In this document: in pieces, positions 1 to 64,000 of the stretch
How the letters are laid out: each line of letters begins with the position of its first letter
How positions within the stretch are numbered: position 1 is the stretch's first letter
NCBI RefSeq assembly: GCF_900143005.1
Contig: NZ_FRCS01000008.1
Location: 62,001-126,000 of the forward strand
Length of the DNA: 64,000 nt
Direction of reading: 5' to 3'
Source: Cryptosporangium aurantiacum
GTDB lineage: Bacteria > Actinomycetota > Actinomycetes > Mycobacteriales > Cryptosporangiaceae
Notes under the pieces: generated by a model
Database searches by the model: none
The model's input: the letters and a program-made list of their open reading frames with translations, nothing else
What the model was told of the DNA's origin: nothing
Program-made: the position numbers and the translations under genes

Positions 1-9
1 GTACCCGAC

Positions 10-483
10 ATGGCGAAGAAAAAGTTCCGGCTGGCGACCGTGCTACGGGCCCGCCAAGCGAAGGAGGACGCGGTCCGCGGCGAGGTGCTGGCGGCGCGCG
101 CCGCGCTGCGCGAAGCCGAGCTGGCTGCCGAGGAGCGCGGTGAGGTGCTGCGCGGGCGTCACGTGCCGGACGCCGCGATGGCTCGCACATACGTCGCCGC
201 GATCTCGGCCAGGCAGGCGCTCGCGGCGGAGCTGTTCGCGGCCAACCGCGTCGCCGCCGCGGCGCAGGAGGCGGTCGCCGAGAAGCTCCGCGAGCACTCC
301 GAGGCCTCCCGTGCCCGGCGCGCGGTGGAGAAGCTCAAGGAGAAACACGCCGCCGAGCAGGCCGCCGCCGAGCTCGCCGAGGACCAGCTCCTCGTCGACG
401 AATTGGCGACAACCCGAAGGTCGCGGGTCAAACCGCCGATGGAGAGTACGGAGTCCCCTGCCGAGCGCACCGACGCGCCCTGA
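10..483 (+). CDS. fliJ: Flagellar export chaperone FliJ
   Basis: This 157-residue protein is almost entirely charged alpha helix, rich in Ala, Glu, Lys and Arg with no hydrophobic segment, as expected for FliJ, the coiled-coil stalk of the flagellar type III export ATPase (FliI-FliH-FliJ). The Lys-rich opening (MAKKKFRLATVLRARQ) resembles other FliJ N-termini. The family is poorly conserved, so position carries much of the weight: it lies immediately before the hydrolase, fliK, flgD and flgE. ATG at 10 is nearly at the window edge, so its ribosome site and the expected upstream fliI cannot be judged. Confidence 0.8.
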   Translation: MAKKKFRLATVLRARQAKEDAVRGEVLAARAALREAELAAEERGEVLRGRHVPDAAMARTYVAAISARQALAAELFAANRVAAAAQEAVAEKLREHSEASRARRAVEKLKEKHAAEQAAAELAEDQLLVDELATTRRSRVKPPMESTESPAERTDAP

Positions 484-541
484 AGGGGAGCAGTACGGGT
501 GCATGCGGGGGCGATGCACCGGTGCAGTACGGGGGGCAACG

Positions 542-1612
542 TTGACCGGACTGGCCGAGGTCTCTTCGCGGATCCTGGCGATCCAGACCCAGATGCAGCA
601 GATGGCGACGCGGTTCGGTGCCGGTATCGGCCCGACCGGGTTCGCCAGTGCGCTGGACGCCGCCCGCGCCGACGCCGCCGGGTCCGTTGACACCAGCGCC
701 GGAACCGCCGGAGCCTCGAACACCAGCACCGCCGCCCGGGTGGGGAACGCGCTGAACCCGAGCGGTCCGACCGGCGGCGACATCGTGACCGCCGCCCGCA
801 AGTACCTCGGCGTGCCGTACGTGTTCGGCGGCACCGACCCGATGCGGGGCCTGGACTGCTCCGGGCTCGTCCAGCGGGTGTTCAAGGACCTGGGTGTCGA
901 CGTCCCCAGGCTGGTCCGGCACCAGCGGCTGGAGGGCACCCCGGTGCCTTCGATGAAGCAGGCGAAACCCGGTGACCTGCTGGTCTTCGACGGGTACGAA
1001 CACATCGGCATCTACGTCGGCAACGGCAAGATGCTGCACGCCCCCGAGCCCGGCGAACGGGTGAAGATCGGCTCCGTCTACGAGACGCCGACCTCGATCC
1101 GCCGCGTGCTACCCGCCGAGGAGCTACAGACCTCAGCGGCCAACGCCGCGGGGAGCCTGCTGCGCACCGCCGCGCTCCGCGAGTCCGCGTCCGCCGCCGG
1201 CACCGCCGGGAGCGTGCTCGCCGGCGTGCCGTTCGCGGGCCTGTTCACCAACGCCGGCGCCCGGCGCGGCATCTCACCCGCCCTGCTGGCCGCGGTCGCG
1301 AAGATCGAGTCGAACTACGACCCGGACGCGGTGAGCCCGGCCGGCGCTCGCGGCCTCATGCAGATCATGCCCGGCACCGCTCGCGACCTCGGGGTCGATC
1401 CGTTCGTCCCGACCCAGGCGGTGGACGGTGCCGCACGTCTTCTCCGGCAGCACCTGACCGAGTTCGGGTCGTTGCCACTGGCCCTCGCCGCCTACAACGC
1501 GGGCGGGGGCGCGGTCCGCCGCTACGACGGCATCCCGCCGTACGCGGAGACCCAGGACTACGTCGTCAAGGTGCAGAACGCCCTTCGCGCGCTCGGAAAG
1601 GACGCATCATGA
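542..1612 (+). CDS. Dual peptidoglycan hydrolase: NlpC/P60 plus lytic transglycosylase
   Basis: The protein (about 356 residues) has an NlpC/P60 cysteine peptidase domain (about 75-185) followed by an SLT-type lytic transglycosylase domain (about 235-350). Visible catalytic residues are Cys106 in DCSGLV, His154 in EHIGIYVG, and Glu256 in KIESNYDP, followed by GARGLMQIMPGTA and ALAAYNAGGGAV. It should cut both stem peptides and glycan strands, probably opening the wall for the rod or hook. The TTG at 542 was chosen because a G-rich ribosome site (531-536) lies just upstream and the family-like N-terminus TGLAEVSSRI begins there; ATG at 503 is the alternative. No clear signal peptide is seen, so export through the flagellar channel is possible (inference). 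Its stop overlaps the fliK start (ATGA). Confidence 0.88.
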   Translation: MTGLAEVSSRILAIQTQMQQMATRFGAGIGPTGFASALDAARADAAGSVDTSAGTAGASNTSTAARVGNALNPSGPTGGDIVTAARKYLGVPYVFGGTDPMRGLDCSGLVQRVFKDLGVDVPRLVRHQRLEGTPVPSMKQAKPGDLLVFDGYEHIGIYVGNGKMLHAPEPGERVKIGSVYETPTSIRRVLPAEELQTSAANAAGSLLRTAALRESASAAGTAGSVLAGVPFAGLFTNAGARRGISPALLAAVAKIESNYDPDAVSPAGARGLMQIMPGTARDLGVDPFVPTQAVDGAARLLRQHLTEFGSLPLALAAYNAGGGAVRRYDGIPPYAETQDYVVKVQNALRALGKDAS

Positions 1613-3582
1613 GCATCCTCCCCCTTCCCCCGGCGACCACGACCGCCATGTCGCTGGCCGCCGCGACCAACAGCGTGCCGGCCCGCCCGGCCGGTGAGAT
1701 GGGCACCGACAACGGTGGCCGCCAGCGGCAGGAGCAGGACGAGGAGTTCGTCTCCGCGCTGCAGGCCGCGTCCAGCAGCAAGGGCGCCGAGGACGCGACG
1801 GTCTCCGAGCGCGGCCCCTCGGAGGGGCCGCGCCGCAAGGCCGCCGCGCGCAGTGCCGAGGAGGACACCGACCGGCGTGCGGTGCTGACCGGCCAGACCT
1901 GGCACACGACGATGACCGGGATGCCCGCGCCCGACGCGGCGGGCGCGCTCGCGCTGCCCGCGGCGCTGCTGGCCCACGGCCAGCTCGCGCTCGGCACGAC
2001 CGGGTCCGGTGACATCAATGCGGACGCTCCGCCGGTGGCCGTCGTCGGCATCGGCGTCGTCACTGAGCCGGAGGGCGGCGTGCCGGGCGGCCCGGCGCTG
2101 AAGCCGGCCGCGCTGGGTAATGCCACCGGGCTGACCGGGTTCCCCGGGCTGACCGGCCTGGCCGACGCCGGAGCGCCCGGACTGACCGTCGTCGACGCCG
2201 CCCAGGCACGCCCCGCGGTCGAAGCCGCGATCACTGCCAACGCCGACAGCGCCGCCGCCGCGGCCGCGTTCGCCGGTGAGACAGTCGCGCCGGAGGCGGG
2301 CGCGGGTCGTCCGAACCCGGTGCCCGGCGTCGGTGGCGCGACACCGACGGCCGGTGCGTTCCCGCTGGGCCTGCGTCCGGTTGCGCTCGCGCCGGGTGTC
2401 GCGGGCGCGGGTACCGAGACCGGTGTCCCGGTTCCGGGCGCCACCGCCGCCGTGCCGGGCACCACCGGACCGGGCATGCCTGGAGCCGGCGTCCCCGGGC
2501 CGGGTACCCCCGTAACCGCCGCCGTGCCGGGCACCGCCGTCCCAGGCACCACCGCAGAGCCGGGCACCACCGCCGGGCAGGGCACGGCCGCCGCGACGGG
2601 CACCGCCGTACCGGGTGTCGACCTGGGTGCCGCGGTCGGAACGCCTGCCACCGGCACCGTGCCGCCCGCGGGTGGCCCGCCGGACGCCGCAGCGGCCGCG
2701 CTCGCGGCCGGACCGCCGACCGTGCCGACGCAGCCTGCCACCGGCTGGCTCGGGCAGCTCAACCCCGCCACCCAGGCCGGAGCCGTACCGGGCATCGGTG
2801 CGGACGCAGCGGCGCAGGCCGTCGCAGCCGCACCGATCCCGGCGCCCGGCGGCCCGCTCCCTGCGCCGGCTGCTCCGCCGGGCCTGACGGCCTACACCCC
2901 GGCGACCGGCGTCGACGCCGGCCCGGCCGGGGACGACGGCACCGGCGAGGAGTCCGAGCAGCGCGGCGCCGAGGGCACTGCGATGCCGGAGGCCACGTTC
3001 GCCCCCACCCCGGCGGCGGCCGGACCCGACCCGAACCTGATCACGCCGAACCTCGCGACACCGGACCTGGGCGCGACCACGTCGGTCGACCTCACCGGTG
3101 CCGGGGCGGCCGAGCAGGCGCCGGCGCCTCCCCCGGCCGCGCAGGTGGCCGACCAGATCATCCCGTTGCGGACGCAGGGCGACGGCGTGCACCGGATCGC
3201 GATGGAGTTGCGCCCGGACGACCTGGGCACGATCGGCGTCGTCGCGGAGATCCGCAACGGCCAGGTCCACCTGCACTTCACCGGCGCCAACGAGCTGACC
3301 AGGGAGACGCTGCGCGCGGCGCTGCCGGAGTTGCGGCAGCAGCTCGAGGACGCCGGGTTCGCCGGTGCCGCGTTCGACTTCACCGAGGGCTCCGGAGCCG
3401 GCCAGAACGACCGGCGCGGGTTCGGCGCGGCCGACCAGGGCTTCGGTAACCAGCCCGGCCGGGGCGGTCAGCGGGAGAACCCGGGCGGCGAGAACCCACG
3501 ACCCACCGGCCAGCGGCCGCCGGGGTACGCCGAGCCGACGACCCCGGGGACCAGCCGCCACGCCCTCGACCTCCAGGTCTGA
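1609..3582 (+). CDS. fliK: Flagellar hook-length control protein FliK
   Basis: A 657-residue protein, longer than typical FliK (about 400-500). The first ~500 residues are low-complexity Ala/Pro/Gly/Thr with many PGT, PGTT and PGVP steps, which may act as the extended molecular ruler. The C-terminal ~100 residues form the conserved Flg_hook domain (IAMELRPDDLGTIGVVAEI, then HLHFTGANELTRETLRAAL and LRQQLEDAGF), which switches FlhB from hook to filament export. A Gly/Arg/Pro-rich tail follows. It is coupled to the hydrolase upstream by a 4-base overlap and sits 2 bases before flgD, matching the usual fliK-flgD-flgE order. Confidence 0.92.
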   Translation: MSILPLPPATTTAMSLAAATNSVPARPAGEMGTDNGGRQRQEQDEEFVSALQAASSSKGAEDATVSERGPSEGPRRKAAARSAEEDTDRRAVLTGQTWHTTMTGMPAPDAAGALALPAALLAHGQLALGTTGSGDINADAPPVAVVGIGVVTEPEGGVPGGPALKPAALGNATGLTGFPGLTGLADAGAPGLTVVDAAQARPAVEAAITANADSAAAAAAFAGETVAPEAGAGRPNPVPGVGGATPTAGAFPLGLRPVALAPGVAGAGTETGVPVPGATAAVPGTTGPGMPGAGVPGPGTPVTAAVPGTAVPGTTAEPGTTAGQGTAAATGTAVPGVDLGAAVGTPATGTVPPAGGPPDAAAAALAAGPPTVPTQPATGWLGQLNPATQAGAVPGIGADAAAQAVAAAPIPAPGGPLPAPAAPPGLTAYTPATGVDAGPAGDDGTGEESEQRGAEGTAMPEATFAPTPAAAGPDPNLITPNLATPDLGATTSVDLTGAGAAEQAPAPPPAAQVADQIIPLRTQGDGVHRIAMELRPDDLGTIGVVAEIRNGQVHLHFTGANELTRETLRAALPELRQQLEDAGFAGAAFDFTEGSGAGQNDRRGFGAADQGFGNQPGRGGQRENPGGENPRPTGQRPPGYAEPTTPGTSRHALDLQV

Positions 3583-3584
3583 CG

Positions 3585-4613
3585 ATGACGACTCCCATCA
3601 ACAATTCCGCGAACCGCGGTGCCGCGCTCAACGAGGCACTCGGCGCCCCGCCGACCAAACCGCCGTCCGCGGAACTCGACAAGGACGCGTTCCTCAAGCT
3701 GCTGGTCGCCCAGCTGAAGTACCAGGATCCGCTGAACCCGGCGCAGGGCACCGAGTTCGTCTCCCAGACGGCGCAGTTCACCACCGTGGAGAAGCTCACC
3801 GACCTGGCCGAGGTGCAGCAGCAGATGCTCACCGCGCAGCTGACGCTCGGCGCCGCGAACCTGGTCGGTAAGGAAGTCACCTACACGGATTCGAACGGCA
3901 ACCCGGTGACCGGCACGGTGACCGGCGCGACGATCGGCACGAACCCGAGCGTCACGGTGAACGGACTCTCGATCCCGATGTCGAACGTGACCGGGATCGG
4001 GAAGGTCGCGCAGACGACCGCGGCGCCGACGACCGGTGCCGCCGAGGGCAGTTTCACGCCGATCGGTGATGCGGTTCCGGGCGCGACCACTCCCCAGGGC
4101 GCGACGCCCCCACCCGCGACCACCCCGGCCCCGGGCACCACCCCGGCTCCCGGCACCACGACAGCCCCAGGCACCGCCACGGCTCCGGGCACTACAGCCC
4201 CAGGCACCACAGCCCCAGGCACCACAGCCCCAGGCACCACAGCCCCAGGCACCACAGCCCCAGGCACCACAGCCCCAGGCACAACGACTGCTCCGGGCGC
4301 GACCGCCCCGGCCGCGCCGGGCGCAACCACCCCGGGAACCGCAACCGCGCCCGGGACGGCGGCGCCCGGGACGGTGGCGCCCGGTGCTACGGCGCCCGGC
4401 ACGGCGGCCCCCGGGACGGTGGCGCCCGGTGCTACGGCACCAGGCACGGCCGCGCCGGCCGCTACAGCGCCCGGTACCGCTCCGGCGAGCACCACCACGG
4501 TCAACACCGGGACCACGACCGGCAGCCCGACGCCCACCACCGCGTCGCCGACCACGCCGCCTGGCCCGACCACACCCGGCACGGCGCCCGGCGCCACCAC
4601 TGCGGGCGCCTGA
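3585..4613 (+). CDS. flgD: Hook-capping protein FlgD with a long PGT-repeat tail
   Basis: Residues about 20-80 carry the FlgD signature ([20 protein letters not shown], then [15 protein letters not shown] and ALNL-like [10 protein letters not shown]), identifying the scaffold that caps the growing hook and directs FlgE assembly. A short beta-rich part follows to about residue 145. The remaining ~190 residues are a Pro/Gly/Thr/Ala tail built of [10 protein letters not shown] and APGTV units and are absent from classical FlgD. The start ATG lies 2 bases after the fliK stop. The tail could be an unstructured spacer for export or wall passage; this is inference. Confidence 0.93.
4186..4287 (+). 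repeat. 15-base tandem repeat inside flgD
   Basis: A run of near-identical 15-base units (ACAGCCCCAGGCACC) encodes repeated TAPGT pentapeptides in the FlgD tail. A second, more diverged set with GCGCCCGG(G/T) steps follows at about 4351-4450. The units are direct, in frame and lack spacers, so this is a coding minisatellite prone to copy-number change by slippage. Confidence 0.9.
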
Positions 4614-4647
4614 GCGCCACGCGTTATCGATCAAAGGAGCCGATCAC

Positions 4648-5859
4648 ATGCTGCGCTCGCTCTTCTCCGGTATCAGCGGTCTTCGCGCCCACCAGCAGAT
4701 GATGGACGTCACCGGCAACAACATCGCGAACGTGAACACGGCCGGCTTCAAATCCAGCCAAGCCGTCTTCCAAGACACCCTGAACCAGATGCTGAAATCC
4801 CCGGCCGCACCCCAGGACGAGGTCCAGGGCGGTACCAACCCGGCCCAGGTCGGCCTCGGCGTCCAGCTGGCGGGCATCTCCACGAACTTCACCCAGGGCT
4901 CGGCCCAGACCACCGGCCGCAGCACGGACCTGATGATCACCGGCGACGGGTTCTTCACGGTGAAGAACAACGAGGAGACGCTCTACACCCGGTCCGGCTC
5001 GTTCTCGTTCGACGCCGACGGGTCGCTCGTCACCGCCGACGGTGCCCGGGTCCAGGGGTGGGTCGCCGACCCGGAGACCGGCGAGATCCCGTCGAACACG
5101 ACACCGACCAACCTGTCGCTCCCGATCAGCACGCTGCTCGCCCCGTCGCAGACCACCGAGGTCACGTTCGCAGGCAACCTGCCCAGCGACGCCGAGGAGG
5201 GCACGGTCGTCACCCCGTCGCTGACCGTCTATGACGGCTCCGGCAACGCGACCGAGCTCACCGTCACGCTCACCAAGACCGCGGCGACGAACGTCTGGAA
5301 TCTGAACGTCGGCGACGGTACCAACGCGCCCGAGGTCACCGGAACCATCACCTTCGATGACGACGGCACCAACCCCGTCACCGACCCGTCTCCCCTGACG
5401 TTCGCGGCCACGGCCGGCGATATCGACGTCGATTTGGCCGGCCTGACGAACTACGCGGGCACCACGACCGTCGCACCCCAGAACCAGGACGGGTACGCGA
5501 TGGGCTCGCTGCAGGGCTTCTCGATCACCAAGGACGGCCAGCTGGTCGGCTCGTTCACCAACGGGCTGCGGAAGCCGCTCGGCCAGATCGCGCTGGCGTC
5601 GTTCAACAACGCGGCCGGCCTGGAGAAGGCCGGTGGCTCGATGTTCCGCGGCACGGTCAACTCCGGTGTCGCCCAGCTCGGCACGCCGGGCGGCGGCAGC
5701 CGCGGCTCGATCATGGGCGGCACGCTGGAGATGTCGAACGTCGACCTGGCCAGCGAGTTCACGAACTTGATCATCGCCCAGCGCGGCTTCCAGGCGAACT
5801 CGAAGGTGATCAGCACCTCCGACGAGCTCCTCAACGACCTGGTCAACCTCAAGCGCTGA
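4648..5859 (+). CDS. flgE: Flagellar hook protein FlgE
   Basis: The 403-residue protein starts with the rod/hook family motif (MLRSLFSGISGLRAHQQMMD, then GNNIANVNTAGFKSSQ) and ends with the matching helix (MSNVDLASEFTNLIIAQRGF, then NSKVISTSDELLNDLVNLKR). The middle contains a typical hook outer domain (TFAGNLPSDAE, GYAMGSLQGFSITKDG). It polymerises on the rod to form the universal joint of the flagellum. ATG 4648 has a good ribosome site (AAAGGAG at 4634-4640), and the longer upstream open frame overlaps flgD. It is the last gene before a 396-base gap with hairpins. Confidence 0.97.
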   Translation: MLRSLFSGISGLRAHQQMMDVTGNNIANVNTAGFKSSQAVFQDTLNQMLKSPAAPQDEVQGGTNPAQVGLGVQLAGISTNFTQGSAQTTGRSTDLMITGDGFFTVKNNEETLYTRSGSFSFDADGSLVTADGARVQGWVADPETGEIPSNTTPTNLSLPISTLLAPSQTTEVTFAGNLPSDAEEGTVVTPSLTVYDGSGNATELTVTLTKTAATNVWNLNVGDGTNAPEVTGTITFDDDGTNPVTDPSPLTFAATAGDIDVDLAGLTNYAGTTTVAPQNQDGYAMGSLQGFSITKDGQLVGSFTNGLRKPLGQIALASFNNAAGLEKAGGSMFRGTVNSGVAQLGTPGGGSRGSIMGGTLEMSNVDLASEFTNLIIAQRGFQANSKVISTSDELLNDLVNLKR

Positions 5860-5909
5860 TGTGCCGGGGCCGCGCCCGCCGCACGAAGCGGCGGGCGGCG
5901 GGACGGGAG

Positions 5910-5930
5910 GCGGCCGGGCGCCCCGGCCGC
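5910..5930. terminator. Hairpin after flgE
   Basis: A perfect 9-bp stem (GCGGCCGGG / CCCGGCCGC) with a 3-base loop lies 50 bases after the flgE stop. There is no T-run, which is common for actinobacterial terminators. Function is inferred. Confidence 0.45.
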
Positions 5931-6058
5931 TTGCGGTGGCGCGCGGCAGAGCGTCCGGAAGTGCCGTTCGAACAGGCGTTGCAGGGCCCGACGGGTGCAC
6001 GCGGGTTGCATGGGCCGGAAGGCGCATTTCGCGCACCGGCGCACTCCCCGAGCTGGTC

Positions 6059-6088
6059 CGTTCGGGCGGTCGAAAGACCGCCCGAACG
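6059..6088. terminator. Strong hairpin with GAAA tetraloop
   Basis: A perfect 13-bp stem (CGTTCGGGCGGTC / GACCGCCCGAACG) closes on a GAAA tetraloop about 200 bases after flgE. It probably terminates the fliJ-flgE transcript. There is no T-tract, so a processing or stability role is also possible. Confidence 0.6.
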
Positions 6089-6169
6089 CCACCCCAACTC
6101 AAACCGTACGCACGTACTTTCCGCAACCGGGAACCAACCGGAGTGCGCCCGTACCGCGACCTGCGATTC

Positions 6170-6197
6170 CTCACGCGTGTGGGCGGTCGGCCGATGA
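6170..6197 (+). promoter_or_regulatory. Motility sigma-type promoter for flbD-motAB
   Basis: CTCA (6170-6173), 16 bases, then GCCGATGA (6190-6197), about 59 bases before the flbD start. The -10 box matches 7 of 8 bases of the sigma-28 consensus GCCGATAA. The same spacing recurs at six other motility promoters in this window. Confidence 0.65.
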
Positions 6198-6255
6198 CTC
6201 AGTTGACAGGACTCAGGGATGAGCCCGCCGAGACGAACTCCAGGGACGGACTGCC

Positions 6256-6537
6256 GTGATTATCGTGACGCGCCTGAACGGCCAGGAATTCGCCTTGAAC
6301 CCCGACTTGATCGAGCGTGCCGACAGCACGCCCGACACGGTGATCACGCTCGTCGACGGGACCAAGTACCTCGTCTCCGAGTCCCTGAGCGAGGTGGCAC
6401 GCCTGATCCGTGAATTTCGGGCTTCGGTCATTGCCGAAGCCCAGCGGGCCGTACCGCCCACCAACACCCCGACCCTGACCGCCGTGGATGACGCTGCGCC
6501 GCAGACCGTCGTCCCGCTGCACCGCCGGGAGCGCTGA
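6256..6537 (+). CDS. flbD: FlbD-family flagellar protein
   Basis: A 93-residue protein whose first ~65 residues match the short FlbD family found next to motA in many Gram-positives (MIIVTRLNGQEFALNPDLIE, then TLVDGTKYLVSESLSEVARL). Its exact role is not established; it is not the Caulobacter NtrC-type FlbD. The GTG at 6256 is preceded by a GGGACGGA ribosome site. The stop overlaps the motA start (TGATG), so the two are translationally coupled. The C-terminal 25 residues are a Pro/Thr-rich extension. Confidence 0.85.
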   Translation: MIIVTRLNGQEFALNPDLIERADSTPDTVITLVDGTKYLVSESLSEVARLIREFRASVIAEAQRAVPPTNTPTLTAVDDAAPQTVVPLHRRER

Positions 6538-7304
6538 TGGACCCCGCTAGCATTATCGGACTAGTTGTCGCCTTTGCCATCGTCTTCACCACGATCATCC
6601 TCGAGGGCGGTAGCGTCGGCTCGATCTTCTTGGTCGCGCCACTGCTGCTCGTATTCGGTGGTGCGATCGCCGCCGCGATGACCGGCAGCACGCTGCAGGA
6701 CACGATCGCGTTCTTCAAGAACTTCGTCGGTGGCCTGACGGCCAAGAAGGTGGACGCCGGTGCGTCCGTCGACACGATCGTCAAGCTGGCCGAGCGGGCC
6801 CGTAAGGAAGGCCTGCTCGCACTCGAGGACGCGATCAAGGACGTCAAGGACCCGTTCCTCAAGGACGGCCTGCAGCTCGCCGTCGACGGTACCGACCCGG
6901 AGGAGCTCCGGGAGATCCTCGAGGGGCAGATCGAGGCGAAGAAGAAGCGGGACAAGACCGCCGCGAAGTTCTTCGCCGACCTCGGTGCGTACGCACCCAC
7001 GATCGGCATCATCGGTACCACCACCGGTCTGATCCACGCGCTGGAGAACCTGGCGGAGCCCGAGAAGCTCGGTCACGTCATCGCGGCCGCGTTCGTCGCG
7101 ACCCTCTGGGGTCTGCTGTCGGCGAACCTGATGTGGCTGCCGATGGCCTCCCGGCTCAAGCGGTTCAGTGAGCTGGAGGTCGACCAGATGAACCTCTCGA
7201 TCGAGGGCATCATGGCGATCCAGGCCGGCGCCAACCCGCGTCTGGTCGCGCAGAAGCTGAAGTCGCTGCTTCCGAACCCGGCGCCCGCCAAGGCGGCTGC
7301 CTGA
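6537..7304 (+). CDS. motA: Flagellar stator protein MotA
   Basis: The 255-residue length and four membrane spans are as in MotA. Spans 1 and 2 are at about 5-50 and spans 3 and 4 at about 150-205 (APTIGIIGTTTGLIHALENL, then HVIAAAFVATLWGLLSANLM). The cytoplasmic loop contains the charged stretch (EELREILEGQIEAKKKRDK) that contacts FliG. With MotB it forms the ion channel that turns the rotor. It overlaps flbD by 3 bases, and motB follows after one base. Confidence 0.96.
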   Translation: MDPASIIGLVVAFAIVFTTIILEGGSVGSIFLVAPLLLVFGGAIAAAMTGSTLQDTIAFFKNFVGGLTAKKVDAGASVDTIVKLAERARKEGLLALEDAIKDVKDPFLKDGLQLAVDGTDPEELREILEGQIEAKKKRDKTAAKFFADLGAYAPTIGIIGTTTGLIHALENLAEPEKLGHVIAAAFVATLWGLLSANLMWLPMASRLKRFSELEVDQMNLSIEGIMAIQAGANPRLVAQKLKSLLPNPAPAKAAA

Positions 7305-7305
7305 C

Positions 7306-8331
7306 ATGTCCGGCGGCGGGGGCCACGGCAAACGGAAGAAGCACGAAGAGCACGAGGAGCACGAGAACCACGAAAGGTGGCTCGTCAGCTACTCGGACAT
7401 GATGACGCTCCTGATGGTGCTGTTCCTCGTGCTCTTCGCCATGAGCAACGTCGACCAGACGAAGGTCATCCTCCTCCAGGAGGGCTTCAACCAGGCGTTC
7501 GGCACCAACACCGTCTTGCAAGGCTCGAGCTCGGTGCTGCAGAGCAGTTCCTCTGACAGCGCCGGGCTCGACATGGCGGCGGGCTCCGGCCCGGCCGGCC
7601 AGCTGACCGAGGAAGAGAAGGCGCTGGTCAAGAAGGCGGTCGCGGCTGCGGATCTCGCCGCGGCGCAGACCCGGATGCTGGCCGCCGAAGCCGAGGCGGA
7701 AAACCTCACCGAGGCGCAGCAGAAGATCACCGCCGCACTGAAGCAGCAGGGCCTGGCCGGCGACGCCTCGTTCACGATCGACGAACGCGGCCTGGTCGTC
7801 ACGATCATCACCAACGCGGTGATCTTCACCGGTGACAGCGCGGTCCTCCGCCCGGTCGGTCAGAGGATCCTGCACGCGGTCGGCCCGACGCTCAAGGCGC
7901 TGCCGAACAGCATCGAGGTGGACGGCCACACCAACCAGTTGCCGGTACCGACGCGCAACTACCCGTCGGCCTGGGAGCTGTCGACCGCGCGGGCCAGCGC
8001 CGTCGTCCGGTACCTCACCGGCAACGAGGGCATCGCGGCGAACCGTCTACGCGCGGTCGGCTTCGCCGGCACCAAGCCGCTGATCAGCCCCAGCGACCCG
8101 CGTTCGGTGAGGCAGAACCGCCGGGTGGAGATCGTCGTCCTCTCCGACCTGCCCGACGACACCAGCTCGCTCCTCCCGGCCGCGGCGAAGTCCGTCTCGG
8201 CGTCCTCGACGGCCACGGCCACACCGACGCCGACCGCGAGCGAAACCGCGGAGCCTGCGGAGACGGAGGAGGGCGCTACCCCATCCGCCACGACCTCCGA
8301 TCACTCGACGGAAACCGATTCGCACGACTAA
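7306..8331 (+). CDS. motB: Flagellar stator protein MotB
   Basis: The 341-residue protein has a charged His/Glu-rich cytoplasmic start, one membrane span (about 32-46) beginning with SYSDMMTLLMVLFLVLFAM, and a C-terminal OmpA-like peptidoglycan-binding domain (about 165-290: VDGHTNQLPV, SAWELSTARASAVVRYL, NRRVEIVVL). Asp31 in SYSD is the expected ion-binding residue. A Ser/Thr/Ala/Glu-rich tail of ~50 residues is extra. It anchors the stator to the wall. It starts 1 base after the motA stop. Confidence 0.96.
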   Translation: MSGGGGHGKRKKHEEHEEHENHERWLVSYSDMMTLLMVLFLVLFAMSNVDQTKVILLQEGFNQAFGTNTVLQGSSSVLQSSSSDSAGLDMAAGSGPAGQLTEEEKALVKKAVAAADLAAAQTRMLAAEAEAENLTEAQQKITAALKQQGLAGDASFTIDERGLVVTIITNAVIFTGDSAVLRPVGQRILHAVGPTLKALPNSIEVDGHTNQLPVPTRNYPSAWELSTARASAVVRYLTGNEGIAANRLRAVGFAGTKPLISPSDPRSVRQNRRVEIVVLSDLPDDTSSLLPAAAKSVSASSTATATPTPTASETAEPAETEEGATPSATTSDHSTETDSHD

Positions 8332-8360
8332 AGTGCGAAAAATGATGATCGGTACGTTCG

Positions 8361-8816
8361 ATGGCAGATGAGGACAAGGACAAGGAGAAGAAGAAGGGCG
8401 GCAGCAAGAAGCTGCTGATCATCATCGTGGCTGCGGTGGTGGTCCTGATCGGCGGCGGCCTCGGTGCCTACTTCGCGTTCTTCTCCGGCTCGGGCGAAGA
8501 AGAGGCCCATCCCGAGCCCACGCCCAGCGCCGTCGTCGTCGCGGAGGCCATCACGGTCAACCTCGCCGACGGGCACTACCTGAAGATTGCGATCGGCCTG
8601 CAAACGACCACCGAAGCGCACGAGACGGTAGACACCAGCAAGGCGCTCGACCTGGTCATCTCGCAGTTCAGCAACCTCGAGGTGGCGGAGCTCTCGACCA
8701 ACAAACAGCGGGAAGCAGAGAAGGCCGAACTGACCGAGAAGGTCGTCGAGGCCTACACCCAGGAGGGGCACGAATACGTGATGGCGGTGTATTTCACCGA
8801 GTTCGTCATCCAGTGA
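8361..8816 (+). CDS. fliL: Flagellar basal body-associated protein FliL
   Basis: A 151-residue single-span protein: Lys-rich cytoplasmic start (about 1-15), membrane span (LLIIIVAAVVVLIGGGLGAY), then a periplasmic domain with the FliL pattern (ITVNLADGHYLKIAIGLQTT, then ending in VYFTEFVIQ). FliL surrounds the stator and supports torque. It lies 29 bases after motB and 76 bases before fliM. Confidence 0.93.
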   Translation: MADEDKDKEKKKGGSKKLLIIIVAAVVVLIGGGLGAYFAFFSGSGEEEAHPEPTPSAVVVAEAITVNLADGHYLKIAIGLQTTTEAHETVDTSKALDLVISQFSNLEVAELSTNKQREAEKAELTEKVVEAYTQEGHEYVMAVYFTEFVIQ

Positions 8817-8857
8817 CGGGCGTTATCGCCGTTCACAATTACATGAAACGCATTCTG

Positions 8858-8885
8858 CTCAGAATTGCGCTCAGCCCGACGATCG
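8858..8885 (+). promoter_or_regulatory. Motility sigma-type promoter for fliM
   Basis: CTCA (8858-8861), 16 bases, GACGATCG (8878-8885), ending 7 bases before the fliM GTG. The -10 differs from GCCGAT at one base. The transcript would be nearly or fully leaderless. It would give the switch and export genes an internal promoter separate from flbD-fliL. Confidence 0.5.
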
Positions 8886-8892
8886 GGCGGAC

Positions 8893-9849
8893 GTGACTTC
8901 GTCGTCCGCGCCCGCCGGCGCCCCCCGTAACGCCGGCCGGTTGTCACGGCGTTCGAAGGGCACCGGGCCCCAGCTGTACGACTTCCGTCGGCCGACGAAG
9001 CTCTCCCGGGAGCACGCGCGCACCCTGCAGATGACGTACGAGACGTTCGCGCGGCAGTACACCACGTTGCTGACCTCGAGCCTCCGGGCGATCTCCCAGG
9101 TGACCCTGCTCTCGATCGAACAGCTGAGCTACGACGAGTACATCGCGCAGATCGGCAACCCGACGCTGCTCACGATGGTGACGCTCGACCCGCTGCCCGG
9201 CATCACACTGTTCGAGGTCCCGGTGGAGATGGCGCTCGCGTGCCTCGACCACCTGCTCGGCGGACCCGGCGGCGCGCAGCCGCAGCGCCAGCTGTCGGAG
9301 ATCGAGACCGTGCTGTTCCGCGGCTTGCTCGAGCGCATCCTCGGCGAGTTCCGGTACTCGTTCGACACGGTCAAGACGATCGACCCGAAAGCGGGCGCGA
9401 TCGAGTACAACCCGCAGTTCGCCCAGGCCGCGGCGCCGTCGGACCCGATGGTGGTCGTCTCGCTGGAGATGAAGGTCGGCGGCCAGGAATGCGTCGCCAC
9501 GATGGCGCTGCCGTTCGCCGCGGTGATGCTGGCGCTGCAGAAGGTCGACGAGGCGCTCGCGTTGACGCCGGCCGAGCGGCAGGCCAGGGACGCCGCGCTG
9601 CGTAACCTCACCGCCGGCCTGCTCGGCGCGAAGCTGCCGGTCGTCGTCCGCTTCGGCGCCACGCAGATGTACCCCGAACAGATCGTCGCGCTGGAACCGG
9701 GAGACGTGGTCACCCTCAACCACCCGGTCAACCGGCCGCTGACGGTCAGCACGGCCGGCATCACTCTGGCTCACGCCGTCCCCGGTAACCACGGCGCGCG
9801 GCTGGCCTGCCTGGTCGTCGACTCCCCGAGAGAGGACGCCAGGCGTTGA
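8893..9849 (+). CDS. fliM: Flagellar motor switch protein FliM
   Basis: The 318-residue protein has the FliM core (YDFRRPTKLSREHARTLQMT, FARQYTTLLTSSLRAISQV, FEVPVEMALACLDHLLGGPG) and a C-terminal SpoA domain (LPVVVRFGATQMYPEQIVAL, GDVVTLNHPVNRPLTV). It forms the C-ring with FliG and FliN and binds phospho-CheY to change rotation. The usual N-terminal CheY-binding helix (LSQxEIDxLL) is not apparent; residues 1-30 are Ser/Ala/Arg-rich. The GTG at 8893 has a GGGCGGA ribosome site. Its stop overlaps the fliN TTG. Confidence 0.95.
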   Translation: MTSSSAPAGAPRNAGRLSRRSKGTGPQLYDFRRPTKLSREHARTLQMTYETFARQYTTLLTSSLRAISQVTLLSIEQLSYDEYIAQIGNPTLLTMVTLDPLPGITLFEVPVEMALACLDHLLGGPGGAQPQRQLSEIETVLFRGLLERILGEFRYSFDTVKTIDPKAGAIEYNPQFAQAAAPSDPMVVVSLEMKVGGQECVATMALPFAAVMLALQKVDEALALTPAERQARDAALRNLTAGLLGAKLPVVVRFGATQMYPEQIVALEPGDVVTLNHPVNRPLTVSTAGITLAHAVPGNHGARLACLVVDSPREDARR

Positions 9850-10607
9850 CCGCTCCCACTGAGGCCGCAGCGAGCGTGCTCGCACAGGTCGGCGCCGCAG
9901 CCACCGCGGCGCTGCCGCTGCTGCCCGCGGTCGATCCGCTCACCGCCGGCGAGCCCCAGGTCGCGCCCGACACCGGTGGGCTGGTCGGGCAGGGCGTGCT
10001 CGCCAGCTTCTCCGGTGCGGCGCAGGGACAGCTGCTGGTCGCGGTCAGCCAGGACCTGGTGGACGCGCTGGCCCAGAGCCCGATGGGCGCGCTGGACCTC
10101 ACCCAGGCCCTCCAGCCGGTCGCCGAGGCGGCGGCGGCCACGCTCGGCGCGGTCGTCGTCGAGCAGGGCATTCCGGTTCCGGACCTGGAGGCGGGACTCA
10201 CCGCGCTCGCCGACTCCGGTGACGCCGCATTCGTACTGCTCAACGACGACACCGGCGTCCGTGCGCTGGTCGGCCTGCTGATCACGGCGGTGACCAGCAC
10301 GGCGGCGCCCGGCGGGCCGGGTGGGTCCGGTGCTCCGCTGCGGCACGGCTTGGACCTGCTGCACGGCGTCGAGATGGACGTCACCGCGGAGCTCGGGCAG
10401 ACCCGGATGACGGTTCGCGACCTGCTGTCGCTCATCCCCGGGTCGGTGGTGGAGCTCGACCGGCTCGCCGGGAGCCCGGCCGATCTGCTGGTGAACGGAC
10501 GAATGATCGGCCGCGGCGAGGTGGTCGTGATCGACGAGAACTTCGGCATCCGGGTCACCGAGATCATCACGCCGGACAGCGATCGCCCCCAGGGAGGAGG
10601 ACCATGA
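9846..10607 (+). CDS. fliN: Flagellar motor switch protein FliN, long FliY-like form
   Basis: At 253 residues this is about twice the size of enteric FliN. The C-terminal ~80 residues are the SpoA/FliN domain (LLHGVEMDVTAELGQTRMTV, LLSLIPGSVVELDRLAGSP, VNGRMIGRGEVVVIDENFGI). The N-terminal ~150 residues (VGQGVLASFSGAAQGQLLVA, LQPVAEAAAATLGAV) resemble the CheC-like half of FliY but lack the clear phosphatase signature E-x2-N. It completes the C-ring. The TTG start overlaps the fliM stop. The following fliO ATG overlaps its stop. Confidence 0.9.
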   Translation: MTAPTEAAASVLAQVGAAATAALPLLPAVDPLTAGEPQVAPDTGGLVGQGVLASFSGAAQGQLLVAVSQDLVDALAQSPMGALDLTQALQPVAEAAAATLGAVVVEQGIPVPDLEAGLTALADSGDAAFVLLNDDTGVRALVGLLITAVTSTAAPGGPGGSGAPLRHGLDLLHGVEMDVTAELGQTRMTVRDLLSLIPGSVVELDRLAGSPADLLVNGRMIGRGEVVVIDENFGIRVTEIITPDSDRPQGGGP

Positions 10608-11104
10608 TCGAGGTCACGCTACGGGCGATCTTCTCGCTCGCGGTCGTCCTGTTCCTGATGTGGGGGCTGGCTCGCCTGGTGCGGCGCCCGCTCGGTGCCC
10701 GCGGTGCGGGCGCGCTCGCGGTGCTGTCCCGGCAGCCGCTGAGCCGCACCGCGTCGGTGGCCGTCGTCAAGGTGGACGATCGAGCGCTGGTCCTCGGCGT
10801 CACCGACGGACAGGTGACATACCTGACCGAGGCGCCGCTCGCCGCGTTCGAACGGGTTCCGTTCGCCGATGTCCTGGCCGACGCTCAGGGCGACGACGTG
10901 CTGGATTCGTCCGGGCGTTCGTCCGGGGCGGTTTCGGGGGCCGCGCCGGGCGCGAGGTCGGCGCCGGAGGCGCGGTCGGCGTCGCGGGCGCGGCACGCGG
11001 CCCACGAGGCCGACCGGGGGCCGCTCGCCGGCTCGATGCTCTCCCCCGCGACCTGGTACCAGGCGGTCGAGTTCCTGCGCGATCGGTCGAGCCGCCCACG
11101 ATGA
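10604..11104 (+). CDS. fliO: Flagellar export protein FliO
   Basis: A 166-residue protein with one N-terminal membrane span (LRAIFSLAVVLFLMWGLARL), then a small beta-rich cytoplasmic domain (LSRTASVAVVKVDDRALVLG, VTYLTEAPL) and an Ala/Arg-rich tail. FliO is a scaffold for assembly of the FliP ring of the export gate. The family is weakly conserved, but its position directly before fliP and the GGAGGAGG ribosome site support the call. It overlaps fliN and fliP by 4 bases each. Confidence 0.88.
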   Translation: MIEVTLRAIFSLAVVLFLMWGLARLVRRPLGARGAGALAVLSRQPLSRTASVAVVKVDDRALVLGVTDGQVTYLTEAPLAAFERVPFADVLADAQGDDVLDSSGRSSGAVSGAAPGARSAPEARSASRARHAAHEADRGPLAGSMLSPATWYQAVEFLRDRSSRPR

Positions 11105-12006
11105 CGCACCGGGCGGGGATGGTGCTCCTCGGCCTCGCCACCGCCCTAGGACTCTGGGGCGGCCCGTCCCTCCTGTCCGGAGTAGCGGCCGCGGCACCGT
11201 TGCCCGCCGCGTACACCGCCGCGCCTTTCGCGCCGTTCGCCGAGCCGGCCGCTCCTGTTGCCGGGCCCGCCGCGCCGCGGGTGGAGCCAGGCGCGCCGCG
11301 GGTGGAGCCAGCCGCGCCTACGCCGCCGGTTCCGCCGGGCGGGCAGGTCACGGTCAACGTCAACAACGGGCCGAACGGCAAGCCGAGCACCGCGATCACG
11401 CTCCTGATCGCACTGACCGTGCTCTCGATCGCGCCGTCGGTGCTGCTGCTCTGCACGTCGTTCACGAAGGTCTACGTCGTACTGAGCATCGTCCGGAACG
11501 CGCTCGGCCTGCAGACCGTCCCACCGAACCAGGTGATCGCCGGGCTGGCGCTCTTCCTCAGCATGTTCATCATGACGCCGGTGTTCAGCCAGGTGAACGA
11601 GCAAGGCGTCCAGCCCTACCTGAAGGGCACCAAGACCCAGGCGCAAGCGTTCGACGACGGCGTCAAGCCGATGCGGGAATTCATGCTCAAGCACACCCGC
11701 AAGGACGAGATCGCGCTGCTCAACCGCGTCGCCGACAAACCGCGTCCGAAGAACAGGGACGACGTCTCGCTGCCGGTGCTGATCCCCGCGTTCGTCCTGT
11801 CCGAACTGCGAGCCGCGTTCATCATCGGCTTTGTCATCTTCCTGCCGTTCATCGTCGTCGACATGGTCGTGTCGGCGTCGCTGATGTCGCTGGGCATGAT
11901 GATGCTGCCGCCGGTGATGGTGTCGCTGCCGTTCAAACTCCTGCTCTTCGTCATGTCCAACGGCTGGACCCTCGTGGTGACCGCTCTGGTCGCCAGCTAT
12001 CGCTAG
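11101..12006 (+). CDS. fliP: Flagellar export gate protein FliP
   Basis: The 301-residue protein has a cleavable-looking signal peptide (about 1-37), a Pro/Ala-rich spacer (about 40-80) and then the FliP core: LLIALTVLSIAPSVLLLCTS, FTKVYVVLSIVRNALG, PPNQVIAGLALFLSMFIM, and the C-terminal spans (FIIGFVIFLPFIVVDMVVSA, GMMMLPPVMVSLPFKLLLFV). FliP pentamers build the export pore with FliQ and FliR. ATG 11101 overlaps the fliO stop; a longer upstream open frame is a shadow of fliO. Confidence 0.97.
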   Translation: MTHRAGMVLLGLATALGLWGGPSLLSGVAAAAPLPAAYTAAPFAPFAEPAAPVAGPAAPRVEPGAPRVEPAAPTPPVPPGGQVTVNVNNGPNGKPSTAITLLIALTVLSIAPSVLLLCTSFTKVYVVLSIVRNALGLQTVPPNQVIAGLALFLSMFIMTPVFSQVNEQGVQPYLKGTKTQAQAFDDGVKPMREFMLKHTRKDEIALLNRVADKPRPKNRDDVSLPVLIPAFVLSELRAAFIIGFVIFLPFIVVDMVVSASLMSLGMMMLPPVMVSLPFKLLLFVMSNGWTLVVTALVASYR

Positions 12007-12014
12007 GAGGCGTC

Positions 12015-12290
12015 ATGACGGATGCCCAGATCATCGAGATCGGGCTCTTCACGATGACGATCATCGCGAAGCTCAGCGCGCCGATCCTGCTCACGACGCT
12101 CGCGGTCGGCTTCCTGATCTCGCTGTTCCAGTCGGTGACCCAGATCCAGGAGCAGACGCTCTCGTTCGTCCCGAAGGCGATCGCCGCCGGGGGTGCGCTG
12201 CTGCTCACCGGGAACTGGATGCTGCACGAGCTGGTCTCGTACACCACTCAGCTCTATGCCCGGATTCCTACGCTGCTGTCCGGATCCTGA
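12015..12290 (+). CDS. fliQ: Flagellar export gate protein FliQ
   Basis: A 91-residue, two-span protein with the FliQ pattern (LLTTLAVGFLISLFQSVTQI, QEQTLSFVPKAIAAGGALLL). It packs around the FliP-FliR core of the export gate. The ATG at 12015 has a perfect ribosome site (TAGGAGG, 12005-12010) that includes the fliP stop. Confidence 0.96.
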   Translation: MTDAQIIEIGLFTMTIIAKLSAPILLTTLAVGFLISLFQSVTQIQEQTLSFVPKAIAAGGALLLTGNWMLHELVSYTTQLYARIPTLLSGS

Positions 12291-12313
12291 GTCCGCGACC
12301 GGGGGCGGGCCGG

Positions 12314-13078
12314 ATGACGTGGCAGTTCGACGGGACGGTCCTGGTGACCGTGCTGCTCGCCATGGTCCGCGCCGCCGCCTGGGTGACCGTGTCGCCCCCG
12401 TTCGCGTCTCCGCTGGTGTCGCCGCGGATCCGGGCGATCCTCGCGCTGGCGATCGCCCTGTCGGTGGCGCCCGCGCTGCGCGGCCAGGCGCCGCCGATGG
12501 ACTGGCCAGCGGTGGTGTCGAGCTCCGCGCAGCAGGTCGTCGTCGGGGGTGCGCTGGGGTTCATCACCGCGCTCTACTTCGCAGCGTTCCAGATGGCCGG
12601 CGACCTGATCGACATGTTCGGCGGTTTCCAGGTCGCGATGGCTTACGACCCGATGGCAGCCACCCAGACGGCGGTGTTCGGGCGCTTCTACAACCTGCTG
12701 GCGACCACGCTGCTGTTCGCGACCGGTGGGCACGCGCTGGTGATCCGGGGGTTCGCCGCCTCGTACGACGCGGTGCCGCTGACCGGCATCCTCTCGTTCG
12801 CGGCGCTCGGCGACGCGCTGAGCACCGGTCTGGGCCACATGTTCCTGGCCGCGCTGCAGATCGCCGGACCGCTGATCGCGGTGCTGTTCTGCGCTGACGT
12901 CGCGCTCGGCCTGCTGACCCGGGTCGCGCCGGCGCTGAACGCGTTCTCGCTGGGTTTCCCGGCGAAGATCCTGCTCACGGTCCTGCTGGCCGGGATCGCG
13001 ATCGGCATCCTGCCGAGCATGGTGGAGGAGATCGTCGATCGCGCCGTCGAGGCCGTCATGGCCGTCGTCCGGGCCTAG
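12314..13078 (+). CDS. fliR: Flagellar export gate protein FliR
   Basis: The 254-residue, about six-span protein fits FliR: TVLLAMVRAAAWVTVSPPFA, SPLVSPRIRAILALAIAL, GGALGFITALYFAAFQMAGD and FGGFQVAMAYDPMAATQT are characteristic. It completes the export gate, and the neighbouring flhB product wraps around it. It starts 23 bases after fliQ. Confidence 0.95.
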   Translation: MTWQFDGTVLVTVLLAMVRAAAWVTVSPPFASPLVSPRIRAILALAIALSVAPALRGQAPPMDWPAVVSSSAQQVVVGGALGFITALYFAAFQMAGDLIDMFGGFQVAMAYDPMAATQTAVFGRFYNLLATTLLFATGGHALVIRGFAASYDAVPLTGILSFAALGDALSTGLGHMFLAALQIAGPLIAVLFCADVALGLLTRVAPALNAFSLGFPAKILLTVLLAGIAIGILPSMVEEIVDRAVEAVMAVVRA

Positions 13079-13096
13079 GCGAGGAGGTGATCCCCG

Positions 13097-14194
13097 CTGT
13101 CCGGTGAGAAGACCGAGAAGCCGACACCACAAAAGAAGAAACAGGGCCGCAAGGAAGGTCAGATCGCCCGCACCCCCGACCTCGGCGCCTGGGTCGGCAT
13201 GCTGCTCGCGAGCTTCCTGCTGCCGATCGTCATCCGCTGGATGCTGGAGCGCGCGCGGATACTGCTGGACAAGGCCGCCGACATCATCACGGACCCCGAC
13301 CCGCACCGCATGCTCGGCCTGCTCCCCGACACCCTGCTGGCGGTAGCGATCCCGGTCGCTCCGCTGGCGATCGGCATGCTGATCACCGGCATCGCGTCCA
13401 CCGCGGCCCAGGGCGGCCTGAACTTCGCGACGAAGCTGCTGATGCCGAAGTTCAGCAAGATCAACCCGCTCAGCGGCCTGAAGCGGGTGGTCGGTCCGCA
13501 CGCTCTGTGGGAAGCAGTCAAGACCATCGTCAAGAGCGCGGTGCTCGGGGCCGTCCTCTACTGGTCGGTCAAGGACCTGATCCCGGTGCTGATGGGCGGC
13601 GGCCAGATCCCGAACGAGGTGATCATCCGCGAGGTCATCGACACCGTCGAGCGGCTGATCCGGGCGGCGGCGGCAGCCGGTCTGGTGATGGCCGCCGCCG
13701 ACTACGCGGTGGCCAGCCGTCGCATCGGCAAGCAACTGCGGATGAGCAAGCAGGACATCAAGGACGAGTACAAGAAGACCGAGGGTGACCCGCACATCAA
13801 GGGCCAGATCCGGGCTCGGCAGATGGCGATGTCACGCAACCGGATGATGGCCGACGTCCCGAAGGCGGACGCCATCGTGGTCAACCCGACCCACTACGCG
13901 GTCGCACTGCGCTACGACCCGCTGAAGGGCGCACCGCGTGTCGTCGCGAAGGGCACCGGGACGATCGCGCAGAAGATCCGGGAGCTCGGCACCGAGAACC
14001 GGGTGCCGGTGATCCAGGACGTGGGACTCGCGCAGACGCTCTACAAGGCCTGCGACATCGGACAGGAGATCCCGCCCGAGCTGTACACGGCGGTGGCGAC
14101 CGTGCTCGCGTTCGTGATGTCGCTGAAGGCGAAGGGATCGGCGGCGGGTACGCACCGTCTGCCCCCGAACCGCCGCCCTCCGCTCCCCACGTGA
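13097..14194 (+). CDS. flhB: Flagellar export switch protein FlhB, apparent CTG start
   Basis: FlhB sets export specificity and self-cleaves at NPTH, seen here at residues 263-266 (VVNPTHYAVALRY). Four membrane spans precede it. The family N-terminus (SGEKTEKPTPQKKKQGRKEG) is encoded from 13100, but the frame has a TGA at 13088-13090 and no ATG, GTG or TTG before ATG 13199. The only fitting start is CTG 13097, 9 bases after a near-perfect ribosome site (GAGGAGG, 13081-13087). Starting at 13199 would remove the conserved basic N-terminus. Length from CTG is 365 residues, normal for FlhB. Confidence 0.93.
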   Translation: MSGEKTEKPTPQKKKQGRKEGQIARTPDLGAWVGMLLASFLLPIVIRWMLERARILLDKAADIITDPDPHRMLGLLPDTLLAVAIPVAPLAIGMLITGIASTAAQGGLNFATKLLMPKFSKINPLSGLKRVVGPHALWEAVKTIVKSAVLGAVLYWSVKDLIPVLMGGGQIPNEVIIREVIDTVERLIRAAAAAGLVMAAADYAVASRRIGKQLRMSKQDIKDEYKKTEGDPHIKGQIRARQMAMSRNRMMADVPKADAIVVNPTHYAVALRYDPLKGAPRVVAKGTGTIAQKIRELGTENRVPVIQDVGLAQTLYKACDIGQEIPPELYTAVATVLAFVMSLKAKGSAAGTHRLPPNRRPPLPT

Positions 14195-14199
14195 GGGCG

Positions 14200-15453
14200 T
14201 CAGCGCATGGCGGCGGCGGTGGAGACCTGCCAGCCGATCGCTTCCAGGTAACTCTTCGCGAGCTCGGCCATCGACAGGCTGCCCTTGGCCGCCGTCGCCA
14301 TCGCCATCTCACCGGCCTCGTACGCGCGGACGGCGGTCAGCACCGCTCCGAGCTCACCCTTCTGGTCGATCAGCGCTGCCGCGACCTCGTCGGTGAGCGG
14401 GATACGTTCGGCCAGCTCAGCGGCGTCCACACCGAGCAGGTCGGCGACGCCGGACAGCAACCCGACCGTGAACCCGACATCGGCGGGGAGCGCCGCCTGT
14501 TTCGCGAGGTTCTGGCACCACCGGCCGCGGACCATCGGGATCGACAGATCGGCCTCGCCGGCCTGGGACAGGTCGCTGACGATCATCACCGCGAGCCACT
14601 GCCGCAGCCGCTCCAGCCCCATGATGACGACCGCGTCCTGGATCGACGCGATCCGGCGCTTCAGCCCGACGGACGCCGAGTTCGTGGCCCGCAGGATGCG
14701 CAGCGCCAGACCGGGGTCGGCGGTGATCACCGCGCTCAGCGTCGGCAGGTCGACGTCCGGGCTGGTCAGCAGCCCCAGCAGCTCGAGCTGCCGGGCACGC
14801 GAGGGCGCCAGCGTCTCCGCGGAGAGCACCTCCGGCCGACCCAGCAGGTAGCCCTGGAACAGGTCGAAGCCGAGGTCACGGGCGCGCTGATAGTCGTCGT
14901 CGGTCTCCAGCCTCTCGGCCAGCAGCGTGATTCCACGCCGCCGCTTGCGGGCGATCGCGACCCGTTCGGCGAGGACGTCCGGATCGATGCCGGCGACCTC
15001 GAACTTGATGTAGGACGCGTACGGGAGCAGCCGGTCGTGGCTGGTGCCCCAGACGAAGTCGTCCAGGGCGATCTCGTACCCCTGGTTGGCGAGCGAGGCG
15101 ACGCCGACGAGCACGGCGTCGTTCACCTCGACGGTCTCCAGCACCTCGAGGACGGCCAGCCCGGGCGCGAACGGGAGCGGCAACTCGCCGACGAGGAACT
15201 CGGCCGTCAGGTTGACGAAGCCGAGCCGGTCACCGACCAGCCGCTCCAACCCGAACTCCGCGAACGTGTTCACGAGGACTCGGCTGGTCGCCTCGGCGGC
15301 GCGCTCGGTGGCGACCGTCGCCCCCGGCGCGTCCCGGAAGAGGAGCTCGTAGGCGACCAGGCGACCGGCACGGTTCACGATCGGTTGCCGGGCGACGTAG
15401 GTGGTCCACGTGCCGTCGGCGACCGGCGGAGGCGGCGCGGGGACTGATTGCAC
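14200..15453 (-). CDS. EAL-HDOD signalling protein
   Basis: This ~417-residue protein joins an EAL-type domain (about 20-200) to an HDOD domain (about 205-400), the YuxH/CdgJ arrangement. EAL is ELL here (AYELLFRD), but VNLT, LEVLE, DDF, IKFEV, the glutamate in LAERLET and FQGYLLGRP keep the main metal and substrate positions, so c-di-GMP hydrolysis is possible though the DDFG loop is altered. It is antisense to and embedded between flhB and flhA. GTG 15453 was chosen because a motility-type -10 box ends 7 bases upstream, giving a leaderless mRNA; ATG 15519 would add 22 residues. It may link c-di-GMP to motility. Confidence 0.85.
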   Translation of the reverse strand: MQSVPAPPPPVADGTWTTYVARQPIVNRAGRLVAYELLFRDAPGATVATERAAEATSRVLVNTFAEFGLERLVGDRLGFVNLTAEFLVGELPLPFAPGLAVLEVLETVEVNDAVLVGVASLANQGYEIALDDFVWGTSHDRLLPYASYIKFEVAGIDPDVLAERVAIARKRRRGITLLAERLETDDDYQRARDLGFDLFQGYLLGRPEVLSAETLAPSRARQLELLGLLTSPDVDLPTLSAVITADPGLALRILRATNSASVGLKRRIASIQDAVVIMGLERLRQWLAVMIVSDLSQAGEADLSIPMVRGRWCQNLAKQAALPADVGFTVGLLSGVADLLGVDAAELAERIPLTDEVAAALIDQKGELGAVLTAVRAYEAGEMAMATAAKGSLSMAELAKSYLEAIGWQVSTAAAMR

Positions 15454-15460
15454 GTCGGTG

Positions 15461-15488
15461 TCATCGGCGTGCCGTTGTCCCGGTGTAG
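15461..15488 (-). promoter_or_regulatory. Motility sigma-type promoter for the EAL-HDOD gene
   Basis: On the minus strand, CTAC (15488-15485), 16 bases, GCCGATGA (15468-15461). The -10 box is identical to that of flbD; the -35 differs from CTCA at two positions. It would start a transcript at or next to GTG 15453. Confidence 0.45.
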
Positions 15489-15536
15489 GGAAAGCGCGGG
15501 CGGCGCACCCGTCGTGCAACGTTCCGGCACGAAACT

Positions 15537-15564
15537 CTCAGGCAGGAGAGTCCGGCGCCGATGG
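15537..15564 (+). promoter_or_regulatory. Motility sigma-type promoter for flhA
   Basis: CTCA (15537-15540), 16 bases, GCCGATGG (15557-15564), 42 bases before the flhA ATG. It is the best example of the CTCA-N16-GCCGAT element here. The -35 lies within a small inverted repeat (ACTCTC / GAGAGT). Confidence 0.7.
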
Positions 15565-15606
15565 GACACAAGCCAGGACGGCAGCGGGGAGCCCGACGGA
15601 TCGGGC

Positions 15607-17688
15607 ATGCCGTCGTACCTGCGGAGCGCCGTGAATCTGAAGGCGTTGGGGCCGTTCGCCGTCCCGGTCGGGATCGTGGCCATCATCGTGATGATGGTCG
15701 TCCCCATGCCGGCCTTCCTGCTTGATTTCCTGCTGGCGTTGAACATCACGCTCTCGCTGGTCATCGTGCTGGTCAGCCTGTACGTGACGCGGCCGCTGGA
15801 CTTCTCGATCTTCCCCGCGCTCCTGCTCGTCGCGACGCTGTTCCGGCTCGCGCTGAACATCAGCGCCACCCGGCTGGTGCTGATCGACGGCTTCGCCGGC
15901 CACGTCATCGAGGCGTTCGGCCACATCGTCATCGGTGGCTCGCTGGTCATCGGCATGGTGATGTTCCTGATCCTGGTCGTCATCCAGTTCCTGGTCATCA
16001 CGAAGGGCGCCGAGCGCGTCGCCGAGGTCGGTGCCCGCTTCACGCTGGACGCGATGCCCGGTAAGCAGATGGCGATCGACGCCGACCTCAACGCCGGGCT
16101 CATCGACGAGGGTGAAGCGCGGCGCCGCCGCGAGGACGTCGCCGCCGAGGCGGACTTCTACGGGTCGATGGACGGTGCGGCGAAGTTCGTCAAGGGCGAC
16201 GCGATCGCCGCGATCGTGATCACGCTGATCAACCTGATCGGCGGCATGACGGTGGGCATTCTCCAAAAGGGCATGGCCCCGATGGAGGCGGTCAACACCT
16301 ACAGCCTGCTGAGCATCGGCGACGGCCTGGTCTCGCAGATCCCGGCGCTGCTGCTCTCGGTGTCGACCGGTCTGATCGTGACCCGCTCGGCGACGTCCGG
16401 CGACATGGGGTCGTCGGTGATCACCCAGATCGGCGCCCAGAAGCGGGCGCTGCAGATCGGCGGCGCTGCCGCGGTCGCACTGTGCCTGGTGCCCGGCATG
16501 CCGAAACTGCCGTTCCTGCTGCTCGGCGCCGGCGTCCTGCTGATCGCACAGAAGATGCCGTCGCCGGCCGAACGCGCCGTCGAGGAGGCCGCGGAGCAGG
16601 CAGCCGCCGCGGCGCCGACCGGACCCGCGCCGGACTCGCCGGAGGCGCTGCTGGGCGAGATGCGGGTCGACCCGCTCGAGCTGGCACTCGCCCCGGACCT
16701 GGTCGACCTGGTCGACACCGCCGGTGGTGACCTGCTCGACCGGGTGCGGGCGTTGCGTCGCAAGGTCGCGCTGGAACTCGGCATCATCATGCCGCCGGTG
16801 CGCACCCACGACGACCTGGATCTCCCGCTGTCCAGCTACGGGATCCGGATCAGCGGGGTCGAGGTGGCTCGCGGCCAGGCGCCGCCGGGCACCGCGCTGG
16901 CGATCGGCGACGGGCTGGAGGCGCTGCCCGGCCGGGCCGGACACGAGCCGGTGTTCGGGCTGGAAGGCAAGTGGATCCCCGCCGAGCTGCGGCACCAGGC
17001 CGAGATGATGGGTGCCACGGTCGTCGACCGCGCCTCGGTAGTGATCACGCACCTGGCCGAGGTCGTCCGGACGAACGCGAGCAGGCTGCTCGGCCGGGAG
17101 GACGTGCGCGCGCTCACCGAGGTGGTCAAGCGGACGCATCCGGTGGTGGTCGAGGAACTCACCCCGACGCTGCTCAGCCTCGGCGACATCCAGCGGGTGC
17201 TCCAGGCGCTGCTGGACGAGAACGTTCCGATCCGCGACCTGGTGCGGATCTTCGAGGCGCTGTCGCTGGCGGCAAAGTCCGGGAGCACTCCGGACGGCCT
17301 GCTGGAGGCGGCCCGCGCGGCGCTCGGCGGAGCGATCGCGAACCAGTACATCAACGAGGGACGCCTGCCGGTGATGACGCTCGACCCGCAGATCGAGCAG
17401 ATGCTGCTGGAGTCGCTCCGTCCCGGCGAGGGCGGCATCCAGCTGGGCGTCGACACCGCGCGGGCGGAGTCGCTGGTCACCGAGGCACACCGGCTGTTCG
17501 ACACGGCGGAGCAGCGCGGGATCACCGCGGTGCTGGTCTGCTCGCCGGTGTTGCGGCTGCCGTTGCAACGGCTGGTCCGGCTCGTGACGCCGCGCCTCCC
17601 GGTGCTGTCGTACACCGAGATCTCGGGCGTCTCCGCTCAGATCGAGACCGTGGGGGTGGTGGGCGGTGTCTACCCGGCTGTTGCTTGA
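15607..17688 (+). CDS. flhA: Flagellar export protein FlhA
   Basis: The 693-residue protein is standard FlhA: about eight N-terminal membrane spans (to about residue 320) and a cytoplasmic export-substrate docking domain. The FHIPEP-type region reads LYVTRPLDFSIFPALLLVAT, LFRLALNISATRLVL, then VKGDAIAAIVITLINLIGG. The C-terminus has PVLSYTEISGVSAQIETVG. ATG 15607 (MPSYLRSAVNLKALGPFAVP) was chosen since the promoter ends at 15564. No strong ribosome site is seen. The last 23 bases overlap the next gene. Confidence 0.95.
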   Translation: MPSYLRSAVNLKALGPFAVPVGIVAIIVMMVVPMPAFLLDFLLALNITLSLVIVLVSLYVTRPLDFSIFPALLLVATLFRLALNISATRLVLIDGFAGHVIEAFGHIVIGGSLVIGMVMFLILVVIQFLVITKGAERVAEVGARFTLDAMPGKQMAIDADLNAGLIDEGEARRRREDVAAEADFYGSMDGAAKFVKGDAIAAIVITLINLIGGMTVGILQKGMAPMEAVNTYSLLSIGDGLVSQIPALLLSVSTGLIVTRSATSGDMGSSVITQIGAQKRALQIGGAAAVALCLVPGMPKLPFLLLGAGVLLIAQKMPSPAERAVEEAAEQAAAAAPTGPAPDSPEALLGEMRVDPLELALAPDLVDLVDTAGGDLLDRVRALRRKVALELGIIMPPVRTHDDLDLPLSSYGIRISGVEVARGQAPPGTALAIGDGLEALPGRAGHEPVFGLEGKWIPAELRHQAEMMGATVVDRASVVITHLAEVVRTNASRLLGREDVRALTEVVKRTHPVVVEELTPTLLSLGDIQRVLQALLDENVPIRDLVRIFEALSLAAKSGSTPDGLLEAARAALGGAIANQYINEGRLPVMTLDPQIEQMLLESLRPGEGGIQLGVDTARAESLVTEAHRLFDTAEQRGITAVLVCSPVLRLPLQRLVRLVTPRLPVLSYTEISGVSAQIETVGVVGGVYPAVA

Positions 17689-20263
17689 GGGCCCGGATCT
17701 GGAGCAGTTGCTCGCGAAGATCAAGGAGGAGCACGGCGCCGCGGCGCGGATCGTCTCCGCCGAGCGGGTGCGCAGCGGGGGTTTGGCCGGCTTCTTCGCC
17801 AAACAGCGGTTCGAGATCGCGGTCGAGATCCTCGATCCGGACGAGGCGGCGCTCGCCGACTCGTCCGCGGCGACCGCCGACGAGGCGGTGCCGCCGACCG
17901 CGGACGGGTTGTCGGCGCTGCTGGCTCGGGCCGAGGCGCAGGAGCGTGAGTTCGGCGAGGTGGAGCGGGCGCCGATGACGGCGGCCCGGTTCGCGCAGGT
18001 GCTGGCCGAGAGGGCTGTCTCGGGGGGTGACGGTGCGCGGTCGGGTGACCCGTCGTCCACGCCGACAACGCCGATCCGGACGCCGTCCGCGAGCCCCCCG
18101 TCCGGAGGGTCACTATCCGGGGGCTCCCCGTCCGGAGCCTCCCCGTCCGGAGCGGCACCGTCCGCAGCGGCGCGCTCCAACGGAACGCCGTCCGGAAGGG
18201 CACCGTCCGCGGGGGCATCGTCCGGGGGAACGCCGTCCGGAGCGGCCCCGTCCGCAGCGGCTCGTTCCGCTGGGTCACCGTCGAGAACGGCGTCGTCCGG
18301 GGGAACGCCGTCCGTCGGGTCACCATCCGCCCGGGGGGCGTCCGCTGCGGTGCCGTTCGACCGGCCGCCACGGGCGGCGGTCGCGGCGCGACTGGCCGAG
18401 CGGGCCCGGCAGCGCGCGGCCGAGGCCCACGACGCGGAACGCGCCGCCGCCACCGGCCGCGCAGCCGACCCCGACACGGCCGACGGTCGGGCGCGCCCCG
18501 GCCGCGCCGCGCACGACCACCACGCGGGCAACGGCCGCGGCCCGGCCGACGCGGTGGGCCGCAAGCGGACGACGGACGATCCCGTGCGGCACGACACCGC
18601 CGCGCACGACCGAGCTGCGGCCGGTCGAGTCGCGAACGGGCGGGCTGTGGAGGGCCGCGTGAACGGGCGTGCTGTGGACGGCGCGGACGTCGGGGATCGG
18701 GCGGTCCAGGAGCGGCCGGCGGCGGAGCCCGCCGACGGTGCCGCGGTGGACGAGAGCGCGGTGGGTACCGACCCCGCCGACGAGTACCCGGCCGACGACA
18801 GCGCGCCGGACATCCGCTCCGCGCCGCGCATCACCGGCCGCGTCGCGGCGCGCTCCGCATCTCCGGCGCCCGCCGTATCCCCCGCGCCTGCGTCGGCCCA
18901 GCCCGCCGACGCGGCGCGACCCGCCGACCCGGCGCGACCCGCAGACCCGGCGCGACCCACGGACCCGATGCGGCCCGTGGCCACCGCGGCCGCCGCGGCC
19001 ATCGCGGACTCGGCGGCCATCGCGGACGCTGACCCCGACGACGAGACCACGCACATTCGCACCGCGCGGGGCACGCACCCCGTCTCGCCCGCTCTCCCGA
19101 CGTCGAACTCACCGCACGGAGCCCACGCGGACGCGGAGCCGCACCCCCCGACCGCCACCGGAACGGCGAGCGTCCCTGGAGCAACACCGGTGAGCGGACG
19201 CGCCACCGTCCCCGGCACGACGAGCACCCCCGAGCCGGACGAACCACCCACCGCCGTGCAGGCACTCCGGCGCACCGGCCCGAAACCGGTCGCCCGCCCA
19301 GGTTACGACCACCCGGCCGTCCAACTCGTGCGGAACGGCGTGCCGGTACACATCGCGGCTCGCGCGGTCGGACCCGATCCGTGGACGGCGGTCGCGCGCG
19401 CGGTCGCCGGGTTGCCGTACCCGCCCGCGCTGCCCTCCCGCCCGGGCGAGGTGCTGGTGATCGTCGGCGAGACCGACTCGGCGCTGATGGTCGCCGGACA
19501 GATCGCCGCGCTGACCGCAGCCATCGACCCGTCGGCGACGCTGGTCGCGGGCTCGATCGCGGGCACCGGCCTACGCCGCTCGCACCGCATCTCCGGCCCG
19601 GACGAGGCGATCCGGCGAGCCGCCGAGCTGCATTCGTCCGCCGGTCCGCGGATCGTGGTGGTCGAGGCGACCGCCGGCTCGCCGATCGGCAGGGCCGCAG
19701 CGGTGACGTCGTCGGTCGACGCCTCACCACGGGCCACGATCTCGGCGCTGGACCCGACGCAGATCTGGGCCTGCGTGGACGCGACCAAGAAGAACGCGGA
19801 CACCGCGCGCTTCCTGGACGCGCTGGAGCGGGTCGACGCGCTCGCGGTCCACGGCGCCGACGCGACCGTGGAACCGGGCAGCGTGCTGCACTTCGGGCTC
19901 CCGGTCGTCATGCTGGACGGCCGTCCGGCGACCGCACGGCGCTGGACGACGCTGCTCTGCGAGCGGCTGGCCGGTGGACCGCTGCCCGCCGGTGGCGAGG
20001 GCCCGATCGCTCCGGTCATGCCGCTGGAGCTGCCGGTCGGACGGCGGGGAGCACACGCGGCGTCCGCAGAGGAACCGATCGAGCGGTCGCGGCGGACCAC
20101 CCACCGCGCGCCGGAACCCGAGTTCGCGGACTACGCCGCGGTGTTCGCGATGCCCCAACCCCAGCCCGCGGACGCGAGCTCCCGACAGGTCAACGGCGGC
20201 GCGCGGCACAACGGCCACGCGGTCCGGACCTGGTGGCCGGACGAGCATCCGGACGGCTACTGA
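17666..20263 (+). CDS. FlhF-like protein with degenerate GTPase domain and long linker
   Basis: This 865-residue protein begins like FlhF (LLLEGPDLEQLLAKIKEEHG, RIVSAERVRSGGLAGFFAKQ), the SRP-type GTPase that sites the polar flagellum, and lies directly after flhA as flhF does. A ~430-residue low-complexity linker (about 125-555) rich in Ser, Gly, Pro, Ala and Asp follows. The C-terminal ~250 residues keep an SRP-GTPase-like fold, but the P-loop reads GETDSALMVAG, without the GxxGxGKT lysine, so nucleotide binding is probably lost. The start is GTG 17666, inside the flhA 3' end. It may be a scaffold rather than a GTPase (inference). Confidence 0.75.
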   Translation: MSTRLLLEGPDLEQLLAKIKEEHGAAARIVSAERVRSGGLAGFFAKQRFEIAVEILDPDEAALADSSAATADEAVPPTADGLSALLARAEAQEREFGEVERAPMTAARFAQVLAERAVSGGDGARSGDPSSTPTTPIRTPSASPPSGGSLSGGSPSGASPSGAAPSAAARSNGTPSGRAPSAGASSGGTPSGAAPSAAARSAGSPSRTASSGGTPSVGSPSARGASAAVPFDRPPRAAVAARLAERARQRAAEAHDAERAAATGRAADPDTADGRARPGRAAHDHHAGNGRGPADAVGRKRTTDDPVRHDTAAHDRAAAGRVANGRAVEGRVNGRAVDGADVGDRAVQERPAAEPADGAAVDESAVGTDPADEYPADDSAPDIRSAPRITGRVAARSASPAPAVSPAPASAQPADAARPADPARPADPARPTDPMRPVATAAAAAIADSAAIADADPDDETTHIRTARGTHPVSPALPTSNSPHGAHADAEPHPPTATGTASVPGATPVSGRATVPGTTSTPEPDEPPTAVQALRRTGPKPVARPGYDHPAVQLVRNGVPVHIAARAVGPDPWTAVARAVAGLPYPPALPSRPGEVLVIVGETDSALMVAGQIAALTAAIDPSATLVAGSIAGTGLRRSHRISGPDEAIRRAAELHSSAGPRIVVVEATAGSPIGRAAAVTSSVDASPRATISALDPTQIWACVDATKKNADTARFLDALERVDALAVHGADATVEPGSVLHFGLPVVMLDGRPATARRWTTLLCERLAGGPLPAGGEGPIAPVMPLELPVGRRGAHAASAEEPIERSRRTTHRAPEPEFADYAAVFAMPQPQPADASSRQVNGGARHNGHAVRTWWPDEHPDGY
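18096..18352 (+). repeat. Degenerate TCCGG-rich repeat in the FlhF-like linker
   Basis: Direct, in-frame 12-15 base units built on CCGTCCGGAG and CCGTCCGCAGCGGC encode Ser-Gly-x-Pro and Ala-Pro-Ser-Ala steps. They account for part of the unusual length of the linker. Confidence 0.75.
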
Positions 20264-20559
20264 TGTTCGCGCGCTACTCGGTCCTGCTGCTCGCCGCACT
20301 GCTGGCGGCGCCCGCGCTCTGGCAGGCGTTCGTGGTCGGCAACCTGGACGTCGACACGGCGCTGATCCGCTACTTGATCGCCGTCCTGCTGGCCTCGCTC
20401 ATGCTGGGCATTCTCCGCGCGCTGTTCCGGGTGTACCACCGGATCCAGCAGGAGCACGAGGTCCAGCGTCAGCTGGAGGAGCTCCGCCAGCAGCAGGCCG
20501 AACGCCGCGCCGCCGCTGCCGCCGCCGAGGAGCAGGCGGGCGGCGGCGAAGCCGCCTGA
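20263..20559 (+). CDS. Small two-span membrane protein with coiled-coil tail
   Basis: The 98-residue protein has two membrane helices (about 6-25 and 34-55: LIRYLIAVLLASLMLGILRA) then a Gln/Glu/Arg coiled coil (about 60-85) and a Gly/Ala end. I do not recognise the family. ATG 20263 overlaps the stop of the FlhF-like gene, so it is translationally coupled to it and is likely part of the flhA operon; a role in flagellar placement is a guess from context. Confidence 0.8.
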   Translation: MFARYSVLLLAALLAAPALWQAFVVGNLDVDTALIRYLIAVLLASLMLGILRALFRVYHRIQQEHEVQRQLEELRQQQAERRAAAAAAEEQAGGGEAA

Positions 20560-20582
20560 CCCACGGCGAAGCCGCCTGACCC
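20544..20582 (+). repeat. 20-base tandem duplication over a stop codon
   Basis: The unit CGGCGAAGCCGCCTGACCCA appears at 20544-20563 and 19 of its 20 bases again at 20564-20582. The first copy contains the TGA stop of the small membrane protein gene. Confidence 0.85.
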
Positions 20583-20608
20583 CCTCAAGGAGGCACCCCG
20601 AACGGACG

Positions 20609-20637
20609 ACGGGGTGACCGCGCCGCGATCACCCCGT
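20609..20637. terminator. Bidirectional terminator
   Basis: A perfect 9-bp stem (ACGGGGTGA / TCACCCCGT) with an 11-base loop sits between convergent genes ending at 20559 (+) and 20654 (-). A pyrimidine-rich TGCTTGCCTTTCC follows on the + strand. Confidence 0.75.
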
Positions 20638-20653
20638 GCTTGCCTTTCCGACG

Positions 20654-21151
20654 TCAACCCGCCAGCGAGATCCAGAGCCGCCCGGCGCCGTACCCCGCGA
20701 CCGCCACGGCGAGGTCGAGCCGCGCGCCGAGCGCGACCATTCGCGCCTGCGCCTCCTGCGGCGCCGCCTCACCGGGCAGGAAGACGCTCTCCTTCTCCAG
20801 CCGGAGGTGCGGCGTGCCCTCTTTGTTGAGCAGAGCCGCCATGATGTTGCACACCTCGCGGACGTTCTCCCCGATCAGCTTGGTGAGCTGCCCCTCGTCG
20901 ACACAGTCCTCGGCGCCCCCCTTGGGGAGCAGACCGATCGCAGCACCCACCCAGGCCGCCAGCGGCAGGTCCATCCCGCCGACGGCGCCGATCTTGTTCG
21001 TGTCGTCGACGTAGATCGCGACCACGGCTTTCTGCAGGTCAGCCGTGGAGGCCGGCGAGCCGTCGCCGACCGTGACGTCCTTGCCGAGCAGCTCCTCGAG
21101 CATGTCCCGGACGTCCTTCGGTGACGGCAACTGTGTCGTCGCTTGTGTCAT
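20654..21151 (-). CDS. Chemotaxis-operon protein of unknown function
   Basis: A 165-residue soluble protein, last in the cheB operon. It has a helical start (PSPKDVRDMLEELLGKDVTV), a middle with CheC/CheX-like spacing (LTKLIGENVREVCNIMAALL) and ends in AVAGYGAGRLWISLAG. The resemblance to CheX is weak and the E-x2-N phosphatase signature is not clear, so I leave it unnamed. It could be a CheC/CheX relative or a flagellar regulator. ATG 21151 is 76 bases after the cheY stop. Confidence 0.75.
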   Translation of the reverse strand: MTQATTQLPSPKDVRDMLEELLGKDVTVGDGSPASTADLQKAVVAIYVDDTNKIGAVGGMDLPLAAWVGAAIGLLPKGGAEDCVDEGQLTKLIGENVREVCNIMAALLNKEGTPHLRLEKESVFLPGEAAPQEAQARMVALGARLDLAVAVAGYGAGRLWISLAG

Positions 21152-21227
21152 CGTCCACCCCTTGCGTCGCAGCCGGCGGCACCGCGCCGCGGCCCGTGCC
21201 CGACCCTGGCCTCACCCTCCGAAGGGC

Positions 21228-21590
21228 TCACCCCAGGATCGAGTCGAGGTTCTCCTTGAACATCTCGGCCGTGAACGGCTTCGCGATCAGGAACAGCGCG
21301 CCGGCCGCGGACGCGGTGTCACGCATCTCCTGCGTGCCCTCCGAGGTGACGAAGCCGAACGGCGTGTTGTTGCCGCTGGCACGAAGCGCCCGGATCGCCT
21401 CGATCCCCGTCATGTTGGGCATGTTCCAGTCCGAGAGAACGAGGTCGGGCTTCTCGTCGTTGGCCTTCTGGACGAGTTGGGCTCCGTCCTCCGCCTCGAT
21501 CAGCTCGTGACCGTCGTACCCCGCCTGCCGGAGTGTGCGGGTGACGATCTGACGCATCACCCGGCTGTCGTCGGCGATCAGGATCTTCAT
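21228..21590 (-). CDS. cheY: CheY-type single-domain response regulator
   Basis: A 120-residue receiver domain with no output domain: acidic pair (IADDSR), phospho-acceptor Asp54 (LSDWNMPNMTG), Thr in FVTSEG and Lys in IAKPF. It should carry the signal from CheA to the FliM/FliN switch or act as a phosphate sink. Its ATG overlaps the cheX stop (ATGA). A second CheY lies just upstream in the same operon. Confidence 0.92.
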   Translation of the reverse strand: MKILIADDSRVMRQIVTRTLRQAGYDGHELIEAEDGAQLVQKANDEKPDLVLSDWNMPNMTGIEAIRALRASGNNTPFGFVTSEGTQEMRDTASAAGALFLIAKPFTAEMFKENLDSILG

Positions 21591-22063
21591 TCGGTCTCCC
21601 CCCCTTGCGGCTTTTCCAGCACGCTGACCTCCATAGGCTCACCCATCCAGGTGGCCTCAAACCGACAGATTTCGTCCCCCGCCAGCCACGGGTCGTTGTC
21701 GGCGTCGTTGTGCACCTCGGGCAGGCCGAGCGTGCAGGGCTCGGGTAGGAGGCTCTTGACGTTGCCGCCGATAACGTTCGCTAGTTCGCCGAGGGCGTCG
21801 TCGACGTCGCCGTCGGTGACCTCGTCCGTTCCCATTCCGAGCAGCGCCGCGGCCGCCTCCTTGGAGGCCGCCGCAGAGCACGCCACCAGAACCAGCCCGT
21901 GCCAGGCACCGCTGACCGCCACCCCGGCCACCACGTCCCGGGAGAGCTTGTCCGGCGGTAGCGGGACCAGCGGTTTCTCACCGTCGGTATCGAGGTAGGA
22001 CGCCCAAACCTGTTCGGCGATCTGCTGGAGATCGTCGCCGGTGGGGGCCATGGTCGCGCTCAT
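21587..22063 (-). CDS. cheX: CheX-like CheY-P phosphatase
   Basis: A 158-residue protein with the CheC/CheX/FliY phosphatase pattern (DALGELANVIGGNVKSLL), where Glu and Asn in ELAN match the catalytic E-x2-N. The surrounding GLVLVACSAAASKEAAAALL and beta-rich C-terminus agree. CheX dephosphorylates CheY-P; lying between two cheY genes and overlapping both by 4 bases strongly supports that. No CheZ gene is present. Confidence 0.82.
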   Translation of the reverse strand: MSATMAPTGDDLQQIAEQVWASYLDTDGEKPLVPLPPDKLSRDVVAGVAVSGAWHGLVLVACSAAASKEAAAALLGMGTDEVTDGDVDDALGELANVIGGNVKSLLPEPCTLGLPEVHNDADNDPWLAGDEICRFEATWMGEPMEVSVLEKPQGGETE

Positions 22064-22455
22064 GCGTGCGCCCCGTCCGGGATCAACCCGAGCATGACCA
22101 GCTTGTCCACGATCGCATCCGGCGTGAACGGCTTGATCACGTACTCGTGGGCGCCGGCCGCGAGCGCGCGGACGATCTGTCCGTGCTCGCTCTCAGTCGT
22201 GACCATCATCAGCGTCATCCCGCGGAACTTCTTGTCCGCGCGAACGGCGGTCACGAACTCGAGACCGTTCATCTCGGGCATGTTCCAGTCGATCAGCGCA
22301 AGCTCGGGCACCGTATCCAGTTCGGCGAGGCGATCCATCGCCTCGCGCCCGTTACCGGCCTCGACCACGTCGAAGTTCAGACCGGAGACGATGCGTCTGA
22401 GGATCAGTCGCATCGCTCGGGAGTCGTCGATCACCATGGCGAGCACTCGCCTCAC
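22060..22455 (-). CDS. cheY: CheY-type single-domain response regulator
   Basis: A 131-residue receiver domain: acidic pair (VIDDSR), Asp56 (LIDWNMPEMNG), Thr-Thr in MVTTESE and Lys in VIKPFTPD. Closely similar in layout to the other CheY two genes downstream but clearly divergent, so not a recent copy. The GTG at 22455 overlaps the cheR stop (GTGA). Confidence 0.92.
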   Translation of the reverse strand: MRRVLAMVIDDSRAMRLILRRIVSGLNFDVVEAGNGREAMDRLAELDTVPELALIDWNMPEMNGLEFVTAVRADKKFRGMTLMMVTTESEHGQIVRALAAGAHEYVIKPFTPDAIVDKLVMLGLIPDGAHA

Positions 22456-23303
22456 CCCTTCCCCGTGACGCCGACCGGCGCCGAAGTACCGGTCCGCGGC
22501 CGATAGGCCGACGTCCGTCCGGTGACGACGCGCTCAAAGCCGTCGTCGATTCCCATCGTGGTCTCGGCAGCGCCGAGGAAGAGCCACCCATCGGGCTTCA
22601 GCAGATTGCGGATGCGCTTGAGCACGCCCCGCTTCGTCTCGACGTCGAAGTAGATGAGCACGTTCCGCAGGAACACCACGTCGAATGCGGGCATCGGCGG
22701 GAACGGCGCCGCCAGATTGAGCCGCTTGAAGCTGACCGCCTTTTTGATCGGGGCGGCCACCTCCCACTCCGGACCGACCCGGGTGAAGTGCTTGACCAGC
22801 AACGGCGCCGGCAGACCTCGGTTCACCTCGAGCTGGCTGTACCGGCCGGTCTCGGCTCTGGCCAGCATCTCGGTGGAGATGTCGGTTCCGAGGATCTCGT
22901 ACGTCCAGCCCGGCGGCAGGTTCTCCTTGAGCAGGATCGCCAGCGTGTACGGCTCCTGGCCGCTGGACGACGCGGCCGACCAGACCCGCATGCTGCGCGC
23001 CGTCCCCCTGGACTTCACCAGCTGCGGGATGACCAGGTCGGTCATCGCGGTGAACGGCTCCCGATCCCGGAACCAGGACGTCTCGTTCGTCGTCAGCGCA
23101 TCGACGATGCTGTCCCGGTCGCTACGACCGGCCGGGCCCTGTGCCCGGAGCAGGAACTCGGTGACCGAGGCCAGGCCCGCTTTGCGGGCCAGCGGCAGCA
23201 GCCGGGCTTCGACCAGGTATTCCTTCCCCGGTTCCAGCACGATCGACGCCTCCCGGCGTACCAGGCTGCTGACGAATTGGAACTCGTGCGCCGAGAGGGT
23301 CAT
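22452..23303 (-). CDS. cheR: Chemotaxis methyltransferase CheR
   Basis: The 283-residue protein has the CheR N-terminal helical domain (FQFVSSLVRREASIVLEPGK) and SAM-binding domain: NETSWFRDREPF, VWSAASSSGQEPYTLAILL, EILGTDISTEMLARAETGRY, and DVVFLRNVLIYFD. It methylates receptor glutamates in sensory adaptation; no receptor is encoded here. Its start overlaps the cheB stop and its stop overlaps cheY. Confidence 0.96.
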   Translation of the reverse strand: MTLSAHEFQFVSSLVRREASIVLEPGKEYLVEARLLPLARKAGLASVTEFLLRAQGPAGRSDRDSIVDALTTNETSWFRDREPFTAMTDLVIPQLVKSRGTARSMRVWSAASSSGQEPYTLAILLKENLPPGWTYEILGTDISTEMLARAETGRYSQLEVNRGLPAPLLVKHFTRVGPEWEVAAPIKKAVSFKRLNLAAPFPPMPAFDVVFLRNVLIYFDVETKRGVLKRIRNLLKPDGWLFLGAAETTMGIDDGFERVVTGRTSAYRPRTGTSAPVGVTGKG

Positions 23304-24481
23304 CTGACCACCGCCAACCGGTTAGCTCGGCCGTGGCCGACGCGAGCGAGCAGAGTGTCGGAAATCGAGCCGAGCGGCACTATGGCGTCTGCGAGCCCGG
23401 CCGCGGCGACGGCGCCGGGCATTCCCCAGACCACGGATGTCTCCTCGTCCTGGACCACTATTTCGCTACCGACCCTTGCGAGAACTTCACAACCCTTTTT
23501 ACCGTCTTGTCCCATTCCGGTCAGCACGACGGTCAGGGCATGCGCGCCGTAGACCGTCGCCACCGACCGGAACAGCGGGTCGACCGCGGGGCGGCACGAG
23601 TTCTCCGGCGGCCCCTCGTGCAGCTTGGTGACGACCGAGGTCCCCCGCCGGATGACCTCGAGGTGCTTGTCGCCCGGCGCGATGTACACCGTGCCGGCCG
23701 TCAAGGGAGTGTCCGCCGTCGCTTCGACCACTTTTACTGCACTTGCCCGATCTAGGCGATCGGCGAACATTTTGGTGAAAATCGGCGGCATGTGCTGAAC
23801 GACGACCACCGGCACCGGCAGATCCTTCGGGAAGCCCTGGACGACCTTGGCCAGCGCGTCCGGGCCGCCGGTGGAGCACCCGACCGCGATGACGTCGATC
23901 CGGGTCCCGGGCGTCTTGGGGGCGGCCTTTCCCGGCGGCCGCGCACCGGCCGGCGGCGGAGCCTGCGGCCGCCCGAGCGGTGCACCCGCGCGGGCGGGTG
24001 GCCCGCCGGGCGCCGTCGCCGGCGCGCCGGGGCGGCCGGGCAACGCGCCGGGGCGCGGCGGAACCGCGCTCGGCCGCTGCCGCGGCGCGAGCGCGTAGAT
24101 CCGCGGGATGAGCTGTTCACGGACGCTCTTGATCGACTCCCGCACGCTGCCGACGTTCGCCGGCTTCGTGACGTAGTCGCTGGCGCCGGCCGCGAGCGCT
24201 TCCAGCGTGGCGGACGCCCCGGAGGCCGTCAGCGTGCTGAACATGATCACCGGAAGACGCTTGTGCTTGGGGCGCAGCTCTCGCAGGGTGCCCAGGCCGT
24301 CGAGCACCGGCATCTCGATGTCCAGCGTCACGACGTCGGGCTTCAGCTCGTCGATCTTGGCGAGAGCGAGCCGTCCGTTGGACGCGGTACCAACGACCTG
24401 AATGCCCGGGTCGTCGGTGAGTGCGTCAACGATCAGGCGTCGGACGACGACCGAGTCGTCGACCACCAGAACTGAGATCAC
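23300..24481 (-). CDS. cheB: Chemotaxis methylesterase CheB
   Basis: A 393-residue CheB: receiver domain (1-120) with Asp54 in VTLDIEMPVLDG, a ~60-residue Pro/Ala/Gly linker (about 140-200), then the methylesterase domain with Ser in VGCSTGGPDAL, His in VVQHMPP and Asp in LTGMGQDGKKG. It removes methyl groups from receptors when phosphorylated by CheA. GTG 24481 (ISVLVVDDS) was chosen over a longer upstream frame because it has a GGGAAGG-like ribosome site and matches family N-termini. It is first in the cheB-cheR-cheY-cheX-cheY operon. Confidence 0.96.
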   Translation of the reverse strand: MISVLVVDDSVVVRRLIVDALTDDPGIQVVGTASNGRLALAKIDELKPDVVTLDIEMPVLDGLGTLRELRPKHKRLPVIMFSTLTASGASATLEALAAGASDYVTKPANVGSVRESIKSVREQLIPRIYALAPRQRPSAVPPRPGALPGRPGAPATAPGGPPARAGAPLGRPQAPPPAGARPPGKAAPKTPGTRIDVIAVGCSTGGPDALAKVVQGFPKDLPVPVVVVQHMPPIFTKMFADRLDRASAVKVVEATADTPLTAGTVYIAPGDKHLEVIRRGTSVVTKLHEGPPENSCRPAVDPLFRSVATVYGAHALTVVLTGMGQDGKKGCEVLARVGSEIVVQDEETSVVWGMPGAVAAAGLADAIVPLGSISDTLLARVGHGRANRLAVVR

Positions 24482-24571
24482 ACGCGCCGCCTTCCCGTGC
24501 CGAGGCCCCGCACGCGCCGGCAACCGCAGCCGCAGCCGGGCGGGATGCACCTCGGGGCCGTCACGGCGTCC

Positions 24572-24599
24572 CTATCGGTCGCGCGGTGACCAGGCTGAG
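24572..24599 (-). promoter_or_regulatory. Motility sigma-type promoter for the cheB operon
   Basis: On the minus strand, CTCA (24599-24596), 16 bases, ACCGATAG (24579-24572), 90 bases before the cheB start. Five of six core -10 bases match GCCGAT. Confidence 0.55.
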
Positions 24600-24650
24600 G
24601 AATTGGTGTGACCCGGACCACGACCTGACGGACCCGGGCCCCCCGAAACG

Positions 24651-24680
24651 CGTCGGCCCGCGCCGAAGCGCGGGCCGACG
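24651..24680. terminator. Hairpin terminator
   Basis: A perfect 12-bp stem (CGTCGGCCCGCG / CGCGGGCCGACG) with a 6-base loop sits 16 bases after the stop of the 349-residue gene (minus strand). It insulates that gene from the cheB operon. Confidence 0.8.
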
Positions 24681-24696
24681 GGGAAAGCGCGTGCGA

Positions 24697-25746
24697 CTAC
24701 GAACCCAGGGCGGACGGCCCGAGGGTGGACAGCACCGGCCCGAGCAGGCGGTGGGCGGTCTCTGCGTCCACCAGGTCGCGGGCGGCCAGCGCCTGGACGG
24801 CGCCGCTCAGCAGGTTCCACACTCCGGCTGCCCGCTCGGTCACCGGAATCCCGCTGGTCTCCACTGCCTGGACGAGTAAGAACTGCCCGGCTGCCGCCTC
24901 GCGGACCCGGTCGGCCAGGTGGACCGCCCAGGACGCGGAGTGGATCGCCGGTGCCCAGCTCGCCGACTCGCGGCGCGCCGCCTCCGCAGCCTTGTAGAGC
25001 CGCGCGCCGTCCTGCTGGCTCAGGCTCGCAACCCGGTCGATCAGCGTCCGCATCGCGGACCCGGTCGGGCCGAGGCCCACCTCCCGCTCGGGCAGACGCC
25101 GGCTCGCGGCCACCCACGGGGCAGCCAGCCGCCGCCTGCTCTGGTCGTCGAGTTCCTGCCGGAGGTACCCGGCCACGATCGCGTCGCAAATCACCGCGGT
25201 CGCCCGGGAGGCGACCTCCGACTGCACCTTCGGCGGCCGGGGAGCCGGCTCGCCGGTGCGCTGCACCGGCGGGAACTGCGGGGCCTGGTCCGGCTCGGCC
25301 TCGCCTGCCGCGCTCCACGTCCAGTCCAGGACGTCATAGCGAACGCACTGCAGCAAGCCGTCGACGGTGCCCAGCGGCGCCCGCTGAAGGAGCCCCAGCG
25401 CGGCGCTGGCCCGCTTCTCGACCGGCGTCGCGGGGTCGGTTGCGCGGCTCAGCCCGGCGACATCACGGACCGTAGGCTGCACGGTCGTCGCGATCTCCAC
25501 CGCGGCCCAGAGATCGGCGCGCTGCCCGTCGTCGGCGCGATGCTCGGCGAGCACCTCCAGGTCGTCCGGACCCAGCGACAGAGCGCGGGTCAGGACGTCG
25601 GAGACACCGGCCCCACCCTCGATCCGGGTGAGGTCGAAACCGAGGACTGGGGCGCTGACCAGGCTGTACACGCAAGCCAGTCTGACACCCGTTCGCCGGT
25701 CCGCCAAGGCTTCGCCCGGGACCACCGGCCGAATTCGACCGTCCAC
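24697..25746 (-). CDS. Unknown helical protein between chemotaxis operons
   Basis: The 349-residue soluble protein is Ala/Leu/Arg-rich and mainly helical, without signal peptide, membrane span or known catalytic motif. It has a middle Pro-rich stretch (about 155-175). I do not recognise the family. No motility-type promoter is seen upstream (25747-25885), and a strong terminator follows it. The ATG at 25746 has no obvious ribosome site; a start further in is possible. Confidence 0.65.
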   Translation of the reverse strand: MDGRIRPVVPGEALADRRTGVRLACVYSLVSAPVLGFDLTRIEGGAGVSDVLTRALSLGPDDLEVLAEHRADDGQRADLWAAVEIATTVQPTVRDVAGLSRATDPATPVEKRASAALGLLQRAPLGTVDGLLQCVRYDVLDWTWSAAGEAEPDQAPQFPPVQRTGEPAPRPPKVQSEVASRATAVICDAIVAGYLRQELDDQSRRRLAAPWVAASRRLPEREVGLGPTGSAMRTLIDRVASLSQQDGARLYKAAEAARRESASWAPAIHSASWAVHLADRVREAAAGQFLLVQAVETSGIPVTERAAGVWNLLSGAVQALAARDLVDAETAHRLLGPVLSTLGPSALGS

Positions 25747-25885
25747 AGTGGCGCGCGACGCACGGATCCGAACGGCGGTGGCTACGCACCGTCGTCGGAT
25801 GTGAACTGCGGCATACCGTCACCCAGCGTGGTGTGCTCCCGGAGCGGTCACACGCATGGTTACTACCGGAATGCGTTCAGTGAGA

Positions 25886-26257
25886 TCAGGCGGCCTGCCC
25901 GCGTCCGCCGAGGTCGGTGATGACCTGCTCGGCGTCCTGCGCGAACCGGGGCGCCACGACCGCGAAGGCCCGCAGCGGATCGCTGCCGGGAACGTCCGGA
26001 CGCTCCAGCGGGCCGAGCGCACCGATCAGGTCCACGGTCCCGGAGGGCGGCGTCTCGTCGAGCGCACCGACGCCGGCCCTGGCCGAGCCGGTCAGCAACG
26101 CGAGCAACTCGGCCTGCTGGCTCACCGCGAGCCGCAGCGCCTGTCCGGGGTCCGCCGGGGTGTCCTGGCCGGCTGCCTGGGGAACCTGAGTGGCCGGGTG
26201 GTCCGGCTGCGCTCCGGACGGGCTCTCGACCTCGAGCTTCGACTGCGATCTGGGCAC
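25886..26257 (-). CDS. Unknown 123-residue protein under a motility-type promoter
   Basis: The protein has a disordered Pro/Ser/Gln-rich first half (SQSKLEVESPSGAQPD, TPADPGQALRLAVSQQAELL) and a second half with DLIGALGPLERPDVPGSDPL and AFAVVAPRFAQDAEQVITDL. No known family is recognised. GTG 26257 has an excellent ribosome site (GGGAGGAG), better than the ATG at 26371, which lies inside a terminator hairpin. A CTCA-N16-GGCGATAG promoter ends 50 bases upstream, so it is a likely new motility-regulon member. Confidence 0.75.
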   Translation of the reverse strand: MPRSQSKLEVESPSGAQPDHPATQVPQAAGQDTPADPGQALRLAVSQQAELLALLTGSARAGVGALDETPPSGTVDLIGALGPLERPDVPGSDPLRAFAVVAPRFAQDAEQVITDLGGRGQAA

Positions 26258-26307
26258 GGCGAACTCCTCCCGAACTCCGGCGGACGTCACTCCGACCGCC
26301 AGCGTTC

Positions 26308-26335
26308 CTATCGCCGGGCGTCCGGCGAATCTGAG
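26308..26335 (-). promoter_or_regulatory. Motility sigma-type promoter for the 123-residue gene
   Basis: On the minus strand, CTCA (26335-26332), 16 bases, GGCGATAG (26315-26308). One mismatch to GCCGAT. It lies just downstream of the cheW terminator. Confidence 0.55.
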
Positions 26336-26352
26336 AACTCCGGACACGCGAA

Positions 26353-26383
26353 CACGCCGAACCGGCTGCACCGGTTCGGCGTG
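26353..26383. terminator. Terminator after cheW
   Basis: A perfect 13-bp stem (CACGCCGAACCGG / CCGGTTCGGCGTG) with a CTGCA loop begins 10 bases after the cheW stop on the minus strand. Confidence 0.85.
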
Positions 26384-26393
26384 CTCACAGGAC

Positions 26394-26846
26394 CTATCTG
26401 GCCGCGACCTTGGCCGCGTTCGAGGCCGAGTCCACGGCGCGCTTGGCGTCCAGCGCCAGCATCAGCCTGCTGTCGAGCTTGAAGGCGCCGATGATCAGCT
26501 CGCGCACCGGGCCGGCCAGCGTGTCCGGCGGCGGCTCGAACGTGTCGTCCTGCAGCTCGACGACGTCGCCGATCTTGTCGACGAGCAGGCTGATCGGCTC
26601 GTCGTTCTCCGACACGATCACGTTCATCGACGGCTTGGACATGTCCCGGGGCTCCAGCCCCAGCCGCACCCGGAGGTCGACCGCGGCCATCACCTGGCCA
26701 CGCAGGTTGATCAGGCCACCGACCGACTTGTCCGCGAGCGGAACGCGGGTGTACTCGCTGAACCGGAGCACTTCGACGACCTTGGCGACGTCGACCCCGA
26801 ACAGCTGATCGGCGACCTCGAACGTCGTGTATTGACGGCTGGTCAT
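26394..26846 (-). CDS. cheW: Chemotaxis coupling protein CheW
   Basis: A 150-residue single CheW domain: QYTTFEVADQLFGVDVAKVV, EYTRVPLADKSVGGLINLRG, QVMAAVDLRVRLGL and ISLLVDKIGDVVEL. It links CheA to receptors. It lies 52 bases after cheA; the gap contains an 8-bp inverted repeat (GGCCTCCG / CGGAGGCC). A strong terminator follows. Confidence 0.96.
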   Translation of the reverse strand: MTSRQYTTFEVADQLFGVDVAKVVEVLRFSEYTRVPLADKSVGGLINLRGQVMAAVDLRVRLGLEPRDMSKPSMNVIVSENDEPISLLVDKIGDVVELQDDTFEPPPDTLAGPVRELIIGAFKLDSRLMLALDAKRAVDSASNAAKVAAR

Positions 26847-26898
26847 CGGAGGCCTCCGCAGTGAGGATCGGAGCCTCGGAGGCCGTAGGGAAGCACAG

Positions 26899-29217
26899 TC
26901 ATACGCCGCTCATCTCCTCGAGGCCACCGCTGTAGTTCTCCGCGTACTCGTCCATCGCGTCGAAGAAGTTGACGTCAGCGGCCAGGATCGCCTGCCGGAC
27001 GTCGAGCATCTCGGTGACACGCTGCTGGATGACGGCCGAGCCGGTGAGGCCGGAGTCGTCCAGATCGCTGTGAGTGGCCAGCGAGTCCTCGACGATGTCG
27101 ACGATCTTCTCGACGGCGAGCGCGACACTGCGTCCGCGCTCGCTGTACACGACCACCGGCACCGAGTCGCCATCCTCGGCCGGGTACGCGCCGAGCAAGT
27201 GGGCCAGCCGCACCAGCGGCAGGATCCGGCCGCGGTACTGCACGACCTCGCGACTGCCGACCCGCTCGATCTTGTCGACCGGGAACTCCTCCAGCCGGGT
27301 GACCATGTCCAGCGGCACCGCGACCCTGCGGTCGCCGACACCGGTGATGAGCAGCCGGTTGCCGCTGCCGACCCGGCCCTGCGCCTGCTGGGCCTCGGCA
27401 CCGATGCCGGACTTCTCGACGGCCTGGGCCGCCAGCAGCGAACGGCGGGCGAGCGACTGGACGTCGAGGATGAGCGCCACCTTTCCGTCGCCGAGGATCG
27501 TCGACCCCTGGTACACGCCGATGTCCTTGAGCAGCGCCGCGAGCGGCTTGACCACGATCTCCTCGGTGTTCAGGACGCGGTCGACGACCAGGCCGAACCG
27601 CCGTCCCTCCGCCTGGAGGACCGCGATGTAGACGTCCTTGTCGTTCGAGCCGACCGGCAGCCCGAGCGTCTCGTCGAGCCGGACCAGCGGCAGCAGCTTG
27701 CCCCGGAGCCGGTAGACCGGCGCACCCGAGACGTGCTCGATATTCTTGTCCGAGGAGCCGTCGACGAAGACCAGTTCGTCGACCGCGATCTGCGGGATTG
27801 CGTACTGCTCGGTGCTGCACTCGACGGTCAGCGCCTGGATGATCGCCAGCGTCAGCGGGATCGTCAGCCGCCAGGTCGTCCCCCGGCCGGGGGTCGAGTC
27901 GACGTCGACCGTGCCGCCGATCTTCTCGATGTTGGTCTTCACCACATCCATGCCGACGCCGCGGCCGGAGACGTTCGTGACCTTCTTCGCGGTCGAGAAG
28001 CCCGGCTGGAACAGCAGCTGGAGGATATCGGAGGTCTCCATCCGGGCCAGCTGGTCGCGGGTGATCACACCGCGGTCGAGCGCGGTGCTCGCCACCCGGT
28101 CCGGGTCGATGCCTGCGCCGTCGTCGGCCACCTCGACGACCACGTGGCCGCCCTCGTGGTACGCGCGCAGCGTCAGCGTGCCCTCGGGGTTCTTCCCGGC
28201 GGCGCGGCGGACGTCCGGCGGCTCGATGCCGTGGTCGACCGCGTTGCGGACGAGGTGGGTCAGCGGGTCCTTCACCGACTCCAAGAGGCTCCGGTCGAGC
28301 TCGGTCTCCCGGCCCTCCATCGCCAGCTTGATCTGCCGCCCGAGCTGGCTCGACAGGTCGCGGACGACTCGGGGCAGCTTCGACCAGATCTGGTCGATCG
28401 GCTGCATCCGGGTCTTCATCACGCTTTCCTGCAGCTCGGACGTGATGAGGTTGAGCCGCTGGGTGGTCCGGGTCAGCGCCGGGTCGGACATCTCGCTGAC
28501 GCCACGCACGAGCTGGTTGCGGGTGAGCACCAGCTCGCCGACCAGCCGCATCAGCGCGTCGAGCAGGTCGACGTCCACTCGGATCGAGCTCTCGGCGACG
28601 CTGCGGCGCTGCGGGGCGTTCCCCTCCTCGCCGGGCTCCGGGGCGCCCGGTGGGGGCGTCAGCCCGGCGCGCGGCGCGGGGACCGGTGCCTTGCCGACCG
28701 GCTCGGGCTCGGGCTCGGGTTCCAGCTCCGCCTCGACCGTGTCGTCGGCGACCGCCTCTGGCTCGGTCTCTGCGAGCGTCTCCTCGGCGGGCGGCGGTGC
28801 CGCCGGAGCGGCGGCCTTGGGCTTGCCGGACCCGTCCTCGATGCACGCGGTCACCGCTTCGATGGCGGGCTGGACGTCGATGTCGCCCTCGGCGCCGGAC
28901 TCCTCGATCGAGGTGAGCAGAGCGCGCACGCTGTCGACCATGCGGAGCAGCGCGTCGGCGCTCTCGACGTTCATCGACTGAGCGCCGTCCCGCAGCCGGG
29001 ACAGCAGGGACTCACCGGCGTGCGTCACCGTCTCCAGACGGTGGAACGCCAGGAAGCCGCTGGTGCCTTTGATCGTGTGGATCGTGCGGAAGATGCTCGA
29101 CAGCAGCTCACGGGAGTCGGGGTGCTGCTCCAGCGCGACCAGGTCCCGGTCGAGCTGATCGAGGTTCTCGTGGCTCTCGACCAGGAACTCTTGAACGATG
29201 TCGTCCAACTCGTCCAC
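26899..29217 (-). CDS. cheA: Chemotaxis histidine kinase CheA with two CheW-like domains
   Basis: A 772-residue CheA: Hpt domain (1-110) with His47 in RTIHTIKGTSGF, an acidic/Pro-rich stretch (about 130-205) instead of a clear P2 domain, dimerisation helices (about 210-290), HATPase (DPLTHLVRNAVDHGIEPPD, ADDGAGIDP, GRGVGMDVVKTNIEKIGG), then two CheW-like domains (about 460-600 and 620-750: LVRLDETLGL; NRLLITGVGDRRVAVPLDMV). Classical CheA has one. It phosphorylates CheY and CheB. GTG 29217 has a GAGGGAGA ribosome site and matches family N-termini (DELDDIVQEFLVESHENLD). Codes first in cheA-cheW. Confidence 0.95.
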   Translation of the reverse strand: MDELDDIVQEFLVESHENLDQLDRDLVALEQHPDSRELLSSIFRTIHTIKGTSGFLAFHRLETVTHAGESLLSRLRDGAQSMNVESADALLRMVDSVRALLTSIEESGAEGDIDVQPAIEAVTACIEDGSGKPKAAAPAAPPPAEETLAETEPEAVADDTVEAELEPEPEPEPVGKAPVPAPRAGLTPPPGAPEPGEEGNAPQRRSVAESSIRVDVDLLDALMRLVGELVLTRNQLVRGVSEMSDPALTRTTQRLNLITSELQESVMKTRMQPIDQIWSKLPRVVRDLSSQLGRQIKLAMEGRETELDRSLLESVKDPLTHLVRNAVDHGIEPPDVRRAAGKNPEGTLTLRAYHEGGHVVVEVADDGAGIDPDRVASTALDRGVITRDQLARMETSDILQLLFQPGFSTAKKVTNVSGRGVGMDVVKTNIEKIGGTVDVDSTPGRGTTWRLTIPLTLAIIQALTVECSTEQYAIPQIAVDELVFVDGSSDKNIEHVSGAPVYRLRGKLLPLVRLDETLGLPVGSNDKDVYIAVLQAEGRRFGLVVDRVLNTEEIVVKPLAALLKDIGVYQGSTILGDGKVALILDVQSLARRSLLAAQAVEKSGIGAEAQQAQGRVGSGNRLLITGVGDRRVAVPLDMVTRLEEFPVDKIERVGSREVVQYRGRILPLVRLAHLLGAYPAEDGDSVPVVVYSERGRSVALAVEKIVDIVEDSLATHSDLDDSGLTGSAVIQQRVTEMLDVRQAILAADVNFFDAMDEYAENYSGGLEEMSGV

Positions 29218-29244
29218 GTTTGTCTCCCTCTGTCGTCGCGGCTT

Positions 29245-29272
29245 CCATCGACGCGACAGGCGTTCACCTGAG
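29245..29272 (-). promoter_or_regulatory. Motility sigma-type promoter for cheA-cheW
   Basis: On the minus strand, CTCA (29272-29269), 16 bases, GTCGATGG (29252-29245), 27 bases before the cheA GTG. One mismatch to GCCGAT. Confidence 0.55.
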
Positions 29273-29297
29273 GGAAAGGCGCGCCCGGGCACCGTCG

Positions 29298-29321
29298 AGC
29301 GAAATCTGCACCCGTTTCGCT
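29298..29321. promoter_or_regulatory. Inverted repeats in the cheA / response-regulator divergent region
   Basis: AGCGAAA (29298-29304) and TTTCGCT (29315-29321) form a 7-bp inverted repeat with a 10-base spacer. A second imperfect pair, ATCTGAAA (29330-29337) and TTTCAGGT (29351-29358), follows. Both look like operator sites upstream of the + strand response regulator; the binding protein is unknown. Confidence 0.4.
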
Positions 29322-29393
29322 ATCATTACATCTGAAATGCCCGTTCCCCGTTTCAGGTCCAGGAACGAGGCCCGACCGCGGGGAGCGACGGCT

Positions 29394-29762
29394 ATGAGCA
29401 CGGTTCTGATCGCCGACGACGATCCGGACATTCTGGCGCTGGTGACGTTCAAGGTGAAACAAGCCGGGTACACGCTCATCACCGCGACCGACGGCGCCGC
29501 GGCGCTGGCCGCTGCCCGCGAGACCACGCCCGACCTGGTCGTGCTCGATGTGTCGATGCCGCGGATGTCCGGACTCGAAGTGTGCCGTGAACTGCGCGCG
29601 GACGCGGCCACCGCGAAGGTGCCGGTGCTGCTACTGACCGCGCGGGCGCAGGAGGCGGACATCGAGGCCGGCTTCGACGTCGGAGCCGACGACTACGTCG
29701 TGAAGCCGTTCAGCCCCCGCGAACTCGTCGCACGAATCGCCGCGATCCTGGGTCCGGCGTAA
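29394..29762 (+). CDS. Single-domain response regulator
   Basis: A 122-residue receiver domain: acidic residues (IADDDPD), Asp52 (VLDVSMPRMSGLEVC), Thr in LLTARAQE and Lys in VVKPFSPREL. The PFSPREL ending is more like OmpR/PilH-type receivers than CheY. It is transcribed away from cheA and ends 4 bases from the convergent sensor kinase gene, its possible partner. ATG 29394 follows GGGAGCGA. Confidence 0.88.
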   Translation: MSTVLIADDDPDILALVTFKVKQAGYTLITATDGAAALAAARETTPDLVVLDVSMPRMSGLEVCRELRADAATAKVPVLLLTARAQEADIEAGFDVGADDYVVKPFSPRELVARIAAILGPA

Positions 29763-29766
29763 CGCC

Positions 29767-31872
29767 TCAGGAGAGCAAGGAGCGGGTCAGTGCTCTGGCC
29801 TTCGCGGCACGGATCGCGCTGTCGGCGGGGGTGGACTCGTCTTCACCGTCGTCGCTGGGCGCGCCGACGGCTCGGGGCAGTACGAGCGTGAGCATCGTCC
29901 CCTCGCCCGCCGCGCTGCGCAGCGTCACCTCACCGCCGTGCCGCTCGACGATCGAACGCGCGATCGCCAGCCCCAGGCCCGTGCCCTGGATCGCGCTCGC
30001 CACCGCGTTCGACGCCCGCTGGAACGGCTGGAACAGCCTCTCCTGGTCCGACACCGGGATCCCGATCCCGGTGTCGGTGATCTCCACGATCACCCGATCG
30101 GCTCGCTCGGGCCGCGCGACCACGCGTACGGTCCCGCCGGCCGGCGTGAACTTCACCGCGTTGCCGACGAGGTTCAGCAGCACCCGCTCGAGCTGACGGG
30201 CGTCGCCGTTCACCGCGAGGTCGGTGGCCGCGTCGCACTCCAGCGTGAGCCCGGACCCGGCCGCCACCGGCCCGAACACCCCACGCACGCTCTCGACCAG
30301 CGACGCGATCTCCACCCTGGTCGCGGTCATCTCCAGGCTGCCGGACCCGATCCGGGAGAGCGTGAGCAGGTCACCGACCAGCTCACGCAACCGCTCGGCG
30401 TTGCGCTCGACCACCTTCAGGCTGCGCTCCTGCGCCTCGGTCAGCTCACCCTGATCGCCGGAGAGCAGGATCTCCAGGTAACCGAGGATGCTGGTCAGCG
30501 GGGTCCGCAACTCGTGCGACACGGTGGAGATGAAGTCGGTCTTCTGCCGGTCCAGGTCCTGGAAACGCTCGGCGAGTTCCCGCTGGTGCCCGTAGACCTG
30601 GGCGACGTGCAACCCGCGGCCTGCGTCGGCAGCGACCGCCTCCAGCAGCGCCCGCTCGTCGCCGGTCCAGGTGCGCGCCGCGTCGGCCTGCACGAGGACG
30701 ATGAGGCCGGACGCCTCCCCGTCCACGGCAAAACCGGTCAGCAGACACGACCGGGCTCCCCCGGCCGCCAGCACCGCCGCCGCCAGCACACGGTCGGGCG
30801 CGTCCGGCTGCGCCGGCGCCGATCGGTCAGCCCACACGCTGTTGCGTGGCCACGGCGTCGCGGCGGTGGCCTCGCGGAACGCTTCGACCGAGGGCGGCGT
30901 CCGACCCTGGCGGTTCCAGAGCCGGTCGACGGAGCTCGCCGATCCCCCCTCGGCGAGCCGCACGTAGACGTAGTCGACGCCGAGCGCGACACCCAGCCCC
31001 GCTACGACCTGGTCGAGGATCGCGTCCCGGTCCAGCGAACCGCTCACGCTCGCCCCGAGGTCGTGGGCCTCCTGGCGAATCCGGGCCCGATCGGCCTCCG
31101 ACGAGCGCAGCCGTTCGCTCTCGTCCGCCAGCTCGTTGATCTCCCGGACGACCTTCCGTACCTCGGGCGGCCCGGTGACGCGGCCGCGCGCCGATCGGTC
31201 GCCGCGGTTGAGGCGCGCGAGCGTGGTCCGGATGTTCTCCAGCGGCGTGACGAACAGCCGGGTGGTCCGGAGCCCGAGTACGAGCGCGACGACCGCGGCC
31301 AGGATCGTGAGCAGCGCGGTCACCACGTCGCTGACCAGCGTGATCGTCCGGAACCGGTCGAGCACGGTCGTGCGCTGCGCGTGGAACTCGGCGCTGACCT
31401 GAGTGTTCACGGCGCGCAGCTGGTCGAACAGCGCCTTGCCGCGCGCGACCGCAGCGGCGGACCCGGGGTCCCTACCCGCCGGGGAACCGGCCAGCGGAGC
31501 CGCGAACGCCAGCCAGGCATCCGCGCGCGCAACCTGCGTCGCCACCAGCGCCCGGAGCGCGTCGGTCCCGGAATCGTCGGCCGCGTCGACCACGACGTCC
31601 CGCGCGGCGGGGTACTGCGCGATCCCGCGGCGATACGGCTCGAGGAACGACCGCTCGCCGGTCAGCTGGTAACCACGCAGACCGGTCTCGGCGTCGGTGA
31701 GGGCCTGGAGCAGCGCAGCGTTGGCCGCAGTGGCGTTCGCGGCGCGCCCGATCGTCGCGTCGACGTTCGTCGCGAGGTACTGGCCGACCGCCAGCCGGGC
31801 ACCACCGAGCAGCAGGAGGAGCGCTACGAGCGCACCGAACCCTGCGCGGAGGATGCTCGCCGTCGAGGTCAT
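29767..31872 (-). CDS. Membrane sensor histidine kinase, CHASE3-HAMP-GAF
   Basis: The 701-residue protein has a first membrane span (about 7-28), a periplasmic CHASE3 domain (DAETGLRGYQLTGERSFLEP), a second span (about 180-205), HAMP (about 205-260), a GAF-like domain (about 275-420), HisKA with the phospho-His (DFISTVSHELRTPLTSILGY) and HATPase (LLNLVGNAVKFTPAGG, ITDTGIGIP, GTGLGLAIARSIVERHGG). Its signal is unknown. It meets the 122-residue response regulator gene end to end, so they may be partners. Confidence 0.92.
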   Translation of the reverse strand: MTSTASILRAGFGALVALLLLLGGARLAVGQYLATNVDATIGRAANATAANAALLQALTDAETGLRGYQLTGERSFLEPYRRGIAQYPAARDVVVDAADDSGTDALRALVATQVARADAWLAFAAPLAGSPAGRDPGSAAAVARGKALFDQLRAVNTQVSAEFHAQRTTVLDRFRTITLVSDVVTALLTILAAVVALVLGLRTTRLFVTPLENIRTTLARLNRGDRSARGRVTGPPEVRKVVREINELADESERLRSSEADRARIRQEAHDLGASVSGSLDRDAILDQVVAGLGVALGVDYVYVRLAEGGSASSVDRLWNRQGRTPPSVEAFREATAATPWPRNSVWADRSAPAQPDAPDRVLAAAVLAAGGARSCLLTGFAVDGEASGLIVLVQADAARTWTGDERALLEAVAADAGRGLHVAQVYGHQRELAERFQDLDRQKTDFISTVSHELRTPLTSILGYLEILLSGDQGELTEAQERSLKVVERNAERLRELVGDLLTLSRIGSGSLEMTATRVEIASLVESVRGVFGPVAAGSGLTLECDAATDLAVNGDARQLERVLLNLVGNAVKFTPAGGTVRVVARPERADRVIVEITDTGIGIPVSDQERLFQPFQRASNAVASAIQGTGLGLAIARSIVERHGGEVTLRSAAGEGTMLTLVLPRAVGAPSDDGEDESTPADSAIRAAKARALTRSLLS

Positions 31873-31923
31873 AGGCCGGTGTTACCACCCCTTCGTTACA
31901 GCGAGTCCGTTTCACCCCGATTT

Positions 31924-31951
31924 ATTATGTAACACGCTACTTGCCAGGCAA
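31924..31951 (-). promoter_or_regulatory. Sigma-70-like promoter for the sensor kinase
   Basis: On the minus strand, TTGCCT (31951-31946), 16 bases, CATAAT (31929-31924), about 50 bases before the kinase ATG. The -35 is embedded in a perfect 13-base palindrome, CTTGCCAGGCAAG (31940-31952), that could be an operator. The locally AT-rich TTTATTATGTAA is unusual for this window. Confidence 0.45.
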
Positions 31952-31977
31952 GGGAGGCGTGCCCGCACACTGATGCG

Positions 31978-32097
31978 GTGATCTGTTCCGCCTGTCGCGA
32001 AGGTCGCCACTCCGAGTGCCGCGGCGGTAACTGGTGCGCATGCCAGCACCGCCCGCCGCGCCCACCACAACGCCCGACCGGTCCCAGCACGGAATAG
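31978..32097 (+). CDS. 39-residue Cys-rich zinc-ribbon-like protein
   Basis: The predicted peptide begins MICSACREGRHSECRGG and continues NWCACQHRPPRPPQR before TAG. Five Cys and two His are spaced CxxC, HxxC, CxCxH, as in small metal-binding zinc ribbons, and short actinobacterial proteins of this pattern are familiar to me. It ends 2 bases from the convergent zapE stop. The start is uncertain: GTG 31978 has no close ribosome site (AGGGAGG is 20 bases upstream). Function unknown. Confidence 0.6.
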   Translation: MICSACREGRHSECRGGNWCACQHRPPRPPQRPTGPSTE

Positions 32098-32099
32098 CG

Positions 32100-33131
32100 C
32101 TAGCCGGCCGCCCGAGCCAGGGCGGTGAGCCGCGAGAGCGCACGCAGGTACTTCTTGCGGTAGCCGCCGGCCAGCATCTCCGGGGTGAAGATCTGGTCGA
32201 CCGGGCAGCCGGACGCGTGAACCGGCAGGCTGCGGTCGTAGAGCCGGTCGACGAGGACCACGACCCGGAGTGCGGTGTTCTGGTCCGGGACGGGCGTCAA
32301 CCCGGTCAGCCCCACCGACTCGACGCCGTCGAGCAGCGCGCCGTACCGGGACGGGTGCAGCGTGGCCAGGTGCGCGAGCAGCGTCGGCCAGTCGTCGGCG
32401 GTCGCCGTCGGGTCCGCCGCGACCCGGTCCCGCACGACAGCCTCGTCCAGCGGCTCCGGCGCGTCCACCGCGTCCCGGTGCCGGTAGTCCGGACCGTCCA
32501 CGCGGACGGCGTCGAACTGCTGGGACAGGGCCTGGATCTCGCGCAGGAAGTCCTCGGCCGCGAAGCGGCCCTCGCCGAGCTTGTCCGGCAGCGTGTTCGA
32601 CGTCGCGGCGAGCGCGACCCCGCGCTCCACCAGCCGGGTCAGCAGCGACGAGACGAGCACGGTGTCGCCCGGGTCGTCCAGCTCGAACTCGTCGACGCAG
32701 AGCAGCCGCAGCGACCCGAGCGCGTCCACGGTGCCGCCGAAACCGAGCGCACCGACCAGGTGGGTCAGCTCGACGAACGTCCCGTACCCGGCCGGTTTCG
32801 GTGCGGCGTGCCAGAGCGACGTGAGCAGGTGGGTCTTACCGACGCCGAAGCCACCGTCCAGGTAGATTCCCGGACGTCCGGCACGCGCGGGCGCCGCGCG
32901 CCGGAACAGGCTCTTGCGGGGCGGCGGAGCAGCCAGCCGCTCGGCAAACCCGCGCATCGCCGCGAGCGCGGCGGCCTGCGACGGCTCGTTCGGATCCGGC
33001 CGGTAGGTCTCGAAGCGCGCGTCCGCGAACCGGGGCGGCGGCACCAGTTCGGCCACGAGCCGCGCGGGGGCGACCTGCGGTTGCCGGTCGGAAAGCCGGC
33101 GGGAGCGGACGTCGACTGCGGGCTCGGACAC
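32100..33131 (-). CDS. zapE: ZapE/AFG1-family ATPase
   Basis: A 343-residue P-loop ATPase: Walker A in YLDGGFGVGKTHLLTSLWHA, Walker B in LRLLCVDEFELDDPGD, sensor-like VALAATSNTLPDKLGEGRF, and AFG1/ZapE ending. ZapE in proteobacteria acts at the division ring; AFG1 relatives assist proteolysis of membrane proteins. The actinobacterial role is not defined. It is monocistronic here, divergent from the RibD-type reductase gene. Confidence 0.88.
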   Translation of the reverse strand: MSEPAVDVRSRRLSDRQPQVAPARLVAELVPPPRFADARFETYRPDPNEPSQAAALAAMRGFAERLAAPPPRKSLFRRAAPARAGRPGIYLDGGFGVGKTHLLTSLWHAAPKPAGYGTFVELTHLVGALGFGGTVDALGSLRLLCVDEFELDDPGDTVLVSSLLTRLVERGVALAATSNTLPDKLGEGRFAAEDFLREIQALSQQFDAVRVDGPDYRHRDAVDAPEPLDEAVVRDRVAADPTATADDWPTLLAHLATLHPSRYGALLDGVESVGLTGLTPVPDQNTALRVVVLVDRLYDRSLPVHASGCPVDQIFTPEMLAGGYRKKYLRALSRLTALARAAG

Positions 33132-33223
33132 GGTACGAGCCTACGGTCGGGCGGCCCCCCGGCCCACCGGGCAGCGCGATGACCTCGCGCACAGCGCCCG
33201 GCGGCCGATGGTGGGATGGCACG

Positions 33224-33988
33224 ATGCGTGTTCTCTACTCCGCGTCCGCGCCGCCGTCGGCCGTCGAACTGGACGACGCCGCGCTCGAGCGCCTGTACGC
33301 GACCGACCGCGACGTCCCCCGGCTGCGAATGAACTTCGTGGCGAGCGCGGACGGCGCGGTCAGCGTCGACGGGCTCTCCGCCGGTCTGTCCAGCCCGGCC
33401 GACAAGCGGGTGTTCAAGGTCCTCCGCGGGTGGTGCGACGGGCTCGTCGTCGCCGCGGGCACGGTCCTGGCCGAGGACTACGGCCCGGTGACGCTGGACG
33501 CCGACCGACGCGCCCGCCGGGTCGCGGCCGGGCTCGCGCCCACGCCGACGCTGGTGGTGGTGTCCGGCGCGCTGTCGATCGATCCGACCCATGCGTCGCT
33601 GGCCAAGGCACCGGTAAGGCCAATCGTCGTCACCGGCCCGGACTCCCCCGCCGACCGGCGCGCGGCGCTGGCGGAGGTCGCCGACGTCCTGGTGCTGGGC
33701 CGGCCGGGCCTGGGCGTCGACCTCGCCGCGGCCAGGGACGCGCTGCACGAGCGTGGGCTGAGCCAGTTGCTCTGCGAGGGCGGTCCGCGGCTGTTCGCCG
33801 GGCTGACCGCCGCGGACCGCGTCGACGAGGTCTGTCTGACGGTGAGTCCGCTGCTGGCCGGGGGTGGCCCCGGGCGGATCAGCATCGGCCCGCACACGCC
33901 CGACCCCCGAGAACTGGCCCTGGCGCACGTCGTCGAAGACGCGAGCGTGCTTTTGCTGCGCTATTGTCGCCCGGCTCTGCTTCACTGA
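33224..33988 (+). CDS. RibD C-terminal-type reductase
   Basis: The 254-residue protein is a stand-alone RibD_C domain (fold of dihydrofolate reductase): RMNFVASADGAVSVDGLSAG, VFKVLRGWCDGLVVAAGTVL, LLCEGGPRLFAGLTAADRVD and EVCLTVSPLLAGG. RibD_C enzymes reduce the riboflavin precursor with NADPH, but many actinobacterial stand-alone copies are of unknown substrate. ATG 33224 was preferred to 33179 because of the GGTGGGATGG site before it. It leads a likely operon with the ligase (6-base gap). Confidence 0.85.
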   Translation: MRVLYSASAPPSAVELDDAALERLYATDRDVPRLRMNFVASADGAVSVDGLSAGLSSPADKRVFKVLRGWCDGLVVAAGTVLAEDYGPVTLDADRRARRVAAGLAPTPTLVVVSGALSIDPTHASLAKAPVRPIVVTGPDSPADRRAALAEVADVLVLGRPGLGVDLAAARDALHERGLSQLLCEGGPRLFAGLTAADRVDEVCLTVSPLLAGGGPGRISIGPHTPDPRELALAHVVEDASVLLLRYCRPALLH

Positions 33989-33993
33989 CCGCC

Positions 33994-35163
33994 ATGAGTC
34001 CTGGCGCGACGGGTGACGACGAAACCACGGAGACAGCCGAGCAGCCCTGGTCCCTACCGGTACCGCCGCCGGTCGAACCGATGCTCGCGAGCCCGGTGAA
34101 GGGCATCCCGGTGGACGAGGGCATGCACTACGAGCCCAAGTTCGACGGGTTCCGCTGCCTGATCTTCCGCGAGGGCGACCGGGTCGTGCTCGGCAGCCGC
34201 GGCGGTAAGGAGCTGCAGCGGTACTTCCCGGAGGTCGTCGAGGAATCGCTCACCGCGCTGCCGGAGCGGTGCGTCGTCGACGGCGAGCTGGTCGTGGTCA
34301 CCGACGAACGGCTCGACTTCGACGCGCTGGCGCAGCGCATCCACCCGGCGGCGTCCCGCATCCGCCTGCTGGCCGAGCAGACCCCGGCGCACTTCATCGC
34401 GTTCGACCTGCTCGCGGTCGGCGACGAGGCGCTGACCGAGATCGGCTACGCACGCCGCCGCGCCCGCCTGGCCGAGCTGTTCCCCGCCGACGGTGGCCCG
34501 GCCGGCCCGCGGACCCACCTGACGCCGGTGACCACCGACCCGGAGACCGCCCGCGAGTGGTTCGAGCAGTTCGAGGGGGCCGGGCTCGACGGCCTGATCT
34601 GCAAGGCCGCCGACGCTCCGTACGAGCCGGGCAAACGCACGATGCGCAAGGTGAAGCACGCGCGCACGGCCGACTGCGTGGTCGCGGGCTTCCGCTGGCA
34701 CAAGTCGGGTCCGGTCGTCGGCTCGCTGCTGCTCGGCATCTATGACGACGACGGTCACCTGCACCACGTCGGCGTCTCCGCGTCGTTCACCGCGAAACGA
34801 CGCCAGGAGCTCCTGGACGAGCTGGCTCCCTATCGAATGTCCGATCTCTCCGAACACCCGTGGGCCGCCTGGGCCGCGCAGACTCCCCCGACTCCCGGCG
34901 CCGAGCCCGCCCCCGGCGCCGACCCCACCCGGATGCCCGGCGCGCCCAGCCGGTGGACCGGGAAGAAGGACCTGTCGTGGGAGCCGCTGCGGCCAGAACT
35001 GGTCGTCGAGGTGGCCTACGACCACATGGAGGGGGACCGATTTCGGCATACCGCCCGCTTCGAGCGTTGGCGGCCCGACCGAGAACCCCGTTCATGCACT
35101 TATGCTCAGCTCGACCGTCCTGTCCGTTTTGATCTGGAACGCGTTCTGAAGGGTTCTCCGTGA
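33994..35163 (+). CDS. ligC: ATP-dependent DNA ligase, LigC-like
   Basis: A 389-residue ATP-dependent ligase with adenylation domain and OB fold. Motifs: I with Lys49 (YEPKFDGFR), Ia (GSRGGKELQRYF), III (FIAFDLLAVGD), IV (GLDGLICKAADAPYEPGKR) and V (RKVKHARTADCVVAGF). A Pro-rich insert (about 290-315) lies in the OB part. Size and features match mycobacterial LigC, which works in repair with stand-alone polymerases. A LigD-type polymerase is encoded 3.6 kb away, but no Ku gene is present. Its stop overlaps the next GTG. Confidence 0.9.
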   Translation: MSPGATGDDETTETAEQPWSLPVPPPVEPMLASPVKGIPVDEGMHYEPKFDGFRCLIFREGDRVVLGSRGGKELQRYFPEVVEESLTALPERCVVDGELVVVTDERLDFDALAQRIHPAASRIRLLAEQTPAHFIAFDLLAVGDEALTEIGYARRRARLAELFPADGGPAGPRTHLTPVTTDPETAREWFEQFEGAGLDGLICKAADAPYEPGKRTMRKVKHARTADCVVAGFRWHKSGPVVGSLLLGIYDDDGHLHHVGVSASFTAKRRQELLDELAPYRMSDLSEHPWAAWAAQTPPTPGAEPAPGADPTRMPGAPSRWTGKKDLSWEPLRPELVVEVAYDHMEGDRFRHTARFERWRPDREPRSCTYAQLDRPVRFDLERVLKGSP

Positions 35164-36737
35164 CGCTACGCCGCGCCCCCCGGCTCCCCCTCCTGATCCT
35201 GAGTCTTGTTGCCGCACTCGGGTTGTCCGCGTGCGGAGCGTCCAGCGCGGACGGTGAGTGGCGGTCGGTCCCGCGTGCGGAGTCGTCCGCACCGGCGCAG
35301 CCGAACCCGTCGGGTACCCCCGGGCAGACCACTGTGGCCTGGAAGGACTGCAAGGCGGAGATCGAGCGGTCGATCGGCACAACGCTGTCGGGCGTCCAGG
35401 TCGACTGTGGCGCGGTCAAGGTTCCGCAGAACTGGGCGAACCCCAGCGGCGACACGTTCGCGATCGCGCTGGTCCGCGTCCGCCGGCTGCAGCAGAAGAA
35501 CCGGATCGGCTCGCTCCTGGTCAACCCCGGCGGCCCCGGGGCGTCCGGTATCGAGCTGGCCGCGCAGACCCCGCTGTTCCTGCCCGGTGAGGTGCTCGAG
35601 CGCTTCGACATCGTCGGCTTCGACCCGCGCGGGGTCGGCCTGTCCGACCCGGTCGACTGCCTCTCGCCGGCCAGTAAGGACGCGGTGACCGCGGCCAACC
35701 CCGATCCGGAGCCGGCGGCCGAGTTCAACCAGCAGCTCGCGCTGTGGCGTTCCTCGATCAACCCGTGCGTCACCAAGTACGGCGCGAAGCTCGGGTACTA
35801 CAGCACCGAACAGACCGCCCGCGACATGGACGCGATCCGGGAGGCCGTCGGCGACAGCCGGATGACCTACCTCGGCTACTCCTACGGGACGCTGCTCGGC
35901 GCGGTCTACGCGCACCTGTTCCCGACCAAGGTGCGGGCGTTCGTCCTGGACGGTGCGGTCGACCCGAACCTCGACGGCATCACCGCCTCGGAGGGGCAGG
36001 CCGCCGGGTTCGAGAAGGCGTTCGACAACTTCGCGGCGGCGTGCCGGGCGAAGGGCAGCGGCTGCCCGATCGGCCCGGACGCCCGGCGGACGCTGCACAA
36101 CGTCCTGATCACCATCCAGAAGAAGCCGGTTCCCGGGGTGGGCGGCGAGCGGCGGACCGCGACCACCGGGCACGTCCTCTCGGCGGTGACCGCAGCGCTC
36201 TACGTCAAGGCGCAGTGGCCGACGATGGAGAAGGCGATCGCGGACATCTCCAAGGGCGACCCGACGACGGTGTTCTCGCTCAGCGACAGCTTCACCGGCC
36301 GGAACTCGGACGGCACGTACAACAACATGACCGACGCGTTCACCACGATCGGGTGCACCGACGAACGGAACCCGCCGACCATCGACGTCGTGCGGAAGCT
36401 GCAGACCGAGTGGCGGCGGAAGTACCCGCTGTTCGGTGCGCCGCTCGCGATGACGCTGCTGAGCTGCGCGGCGTGGCCCGGTTCGCACGACCCGTACCCG
36501 GTCGGCGCGGCGATCGGGGCGCCGCCGATCGTCGTCGTCGGCACCACCGGCGACCCGGCGACGCCGTACGCCAACACCGCGAAGCTCGCGAACGAGATCG
36601 GCACCGCCCACATCGTCACGTGGCAGGGCGAGGGGCACACCGCGTACCCGCAGACGAACTGCATCCGCGAGAACATCACCAACTACCTCATCACCACCGC
36701 CCCACCCCCGGACGGCCTCACCTGCCCTGCGAACTAG
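35160..36737 (+). CDS. Secreted lipoprotein hydrolase, TAP-like (tripeptidyl aminopeptidase family)
   Basis: The 525-residue protein has a lipoprotein signal peptide ending in the lipobox LSAC (Cys25), an alpha/beta-hydrolase core (LLVNPGGPGASGIELAAQTP, VGFDPRGVGLSD, nucleophile Ser in YLGYSYGTLLGAVYAHLFP near residue 240), and a C-terminal TAP-like domain (VVGTTGDPATPYANTAKLAN with Asp, WQGEGHTAYPQTNCIRENI with His). It probably cleaves N-terminal peptides or esters outside the cell. GTG 35160 overlaps the ligase stop. A very long hairpin follows. Confidence 0.9.
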   Translation: MTLRRAPRLPLLILSLVAALGLSACGASSADGEWRSVPRAESSAPAQPNPSGTPGQTTVAWKDCKAEIERSIGTTLSGVQVDCGAVKVPQNWANPSGDTFAIALVRVRRLQQKNRIGSLLVNPGGPGASGIELAAQTPLFLPGEVLERFDIVGFDPRGVGLSDPVDCLSPASKDAVTAANPDPEPAAEFNQQLALWRSSINPCVTKYGAKLGYYSTEQTARDMDAIREAVGDSRMTYLGYSYGTLLGAVYAHLFPTKVRAFVLDGAVDPNLDGITASEGQAAGFEKAFDNFAAACRAKGSGCPIGPDARRTLHNVLITIQKKPVPGVGGERRTATTGHVLSAVTAALYVKAQWPTMEKAIADISKGDPTTVFSLSDSFTGRNSDGTYNNMTDAFTTIGCTDERNPPTIDVVRKLQTEWRRKYPLFGAPLAMTLLSCAAWPGSHDPYPVGAAIGAPPIVVVGTTGDPATPYANTAKLANEIGTAHIVTWQGEGHTAYPQTNCIRENITNYLITTAPPPDGLTCPAN

Positions 36738-36767
36738 CGCCGCCAGGCGCGAGTGTTCTGACGTGGA

Positions 36768-36866
36768 GCCCGCTCAGGGCGGCGCTGACATCCGCGCGCG
36801 ACGACGCCGCGTATACCGTCATACTCAAGTCGTTGCGCGCGGCTGTCAGCGCCGCCCTGAGCGGGC
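36768..36866. terminator. Very long inverted repeat between convergent genes
   Basis: Two perfect 23-base arms (36768-36790 and 36844-36866) are continued inward by about 15 imperfect pairs, leaving a loop near 25 bases. Arms begin GCCCGCTCAGGG and end CCCTGAGCGGGC. It lies between genes ending at 36737 (+) and 36874 (-), so it is best read as a bidirectional terminator, though its size is unusual. Confidence 0.8.
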
Positions 36867-36873
36867 CGTGCAC

Positions 36874-37686
36874 TCAGAGGTGCGTCTGGATCCACGACGT
36901 GGTGAGAGCCGCAACTCTGTCGAGGCAGCCGGGTTCTTCGAAGAGGTGGGTTGCGCCGGGGACGATCTCGACACGCGCGAGGCCGCCGAGCGCGTCTGCG
37001 GCCTGGCGGTTCAGCTCCAGCACCGGATGGTCGAGCGCCCCTACCACCAGCAGCGTCGGCGCCGCCACGGTCGGGAGCCAACTGCTCGCGAGGTCGGGAC
37101 GTCCGCCCCGGCTCACCACCGCCCGCACCGTCTCCGGCCGCTGCGCGGCGGCGGCGAGCGCACCCGCCGCGCCGGTGCTGGCACCGAACAGCCCGAGCGG
37201 CAACCCCTGCGTCTCCGGGTGGTCCATCACCCAGCCGACGACGTCGTCGACCCGGCGGGCCAGCAGGTCGATGTCGAACCGCACCCGCCCGGTCCGCTGG
37301 TCCTCCTGCTCCTCGGCCGCGGTGAACAGGTCGACGAGCACCACGGCATAGCCGGCGCGGTAGAGCGCCTTCGCCACCTGCCGGTTCCGCGGGCTGTTCC
37401 GGGAGCTGCCGGACCCGTGCGCGAACAGCACCACACCCCGCGCGGAGTCGGGCCGGCCGAGTACCCCGGCCAGCTCCGCGTCGCTCACGCGCACCACGAC
37501 CTCGGTGACCCGTTCCTTGACGTCCGCGCGGTCGCTACCACCTGCGGCTGACCGGCCGGATCCACTCTGCGGGTGGCTGTGTGGGGACAGGGTTCGCTGC
37601 GGCCTGGTCAGTGGGGTTCGGGCCTGCTCGGGCATGCGCGCCTCCTCGAGGGCGGGTCGCACCGGAGTGCCGGTCGTACTGAGCAT
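36874..37686 (-). CDS. Alpha/beta hydrolase, dienelactone-hydrolase-like
   Basis: A 270-residue protein with a disordered N-terminal ~60 residues, then an alpha/beta-hydrolase: RGVVLFAHGSGSSRNSPRNR (oxyanion), nucleophile Ser in LPLGLFGASTGAAGALAAAA, acid in LLVVGALDHPVLELN and His in VPGATHLFEEPG. Similar domains occur fused to phosphoribosyltransferases. Substrate unknown. ATG 37686 may be too far upstream; a later start near residue 56 would leave only the enzyme. It lies 64 bases after the LigD-type polymerase gene, same strand. Confidence 0.82.
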   Translation of the reverse strand: MLSTTGTPVRPALEEARMPEQARTPLTRPQRTLSPHSHPQSGSGRSAAGGSDRADVKERVTEVVVRVSDAELAGVLGRPDSARGVVLFAHGSGSSRNSPRNRQVAKALYRAGYAVVLVDLFTAAEEQEDQRTGRVRFDIDLLARRVDDVVGWVMDHPETQGLPLGLFGASTGAAGALAAAAQRPETVRAVVSRGGRPDLASSWLPTVAAPTLLVVGALDHPVLELNRQAADALGGLARVEIVPGATHLFEEPGCLDRVAALTTSWIQTHL

Positions 37687-37750
37687 GACCCGCGGATGTG
37701 CTCCGCGTCACCATCCGGACGCGGAAAACAACCGGAGAGTGAGGCGGTGC

Positions 37751-38788
37751 TCAGCGCTTCCGAGCGCGGCTGGGCTGCACACGCATCGGCTCGCCCTCCA
37801 TCTTCGGGTAATTCGGGGGATAGGGAGCGTCGCCGAGGTCGTGGTCGCGGGCGTCCCGCTCCGACCACTCCAGCAGCGGCTCGATCCCGACCGCCACGTC
37901 GTCGATACCCGCGTGCAGGTCGCCCAGCTCGGCGAACCGGGGCGGCACCGTGCGGATCGTGAGGTCCTCGCTCTCGACGTCCGGCAGTTCGTCCCAGGTG
38001 ATCGGCGCCGAGACCAGCGCGCCGGGCCGGCCACGCAAGCTGTAGGCGCTGGCGATCGTCCGGTCGCGGGCGTTCTGGTTGAAGTCCACGAACACCCGCT
38101 CGCCCCGCTCCTCCTTCCACCACTTGGTGGTGGCCAGCTCGGGCACCCGCCGTTCCACCTCGCGCGCGAACGCCAGCGCCGCGCGGCGGACCTCGGTGAA
38201 CGTCCAGTCGGGCCGGATCCGGACGTAGATGTGGATGCCGCGGTTGCCGGACGTCTTCGGCCACCCCGCCCAGCCCAGCTCGGCGAGGATCTCCTGGACG
38301 ATGCCGCCGACCCGGCGGGCTTCCGCCAGGCCGGTGCCGGGCTGCGGATCGAGGTCGATGCGCAGCTCGTCGGGCTGTTCGGTGTTCGCTCGTCGCGAAT
38401 GCCACGGGTGGAATTCGACGGTCGACATCTGGACCGCCCACGCCACCGACGCCAGCTCGGTCACGCAGAGTTCGTCGGCCGCGCGGCCGCTCGGGAACCG
38501 GACCTGGACGCTCTGCACCCAGTCCGGCGCGCCCTTCGGCAGGCGCTTCTGGTAGATCTTCTCGCCCTCGACGCCGCCCGAGTACACACCGTCCGGGTAT
38601 CGGTGCAGCATGCAGGGCCGCTCTCGCAGCGCGCGCACGATGCCGTCGCCGACCGACAGGTAGTAGTTGACGATGTCGAGCTTGGTGACGTGCGGCTCGT
38701 CGAAGTAGACCCGATCGGGGTTGCTGATCCTCACCGCACGGTCACCAACGGTGACTTCGACCGCCGGTGACGCTGCTCGGGACGCCAT
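37751..38788 (-). CDS. LigD-type polymerase/primase domain protein
   Basis: A 345-residue stand-alone LigD polymerase domain (archaeo-eukaryotic primase superfamily): metal-binding DLD (145-147) in LRIDLDPQPGTGL, KTSGNRGIHIYVRI, FVDFNQNARDRTIASAYSLR and RPGALVSAPITWDEL. Such proteins (mycobacterial PolD1 type) add ribonucleotides in gap filling and end joining. Its likely partner is the LigC-like ligase at 34-35 kb. ATG 38788 (MASRAASPAV) was preferred to 38812. No Ku is in the window. Confidence 0.9.
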   Translation of the reverse strand: MASRAASPAVEVTVGDRAVRISNPDRVYFDEPHVTKLDIVNYYLSVGDGIVRALRERPCMLHRYPDGVYSGGVEGEKIYQKRLPKGAPDWVQSVQVRFPSGRAADELCVTELASVAWAVQMSTVEFHPWHSRRANTEQPDELRIDLDPQPGTGLAEARRVGGIVQEILAELGWAGWPKTSGNRGIHIYVRIRPDWTFTEVRRAALAFAREVERRVPELATTKWWKEERGERVFVDFNQNARDRTIASAYSLRGRPGALVSAPITWDELPDVESEDLTIRTVPPRFAELGDLHAGIDDVAVGIEPLLEWSERDARDHDLGDAPYPPNYPKMEGEPMRVQPSRARKR

Positions 38789-39105
38789 AACAGCACCGTA
38801 CCGCCGCCCCACTTAACTGGTGTCGAACCGGAGGATTCGGTGGTACGACTGTTCCCAACACATTTTCACAGCTGCCCCACATCGCCGCCCGCCGTCCCGG
38901 ATCCCCGGTGGACCCGCTGGCCCCGCGAAGCCGCCTGGCCAGGGCTGTGGGCGCGATCACGGCGTTTGGTCGGCACCGCTAACCCCCATACAGGCGCATG
39001 ATCAAGGAAAAGAAGTTGGTTTAGGCAACCTCATAGCTGAGGCTGCCGCAGAGCCCTCGTGACTCCACCGGGTCGCCACGGTGGGTGAACGGAAGGAAGT
39101 TGTCG
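38789..39105. other. 317-base divergent intergenic region
   Basis: It separates the polymerase-domain gene (-) from the cyclopropane synthase gene (+). No gene, strong hairpin or clear promoter was recognised. The stretch 38997-39040 is relatively AT-rich and is the likeliest place for the + strand promoter. Confidence 0.5.
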
Positions 39106-40452
39106 ATGAGTTACCTCGTTGCCGACCGCGCCACGGTCGCCGACCGGTTACGCCCTGTGATCACGACGATTTTCGGCACCGAGCCGCCCGTGCGCATCCG
39201 CGCCTGGGACGGCAGCACGATCGGTCCGGCCGAGCGGGACGGCGGTCCGACGTTGGTCGTCCGGAACCGCCGAGCCCTGCGGCGGTTGGTGTGGTCCCCG
39301 AACGAGGTGGGCATGGCCCGCGCGTTCGTCGCCGGGGACTTAGCCGTCGAAGGCGATTTCATCGCCGCGCTCGACCAGATGCTGCACCTGTTCGACTCGA
39401 CCAACGGCATGCACCTGACGAGCCAGGACAAGCGGACGATCGTCGCGTCGGCGCTCCGGCTCGGCGCGATCGGCAGCAACCCGCCGCCCCCGCCGGAGGA
39501 GATGCGGCCGACCAGCGGCCTGCTGCACAGCGTCCGCCGGGACGCCGCGGCGATCGGCCACCACTACAACGTCGGCAACGAGTTCTACCGGCTGGTGCTC
39601 GGCGAGTCGATGACGTACTCGTGCGCCTACTGGCCCGAGCTCGACGACCCGGCCGCCACCACGACGCTCGAGCAGGCCCAGCGGAACAAGGTCGAGCTGA
39701 TCGCCCGCAAGCTGGGCCTGAAGCCGGGCATGCGGCTGCTCGACGTGGGGTGCGGCTGGGGCACGATGGCGATCCACGCCGCCCGCGAGTACGGCGTCCA
39801 CGTCGTCGGCGTCACGAACTCGCACGAGCAAGCAGTCGGCGCGGCGAAGCGCGCCGCCGCCGCAGGCGTCGGAGACCTGGTCGAGATCCGCGAGCAGGAC
39901 TACCGCGACATCGATGACGGTCCGTACGACGCGATCTCCAGCATCGGCATGGCCGAGCACGTCGGCACCGACCAGTGGCACACCTACGCGAGCCTGCTCT
40001 ACGGCCTGCTCAAGCCCGGCGGCCGGTTGCTCAGCCACCAGATCACGCAGCCGCCGACCGTCACCGAGAAGATCGAGTCGCACCGGAAGGGCAAGACCGA
40101 GCGGACGTTCATCACCGCGTACGTCTTCCCGGACGGCGAACTGCAGTCGTCCGGCTGGATCTCCGACCAGTTGGAGAGCGCCGGGTTCGAGGTCCGTGAC
40201 GTCGAGTCGCTGCGCGAGCACTACGGGAAGACGCTGCGGGCCTGGGTGACCAATCTGGAAGACCACTGGGCCGAGGCGGTCCAGCTGAGCAGCGTCGGCC
40301 GGGCCCGGGTGTGGCGCCTCTACATGGCCGGCTCCGCGCTGGCGTTCGAGCGCAACCGGATCTCGATCCACCAGGTGCTCGCCGTCCGTCCGGATCGGAA
40401 GGGCCACAGCCTGATGCCCCCGACCCGGGCGTCGTACGCGACGGTGGATTGA
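39106..40452 (+). CDS. cfa: Cyclopropane-fatty-acyl-phospholipid synthase family methyltransferase
   Basis: The 448-residue protein has an N-terminal SCP2-like/lipid part (AFVAGDLAVEGDFIAALDQM), then the SAM methyltransferase: HHYNVGNEFYRLVLGESMTY, SCAYWPELDDP, RLLDVGCGWGTMAIHAAREY, ISSIGMAEHVGTDQWHTYAS and YVFPDGELQSSGWI. It transfers a methylene to membrane phospholipid double bonds. ATG 39106 has a GGAAGGAAG ribosome site. Two hairpins follow, one spanning the stop. Confidence 0.93.
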   Translation: MSYLVADRATVADRLRPVITTIFGTEPPVRIRAWDGSTIGPAERDGGPTLVVRNRRALRRLVWSPNEVGMARAFVAGDLAVEGDFIAALDQMLHLFDSTNGMHLTSQDKRTIVASALRLGAIGSNPPPPPEEMRPTSGLLHSVRRDAAAIGHHYNVGNEFYRLVLGESMTYSCAYWPELDDPAATTTLEQAQRNKVELIARKLGLKPGMRLLDVGCGWGTMAIHAAREYGVHVVGVTNSHEQAVGAAKRAAAAGVGDLVEIREQDYRDIDDGPYDAISSIGMAEHVGTDQWHTYASLLYGLLKPGGRLLSHQITQPPTVTEKIESHRKGKTERTFITAYVFPDGELQSSGWISDQLESAGFEVRDVESLREHYGKTLRAWVTNLEDHWAEAVQLSSVGRARVWRLYMAGSALAFERNRISIHQVLAVRPDRKGHSLMPPTRASYATVD

Positions 40453-40498
40453 TCCACCGTTCGGCCGACCCGCGGGTGGGCGGCTCGTACGCCCACCC
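40441..40498. terminator. Double hairpin after cfa
   Basis: First, ACGGTGGAT / ATCCACCGT (40441-40460) spans the cfa stop with a 2-base centre. Second, GGGTGGGCG / CGCCCACCC (40474-40498) has a 7-base loop. Confidence 0.7.
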
Positions 40499-40533
40499 CC
40501 GCCCGGTGGGATCCGCAGGTAGCGTGTGCGCTC

Positions 40534-43149
40534 GTGGGACGCAATCGGACGCAGGGGAGGCATGTACATCGGGTACGGCATGTGCGCACGACGCGTCCCC
40601 AGCGACACGTACGCCGCAGTGAGCTGGCCAAGCTGTTACGGCGGCCGTCGTTCTACCTCCCCTCGGCGGTCCCCGCCCTGCTCGTCGCGATCGCGCTGAC
40701 CGCGACCGCCACGTCCTCGACGGTCGGCACCTCCGGCCGCCCCCCCGACATCGTGATCAGCCAGGTCTACGGCGGCGGCGGCGAGCCTGGCTCGATCTGG
40801 ACCGCGGACTTCGTCGAGCTGACCAACCGCGGCGACGAACCGGTCGACGTGACCGGCTGGAGCGTGCAGTTCGCCCCGCCGCGCGAGCGCTCCTGGGGCC
40901 TCACCCGGTTGTCCGGCCGGATCCCGGCGGGCGGGCGGTTCCTGATCGCCGAGTCGACGGGCCGCAGCGGCACGACCCGGTTACCGGAGCCCGACGTCAC
41001 CGGCACCCTCGACCTGGGCTCCACCAGCGGAAAGGTCGCGCTGGTCCACGACTCGTCGCCGCTGCGCTGCGTCGCGAGCTGCACCACGGTCGAGGGCGTC
41101 CGCGACTTCGTCGGCTACGGCAGCGTCGACGACTCCGAGGGACGCCCGGCACCGGCGCTCTCCCCCACCACCGCCGTGGTCCGGCGGGACATCAAGGTCC
41201 CGAGCGGCGGCCAGAGCGCGTCGAGTATCGAGGACGACCCCGGTGGCCCGGCGGGGGTGGAGGGCGGCCCGGACCCGGCTGACGGCGTCTCCGGGCTGAC
41301 CACCGAGGGTGGCGTCGACACCGACAACAACGCGGCCGACTTCGCGGTCGCGACGCCGGCTCCTCCCGGCGGGCACGGCGACTCGGCGGGCAAGACCGCT
41401 CGGATCGCTGATATCCAGGGCAAATCTCACATGTCGCCGCTCGCCGGCCGGCTGGTGACCGCGGTTCCCGGCGTGGTCACCGGGGTCGGGCGAACCGGCT
41501 TCTGGATGCAGGATCCCGTTCCCGACAACAATCCGGCGACCAGCGACGGGCTGTTCGTCTTCACCGGCACCGCGCCGCGCGTCCAGAGTGGTGACACGGT
41601 CCGGGTGGCAGGGACCGTCACCGAGTACCGGCCGGGAGGCGCCGTAGGCGGCGACAACCTGACCACCACCGAGCTCATCCGGCCGACGGTCTCGGTCGCC
41701 ACCGGCGCCGCGCGGCGACCGATCCCGGTGCTGATCGGCCCTGGCGGCCGGGTGCCACCCACCCAGGTCCGCACCGATGCCCCCGGCGACGTCGAGACCG
41801 CCAGGATGTTCGCACCGGCCACCAACGCACTGGACTTCTACGAGTCGCTCGAAGGCATGCTGGTTCGCGTCGTCGAACCGGTCGTGGTGGGGCCGACCAG
41901 CGTGAACGGCCAGCTGCCGGTGCTGCCCAGCGGTGTCGGGTCACCGCGCACGGCACGCGGCGGGCTACGCCTCACCCCCACCGATCCGAACACCGAACGG
42001 GTCCTGCTCGACGACCTGCTCGCGCCGTTGCCGGTGGCGAACGTCGGCGACCGGCTGCGCGGCGCGATCGACGGCGTCCTCGACTACGGCCGCGGTGACT
42101 ACCGCGTCGAGGTGCTGGCGACACCCGGGATCGTCGGCAGCAAGATCGCTCCGGAGACCGCCCGGCCGGCTGCACCGACCGACCTCACGGTCTCCAGCAT
42201 CAACGTCACCACGGTCAACCCGACCGGCGAGACGACCCGCGTGCGCCAGCTCGCCGCGACGGTGGTGCGAGGGTTGCGGTCCCCGGACATCGTGTCGGTC
42301 GAAGAGATGCCGGACGATGACGGACGCGCCTCCGACTCGCAGGTCGACGCCGAGCAGGGCTGGAAAGCGCTCATCGACACGATCCGGGCAGCGGGCGGCC
42401 CGCGCTACGACTACCGGCAGATCGACCCGGTGAGCGGGAAGGACGGCTCCGGACCGGAGAACCGGCGGCTGGGCTTCCTCTTCAACCCCGCGCGAGTGAC
42501 GTTCGTCGACCGCGGTGCCCCGGACGCGATCACGGCCACTCAGGTGACGTCGCTCGACGGCAAGACCGGGCTGACGCTGTCGCCGGGACGGGTCGACGCC
42601 GCCAGCCCGGCGTTCAAGGACGCCAGGAAGTCGCTGGCGGGCGAGTTCCGCTTCCGCGGGCAGACCGTGTTCGTGATCGGGAACCACTTCGTCACCGGGC
42701 GTGGTGACGAGCCGCTCTTCGGACGGCACCAACCCCCACAGCGGACGTCCGAACAGCAGCGTGGCAGCCAGGCCTCGGTCGTCCGCTCGTTCGTCGACGC
42801 GCTGCTGGCCGCCGATCCGAACGCCGCTGTCGTGGTCGTCGGTGGCATCGCCGACGCGGAGAACACGCCGACGCTGGGGCTGCTGACCGCGGGCGGCGGG
42901 CTGCTGGACCCGACCGCGACGCTGAACCCCGCCGACCGGTACAGCATGGTCCTGGAGGGCAACGCGGTGCTGCTCGACCACGTGCTGGTCAGCCGCGCGC
43001 TGAAGGGCACGGCGGTCGACGTCGTCCACGCACAGAGCGAGTTCGCGGCGCGCTGGTCGGACCACGATCCGGTGGTGGGTCACGTGCGGCTCCCGGCCGG
43101 ACCACCGCAGCCGGAGAGCTCATCGTCTCCCGAGTCGGCCACCCCCTGA
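40534..43149 (+). CDS. Secreted lamin-tail / endonuclease-exonuclease-phosphatase protein with altered active site
   Basis: An 871-residue exported protein: basic start and signal-type hydrophobic segment (about 42-62), lamin-tail domain (about 68-190: VISQVYGGGGEPGSIWTADF), an OB-like region (about 290-530) and a C-terminal EEP nuclease domain (about 548-855: VEEMPDDDGRASDSQ, FVIGNHFVTGRGDEP, ARWSDHDPVVGHVRL), as in ExeM/NucH extracellular nucleases. The usual catalytic GDFNA block is VVVVGGIADAENTP here, so the Asp-x-Asn pair is shifted or lost and activity is doubtful. Start is uncertain: GTG 40534 or GTG 40582; a GGGGAGG site lies at 40554-40560. Confidence 0.85.
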   Translation: MGRNRTQGRHVHRVRHVRTTRPQRHVRRSELAKLLRRPSFYLPSAVPALLVAIALTATATSSTVGTSGRPPDIVISQVYGGGGEPGSIWTADFVELTNRGDEPVDVTGWSVQFAPPRERSWGLTRLSGRIPAGGRFLIAESTGRSGTTRLPEPDVTGTLDLGSTSGKVALVHDSSPLRCVASCTTVEGVRDFVGYGSVDDSEGRPAPALSPTTAVVRRDIKVPSGGQSASSIEDDPGGPAGVEGGPDPADGVSGLTTEGGVDTDNNAADFAVATPAPPGGHGDSAGKTARIADIQGKSHMSPLAGRLVTAVPGVVTGVGRTGFWMQDPVPDNNPATSDGLFVFTGTAPRVQSGDTVRVAGTVTEYRPGGAVGGDNLTTTELIRPTVSVATGAARRPIPVLIGPGGRVPPTQVRTDAPGDVETARMFAPATNALDFYESLEGMLVRVVEPVVVGPTSVNGQLPVLPSGVGSPRTARGGLRLTPTDPNTERVLLDDLLAPLPVANVGDRLRGAIDGVLDYGRGDYRVEVLATPGIVGSKIAPETARPAAPTDLTVSSINVTTVNPTGETTRVRQLAATVVRGLRSPDIVSVEEMPDDDGRASDSQVDAEQGWKALIDTIRAAGGPRYDYRQIDPVSGKDGSGPENRRLGFLFNPARVTFVDRGAPDAITATQVTSLDGKTGLTLSPGRVDAASPAFKDARKSLAGEFRFRGQTVFVIGNHFVTGRGDEPLFGRHQPPQRTSEQQRGSQASVVRSFVDALLAADPNAAVVVVGGIADAENTPTLGLLTAGGGLLDPTATLNPADRYSMVLEGNAVLLDHVLVSRALKGTAVDVVHAQSEFAARWSDHDPVVGHVRLPAGPPQPESSSSPESATP

Positions 43150-43168
43150 CCGAGGTACGGTTGTAGGC

Positions 43169-43588
43169 ATGACTCAGCACACGCGGCCGACTGTTGTCAA
43201 GTCGGACGAGGAGTGGCGCGCCCAGCTCACTCCGCAGGAGTATCAGGTTCTTCGTCAAGCCGGCACCGAGCGGGCCTTCACCGGTGAATACACCGACACC
43301 AAGACGGTCGGCGTCTACCACTGTCGCGCTTGCGGGGCAGAATTGTTCCGCTCCGAGACCAAGTTCGAATCGCACTGCGGCTGGCCGAGTTTCTACGCGC
43401 CGTCGGACGCGCAGAACGTCGTCCTGATCGAGGACAACACGCTCGGGATGCGGCGGGTCGAGGTCCGCTGCGCGGCCTGCGACTCGCACCTCGGTCACGT
43501 CTTCCACGGCGAGGGCTACGGCACCCCCACCGACGACCGGTACTGCATCAACTCGATCTCGCTCACGCTGGAGCCGGCCGAGAGCTGA
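43169..43588 (+). CDS. msrB: Peptide-methionine (R)-S-oxide reductase MsrB
   Basis: A 139-residue complete MsrB: zinc Cys52, Cys55, Cys101, Cys104 (HCRACG, RCAACD), GWPSFY substrate loop (71-76), HLGHVF and catalytic Cys126 in DRYCINSISL. It repairs oxidised methionine in proteins. It starts 19 bases after the nuclease-like gene, so they may be co-transcribed; a strong terminator follows. Confidence 0.97.
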   Translation: MTQHTRPTVVKSDEEWRAQLTPQEYQVLRQAGTERAFTGEYTDTKTVGVYHCRACGAELFRSETKFESHCGWPSFYAPSDAQNVVLIEDNTLGMRRVEVRCAACDSHLGHVFHGEGYGTPTDDRYCINSISLTLEPAES

Positions 43589-43596
43589 CGCCCGTG

Positions 43597-43618
43597 GGGC
43601 CCCGGCGCGCCGGGGCCC
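43597..43618. terminator. Bidirectional terminator msrB / hemQ
   Basis: A 22-base perfect palindrome with 10-base arms (GGGCCCCGGC / GCCGGGGCCC) lies between convergent stops at 43588 and 43626. GTG and GCAC flanks may extend the stem. Confidence 0.85.
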
Positions 43619-43625
43619 GCACGCG

Positions 43626-44342
43626 TCACGGCAGCGACGCGACGATCTCGGCGACCGGCTTGCGACGACCGGTGTAGAACGGCGTCTCCTCGCGGACGTG
43701 CCGGCGCGCGGTCGAAGCCCGCAGGTCACGCATCAGGTCGACCATCCGGTGCAGCTCGTCGGCCTCGAACGCCAGCATCCACTCGTAGTCGCCCAGCGCG
43801 AACGACGCGACGGTGTTCGCCCGGACGTCGGCGTAGCCGCGCGCCATCTTGCCGTGCTCGGCGAGCATCGCGCGGCGCTCCTCGTCCGGGAGCAGGTACC
43901 ACTCGTACGACCGGACGAACGGGTATACGCACACGTACGCACGCGCCTGCTCGTCGGCCAGGAACGCCGGGATGTGACTCCGGTTGAACTCCGCGGGGCG
44001 GTGCAGCGCCAGCTGCGACCAGACCGGCTGGAGATGGGCGCCGAGCTCGGTGCGCCGCAGCCGCCCGTACGCCTCCTGCAGCGCGTCCGAGGACGACGCG
44101 TGCCACCAGACCATCAGGTCGGCGTCGGCCCGGAGGCCGGACACGTCGTAGACGCCACGCACGACGACGTCCTTCTGGGCCAGCTGCTCGAACAGCTCCT
44201 CGACCTCGGTCGAGATCGACGCACGGTCGGCGGGCAGGCGGTTCTCGGCCCGGAACACCGACCACATCGTGTACCGGATCGAGTCGTTGAGCTCCCGGAT
44301 CCGCTGGGCGTTCGGGTTGTTCCCGGCAGCCTGCTCAGCCAT
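43626..44342 (-). CDS. hemQ: Coproheme decarboxylase HemQ
   Basis: A 238-residue chlorite-dismutase-family protein of the HemQ type: [32 protein letters not shown], catalytic Tyr region [17 protein letters not shown], haem-ligand His in [12 protein letters not shown] and [20 protein letters not shown]. It converts coproheme to haem b in the last step of the Gram-positive pathway. It follows the oxidase gene on the same strand by 21 bases; hemE is nearby. Confidence 0.95.
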
Positions 44343-44363
44343 TGGACTGGCTCTCCCCTCGGT

Positions 44364-45833
44364 TCATGCCGGCACTCGGGTGGCGAGCGCCGACAGTATC
44401 TGGTCGGCAGCGGCCTGGCCGGACCGGATACAGGCCGGAATGCCGACGCCGTCGTAGGCGGCCCCGGCCAGCGCCAGGGTCGGTTCGGTGGCCAGCGCCG
44501 CGCGCACGGCGGCCACCCGGTCGAGGTGACCGGGTGCGTACTGCGGCAGCGCGCCGCCCCACCTGTTCACCTTGACGCCGAGCGGCGCCGGCCAGCCGCC
44601 GGGTAGCGGCACCAGCGTGCCGAGTTCCTCCAGGACGGTGGCGACCAGCGACTCGTCGTCCCGCTGGAGCGCCGTCTCCTCGCCGTGCCTGCCGACCGAG
44701 GCCCGCACGACGGTGACCGGGTCGCCGACGTACCCGTCGAGACCGCGTGCCTCAACTACGTGTCCCCACTTCTGCGAGACGTAGGTGACGGCTTTGACCA
44801 GGCGTCCGGAGCTGGCGGGGACCAGTGCGCCGGTGCCCGGCGGCAGCGGCAGCCGGCCCGGCAGGACCAGCGAGACCAACCCGACGCTCGCGTACTCCAG
44901 TACGCCGACGGTGCCCGCCGCGGTCGCGTCCACGTCTGCCAGCAATCGGGACGCCGGAGCGGCCGGCACCGCCAACACCACCGCATCGGCGCGGACGGTC
45001 GTGCTGCCGCCGAGCCCCGCGGACCCAACCGTGAGCTGCCAGCCGTCCGGGGTGCGCTGCAACGCCCGCACCGGCAACCCGGTCCGGATCGCGGCCTTCG
45101 ACTCGTGCGCGACGGTGGTGACCAGCCGGGACAGCCCACCGCGCACGGTCGCGAACATCGGCGTCGGGGGCGTCTCCGGGCGCGGGTTGCCCCGGGCGGC
45201 GCGGGCGGCCTTCACCAGCGACGGCTGGTCGGCCAGGCCCGCGGCCAGCGCCGGCATCGTCGCTCGCAGCGACAACCGGCTGGCCTGCCCGGCGTACACG
45301 CCGCCGAGCAGCGGCTCGACCAGCCGATCCAGGACCTCGGAACCGAGCCGGTCGGCGATCAGAGCGCCGACCGCGACGTCGCTGTCCCCGAGCGGGACGC
45401 CGGGCCGGCAGGACTCCGCGCGGACCAGCGCCAGCCCGTCGTCGCTGAGCACACCGGACGCGGCGGTGGCCTCCAGGTCGGCCGGGACGCCGAGCAGCGT
45501 GCCCGCCGGTAGCGCGCGGAGCATGCCGTCCACCCAGACCGTCGCTCCGGCGGCCGTGGGGCTGACCAGATCGTGCGCGAGCCCGACCCGCTCGGCCAGC
45601 GCGCGGGCCTCCGGGACCCGCAGCAGGAACGACTCGGCGCCGTCCTCGACCGGCACTCCGGCCACCCGGCCGGTTCGGAGCTTCCCGCCGACGCTGCCCG
45701 ACTGCTCGATCACGGTGACCGCGGTCCCGTCCGGCGCGGTGTCACGAATGCGGAGCGCGGCGGCGAGGCCGGCGATACCACCGCCGACCACGACGACGTG
45801 CAGCGGACGGGTGACGCGGTCCTCGAACAGCAC
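44364..45833 (-). CDS. hemY: Coproporphyrinogen/protoporphyrinogen III oxidase
   Basis: A 489-residue flavoprotein: FAD-binding HVVVVGGGIAGLAAALRI, VIEQSGSVGGKLRTGRVAGV, AESFLLRVPEARALAERVG and C-terminal LALAGAAYDGVGIPACIRSG. In actinobacteria this enzyme (HemY/CgoX) oxidises coproporphyrinogen III in the coproporphyrin-dependent route, consistent with HemQ next door. GTG 45833 was chosen because it leaves 10 residues before the dinucleotide-binding fold; the much longer upstream frame runs into the DUF4349 region. Confidence 0.93.
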   Translation of the reverse strand: MLFEDRVTRPLHVVVVGGGIAGLAAALRIRDTAPDGTAVTVIEQSGSVGGKLRTGRVAGVPVEDGAESFLLRVPEARALAERVGLAHDLVSPTAAGATVWVDGMLRALPAGTLLGVPADLEATAASGVLSDDGLALVRAESCRPGVPLGDSDVAVGALIADRLGSEVLDRLVEPLLGGVYAGQASRLSLRATMPALAAGLADQPSLVKAARAARGNPRPETPPTPMFATVRGGLSRLVTTVAHESKAAIRTGLPVRALQRTPDGWQLTVGSAGLGGSTTVRADAVVLAVPAAPASRLLADVDATAAGTVGVLEYASVGLVSLVLPGRLPLPPGTGALVPASSGRLVKAVTYVSQKWGHVVEARGLDGYVGDPVTVVRASVGRHGEETALQRDDESLVATVLEELGTLVPLPGGWPAPLGVKVNRWGGALPQYAPGHLDRVAAVRAALATEPTLALAGAAYDGVGIPACIRSGQAAADQILSALATRVPA

Positions 45834-46035
45834 GAAACCATCGTGCCGCACCCGAACGGCGTCCGGCCGGTGCGAACACCCGCGAACCTGCCGGACGTGG
45901 GCAGCGTCACGCGTCCGGGGCACCGTTCGGTCACGGCCGGACAACGACCGTCGAACGGATGCAACCACCGGGCCCATCGCCACGTCGAACTCGCACAGGC
46001 TCGAAGCCCCCACGACGCCGACGAGAGGGACCACC

Positions 46036-47151
46036 ATGGACGCCCGCCTGATCCGCCCCCGACGCCGAGCGTCCGGACCACCGTTGCTGGTCGCGGTCCT
46101 GCTGACCGCCGCGCTGGTACTCGCCGGATGCAGCGGTGACGACAGCGGGTCCGACTCCAGTGCGCCGGAAGCGGCGTCGGCCGGCGGCGCCCCGGCGAAC
46201 CCCGATGTGAACTCCGGCAAGACCACCACCGAGGACCAGGCGGGCCGCCCCGGCACCGTGACGACGCTGGGCACGCGCAACCGGGCGCTGGTGTACATCG
46301 GGAGCCTGTCGGTCACCGCGAAGAACGTCCCGGACGCCGCGACGCGCGCCATCGATGCCACCGAGGCCGCTGGCGGTTACGTCTCCGCCGACGAACGACG
46401 GGTCACCGGCGAGGACGACGACGTCACGATCACGCTGACGCTGCGGGTGCCGTCCGGGAAGTTCACCGCGACCGTGGACGCGCTGTCCGCGCTCGGCACC
46501 GAGCGGTCGCGGCAGCTCGGCACCGAGGACCTGCAGTCCTCGGCGATCGACTTGGAGTCCCGCATCACCGCCCAGCGCGCCAGCGTCGCGCGGGTGCGGT
46601 CGCTGCTCTCGCGCGCGAACTCGATCACCGAGCTCGCGTCGATCGAGCGCGAACTGACCTCCCGGGAGAGCGAGCTGGCGGCCCTCGAAGCGAGCCGCCG
46701 CACGAACACCGACCGGGTCAACCTCTCGACGATCACGCTGACGCTCACCGAGCCGTCGGCGGAACCGAAGGTCGAGAAGAAGGAGCGTGGCCTGATCGTC
46801 GGGCTGCGGAACGGCTGGGACGCGTTCGTCTCGACGATCACCGTGCTGCTGACCGTGCTCGGCTGGCTCGCGCCGTTCCTGGTGACGATCGCGCTGATCG
46901 CCATCCCGATCTGGTGGGGCGTCCGCCGGTCCCGGCGGCACCTGACCCCGCCTGCCTCGCCGTCCTCCCCGGCGCCGCCGACGGGCCCGAACGGGCCGTC
47001 CACGCCGAACGGCCCCGGCGGCTCGAACGGCCCGGGCGGCTCCGGCGGACCTCACGGACCGAACGGGCCGGGCGGGCCGAACGGGCCGTCCGCGCCTGCG
47101 GGGCCGAGCGGGCCGTCGGCGCCCGCCCAGCCGGTCGGTCCACGGGCCTGA
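46036..47151 (+). CDS. DUF4349 membrane lipoprotein with coiled coil and Pro/Gly tail
   Basis: A 371-residue lipoprotein: signal peptide with lipobox LAGC (about residue 32), DUF4349 domain (about 78-245: RNRALVYIGSLSVTAKNVPD, GGYVSADERRVTGEDDDVTI, TLRVPSGKFTATVDALSAL) containing a coiled coil (SITELASIERELTSRESELA), a membrane span (about 270-295) and a ~70-residue Gly/Pro/Asn tail with NGP repeats that would be cytoplasmic. Function of the family is unknown. ATG 46036 follows GAGAGGGA. Confidence 0.9.
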   Translation: MDARLIRPRRRASGPPLLVAVLLTAALVLAGCSGDDSGSDSSAPEAASAGGAPANPDVNSGKTTTEDQAGRPGTVTTLGTRNRALVYIGSLSVTAKNVPDAATRAIDATEAAGGYVSADERRVTGEDDDVTITLTLRVPSGKFTATVDALSALGTERSRQLGTEDLQSSAIDLESRITAQRASVARVRSLLSRANSITELASIERELTSRESELAALEASRRTNTDRVNLSTITLTLTEPSAEPKVEKKERGLIVGLRNGWDAFVSTITVLLTVLGWLAPFLVTIALIAIPIWWGVRRSRRHLTPPASPSSPAPPTGPNGPSTPNGPGGSNGPGGSGGPHGPNGPGGPNGPSAPAGPSGPSAPAQPVGPRA

Positions 47152-47157
47152 GCCCCC

Positions 47158-47183
47158 GCCGCCCGGCCTGACGGCCGGGCGGC
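47158..47183. terminator. Terminator after the DUF4349 gene
   Basis: A perfect 11-bp stem (GCCGCCCGGCC / GGCCGGGCGGC) with TGAC loop begins 7 bases after the stop. Confidence 0.85.
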
Positions 47184-47213
47184 GCCGGTCGGGCCGCGGC
47201 GCAGCTGGCAACG

Positions 47214-47303
47214 CGGCCCGGCAGCGCGGGGCGGCCCGGCAGCGCGGGGCGGCCCGGCAGCGCGGGGCGGCCCGGCAGCGCGGGGCGGCCCGGCAGCGCG
47301 GGG
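47214..47303. repeat. 18-base tandem repeat, five copies
   Basis: Five perfect consecutive copies of CGGCCCGGCAGCGCGGGG, followed by a partial copy (47304-47311), fill the intergenic space between convergent DUF4349 and hemE genes. There are no spacers. Each unit contains CCCG and CGGG runs that could fold. Confidence 0.95.
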
Positions 47304-47328
47304 CGGCCCGGTCGGGTCGGCGCGGGCG

Positions 47329-48477
47329 TCAGGCTGGGCGGGCGGAGCGCTCGTGTACGAGCTCGACGACGCGGGTCAGGACGTCCGGGTCGGTCTCCGG
47401 CAGCACGCCGTGCCCCAGGTTGAAGATGTGCCCCGGCGCCGACGCGCCGTCGGCGAGCACCCTCTCGACGTGCTCCGCGACCACCGACGGCTCGGACAGC
47501 AGGACGGCCGGGTCGAGGTTGCCCTGCACCGCACGGTCGCGGCCAATCCGGGCGGACGCCGCAGCCAGCGGCGTCCGCCAGTCGACGCCGACCACGTCGG
47601 CGCCGGCCTCGCCCATCGCACCGAGCAACTCCGCGGTTCCGACCCCGAAGTGGATCTTCGGCACGCCGGTCGGGGCCAGGTCCGCGAGGACGCGCGCCGA
47701 GTGCGGCTGGACGTACCTCCGGTAGTCGGCCTCCGACAGCGCACCCGCCCAGGAGTCGAACAACTGCACGGCCGACGCCCCGGCCGCCACCTGCACCTGC
47801 AAGAACGCCGACGATATCCCGGCCAGCCTGCCGCAGAGCGCGTTCCACAGCCCGGGGTTGCCGTACATCAGCGCCTTCGTGCGGGCATGCGTCCGCGACG
47901 GGCCGCCCTCGACCAGGTAGCTGGCGAGCGTGAACGGTGCACCGGCGAAGCCGATCAGCGGGATCGGGCCGAGCTCACCGACGAGCGCACCGACCGCCTC
48001 GGTGACGTACGGAACGTCGTCGGGCTCCAGCGGCCGCAGCCGCTCGAGGTCGGCCTCCGTCCGGAACGGCTCGTCGACCACCGGGCCGACGCCCGCGACG
48101 ATGTCGAGCCCGACGCCGACGGCGATCAGCGGGACGACGATGTCGGAGAAGAAGATCGCCGCGTCCACCCCGTGCCGACGGATCGGCTGCAGGGTGATCT
48201 CGGTCACAAGGTCGGCGCGACGGCACGAATCGAGCATGCCGATGCCCTCCCGGACCTTCCGGTACTCCGGCAGCGACCGGCCGGCTTGGCGCATGAACCA
48301 GACCGGCGTGTGCGACACCGATTCCCGGCGGCAGGCGCGCAGGAACGGGCCGTCCGCCAGCTCCGCCGGTACCGGCGCACGCCCGGTGACCTGCTCCGCG
48401 ACGGCTTGCGGAGCGGCGTCGGCTGCGGGCTGCGGCGCGGCGCCGCGGGGTGCTGCGGTGTCGGTCATGACGGCCAT
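47329..48477 (-). CDS. hemE: Uroporphyrinogen decarboxylase HemE
   Basis: A 382-residue HemE with ~35 extra disordered N-terminal residues. Signatures: [79 protein letters not shown] and [18 protein letters not shown]. It decarboxylates uroporphyrinogen III to coproporphyrinogen III, feeding the oxidase and HemQ encoded nearby. ATG 48477 or ATG 48468 could start it; neither has a close ribosome site. Confidence 0.96.
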
Positions 48478-48501
48478 GGTTTCACGGAGCCGCCTCCGGA
48501 C

Positions 48502-48534
48502 GGCACGTCGGCATACGGCGCCCGCCGACGTGCC
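48502..48534. promoter_or_regulatory. Inverted repeat between hemE and DUF3000 genes
   Basis: Perfect 11-base arms (GGCACGTCGGC / GCCGACGTGCC) with an 11-base spacer, 25 bases upstream of hemE in the divergent region. It could be an operator or a leader hairpin. Confidence 0.45.
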
Positions 48535-48611
48535 ACCCGGAAGCGGCGCCGGTCGACGGACCGGCGCGCCTCGCTGCGCGGTCTCCGCCGCTCCCCCTAC
48601 GCTCTTGAGTC

Positions 48612-49184
48612 ATGGCCCCCACCGGCGCCGAGCCCGACCCGTTCGCGCGCGCCGTGGCGACGTTGCGCGCGGTGCGGACGCGCCCGGAGATCTTGCTCGA
48701 GGAGGTCCCGGCTCCTCAGCGGCTCGCCCCTCGCAGTCACGCGCTGTCCGGCACCGTCCTCCGCGGCGACGAGGAGGTAGCGACGGGACGGTTGATCGTG
48801 CTGCACGACCCGTCCGGCCAGGAGGCGTGGGACGGGCACTGGCGCGTCGTCTCGTACGTGACCGCCGAACTCGAGGCCGAGATGGGCACCGACCCGATGC
48901 TCGCCGCCGTCGGCTGGAGCTGGCTCCTGGACGCGCTCGACCTCGCCGGCGCCCGCTACGCCGCGATCGGCGGCACGGTCACCCAGGTCAGCTCGACCCG
49001 CTTCGGCGACCTCGCCGGTCCTCCGACCAGCTCCGACGTCGAGGTCAGGGCGTCCTGGACGCCGATGCTCGGCAGTTCGGTGGACCTCTCACCGCACTTG
49101 GACGCGTGGTGCGGCCTGCTGGCGTCCACCGCGGGCCTACCGCCCCCCGGCGTCACCGTCCTGGCCGCGCACAACTCGGCCTGA
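48612..49184 (+). CDS. DUF3000 family protein
   Basis: A 190-residue protein of the actinobacterial DUF3000 family: FARAVATLRAVRTRPEILLE, EVATGRLIVLHDPSGQEAWD, RVVSYVTAELEAEMGTDPM, VGWSWLLDALDLAGARYAAI. No function is established. In many actinobacteria this family is found next to hemE and an RNase D gene; both are nearby here. Confidence 0.88.
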   Translation: MAPTGAEPDPFARAVATLRAVRTRPEILLEEVPAPQRLAPRSHALSGTVLRGDEEVATGRLIVLHDPSGQEAWDGHWRVVSYVTAELEAEMGTDPMLAAVGWSWLLDALDLAGARYAAIGGTVTQVSSTRFGDLAGPPTSSDVEVRASWTPMLGSSVDLSPHLDAWCGLLASTAGLPPPGVTVLAAHNSA

Positions 49185-49227
49185 GCGCTCCTGGTAACGC
49201 CGGTCTCTCACCGGACAGGGCAAGGGC

Positions 49228-49932
49228 ATGACGAGATCGTTGCGACAACGCGTCCGCGACGGCGACGGCGACGCGTTCGCGGAGCTGTTCGAGCAATCCG
49301 CGGGCCGCGTGTACAACTACGCGTTCCGGCTGCTCGGCGACTGGGCAGGGGCCGAGGACGTCGTGTCGCTGACGTTCCTCGAAGCCTGGCGTGGGCGACA
49401 CAAGGTCAACGCCGACGGCGGACCGCTCGTGCCCTGGCTGCTCGGAATCGCCACGAACGTATCCCGCAACACCACCCGGACCCGCCGACGCCACGCCGCG
49501 GCGATGGAGCGGCTGCCCGAGCCGCGCGCGGTCCCTGACATCGCCGAGGAGGTCGTCGGGCGCGCGGACAACCTCGATCGGCAGGGCGGCTCCCCGTACA
49601 TCGTGCTCGCCGATGGCCAGGCGCTCGGACGGGACCCGGACGGGCGGCCGGTGCGCTACGTCGTCGACGTCGACCGTCTTCCGCCCGCGTTCGGTCCACT
49701 CGTCACCACGGCCGAGGACGCCGTCCTGGTGCTGGAGATCCGTCCGATGTCCGGCCCGTCGTCGTGGGCGGTGATCGCGTACGTCGAGGCGGGTCCCGCG
49801 CGGCTGGTGACGTGGATCGAGAAGGCCGCGCCTCCCTCGGTGAGCGTGCACGACCGTCTCGTCACGGTGCGGCTGGAGAGCGGCGTCCAGAACTACCGCT
49901 GGGACCGGAACCGGTTCGTGCGGGCCGGTTGA
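49228..49932 (+). CDS. ECF sigma-2 domain fused to an unknown domain, sigma-4 missing
   Basis: Residues 1-95 are a clear ECF sigma region 2 (DAFAELFEQSAGRVYNYAFR, AGAEDVVSLTFLEAWRG, VPWLLGIATNVSRNTTRTRR). At GRAD (about 111-114), where region 4 normally follows, the protein changes to an unrelated ~120-residue beta-rich domain (YIVLADGQALGRDPDGRPVR, WAVIAYVEAGPARLVTWIEK, SGVQNYRWDRNRF). The frame is open throughout with normal composition. It cannot recognise a -35 element in the usual way. It could be a deletion fusion of a sigma gene with its downstream gene, or a true regulator that binds core RNA polymerase. Confidence 0.85.
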   Translation: MTRSLRQRVRDGDGDAFAELFEQSAGRVYNYAFRLLGDWAGAEDVVSLTFLEAWRGRHKVNADGGPLVPWLLGIATNVSRNTTRTRRRHAAAMERLPEPRAVPDIAEEVVGRADNLDRQGGSPYIVLADGQALGRDPDGRPVRYVVDVDRLPPAFGPLVTTAEDAVLVLEIRPMSGPSSWAVIAYVEAGPARLVTWIEKAAPPSVSVHDRLVTVRLESGVQNYRWDRNRFVRAG

Positions 49933-49933
49933 G

Positions 49934-49971
49934 ACGCGAAGGGGCCCCGCCGTGGCGGGGCCCCTTCGCGT
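49934..49971. terminator. Strong bidirectional terminator
   Basis: A perfect 17-bp stem (ACGCGAAGGGGCCCCGC / GCGGGGCCCCTTCGCGT) with a CGTG loop separates convergent stops at 49932 and 49975. Confidence 0.92.
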
Positions 49972-49974
49972 GCG

Positions 49975-50835
49975 TCAGATCAGGCCTTCCGCTTTCGTGC
50001 ACGGGGCGTCGAGCTGCTTGATCAGCTGATCGGTCTTGGCCTGGTCGCCCTTGCCGATCGCGTCCAGCGCCTCGATCACGAGCTTCAGGCACTGCGCGAT
50101 GACCTGCTTGTCGGCGTTGGCGGTGCCGAGCGAGTCCTTGGTGCCGTCGAGCTGCTGCTCGGTGTTCGTGAGCTTGGTCTTGGTGTCGGTGAGGTCCTTC
50201 TCCAGCGTGGAGATCTTGGAGTCGCGGGCGGCGATCGTGTCCTCGGCCGCGGTCAGCCGGGCCTGGGTGTCGTTCTGCTCACCGTTCTTCGCGATGAACA
50301 GCCCGCTCATCGTCAGCCCGAGGACGAGCAGCACCGCGGTCGCGGCACCGAGAACGATGACCAGCCGGTTCTTCTTCGGCGCGCCGGGCTGCTGCCCGTA
50401 GGCGCTCGGGCCGACCTCCCCGCCCGGGATCGGTGCGGTCTGGTGCACACCCGGGATCGGGCCGGTCGGGATCGGGCCGGTGGGCGCAGGCCCGTAGCCG
50501 GGCGCGCCGTATCCGGCCGGGGGCACGGACGTGGGCGGGCCCGAGGCGGGCGGTACCGAGGCCGGGGGCGCGGAGGCCGGCGGACCGGACGGCGGCGCCA
50601 CCTCCGGAGGCGAGGAGTAGCTCGGCACGGTGTACTCGGCGCCGGACACCGGCGCGGCGTACTCACTGCCGGAGCCGGGCGTCGCCGGGTACGGGCTGGC
50701 CGCCGGCTGCGCCCACGGGTCGGACGCCGGGGCGGGCTGCTGCTCCGGCTGGGCCGGCTGGTACGGCGACGAGCCGTTCCACTGCGGATCGGACGAGTAG
50801 GGGCTGCCCTGGTTGCCGTAGCCCGGATTGGACAC
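49975..50835 (-). CDS. Pro-rich single-span protein with extracytoplasmic coiled coil
   Basis: A 286-residue protein: Pro/Ser/Gly/Tyr-rich cytoplasmic half (1-155, PPASVPPASGPP repeats, GYGAPGYGPAPTGPIPTGPI), membrane span (about 160-183: LVIVLGAATAVLLVLGLTMS), then a coiled coil (DSKISTLEKDLTDTKTKLTN) and a helical C-terminus with two Cys. No family recognised. It follows the HtrA-like protease gene on the same strand by 95 bases, and both share a Pro-rich, single-span, coiled-coil layout. Confidence 0.82.
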   Translation of the reverse strand: MSNPGYGNQGSPYSSDPQWNGSSPYQPAQPEQQPAPASDPWAQPAASPYPATPGSGSEYAAPVSGAEYTVPSYSSPPEVAPPSGPPASAPPASVPPASGPPTSVPPAGYGAPGYGPAPTGPIPTGPIPGVHQTAPIPGGEVGPSAYGQQPGAPKKNRLVIVLGAATAVLLVLGLTMSGLFIAKNGEQNDTQARLTAAEDTIAARDSKISTLEKDLTDTKTKLTNTEQQLDGTKDSLGTANADKQVIAQCLKLVIEALDAIGKGDQAKTDQLIKQLDAPCTKAEGLI

Positions 50836-50930
50836 GGGGTTCCTCCTGGTCGTTCGCGTGGCGGTGAAGTAGCTCGGCGGGGCCCGGAGGTGGTGACGAG
50901 ACCCGGCGGGGGACGGGGGGTAGAGCCTTC

Positions 50931-52142
50931 TCAGCAGCGGATGAGGCCCTTGCAGACCTCTTCGATCGGGATCGCGAGGCCGAGTCCGTCGGCCCCCTCG
51001 GCAACGATCTTGGCCTGGGCGATGCCGACGACCTCGCCGTCGGCGTTGATGACCGGGCCACCGGAGTTGCCCGGGTTGATCGCGGCGTCGAACTGGATCA
51101 CCCGGGTGGAGAGGCCCTGGACGTCGTCGCGGACCGCGCTGACCACGCCGGTGGTCACGGTGTCGGTGAGGCCCAGCGGGGCACCGACGACGATCACCGG
51201 GTCACCGGGCGCGACCTCGACGGTGGCCTTCTTGAGCGGTGTGAACTTTGCGGTCGTGCGGAGGACTGCCAGGTCACGTCCCTTGTCGGTGTCCTCGACC
51301 GTGACCGGGTAGCTCTCCGATTCCCGCTGGATCGTCGCGTTGCGTCCGCCGGAGGACACCAGCCCGTCGACGACGTGGTAGTTCGTGATCAGCAGCGTGC
51401 CGCCCTCGGCGTCCTTGCCGAACGCGAACGCGGTGCCGGTGGCCTGCCCGGCCCGGACGCTGAACACCGAGGGCAGAACCTGCTTGGCCACCGCGGTGGA
51501 GTTCAGCGTGCCCTTGGTGCGCTCCTCGAGCGACTGGACGCGCTTCGTCAGGTTGCCGAGGTCCTCACGGTCCTTGGCTGCGGACGCCGCAGCCGAGGTC
51601 TGCGCGGCCTTCGCCTCGTCCAGATCACCGGAGTAGCGGGCCAGCAACACGGCCTGCACCACGACGACGATCAACAGGAAGACGGCGAGCCAGAAACCGA
51701 TCGGACCGAGCTGCCGGGACGGCGGGCGGGAACCCGGCGGGGTGGTCCCCAGCGGTGAGCCGCCCAGCGGCTGGGTTCCGAGCGGCGAGCCGCCGAGCGG
51801 CTGGGCTCCGGGCGGCTGGGTTCCGAGCGGCTGGGTCGAAGCGTGCGGCAGCGGGCCGGTGGGCGCCGGAGCGCCGAACGCGGACGTCGACGAGTGTGAC
51901 CCGGGCTGACCGGCCGTCGGGTAGCCGCTGCCGTACGGCGGCGCCGAGACGGTGCGCGAGGGCGCGCCGAACGCTCCGGTGGTCTGGCTGGGTGACGGCG
52001 GGGGCACGTGGGTACCGCCGTAGGCGCCGTTCGGCGATTGCTGCGACCAGCCACTCGTCGGCGGCCGCGGGCCCGGTAACGGACCGGTCGGCGCGCCGGG
52101 CGCGTGGGGCGCGGCGGAGTTCTCGTCCCCGCGGTCTGACAT
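50931..52142 (-). CDS. Membrane-anchored HtrA-like serine protease
   Basis: A 403-residue protein: disordered Pro/Gly/Ser cytoplasmic part (1-145) with repeats of GTQPLGGSPL, a membrane span (about 150-172), a short coiled coil, then a trypsin-like domain with His in LLITNYHVVDGL, Asp in DKGRDLAVLRTT and Ser in INPGNSGGPVINADGEVVG. No PDZ domain follows, unlike classical HtrA. The ATG 52142 has a GGAAGG site; a longer frame upstream is less likely. It probably works in envelope quality control. Confidence 0.9.
   Translation of the reverse strand: MSDRGDENSAAPHAPGAPTGPLPGPRPPTSGWSQQSPNGAYGGTHVPPPSPSQTTGAFGAPSRTVSAPPYGSGYPTAGQPGSHSSTSAFGAPAPTGPLPHASTQPLGTQPPGAQPLGGSPLGTQPLGGSPLGTTPPGSRPPSRQLGPIGFWLAVFLLIVVVVQAVLLARYSGDLDEAKAAQTSAAASAAKDREDLGNLTKRVQSLEERTKGTLNSTAVAKQVLPSVFSVRAGQATGTAFAFGKDAEGGTLLITNYHVVDGLVSSGGRNATIQRESESYPVTVEDTDKGRDLAVLRTTAKFTPLKKATVEVAPGDPVIVVGAPLGLTDTVTTGVVSAVRDDVQGLSTRVIQFDAAINPGNSGGPVINADGEVVGIAQAKIVAEGADGLGLAIPIEEVCKGLIRC
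51741..51840 (-). repeat. Short coding repeats in the protease N-terminus
   Basis: Near-identical units (encoding GTQPLGGSPLGTQPLGGSPL and variants) are repeated in frame. They explain the low-complexity cytoplasmic region. Confidence 0.8.
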
Positions 52143-52396
52143 ACCTGTGCTGCCTTCCTGCCCGGTGAACCGGTACCGGTCGTCCGGTCCGACCGCTTCG
52201 AGGCCACTGGGGGTTAGGAGTGCACACACAGCTCGTTCCCAGGGCCGGAACTCACCGTAGCGACCGCCGTCGACCCGGTCGACCGATCGGGGGTGTTCTG
52301 ACGCCGATCCGACGCCCACGCGTAACCCCAGAGCGTGCCGACACCCACCGGGACCGGACGTCTCGCTACGGTGAAGGTGTGAACGAGGCGGCGAAC

Positions 52397-53671
52397 ATGG
52401 GTGCAGACGACACGGAGCAGCCGGCATTGCCGCCGACTACCGGGCCGGTCCACGAGCCACCTGTCGACGCTCCCGCGCCGGTTCCTCTGCTGGTGCCCCG
52501 CGACGGAACCCCGGAGCCGGTCGACACCGCCGAGGCCCTTGCCGAGGCAGCCGCACGGCTGGCCGCCGCGGGCGGGCCGGTCGCGGTGGACGCCGAGCGG
52601 GCGTCCGGGTACCGGTACGGCCAGCGTGCGTACCTGGTGCAGCTGCGGCGGGGTGGCTCGGAGGCCGGCGGCACGGTGCTGATCGACCCGCTGCCGTTCG
52701 ACGACCTGGCGGTGGTCGACGCGGCGATCGTCGATACCGAGTGGGTCCTGCACGCGGCGAGCCAGGACCTGCCGTGCCTGGCCGAGCTGGGCCTGCGTCC
52801 CCGGAAGCTGTTCGACACCGAGCTGGCCGGGCGGCTGGCCGGGTTCGAGCGGGTCGGCCTGGGCGCGATGACCGAGCGGGTGCTCGGCCGGACGCTGGAG
52901 AAGGGGCACTCCGCGGCGGACTGGAGTACGCGTCCGCTGCCGGTGGAGTGGCTCACGTACGCGGCGCTCGACGTCGAGCTGCTGGTCGAGCTGCGGGACG
53001 CGCTCGCCGAGGAACTCGAGCGGCAGGGCAAGCAGGGCTGGGCCGAGGAGGAGTTCGCCGCGCTGGTGGCGAGTAAACCGCCGGCACCGCGGGCCGAGCC
53101 GTGGCGCCGGACGTCCGGAATTCACCGCGTGCGGACCGCCCGCGGGCTGGCCAGGGTCCGGGCGCTCTGGGAGGCGCGGGACGAGATCGCCCGCCGTCGG
53201 GACCTCGCGCCCGGACGGGTGCTGCCGGACTCCGCGATCGTCGCGGCGGCGCAGGCCGACCCGCCGGACGAGCGAGCGCTGCTCTCGCTGCCGGTGTACT
53301 CGGGACGGGCGACCCGGCGGCTCGCCGGTACCTGGCTCGATGCGCTGTCGACGTCACGCGCGCTGAAGCAGGACGAGTTGCCGACGACCGCGACCGGCGG
53401 CGACGGGCCACCGCCCGCACACCGCTGGGCCGACCGCGATCCGGCGGCCGCGGCCCGGCTGGTCAAGGCGAAGGCGATGGTCACCGCGTTGGCGGCCGAG
53501 CACAACCTGCCCGCGGAGAACCTGATCTCGCCGGACACCGTGCGGCGCGTCTGCTGGGCACCGCCGGACCCGCTGGACCTGGACGGTATCGAGCAGGCGC
53601 TACGCACCCACGGCGCCCGCGAGTGGCAGATCGGCCTAGTAGGCCCCGGCCTCTTGGAAGCGGCCCGCTGA
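52397..53671 (+). CDS. rnd: Ribonuclease D family 3'-5' exonuclease
   Basis: A ~424-residue protein: DEDD exonuclease domain (GPVAVDAERASGYRYGQRAY with Asp and Glu; VLHAASQDLPCLAELGL; LTYAALDVELLVELRDAL) and C-terminal HRDC domain(s) (about 195-420: RGLARVRALWEARDEIARRR). It trims structured RNA 3' ends. ATG 52397 follows GAGGCGG at a good distance; GTG 52379 is the alternative. Its stop lies inside a terminator hairpin. Confidence 0.9.
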   Translation: MGADDTEQPALPPTTGPVHEPPVDAPAPVPLLVPRDGTPEPVDTAEALAEAAARLAAAGGPVAVDAERASGYRYGQRAYLVQLRRGGSEAGGTVLIDPLPFDDLAVVDAAIVDTEWVLHAASQDLPCLAELGLRPRKLFDTELAGRLAGFERVGLGAMTERVLGRTLEKGHSAADWSTRPLPVEWLTYAALDVELLVELRDALAEELERQGKQGWAEEEFAALVASKPPAPRAEPWRRTSGIHRVRTARGLARVRALWEARDEIARRRDLAPGRVLPDSAIVAAAQADPPDERALLSLPVYSGRATRRLAGTWLDALSTSRALKQDELPTTATGGDGPPPAHRWADRDPAAAARLVKAKAMVTALAAEHNLPAENLISPDTVRRVCWAPPDPLDLDGIEQALRTHGAREWQIGLVGPGLLEAAR

Positions 53672-53713
53672 GAGCGACGGCTGACGCGCGAGCGCGCCGA
53701 CGCTCTCAGCGGG
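53664..53713. terminator. Bidirectional terminator rnd / glyA
   Basis: A 13-bp perfect outer stem (CCCGCTGAGAGCG / CGCTCTCAGCGGG) includes the rnd stop codon, with an inner CGGC / GCCG stem and GCGC-GA-GCGC tip. Confidence 0.85.
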
Positions 53714-53720
53714 CGGTGCG

Positions 53721-54977
53721 CTAGGCGGGCACCGGGAAAGATCCCAGGAGGGTACGGACCTCGGTCGCGATGGCGTCGAGGGCGGGCTCGTCGCCCTCGG
53801 CCGCAACCGCGCGGTCGATGAAGTCGGCGATCAACGGCATCTCCGCGGTCGTGAGACCGCGCGTGGTCACCGCCGCGGTGCCGATCCGGATGCCCGAGGG
53901 GTCGAACGGCTTACGCGGGTCGAACGGCACCGTGTTGTAGTTCAGCTCGATGCCTGCCCGGTCGAGCGCCTTGGCGGCCGGCTTTCCACCGATGCCCTTC
54001 GGCGAGAGGTCCGCCAGGATCAGGTGGTTGTCGGTGCCGCCGGACACCAGGTCGAAGCCGCGCTCCAGCAGCGCCTCGGCGAGCGCCTTCGCGTTCGCCA
54101 CCACCTGGTGGGCGTACGTGCCGAACTCCGGCGTTGCCGCCTCTTTGAGCGCGACCGCGATCGCCGCCGTTGTGTGGTTGTGCGGCCCGCCCTGCAGGCC
54201 CGGGAAGACCGCCTTGTCCAGCGGCTTCGCGTACTCCTCGGTCGACATCAGCATCGCGCCGCGCGGCCCGCGGAGCGTCTTGTGCGTCGTCGTCGAGATG
54301 ATGTCGGCGTGCCCGACCGGCGACGGGTGCGCGCCACCGGCGATCAGCCCGGCGATGTGCGCGATGTCCGCCGCGAGCACCGCTCCCACTTCGCGAGCGA
54401 TGGCCGCGAAGCCGGCGAAGTCGATCGTGCGGGGCACGGCGGTGCCGCCGCAGAAGATCAGCTTGGGACGCTCGCGCAGCGCCAGCTCGCGCACCTCGTC
54501 CAGGTCGACGCGGCCGGTCTCCTTGCGGACGCCGTAGTGCACGGCGCGGAACCACTTGCCGGTCGCGGACACGTTCCAGCCGTGCGTGAGGTGACCACCG
54601 TGCGGCAGCCCCATGCCCATCACGGTGTCGCCCGGCTGCAGCAGCGCCAGGTAGATCGCGAGGTTCGCGGGTGAGCCGGAGTACGGCTGCACGTTCGCGT
54701 GCTCGACGCCGAACACGGCCTTGGCCCTGGCGATCGCCAGCTCCTCGAGCGGGTCGACGAGCTGCTGGCCCTCGTAGTACCGCTTGCCGGCGTAGCCCTC
54801 GGAGTACTTGTTCGTGAACACCGAGCCGGTTGCCTCGAGCACCGCCGCCGACACGTAGTTCTCCGACGCGATCAGCCGGATCGTGTCCTGCTGACGCTGC
54901 GCCTCGGCGTCGATGAGTCGGGCGACCTCGGGGTCCTCGGCGGTCAGGTGGGGGGTCGGGGGCTGGTTCAGTGGCAT
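53721..54977 (-). CDS. glyA: Serine hydroxymethyltransferase GlyA
   Basis: A 418-residue SHMT: IRLIASENYVSAAVLEATGS, TNKYSEGYAGKRYYEGQQLV, GLPHGGHLTHG, PLP-binding Lys233 in TTTHKTLRGPRGAM, and VFPGLQGGPHNHTTAAIAVA. It converts serine and tetrahydrofolate to glycine and methylene-THF. ATG 54977 follows GAGGGAG and matches family N-termini; upstream in-frame codons to 55055 are not needed. Confidence 0.97.
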   Translation of the reverse strand: MPLNQPPTPHLTAEDPEVARLIDAEAQRQQDTIRLIASENYVSAAVLEATGSVFTNKYSEGYAGKRYYEGQQLVDPLEELAIARAKAVFGVEHANVQPYSGSPANLAIYLALLQPGDTVMGMGLPHGGHLTHGWNVSATGKWFRAVHYGVRKETGRVDLDEVRELALRERPKLIFCGGTAVPRTIDFAGFAAIAREVGAVLAADIAHIAGLIAGGAHPSPVGHADIISTTTHKTLRGPRGAMLMSTEEYAKPLDKAVFPGLQGGPHNHTTAAIAVALKEAATPEFGTYAHQVVANAKALAEALLERGFDLVSGGTDNHLILADLSPKGIGGKPAAKALDRAGIELNYNTVPFDPRKPFDPSGIRIGTAAVTTRGLTTAEMPLIADFIDRAVAAEGDEPALDAIATEVRTLLGSFPVPA

Positions 54978-55370
54978 CGCGGGCTCCCTCGCTGCTGCGG
55001 CCCGGCGGCACCCGCCGGACACACTGGTGTCGTCAGCCCCGCCACCCAGGCGCACGGTGTTCGTACGGGTCGGTGCCGCTTCCCGGTGGTCAGTTCCACC
55101 TCGACTACGCCAGTCGCGACCACGTGAGCCTATCGCGTGCCCCGCGCCGCGCCGAATGACGCGTTCTCGGCCTCTACGGCAGCGTTACACCCCGCTTTCG
55201 CGTGATTCAGCGCGCCCGGCGACGGGGAAGAGGCGCTCCTGAGCCGTGCCGCGCCCGGCTGTTACATGGCGGGTGTGCGGCGTCACATGCCGCGTGGAGT
55301 TACCCGCCAGTATTACCGGCGAGTAGCATTCGCCGTATCAACAGCGTTACCACCAATCTGTGGAGGACCT
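54978..55370. other. 393-base divergent region glyA / fadA
   Basis: No gene is apparent. The right part (55300-55325) holds a tandem operator-like element for the fad operon. The left part should hold the glyA promoter, but none is clear. Confidence 0.6.
55300..55325 (+). promoter_or_regulatory. Tandem TTAC-N6-GTA operator before fadA
   Basis: TTAC-CCGCCA-GTA (55300-55312) is followed at once by TTAC-CGGCGA-GTA (55313-55325). Each is a half-palindrome and the pair forms an imperfect inverted repeat. This fits a TetR-type fatty-acid regulator (FadR-like) site; the regulator is not in the window. It lies 46 bases before the fadA GTG. Confidence 0.5.
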
Positions 55371-56573
55371 GTGTCCCGTCCCAGCCGTGACGTGGTCTTC
55401 GTCGACGGCGTCCGCACCCCGTTCGGCAAGGCCGGACCGAAGGGGATCTACGCCGAGACGCGCGCCGACGACCTCGTGATTCGCACCATCCGCGAGCTGC
55501 TCCGCCGCAACCCGTCGCTGCCGCCGGAGCGCATCGACGAGGTGGCGATCGCAGCGACCACCCAGACCGGCGACCAGGGCCTCACGATCGGTCGGACCGC
55601 CGCGCTCCTGGCCGGGCTGCCGAAGTCGGTGCCCGGCTTCGCCGTCGACCGGATGTGCGCCGGCGCGATGACCGCGGCCACCAGCGTCGCCGGTGGCATC
55701 GCGTTCGGGGCGTACGACGTCGCGATCGCCGGTGGCGTCGAGCACATGGGCCGCCACCCGATGGGCGAGGGCGTCGACCCGAACCCGCGGTTCCTCTCCG
55801 AGCGGATCGTCGACCCGTCCGCGCTGGTCATGGGCCAGACCGCGGAGAACCTGCACGACCGCTTCCCGCACCTGACCAAGGAGCGTTGCGACGCGTTCGC
55901 GCTGGGCAGCCAGCAGAAGTACGCCAAGGCGCTCGCGGACGGCAAGATCCAGCAGGACCTGGTCACGGTCGCCACCCGCAGCGCCGAGAAGGGCTGGGGC
56001 CTGGCCACCGCCGACGAGCCGCCGCGCCCGGAGACGACGCTCGAGGGCCTGGCCGGCTTGAAGACGCCGTTCCGCCCGCACGGCCGGGTCACCGCCGGTA
56101 ACGCCGCCGGTCTCAACGACGGCGCGACCGCGAGCATCCTGGCCGCCGAGGACGTCGCCCGCGAGCTGAGCCTGCCGATCGGCGCCCGGCTGGTCTCGTA
56201 CGCGTTCGTCGGCGTCGAGCCCGAGGTGATGGGCGTCGGCCCGGTGCCCGCCACCGAGAAGGCGCTGGCCAAGGCAGGCCTGACGATCGACGACATCGGC
56301 CTGTTCGAGCTCAACGAGGCGTTCGCCGTCCAGGTGCTCGCGCTGCTCGACCACTTCGGCATCGCCGACGACGACGAGCGCGTCAACCCGTGGGGTGGCG
56401 CGATCGCGATCGGTCACCCGCTGGCGTCCTCCGGCGTCCGGCTCTTCACCCAGCTCGCGCGGCACTTCGCGGAGCGTCCGCAGGTCCGGTACGGCCTCAC
56501 CGCGATGTGCATCGGCATCGGCATGGGCGGGGCGGTCATCTGGGAGAACCCCAACTGGGAGGGTGGCAAGTGA
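55371..56573 (+). CDS. fadA: Acetyl-CoA acyltransferase (thiolase)
   Basis: A 400-residue thiolase: VDGVRTPFGKAGPKG, nucleophile Cys96 in AVDRMCAGAMTAATSVAG, GGVEHMGRHPMGEG, NEAFAVQVLALLDHF, His in WGGAIAIGHPLASSG and Cys in TAMCIGIGMGGA. It performs the last step of beta-oxidation. GTG 55371 has a strong site (GGAGGACC). Its stop overlaps the fadB start, so thiolase and multifunctional subunit are made together. Confidence 0.95.
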   Translation: MSRPSRDVVFVDGVRTPFGKAGPKGIYAETRADDLVIRTIRELLRRNPSLPPERIDEVAIAATTQTGDQGLTIGRTAALLAGLPKSVPGFAVDRMCAGAMTAATSVAGGIAFGAYDVAIAGGVEHMGRHPMGEGVDPNPRFLSERIVDPSALVMGQTAENLHDRFPHLTKERCDAFALGSQQKYAKALADGKIQQDLVTVATRSAEKGWGLATADEPPRPETTLEGLAGLKTPFRPHGRVTAGNAAGLNDGATASILAAEDVARELSLPIGARLVSYAFVGVEPEVMGVGPVPATEKALAKAGLTIDDIGLFELNEAFAVQVLALLDHFGIADDDERVNPWGGAIAIGHPLASSGVRLFTQLARHFAERPQVRYGLTAMCIGIGMGGAVIWENPNWEGGK

Positions 56574-58660
56574 CCACGCCTGAATTCAGCGACGAGGTCG
56601 TCACCAACGCCTACGTCCGTTACGTCACCCTGCCGGACCTCGACGGCGAGATCGCGCTGATCACGCTCGACAACGGCAAGGACCACACGCGCCCGTCGAC
56701 GTTCGGGCCGGGCGGCCTGGCCAGCCTGAACACCGCACTCGACGAAATCGAGGCGCACACCCCCGCGGTCAGGGCGATCGCGGTCACCGGCAAGCCGTTC
56801 ATCTTCGCGGTGGGCGCCGACCTGAGCGGCGTCTCCCGCATCACGAGCCGTGACCAGGGCCTGGAGGTCGCGCGGCTCGGCCACGCGGCGTTCGCGCGGC
56901 TGCGCAACGCGTCCGTGCCCACGTTCGCGTTCGTCAACGGCGCGGCGATGGGCGGCGGTGTCGAGATCGGGCTGCACTGCGACTACCGGACGATCTCGTC
57001 CGGCGCCGCGGCGCTCGCGCTGCCCGAGGTGTTCCTGGGGCTGGTTCCGGGCTGGGGTGGCACCTGGCTGCTGCCGAACCTGATCGGTGCCGAGGGCGCG
57101 GTGAAGGTGATCATCGAGAACGCGCTCAACCAGAACAAGATGCTCAAGCCCAAGGAGTACCTGGGCCTGGGCATCGGCGACGCGCTGTTCGAGCCGGCCG
57201 ACTTCCTCGAGCGGTCCCTCGAATGGGCCGCCGGTGTTCTCCGCGGTGACATCACGGTCGAGCGCAAGCCGGTCGACCGCGACGCGTGGGACGCCGCCGT
57301 CGCCAACGGACGGGCCTTCGCCGACGGCAAGGTGCACGGCGCCTCGCCGTCGCCGTACCGGGCGCTCGACCTGATCGCGGCTGCCAAGTCGAACACGTTC
57401 GAGGAGGGCACCGCCGCCGAGGACGAGGCGCTCGCCGACCTGATCATGGGCGACGAGCTGCGGGCCGGTCTGTACTCGTTCGACCTGGTCCAGAAGCGCG
57501 CCAAGCGCCCGGTGGGTGTGCCGGACCGGAAACTGGCCCGGCCCGTGACGAAGGTCGGCGTCGTCGGCGCCGGTCTGATGGCCAGTCAGCTCGCGCTGCT
57601 GTTCGCCCGCAAGCTCGAGGTTCCGGTCGTCCTGACCGACCTCGACCAGGCGCGCCTGGACAAGGGCGTCGGGTACGTGCACGCCGAGATCGACAAGCTG
57701 CTGGAGCGCCGCCGGGTCTCCCCCGACAAGGCCAACCGCCTCAAGGCGCTGGTCACCGGCTCGCTGACCAAGGACGCGTTCGCCGACGCCGACTTCGTCA
57801 TCGAGGCGGTGTTCGAGGAGATCGGCGTCAAGCAGCAGGTGTTCGCCGAGGTCGAGGCCGTCGTGTCGGCGGAGTGCATCCTCGCGACGAACACCTCTTC
57901 GCTGTCGATCACCGAGATGGCGTCGAAGCTGGCGCACCCGGAGCGTGTGGTCGGGTTTCACTTCTTCAACCCGGTCGCGGTGCTCCCGCTGCTCGAGATC
58001 GTCCGCGCCGAGCAGACCGACGACGCCTCGCTGGCCACCGCGTTCGCGGTCGGCAAGTCGCTGGGCAAGTCGTGCGTGCTGGTCAAGGACGCCCCCGCGT
58101 TCGTCGTCAACCGGCTGCTGACCCGCTTCCTCGGCGAGGTCACGAAGTCGATCGACGAGGGCACCGACTTCCTCGAGGCCGACCGGGCGCTGGAGCCGCT
58201 GGGCCTGCCGATGAGCCCGCTGCTGCTGCTCCAGCTGGTGGGTCCGGCGATCGCGCTGCACGTGTCCGAGACGCTGCACGGCCACTACCCGGACCGGTTC
58301 TACGTCTCGGAGAACATGCGCAAGGTCGTGGGCGCGGGCAAGACCGCGTTCCTCGACTGGTCGACCGGCGCACCGCAGGTCGACGCCGAGGTGGCCGCGC
58401 TCTACGGCCCGCGTGGCGGCGGCCCGTCGGCGGAGGAGATCCGCGAGCGCGCCCAGGCGGCCCTGGCCGAGGAGATCCGGCTGATGCTGGACGAAGGCGT
58501 CGTCGCGGCGGCGCAGGACATCGACCTGTGCATGATTCTCGGCGCTGGGTGGCCGTTCCACCTCGGCGGGATCACGCCGTACCTGGACCGGGCCGGTGTG
58601 TCCGAGAAGGTGACCGGCCAGCGATTCCTGGCTCCGGGCGTAGCCAGCGTCCCGGCCTGA
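56570..58660 (+). CDS. fadB: Fatty-acid oxidation complex: enoyl-CoA hydratase / 3-hydroxyacyl-CoA dehydrogenase
   Basis: A 696-residue two-enzyme protein: N-terminal crotonase domain (about 10-210: KPFIFAVGADLSGVSRITSR, NGAAMGGGVEIGLHCDYRTI, LPEVFLGLVPGWGGTWLLPN) and dehydrogenase domains (about 325-690: KVGVVGAGLMASQLALLFAR, ATNTSSLSITEMASKLAHPE, catalytic His in GFHFFNPVAVLPLLEIV). The usual GxGxMG is GAGLMAS here. GTG 56570 overlaps the fadA stop by 4 bases. A strong terminator follows. Confidence 0.95.
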   Translation: MTTPEFSDEVVTNAYVRYVTLPDLDGEIALITLDNGKDHTRPSTFGPGGLASLNTALDEIEAHTPAVRAIAVTGKPFIFAVGADLSGVSRITSRDQGLEVARLGHAAFARLRNASVPTFAFVNGAAMGGGVEIGLHCDYRTISSGAAALALPEVFLGLVPGWGGTWLLPNLIGAEGAVKVIIENALNQNKMLKPKEYLGLGIGDALFEPADFLERSLEWAAGVLRGDITVERKPVDRDAWDAAVANGRAFADGKVHGASPSPYRALDLIAAAKSNTFEEGTAAEDEALADLIMGDELRAGLYSFDLVQKRAKRPVGVPDRKLARPVTKVGVVGAGLMASQLALLFARKLEVPVVLTDLDQARLDKGVGYVHAEIDKLLERRRVSPDKANRLKALVTGSLTKDAFADADFVIEAVFEEIGVKQQVFAEVEAVVSAECILATNTSSLSITEMASKLAHPERVVGFHFFNPVAVLPLLEIVRAEQTDDASLATAFAVGKSLGKSCVLVKDAPAFVVNRLLTRFLGEVTKSIDEGTDFLEADRALEPLGLPMSPLLLLQLVGPAIALHVSETLHGHYPDRFYVSENMRKVVGAGKTAFLDWSTGAPQVDAEVAALYGPRGGGPSAEEIRERAQAALAEEIRLMLDEGVVAAAQDIDLCMILGAGWPFHLGGITPYLDRAGVSEKVTGQRFLAPGVASVPA

Positions 58661-58673
58661 TCCGAGCATTCAC

Positions 58674-58711
58674 CGGCGGCCCGGCATCCCTCTAGGGGTG
58701 CCGGGCCGCCG
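58674..58711 (+). terminator. Terminator of the fad operon
   Basis: A 17-bp stem starting CGGCGGCCCGGCA and ending TGCCGGGCCGCCG, one G-T pair inside, with a TCTA loop, 13 bases after the fadB stop. Confidence 0.92.
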
Positions 58712-58876
58712 CTGTCAAGAGCTAACCTTCGAGCTGTGGACGACGAGTGGCCGAGTGAGGCAGATCCCGAGCGAATCGAGCAACAACGAAGCCTCCGCGA
58801 GCGGATATGCACGAAGTTTTCCCCAGATACTTTTCGGGCTCCCACAGCGACCGGAGAGCCCGATAGCGTCGATCTC

Positions 58877-59470
58877 ATGGCAGCAGTAACGAGCTCCTAC
58901 GATTCGCACCTCGAAGAAGAGGAAGAGGCGATCGGATGGACCGAGGACGAACTGGAAATGGTGCCGGAGAAGGTCCGGTACGAGATCGAGGACGGAATTC
59001 TCTCTGTGTCGCCGCGTCCAGCCCTGTGGCATCAGAGGTTCTTGCTGATCGTCGCGACGATGCTCGATTCTCAGTGCCCGGAAGAATGGACTCCGGTTCC
59101 GGAGGCCGAGATCCGGGTTTACGAGAACGACAAGATCACTCAATCGCGCTCGCCCGACCTGATGGTGGTGCCGACGAAACTGACCACCACGGAGGCCGAC
59201 CGAGGCTGGGTCTATCCGCAGGAGATCGCGCTTGCTCTGGAGATCGTTTCGCGGTCATCGCGCATCACGGATCGCATGACGAAAGCCGCGCTGTACGCGG
59301 AATGGAAGATCCCGCTGTATCTGCGAGTGGAGAGCAAACCGCGCCTCGCTCTGTACGAGTACCGACTCGATACAACGACCGGTCAGTACCGGACACCGAT
59401 GGAATACCTCGACGTATTCGAGACCGATGATCCGTTTCCGATTCCGCTCGAGCTTTCGCAGCTGGCGTGA
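58877..59470 (+). CDS. Uma2-family putative nuclease, copy 1
   Basis: A 197-residue Uma2/DUF820 protein with PD-(D/E)XK features: YEIEDGILSVSPRPALWHQR, SRSPDLMVVPTKLT (Asp), ALALEIVSRSSRITDR (Glu) and Lys in MTKAALYAEWKIPLYLRVES. Such proteins are abundant in actinomycetes and cyanobacteria; their natural role is unknown. ATG 58877 matches the start of copy 2; a GTG at 58736 would add 47 non-conserved residues. Its DNA is visibly less GC-rich than the neighbourhood, hinting at transfer. Confidence 0.82.
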   Translation: MAAVTSSYDSHLEEEEEAIGWTEDELEMVPEKVRYEIEDGILSVSPRPALWHQRFLLIVATMLDSQCPEEWTPVPEAEIRVYENDKITQSRSPDLMVVPTKLTTTEADRGWVYPQEIALALEIVSRSSRITDRMTKAALYAEWKIPLYLRVESKPRLALYEYRLDTTTGQYRTPMEYLDVFETDDPFPIPLELSQLA

Positions 59471-59603
59471 GCCGACGCCGACTCGCGGGACGGTAGGGAG
59501 CGGGGAGACTGCCAGACGCTCGGCGTCCAAATGATGCATGTGAGACGTGAGCCGATACGCGGAGGGATCACCGACGGGCACGCCGGTCTCTACGGTGACC
59601 GGC

Positions 59604-60173
59604 ATGACAGCCGCGGTAGGACTCTACGAACCACCGGACGGATGGTCCGACGAAGAGCTGGTGCAGGTCCCGGAGGGCGTGCACTACGAGATCGAGGACG
59701 GCCGGCTGGTCGTCTCTCCCCGGCCGACGTTCTGGCACCAGGAAGCGTGCCGCCGATTGACGAACGTCATCGAGGAGCAGTGCCCGAGCCAGTTCTGGCC
59801 GGTGCAAGAGGGTGAAGTCCGAATCTACGACGGTCGAGTCGTCGCCGAATTACGGGCGCCCGACATCCTCGTCGTGCCGCGAGAGCTGACCCGGCGCGGG
59901 GCGTACCGCGGCTGGGCGCACCCGCACGAGGTCTCGCTGGCCGCCGAGGTGGTTTCCCGGCACTCGTACACGCCGGACCGCACGACGAAGGTCGCGGTCT
60001 ACGCGGCCTGGGGCATCCCGCTCTACCTGCGGTTGGAGACCGAGCCCGAGGTCGTGCTGTACGCCTACCGGCTGGGCAGCAACAAGACGTACGAGAAGCC
60101 CACCGAGCACCGCGAGTTGTTCACGACCGACGAGCCGTTCCAGATCCAGATCGACCCCGCTCTCTGGGGCTGA
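59604..60173 (+). CDS. Uma2-family putative nuclease, copy 2
   Basis: A 189-residue paralogue of copy 1 (HYEIEDGRLVVSPRPTFWHQ, RAPDILVVPRELT, SLAAEVVSRHSYTPDR, TTKVAVYAAWGIPLYLRLET), keeping Asp, Glu and Lys of the PD-(D/E)XK site. Base composition is typical of the window, unlike copy 1, so the pair is not a recent duplication. ATG 59604 was chosen over 59547 because homology begins there. A terminator follows. Confidence 0.83.
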   Translation: MTAAVGLYEPPDGWSDEELVQVPEGVHYEIEDGRLVVSPRPTFWHQEACRRLTNVIEEQCPSQFWPVQEGEVRIYDGRVVAELRAPDILVVPRELTRRGAYRGWAHPHEVSLAAEVVSRHSYTPDRTTKVAVYAAWGIPLYLRLETEPEVVLYAYRLGSNKTYEKPTEHRELFTTDEPFQIQIDPALWG

Positions 60174-60243
60174 GTTACCGAGCGAACGGCCGACCGGACC
60201 GGATCGCGGCGGGGTCGGTCTGGTCGTCACCGCTCGGCTGCTG

Positions 60244-60278
60244 CCCGTTGCCCGTGCGACACCCCCACGGGCAACGGG
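60244..60278 (+). terminator. Terminator after Uma2 copy 2
   Basis: A perfect 13-bp stem (CCCGTTGCCCGTG / CACGGGCAACGGG) with a 9-base loop, followed by CCTTCGTC. Confidence 0.85.
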
Positions 60279-60371
60279 CCTTCGTCATGTTCGGGGTCGG
60301 AGATTCCCAGGGGTGCGGGTCAGGGGTATACCCGATGTGCCGACGAGCTAAGGGTCCCTACAGTTCGCGCC

Positions 60372-61301
60372 GTGACCGTCATTGCGACTCAATCCCTGTC
60401 GAAACAGTACGACGGTGGCGTTCGGGCGCTCGACAACCTGTCCGTCACGATCGACTCCGCGGTGGTGTCCGGCGCTGAAGCCGGCGGCGTCGTCGGCCTC
60501 GTCGGTGCGAACGGCGCCGGTAAGTCGACGTTCCTGAAGATCGTTCTCGGACTGCTGCCCCCGTCGAGCGGCGGCATCCAGGTTCTCGGGCTCGATCCGA
60601 CCGTCGACGGCGAGCTCGTTCGCGCCCGCGTGGGCTACATGCCCGAGTACGACTGCCTGCCGCCCGACATCTCCGCGTCCGAGCTGGTCACCCACCTCGG
60701 GCGGATCAGCGGGCTGCCGAAGGCGACGGCCCGCGAGCGGGCGTCCGAGACGCTGCGCCACGTCGGGCTGTACGAGGAGCGCTACCGGCAGATCGGTGGC
60801 TACTCGACCGGCATGAAACAGCGGGTGAAGCTGGCCCAGGCGCTCGTGCACGACCCCGATCTGCTGCTGCTCGACGAGCCGACCAACGGCCTCGACCCGG
60901 CGGGCCGGGACGCGATGCTCGACCTGGTCCGCCGGATCGGCGCCGAGTTCGGGATCACGGTCGTCATCTGCTCGCACCTGCTCGGAGAGATCGAGCGCAT
61001 CTGCGACTACCTGGTGGCTCTCGACGGCGGCAAACTGCTGCGCGCCGACCGCGTCGACGCGATGACCACCGGTCAGGACGAACTCGTCATCGAGGTCGAC
61101 TCCAACGCGGAGGCCCTCGTCGAGCTGCTGTCCACCCGCGGTGTGGACGCCACGCAAGATGGCCGCACCGTGGCCGTACCGCTGGTCGACCCCGGGACGT
61201 ACGACCAGATCCTGGACGCGGTCGCCGATCTCCACCTGGCACTGCACCGGCTGGACCAGCGGCGTCACCGCGTAGCCGAACTCTTTGCGAGGGCCTCATG
61301 A
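60372..61301 (+). CDS. ABC transporter ATP-binding protein, module 1
   Basis: A 309-residue ATPase: Walker A in GLVGANGAGKSTFLKIVLGL, signature YSTGMKQRVKLAQALVHDPD, Walker B in LLLLDEPTNGLDPAGRD and VICSHLLGEIERICDYLVAL. It powers an ABC-2 type transporter with the permease that follows (ATGA overlap). The substrate is unknown. GTG 60372 lacks a strong ribosome site. First of four genes that form two ATPase-permease modules. Confidence 0.93.
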   Translation: MTVIATQSLSKQYDGGVRALDNLSVTIDSAVVSGAEAGGVVGLVGANGAGKSTFLKIVLGLLPPSSGGIQVLGLDPTVDGELVRARVGYMPEYDCLPPDISASELVTHLGRISGLPKATARERASETLRHVGLYEERYRQIGGYSTGMKQRVKLAQALVHDPDLLLLDEPTNGLDPAGRDAMLDLVRRIGAEFGITVVICSHLLGEIERICDYLVALDGGKLLRADRVDAMTTGQDELVIEVDSNAEALVELLSTRGVDATQDGRTVAVPLVDPGTYDQILDAVADLHLALHRLDQRRHRVAELFARAS

Positions 61302-62164
61302 CTACCGGCGTCATCCATGACCTCGGGTACCAGCGGTACACCGGGCCGCGCCTCGGCCGCGGGTACGCGTTTCGCACGCTGTACGCCCATACCGTCCGAA
61401 CCGCGTTCGGCCTCGGCCGCGGCGTCAAGGCGAAGATCTTCAGCTGGTCGATGATCGGTCTCATCGGCGGCGTCGGCGTCGTGGTCACCGCGATCGAGGC
61501 GCAGACCGGCGAGGAAGTGATGACCGGTCCGCAGTTCGTCGACAACATGTCGACGCTGATCATCCTGCTCCTGGCCGCGGTCGCGCCCGAGCTGACCTCC
61601 CGGGACCAGCAGACCCGCGCCCTGGGGCTGTACCTGGCCCGGCCGATGCGACGCTCGGACTACGCGCTGGCCCGGCTGACCGGCGCGCTCACCACGCTCT
61701 GGCTGGTGCTGGCCGGCCCGCTGACGCTGATGTTCGCCGGCACGGCGCTCTCCACCAAGGACGGCGCGCGCGGCGTCGCCGACGCTGCCGGGGACTGGGC
61801 CGCAGGCCTGGCGCACGCGGCGACCGTCGTTCTCGTGCTCACCTCGATCAGCCTGCTGATCGCGTCGCTGATCAAGCGCCGGGCGGTCGCCGCCGCCGCG
61901 GTCGTCGCGGTGTTCCTGGTGACGCTGCCTGCCGTCGGGATCTCCGAGGAGCTGAGCAACAGCCAGGGCGTCAACGAACTGGTCTCGATGGTCAGCCCGC
62001 CGACCGCGCTGAGCTACCTCAGCACGTGGCTCTACGCGGACGGCCAGTGGGAGTACAGCGACGCCCACGTCGTCCACGGCCCGTGGCTGCTGGTGTACAC
62101 CGTCGCCGTCATCGCCGCCTGCGCCGCGCTGCTGGTGGCCCGATACCGGAAGGTCCCGGCATGA
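61298..62164 (+). CDS. ABC-2 type permease, module 1
   Basis: A 288-residue membrane protein with about six spans: IFSWSMIGLIGGVGVVVTAI, LIILLLAAVAPELTS, TTLWLVLAGPLTLMFAGTAL, VVLVLTSISLLIASLI, AAAVVAVFLVTLPAVGI and WLLVYTVAVIAACAALLVAR. DQQTRALGLYLARPMRRSDY is typical of ABC-2 permeases. Overlaps the ATPase genes on both sides by 4 bases. Confidence 0.9.
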   Translation: MTTGVIHDLGYQRYTGPRLGRGYAFRTLYAHTVRTAFGLGRGVKAKIFSWSMIGLIGGVGVVVTAIEAQTGEEVMTGPQFVDNMSTLIILLLAAVAPELTSRDQQTRALGLYLARPMRRSDYALARLTGALTTLWLVLAGPLTLMFAGTALSTKDGARGVADAAGDWAAGLAHAATVVLVLTSISLLIASLIKRRAVAAAAVVAVFLVTLPAVGISEELSNSQGVNELVSMVSPPTALSYLSTWLYADGQWEYSDAHVVHGPWLLVYTVAVIAACAALLVARYRKVPA

Positions 62165-63117
62165 GCGCGACCACCGTCTCCGATACGCGTTCGGACGCAC
62201 CGGCGAAGGCCGTGCTCGAGATCAACGGGGTGTCGCGCTGGTTCGGCAACGTCGTCGCGGTCAACGACATCTCGATGTCGATCGGCACCGGCGTCACCGG
62301 CCTGCTCGGCCCCAACGGGGCCGGAAAGACCACGTTGCTGCATCTGATGGCCGGTCTGCTGCAGCCCTCCCGCGGTTCGATCACGCTGGCCGACGCCCCG
62401 GTCTGGCGCAACCCGGCGATCTACGCGTCGCTCGGTCTGGTCGTCGACCGCGAGGACACCTACGGCTTCCTGTCCGCCCGTGAGCTGGTCGAGGCCACCG
62501 CGAAGCTGCACAAGCTGCCGCAGCCACGGGCCGCGACGGACCGGGCGATCGCGATGGTCGGGCTGGGCAGCGCGGCCGACCGCCGGATCGCCACCTACTC
62601 CAAGGGCATGCGCCAGCGCGCCCGGGTGGCCGCCGCCCTGGTGCACGACCCGGCCGTCCTGCTGCTCGACGAGCCGTTCAACGGCATGGACCCCCGGCAG
62701 CGGCTGGAGCTCATGGAGCTCCTGCAGCGCATGGGCGAGTCCGGACGCACGGTGCTGTTCAGCTCGCACATCCTGGAGGAGGTCGAGCAGGTCTCGCAGT
62801 CGATCCAGGTGATGGTGGCCGGGCGGCTCGCCGCGTCCGGCGATCACCGGGCGATCCGCCGGTTGATGACGCAGCGGCCGCACGAGTTCCGGCTGGCCTC
62901 CAGCGACGACCGTGCGCTGGGCGTGGCGCTGCTGGGCCTGGAGTGCGTCTCCGGCATCGAGCTGGAACCGCCGGGGCTGTTGGTGCGGGCCCGTGACTAC
63001 GGCGCGTTCACGCTGGCGCTGCCCCCGACGGCGCGCGCCGCCGGGGTGCGGCTGTACCAGGTGCTGCCCGCCGACGAGTCGCTGGAAAGCGTCTTCTCGT
63101 ATCTCATCGCAGGCTGA
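62161..63117 (+). CDS. ABC transporter ATP-binding protein, module 2
   Basis: A 318-residue ATPase: Walker A in GLLGPNGAGKTTLLHLMAGL, signature YSKGMRQRARVAAALVHDPA, Walker B in VLLLDEPFNGMDPRQRLEL and VLFSSHILEEVEQVSQSIQV. It is clearly diverged from module 1, so the operon likely encodes a heteromeric pump. Confidence 0.93.
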   Translation: MSATTVSDTRSDAPAKAVLEINGVSRWFGNVVAVNDISMSIGTGVTGLLGPNGAGKTTLLHLMAGLLQPSRGSITLADAPVWRNPAIYASLGLVVDREDTYGFLSARELVEATAKLHKLPQPRAATDRAIAMVGLGSAADRRIATYSKGMRQRARVAAALVHDPAVLLLDEPFNGMDPRQRLELMELLQRMGESGRTVLFSSHILEEVEQVSQSIQVMVAGRLAASGDHRAIRRLMTQRPHEFRLASSDDRALGVALLGLECVSGIELEPPGLLVRARDYGAFTLALPPTARAAGVRLYQVLPADESLESVFSYLIAG

Positions 63118-63126
63118 GGGGTTGTC

Positions 63127-63840
63127 GTGTCCGGAGTAATCGCGCGGATCACTGTTCGAGGCCTTCTCGGCCGACGGCGGTTCTTGCTGCTGTTGCCGCT
63201 CCCGCTGCTGCTGATCGCGGCCGCGTCGATCGGCCGCATCTCGGGGGTCTCCCCGTCGGAGTGGGCCGAGGCCGTCTTGACGCAGGTCGGGTTCGCGGTG
63301 GTGTTGCCGCTGATCGCGCTGATCGTCGGCACCGGCGTGCTGGGCTCGGAGCTCGAGGACGGCAGCGCGGTCACGATCCTGACGACACCGGTGTCGCGCG
63401 GGACGATCGTGCTGACGAAGCTGGCCGTCGCGATCGGGATCACCACGGTGGCCACCGCGGTGCCGATGTTCATCGCCGGCGTCATCGTGGATTCGGCCCG
63501 GCTCGGCGTCGGGCTGGCGGTCGGGGCGTTCGTCGGCACGGTCGCTTACACCACGCTGTTCATCGCGTTGAGCGTCATCAGCCGCCGGCCGGTGCTGATC
63601 GCCCTGGGTTACCTGGTGATCTGGGAAGGCACGCTGGTCAGCATCCTGTCCGGGGTGCGGTGGCTGAGCATCCGGCAGTTCGCGTCAGCGGTGGGTGATC
63701 GCGCGGCGTCGACCGAGTTGCTGTCGGTCGATGTCCCGGCGCTCTACGCGGTGCTGGCCACGGCGGTGCTGGCGGTGGCGGCGACCACGCTGGCGATCGA
63801 CCGGCTCAGCGCGTACAGCGTGCGCGGCGAGACCGGCTGA
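63127..63840 (+). CDS. ABC-2 type permease, module 2
   Basis: A 237-residue membrane protein with about six spans (FLLLLPLPLLLIAAASIG, VGFAVVLPLIALIVGTGVLG, TKLAVAIGITTVATAVPMF, AVGAFVGTVAYTTLFIALSV, VLIALGYLVIWEGTLVSIL, VLATAVLAVAATTLAI). LEDGSAVTILTTPVSRGTIV is the typical ABC-2 loop. GTG 63127 is 9 bases after the ATPase stop. Last gene of the operon. Confidence 0.9.
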   Translation: MSGVIARITVRGLLGRRRFLLLLPLPLLLIAAASIGRISGVSPSEWAEAVLTQVGFAVVLPLIALIVGTGVLGSELEDGSAVTILTTPVSRGTIVLTKLAVAIGITTVATAVPMFIAGVIVDSARLGVGLAVGAFVGTVAYTTLFIALSVISRRPVLIALGYLVIWEGTLVSILSGVRWLSIRQFASAVGDRAASTELLSVDVPALYAVLATAVLAVAATTLAIDRLSAYSVRGETG

Positions 63841-63843
63841 GCC

Positions 63844-63874
63844 GGTGAAGGCCGACCACGGTCGGCCCTTCACC
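63844..63874. terminator. Terminator after the ABC operon
   Basis: A stem GGTGAAG / CTTCACC plus GCCGACC / GGTCGGC with one bulged base and a short loop, between the + strand stop at 63840 and a minus-strand stop at 63870. Confidence 0.8.
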
Positions 63875-64000
63875 GCGGTTGGATCGTTAGGAGGACGCCG
63901 TCGCGGAGCGCCACCCGGGCGGTGGTGCCGCTCAGGACGTTCGAGACGCCGCGGGTCGTGCCGGGCGGCAGATCCTCGTCCCGCAACGGGTATTCCAGGC
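63870..64000 (-). CDS. Partial C-terminus of an unknown protein
   Basis: The minus strand is open from the window edge to TGA 63872-63870. The last residues read TTARVALRDGVLLTIQPR, preceded by LEYPLRDEDLPPGTTRG. Too short to assign. The convergent terminator overlaps its stop. Confidence 0.55.
   Translation of the reverse strand, partial: LEYPLRDEDLPPGTTRGVSNVLSGTTARVALRDGVLLTIQPR

What the first reader, a model, noticed from the sequence alone, without database searches (positions are those of the whole stretch)
6170..29272. A recurring CTCA-N16-nCGAT promoter element defines a motility regulon
Seven sites have a CTCA (one CTAC) box, a spacer of exactly 16 bases and a -10 box with invariant CGAT at positions 3-6: 6170-6197 (+, flbD), 8858-8885 (+, fliM), 15537-15564 (+, flhA), 15488-15461 (-, EAL-HDOD), 24599-24572 (-, cheB), 26335-26308 (-, 123-residue protein), 29272-29245 (-, cheA). 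The -10 boxes match the sigma-28 family GCCGATAA; the -35 differs from the enteric TAAA. As I recall, a CTCA-type -35 has been described for FliA-family sigma factors in Actinoplanes. All sit at operon starts of motility genes.
Basis: partly seen in the sequence, partly recalled or inferred. Interest (0 to 1): 0.85.

Follow-up and report, generated by a model that had tools for sequence, protein, structure and literature searches.

The report
CTCA-type flagellar sigma-factor promoters
A bacterium with swimming genes marks many of its flagellum, chemotaxis and receptor genes with one shared start signal whose first half differs from the textbook one, and its flagellar sigma factors differ from their textbook relatives in the part that should read it, which suggests a testable rewiring of gene control.

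Summary
All seven sites lie at the stated places: six CTCA and one CTAC, each 16 bases before nnCGAT. Spacing is exact: CTCAG before SCCGAT occurs 42 times in the 9.58 Mb genome at spacer 16, against 8 at spacer 15 and 12 at spacer 20. Beyond the window such sites precede flagellin, 9 of 21 chemoreceptor genes, two pilus-type ATPase genes and several sensory genes. The boxes recur at orthologous genes of related genera while spacers drift. The EAL-HDOD site is doubtful: its -35 is not conserved.

Best explanation: promoters of the FliA-family sigma factor encoded 11.5 kb before the window. A CTCA-type -35 is known from Actinoplanes (recalled: Jang et al. 2016, not held), so this is a new member, with CGAT instead of the recalled CGAA.

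The new part is a candidate cause. The helix that should read the -35 has Arg-(Ala/Ser/Thr)-acidic in 26 of 36 actinobacterial FliA, but His in 20 of 20 sampled WhiG-like paralogs of the same order and in 50 of 54 FliA from other phyla. No transcription start or FliA dependence was tested.

The parts
6170..6197 (+). CTCA-N16-GCCGATGA promoter of flbD (GTG start 6256)
   Evidence: boxes upstream of flbD in G002, G003, G004, G062, L001, L006, L013, L019 with spacer 16, and in L002, L004, L005, L014 with spacer 17; none found in G001, L003, L007; in G002 the site lies 35 instead of 86 nt before the start. Pfam FlbD
8858..8885 (+). CTCA-N16-GACGATCG promoter of fliM; its -10 region ends 7 nt before the GTG start at 8893, so the mRNA is probably leaderless
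   Evidence: found in G001-G004, G062, L002, L006, L013, with spacer 17 in L001 and as GTCA in L003; none in L004, L005, L007, L014, L019; Pfam FliM
15537..15564 (+). CTCA-N16-GCCGATGG promoter of flhA (ATG start 15607)
   Evidence: found in G001, G002, G003, G062, L003, L006, L013, as CGAA in G004, with spacer 17 in L001 and L019; none in L002, L004, L005, L007, L014
15461..15488 (-). CTAC-N16-GCCGATGA, possible weak promoter of the EAL-HDOD gene; doubtful member
   Evidence: GCCGAT kept in 4 of 4 genus members, -35 not kept; Pfam EAL and HDOD
24572..24599 (-). CTCA-N16-ACCGATAG promoter of cheB
   Evidence: found in G002, G003, G062, not in L002 or L013; Pfam CheB_methylest and Response_reg
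26308..26335 (-). CTCA-N16-GGCGATAG promoter of a 123-residue protein without Pfam match
   Evidence: found in G003; not found in G002, where the alignment begins only at residue 39; no Pfam family
29245..29272 (-). CTCA-N16-GTCGATGG promoter of cheA (GTG start 29217)
   Evidence: found in G003 and G062, as CGAA in G002, and before a gene only 33% identical in G004; not found in L002, where the alignment begins at residue 191; Pfam CheA domains

Best explanation
The elements are promoters read by the cell's FliA-family (sigma-28) factors. Region 2 of the sigma reads the GCCGAT -10 as in other flagellar sigma factors, while region 4.2 reads a changed -35, CTCA(G), held at exactly 16 bases. The holoenzyme starts transcription about 6-8 bases after CGAT, at fliM practically on the start codon. 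The regulon joins flagellum, chemotaxis, many chemoreceptors, pilus-type motors and sensory proteins. Shown: the motif, its exact spacing, its recurrence at orthologous genes and its gene context. Inferred: that FliA reads it, that region 4.2 carries the altered specificity, and the transcription starts.
For: Sites and spacing. Spacer test in the genome: CTCAG form 42 at spacer 16, 8 at spacer 15, 12 at spacer 20. Non-coding-like: 28 of 42 at spacer 16 (27 of 41 outside the window, plus the flhA site), against 4 of 12 at spacer 20 and 3 of 8 at spacer 15; random positions 9-11%. Identity G000 to G002 over five sites: -35 20 of 20, -10 27 of 30, spacer positions 5-16 27 of 60 (the G002 sites had been found with the pattern, so part of the box identity is by selection). 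Flagellin promoter found unasked at C8:52686; full boxes in 5 of 6 other genomes. 9 of 21 chemoreceptor genes have the site at spacer 16; at each of 22 other spacers 0-1 have it. FliA gene in the cluster; its best match among solved structures is FliA 6pmi, then a sigma that I recall to be WhiG, 6pfv. The textbook TAAA version is not enriched: 5 hits against 9 for the reversed pattern. Within family f15, flagellated G062 has 21 hits against 7 reversed, ten genomes without FlhA 76 against 59.
Against: No transcription start, RNA or mutant data exist here. Same-genus G003 has the sites but no FliA match at E <= 1e-30 (an assembly of about 150 contigs, 24 of 62 candidates scored). The flagellated family f16 shows no enrichment at spacer 16 (53 against 38 reversed), nor do seven other flagellated genomes (58 against 34); some families without FlhA are as high above the reversed control as flagellated f2 (173/49): f8 115/34, f5 36/10, f4 102/37. 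12 of 21 chemoreceptor genes lack an exact site of their own. fliA has no site upstream in G000 nor in 7 of 7 other fliA windows. 12 of 33 non-coding-like hits precede unrelated genes or no recognisable gene.
Confidence: 0.86

Rival explanations
1. The CTCA box is the site of a separate activator that sits over the -35, and the sigma itself reads only GCCGAT.
For: A fifth frequent base would fit a longer protein-binding word: G after CTCA in 12 of the 15 window and chemoreceptor sites, and in 24 of the 28 sites listed (13 of those picked by annotation).
Against: The spacing to the -10 is rigid at 16, with 0-1 hits at 22 other spacers upstream of chemoreceptor genes, and CTCA lies where a -35 must lie. 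In the 4-mer scan of the genus the next words are CTCA shifted by a base or two. Flagellar FliA in the order has a changed helix where the -35 should be read.
Confidence: 0.07
2. Another sigma factor (an ECF or SigB-type sigma) reads these promoters.
For: The genome has many other sigma-70-family genes (18 matches to the FliA_WhiG model at E <= 0.001). Some genomes without flagella also exceed the reversed-pattern control. G003 shows no FliA match.
Against: GCCGAT is the flagellar-sigma -10 (stated in PMC8325347, passages read). The two best matches to the model are the two flagellar-type FliA (185.9 and 136.2 bits); the others lie below 123 bits. The sites mark flagellar, chemotaxis and receptor genes.
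Confidence: 0.06
3. Chance words picked by eye in a GC-rich genome.
For: One d=16 hit of the window lies inside a coding ORF (44291); about 1% of random 230-nt windows hold the full motif and 12% hold 7 of 8 letters. The EAL-HDOD member fails conservation.
Against: Exact spacing, recurrence at orthologous genes in other genera, and enrichment upstream of chemoreceptors.
Confidence: 0.01

Closest known systems
FliA promoters of Actinoplanes missouriensis, CTCA(N15-17)GCCGAA (Jang et al. 2016, J Bacteriol; consensus recalled from its abstract, paper not held)
   Same: CTCA -35, spacer of about 16, GCCGA -10, flagellar genes; more than one FliA (three there, PMC13293333 passage; two here); pilus and chemoreceptor genes rise together with flagellar genes (PMC11960193, passage read)
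   Different: Sixth -10 base is T here, not A: CTCAG-N15-SCCGAT 42 hits against 5 reversed, the CGAA form 10 against 8. Spacer fixed at 16 in this genome
Canonical flagellar sigma-28 promoter, -35 TAAA, -10 GCCGATAA (enteric FliA; WhiG)
   Same: GCCGAT-like -10; sigma factor of the same family
   Different: -35 CTCA instead of TAAA; AA after GCCGAT not kept; helix has R-A-E where most of these have H-(S/T)-(Q/K)
WhiG-like paralogs of the same order
   Same: Same TESR(V/I)(S/C)Q core of the helix as most FliA
   Different: His-Thr-(Lys/Arg) in 20 of 20 sampled WhiG-like genes against Arg in 34 of 36 FliA

Membership tests
Canonical sigma-28 (FliA/WhiG) promoter | -35 TAAA | tested here: not met
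   CTCA in six of seven; genome-wide TAAAN{14,16}GCCGAW 5 hits against 9 for the reversed pattern
Canonical sigma-28 (FliA/WhiG) promoter | -10 GCCGATAA | tested here: inconclusive
   Among the 15 window and chemoreceptor sites the first base is G in 14 and the second C in 9 (CGAT by selection); AA after it not met in any of the seven
Canonical sigma-28 (FliA/WhiG) promoter | a FliA/WhiG-family sigma factor is encoded | tested here: met
   C8:49607-50461; 185.9 bits against TIGR02479, just under its cut-off of 189.6; best solved relative FliA 6pmi
Canonical sigma-28 (FliA/WhiG) promoter | transcription depends on that sigma | not testable with these tools
   needs mutant RNA data
Actinoplanes CTCA-type FliA promoter | CTCA -35 | tested here: met
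Actinoplanes CTCA-type FliA promoter | spacer 15-17 (recalled) | tested here: met
   16 in all seven sites; CTCAG form at spacer 16, 15 and 20: 42, 8, 12
Actinoplanes CTCA-type FliA promoter | -10 GCCGAA (recalled) | tested here: not met
   T, not A, at the sixth base in all seven sites; CGAA form 10 hits against 8 reversed
Actinoplanes CTCA-type FliA promoter | mapped transcription starts | not testable with these tools
   needs RACE or differential RNA-seq
FliA (flagellar) rather than WhiG sigma factor | gene lies in a flagellar cluster | tested here: met
   between flgN and the flagellin gene (Pfam), with csrA nearby

The most novel reading that the evidence does not exclude
Flagellar sigma factors of Actinobacteria left the textbook TAAA -35 through a two- to three-residue change in the recognition helix of region 4.2 (His-Ser/Thr-Gln/Lys to Arg-Ala/Ser-Glu), reading CTCA instead. 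This insulates the flagellar-chemotaxis-pilus regulon from the paralogous WhiG, which keeps the histidine and TAAA. Related clades then drifted again: spacer 17 with R-A-R in Geodermatophilaceae, Cys in a family without FlhA (f4).
Probability: 0.45. Interest if true: 0.72.

Novelty: new member of a known kind. Interest (0 to 1): 0.5.

Why it matters
How a sigma factor and dozens of promoters change their shared code together is an open question. Here are a defined -35 change (TAAA to CTCA), a rigid spacer, a regulon that can be counted, and a candidate set of three residues that separates flagellar FliA from its paralog WhiG within one bacterial order. A swap test in a laboratory strain could decide it. 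The promoter word may also help to list the motility and chemoreceptor regulon of unstudied relatives from sequence, though only where the spacer and gene context are checked too.

Tried and rejected
Rejected: the EAL-HDOD site as a full member (its -35 is not conserved); the GCCGATAA claim; autoregulation of fliA (no site in G000, nor in 7 of 7 other windows; an eighth row, G004, where only the C-terminus aligned, was dropped); the TAAA form; the CGAA form.

Led nowhere or weak: in the 4-mer scan CTCA was not among the listed words for L001+L019, the two Micromonosporaceae loci, Geodermatophilaceae (there GTCA at 17, 4 against 0.16, came up), Micrococcales, Acidimicrobiia+Patulibacter, Firmicutes or Beta/Gammaproteobacteria; the last two groups gave no TAAA signal either, so the scan has limited reach. 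The phylum-wide pattern count (296 genomes) is not informative: genomes without an FlhA match exceed the reversed control too (G153 12/1, G318 13/2, G385 11/1, G277 20/5), beside FlhA-positive G257 33/9, G351 17/8 and G371 19/4; I did not analyse it further. The FlhA search over that sample found 52 of 296. Genes behind the spacer-20 and spacer-15 control hits were not annotated, nor the TAAA and CGAA hits read. Actinoplanes papers that would give the published consensus are not held, nor is the sigma-28 structure paper, so which residues touch the -35 is recalled, not read. Structure prediction was not used: it would not show DNA contacts.
Full report
Setting. The window is C8:62001-126000 of a 9.58 Mb, 44-contig genome; the window has 71% GC. 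The window opens inside a flagellar cluster that starts before it with csrA, flgL, flgK, flgN, fliA, flagellin, fliD, fliS and basal-body genes (flgK and flgL by eye).

Observation. CTCA-Nd-nnCGAT occurs 7 times at d=16 in the window, against a mean of 1.25 and a maximum of 5 over 55 other spacers; one of the 7, at 44291, lies in a coding ORF. A scan that assumed only NCCGA[AT] and tried all 256 4-mers at six spacers put CTCA at 16 first in the genus (10 against 0.35 expected), in G004 (6 against 0.15) and in G062 (6 against 0.1), and second in Nocardioides/Aeromicrobium (3 against 0.08), behind TCAG at 15, which is the same word shifted. In seven other groups CTCA was not among the listed words: L001+L019, Micromonosporaceae, Geodermatophilaceae (GTCA at 17 instead, 4 against 0.16), Micrococcales, Acidimicrobiia+Patulibacter, Firmicutes, Beta/Gammaproteobacteria.

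Conservation. At orthologous genes the boxes recur while the spacer drifts. For five sites compared between G000 and G002, identity is 20 of 20 in the -35, 27 of 30 in the -10, 16 of 20 in spacer positions 1-4, 27 of 60 in positions 5-16, and 22 and 23 of 30 in the flanks. The G002 sites had been found with the pattern, so box identity is partly by selection; at fliM, flhA, cheB and cheA they sit at roughly like distances from the start, while at flbD the G002 site lies 35 instead of 86 nt before it. Of sixteen flbD genes examined, the window's own included, nine have CTCA-N16-nnCGA[AT], four the spacer-17 form (three Geodermatophilaceae and Pseudosporangium), and three none (G001, L003, L007). 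At fliM, CTCA starts 34-35 nt before the aligned start in G000-G004 and G062, so the transcript should begin at or near the start codon. Two promoters outside the window were found without being looked for: flagellin (CTCA-N16-AGCGAT at C8:52686; full boxes in five of six other genomes, not in G062) and flgN (CTCA-N16-GCCGAC, kept in G001, G002 and G062; GTCGAT in G016, GCCGTT in G082). The EAL-HDOD site keeps GCCGAT in four of four species but not its -35.

Genome-wide. CTCA-N16-SCCGAT has 89 hits against 20 for the reversed pattern; 87 lie outside the window, and all 87 were fetched and scored with a codon model trained on 15 window genes. Non-coding-like (score below 3) are 36 of 87, or 38 of 89 with the window sites flbD and flhA; the other 51 are coding-like. 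With G after CTCA it is 28 of 42, without it 10 of 47. Random positions give 9-11%, but the words themselves favour non-coding DNA: wrong-spacer controls give 4 of 12 at spacer 20 and 3 of 8 at spacer 15. The fair comparison is therefore the counts: CTCAG-SCCGAT 42 at spacer 16, 8 at 15, 12 at 20. The CGAA form has 10 against 8 reversed, TAAA forms 5 against 9.

Regulon. Behind the 33 non-coding-like hits of the 81 first fetched lie: 8 chemoreceptor genes (L133, L139, L150, L169, L177, L191, L198, L207; L177 and L207 by their sensor domains only, being cut by contig ends), 2 pilus-type ATPase genes whose sites are 1.75 kb apart (L159 with MshEN+T2SSE, L160 with T2SSE; PilB- and PilT-like by eye), 8 sensory or signalling genes (EAL L168; PAS/GAF L140, L155, L164, L175, L189; response regulator L203; 7TM kinase-type L154), 3 solute-binding genes (L136, L194, L212; L212 lies upstream of the chemoreceptor gene at C28:26960), 6 other genes (a protein kinase, a CAP protein, a short-chain dehydrogenase, fn3, acyl-CoA dehydrogenase, aminotransferase) and 6 with no Pfam match or no ORF. 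Some starts are far from the site (L194, L202), so those links are weak. The three non-coding-like hits added later (L286-L288) were not annotated. The converse test: of 21 genes with an MCP signal domain, 9 have CTCA-N16-nnCGAT within 110 nt upstream; at each of 22 other spacers it is 0 or 1. Twelve have none of their own.

Across genomes. In 101 relatives, 15 FlhA-positive genomes of f1, f2 and f15 hold 367 hits of the CTCAG pattern against 91 reversed; 11 flagellated f16 genomes 53 against 38; 7 other flagellated genomes 58 against 34; 68 genomes without FlhA 594 against 278. Excess per genome differs between the first and last groups (Mann-Whitney p about 3e-8), but genomes are related and the groups were chosen after seeing the counts, so the p-value is only descriptive. 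Three families have FlhA-negative members with ratios near that of flagellated f2 (173/49): f8 115/34, f5 36/10, f4 102/37. This control is thus imperfect; the spacer controls are better.

The reader of the site. The FliA at C8:49607-50461 has a paralog whose two pieces lie at contig ends C41 and C13; complete paralogs in G001 and G002 have the same helix, as does the C13 piece. G003 gave no FliA match at E <= 1e-30. In the helix that should meet the -35, the FliA set reads Arg-(Ala/Ser/Thr)-(Glu/Asp) in 26, Arg-Ala-Arg in 8 (all f16) and Cys in 2 (f4) of 36 sequences, six of them near-copies from the window's genus; 20 of 20 WhiG-like genes of the same order (20 taken of about 34 such places listed) read His-Thr-(Lys/Arg). 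Of 64 flhA loci L017-L080, 55 gave a FliA-like helix; leaving out the one Arthrobacter row (L033), 50 of 54 have His and none an acidic third residue. FliA 6pmi and the sigma of 6pfv also have His (organisms recalled as E. coli and Streptomyces WhiG). That these positions face the -35 rests on recalled sigma-70 structure knowledge. Caveats: the change could be inherited baggage of one clade; the two Arthrobacter FliA have R-S-E and R-A-E without clear CTCA enrichment in Micrococcales loci; the FliA set is weighted towards the window's order.

Literature. PMC8325347 (passages read) gives TAAA/GCCGATAA as the flagellar consensus and says WhiG-like flagellar sigma factors direct flagella and pili in Actinoplanes. 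PMC11960193 (passages) says 29 flagellar, 4 pilus and 9 chemoreceptor genes of A. missouriensis are among those at least 100-fold up at day 3. PMC8306008 (passages) says its flagellar genes are transcribed without hierarchy. PMC10746217 (word search) on actinobacterial flagella has no word beginning with 'promoter' in its main text. Searches for CTCA with FliA or Actinoplanes found no held paper giving this motif; listings for the helix question showed no title on it. The Actinoplanes consensus CTCA(N15-17)GCCGAA is recalled from the abstract of Jang et al. 2016; the paper was not seen.

Verdict. A real promoter class with a countable regulon, best explained as FliA-dependent. In kind already known from Actinoplanes (recalled); new in this lineage, with a T instead of the recalled A, a fixed spacer, and a testable three-residue candidate for the switch.

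Noticed in passing
G022:C1:4302371-4303156 and G034:C2:301833-302660 (L252, L250): Two genomes of family f4 without an FlhA match encode a FliA-like sigma 53-55% identical to the window's FliA, with Cys at the key helix position: a flagellar-type sigma apparently without flagella.
   Followed up: partly
G000:C41:3-440 (-) and G000:C13:228698-228934 (-): A second fliA paralog appears split over two contig ends of the assembly; complete copies exist in G001 and G002.
   Followed up: partly
L004, L005, L014 upstream of flbD: Three Geodermatophilaceae loci have CTCA with a spacer of 17 before GCCGAT, and FliA of that family (f16) reads R-A-R instead of R-A-E.
   Followed up: partly
window 8858-8893: The fliM promoter lies so close to the start codon, also in G001-G004 and G062, that its transcript should be leaderless.
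   Followed up: partly
window 25886-26257 (-): 123-residue protein without Pfam match, between cheW and a 349-residue gene also without Pfam match, with its own CTCA promoter; function unknown.
   Followed up: no
G000:C35:681-706 (-) (L287): A further CTCAG site before what looks by eye like another chemoreceptor start near a contig end; not counted among the 21.
   Followed up: no
G257 and G351 (f45), G371 (f61): FlhA-positive genomes outside the window's class with more CTCAG-N15-SCCGAT hits than the reversed control (33/9, 17/8, 19/4); some genomes without FlhA show this too.
   Followed up: no
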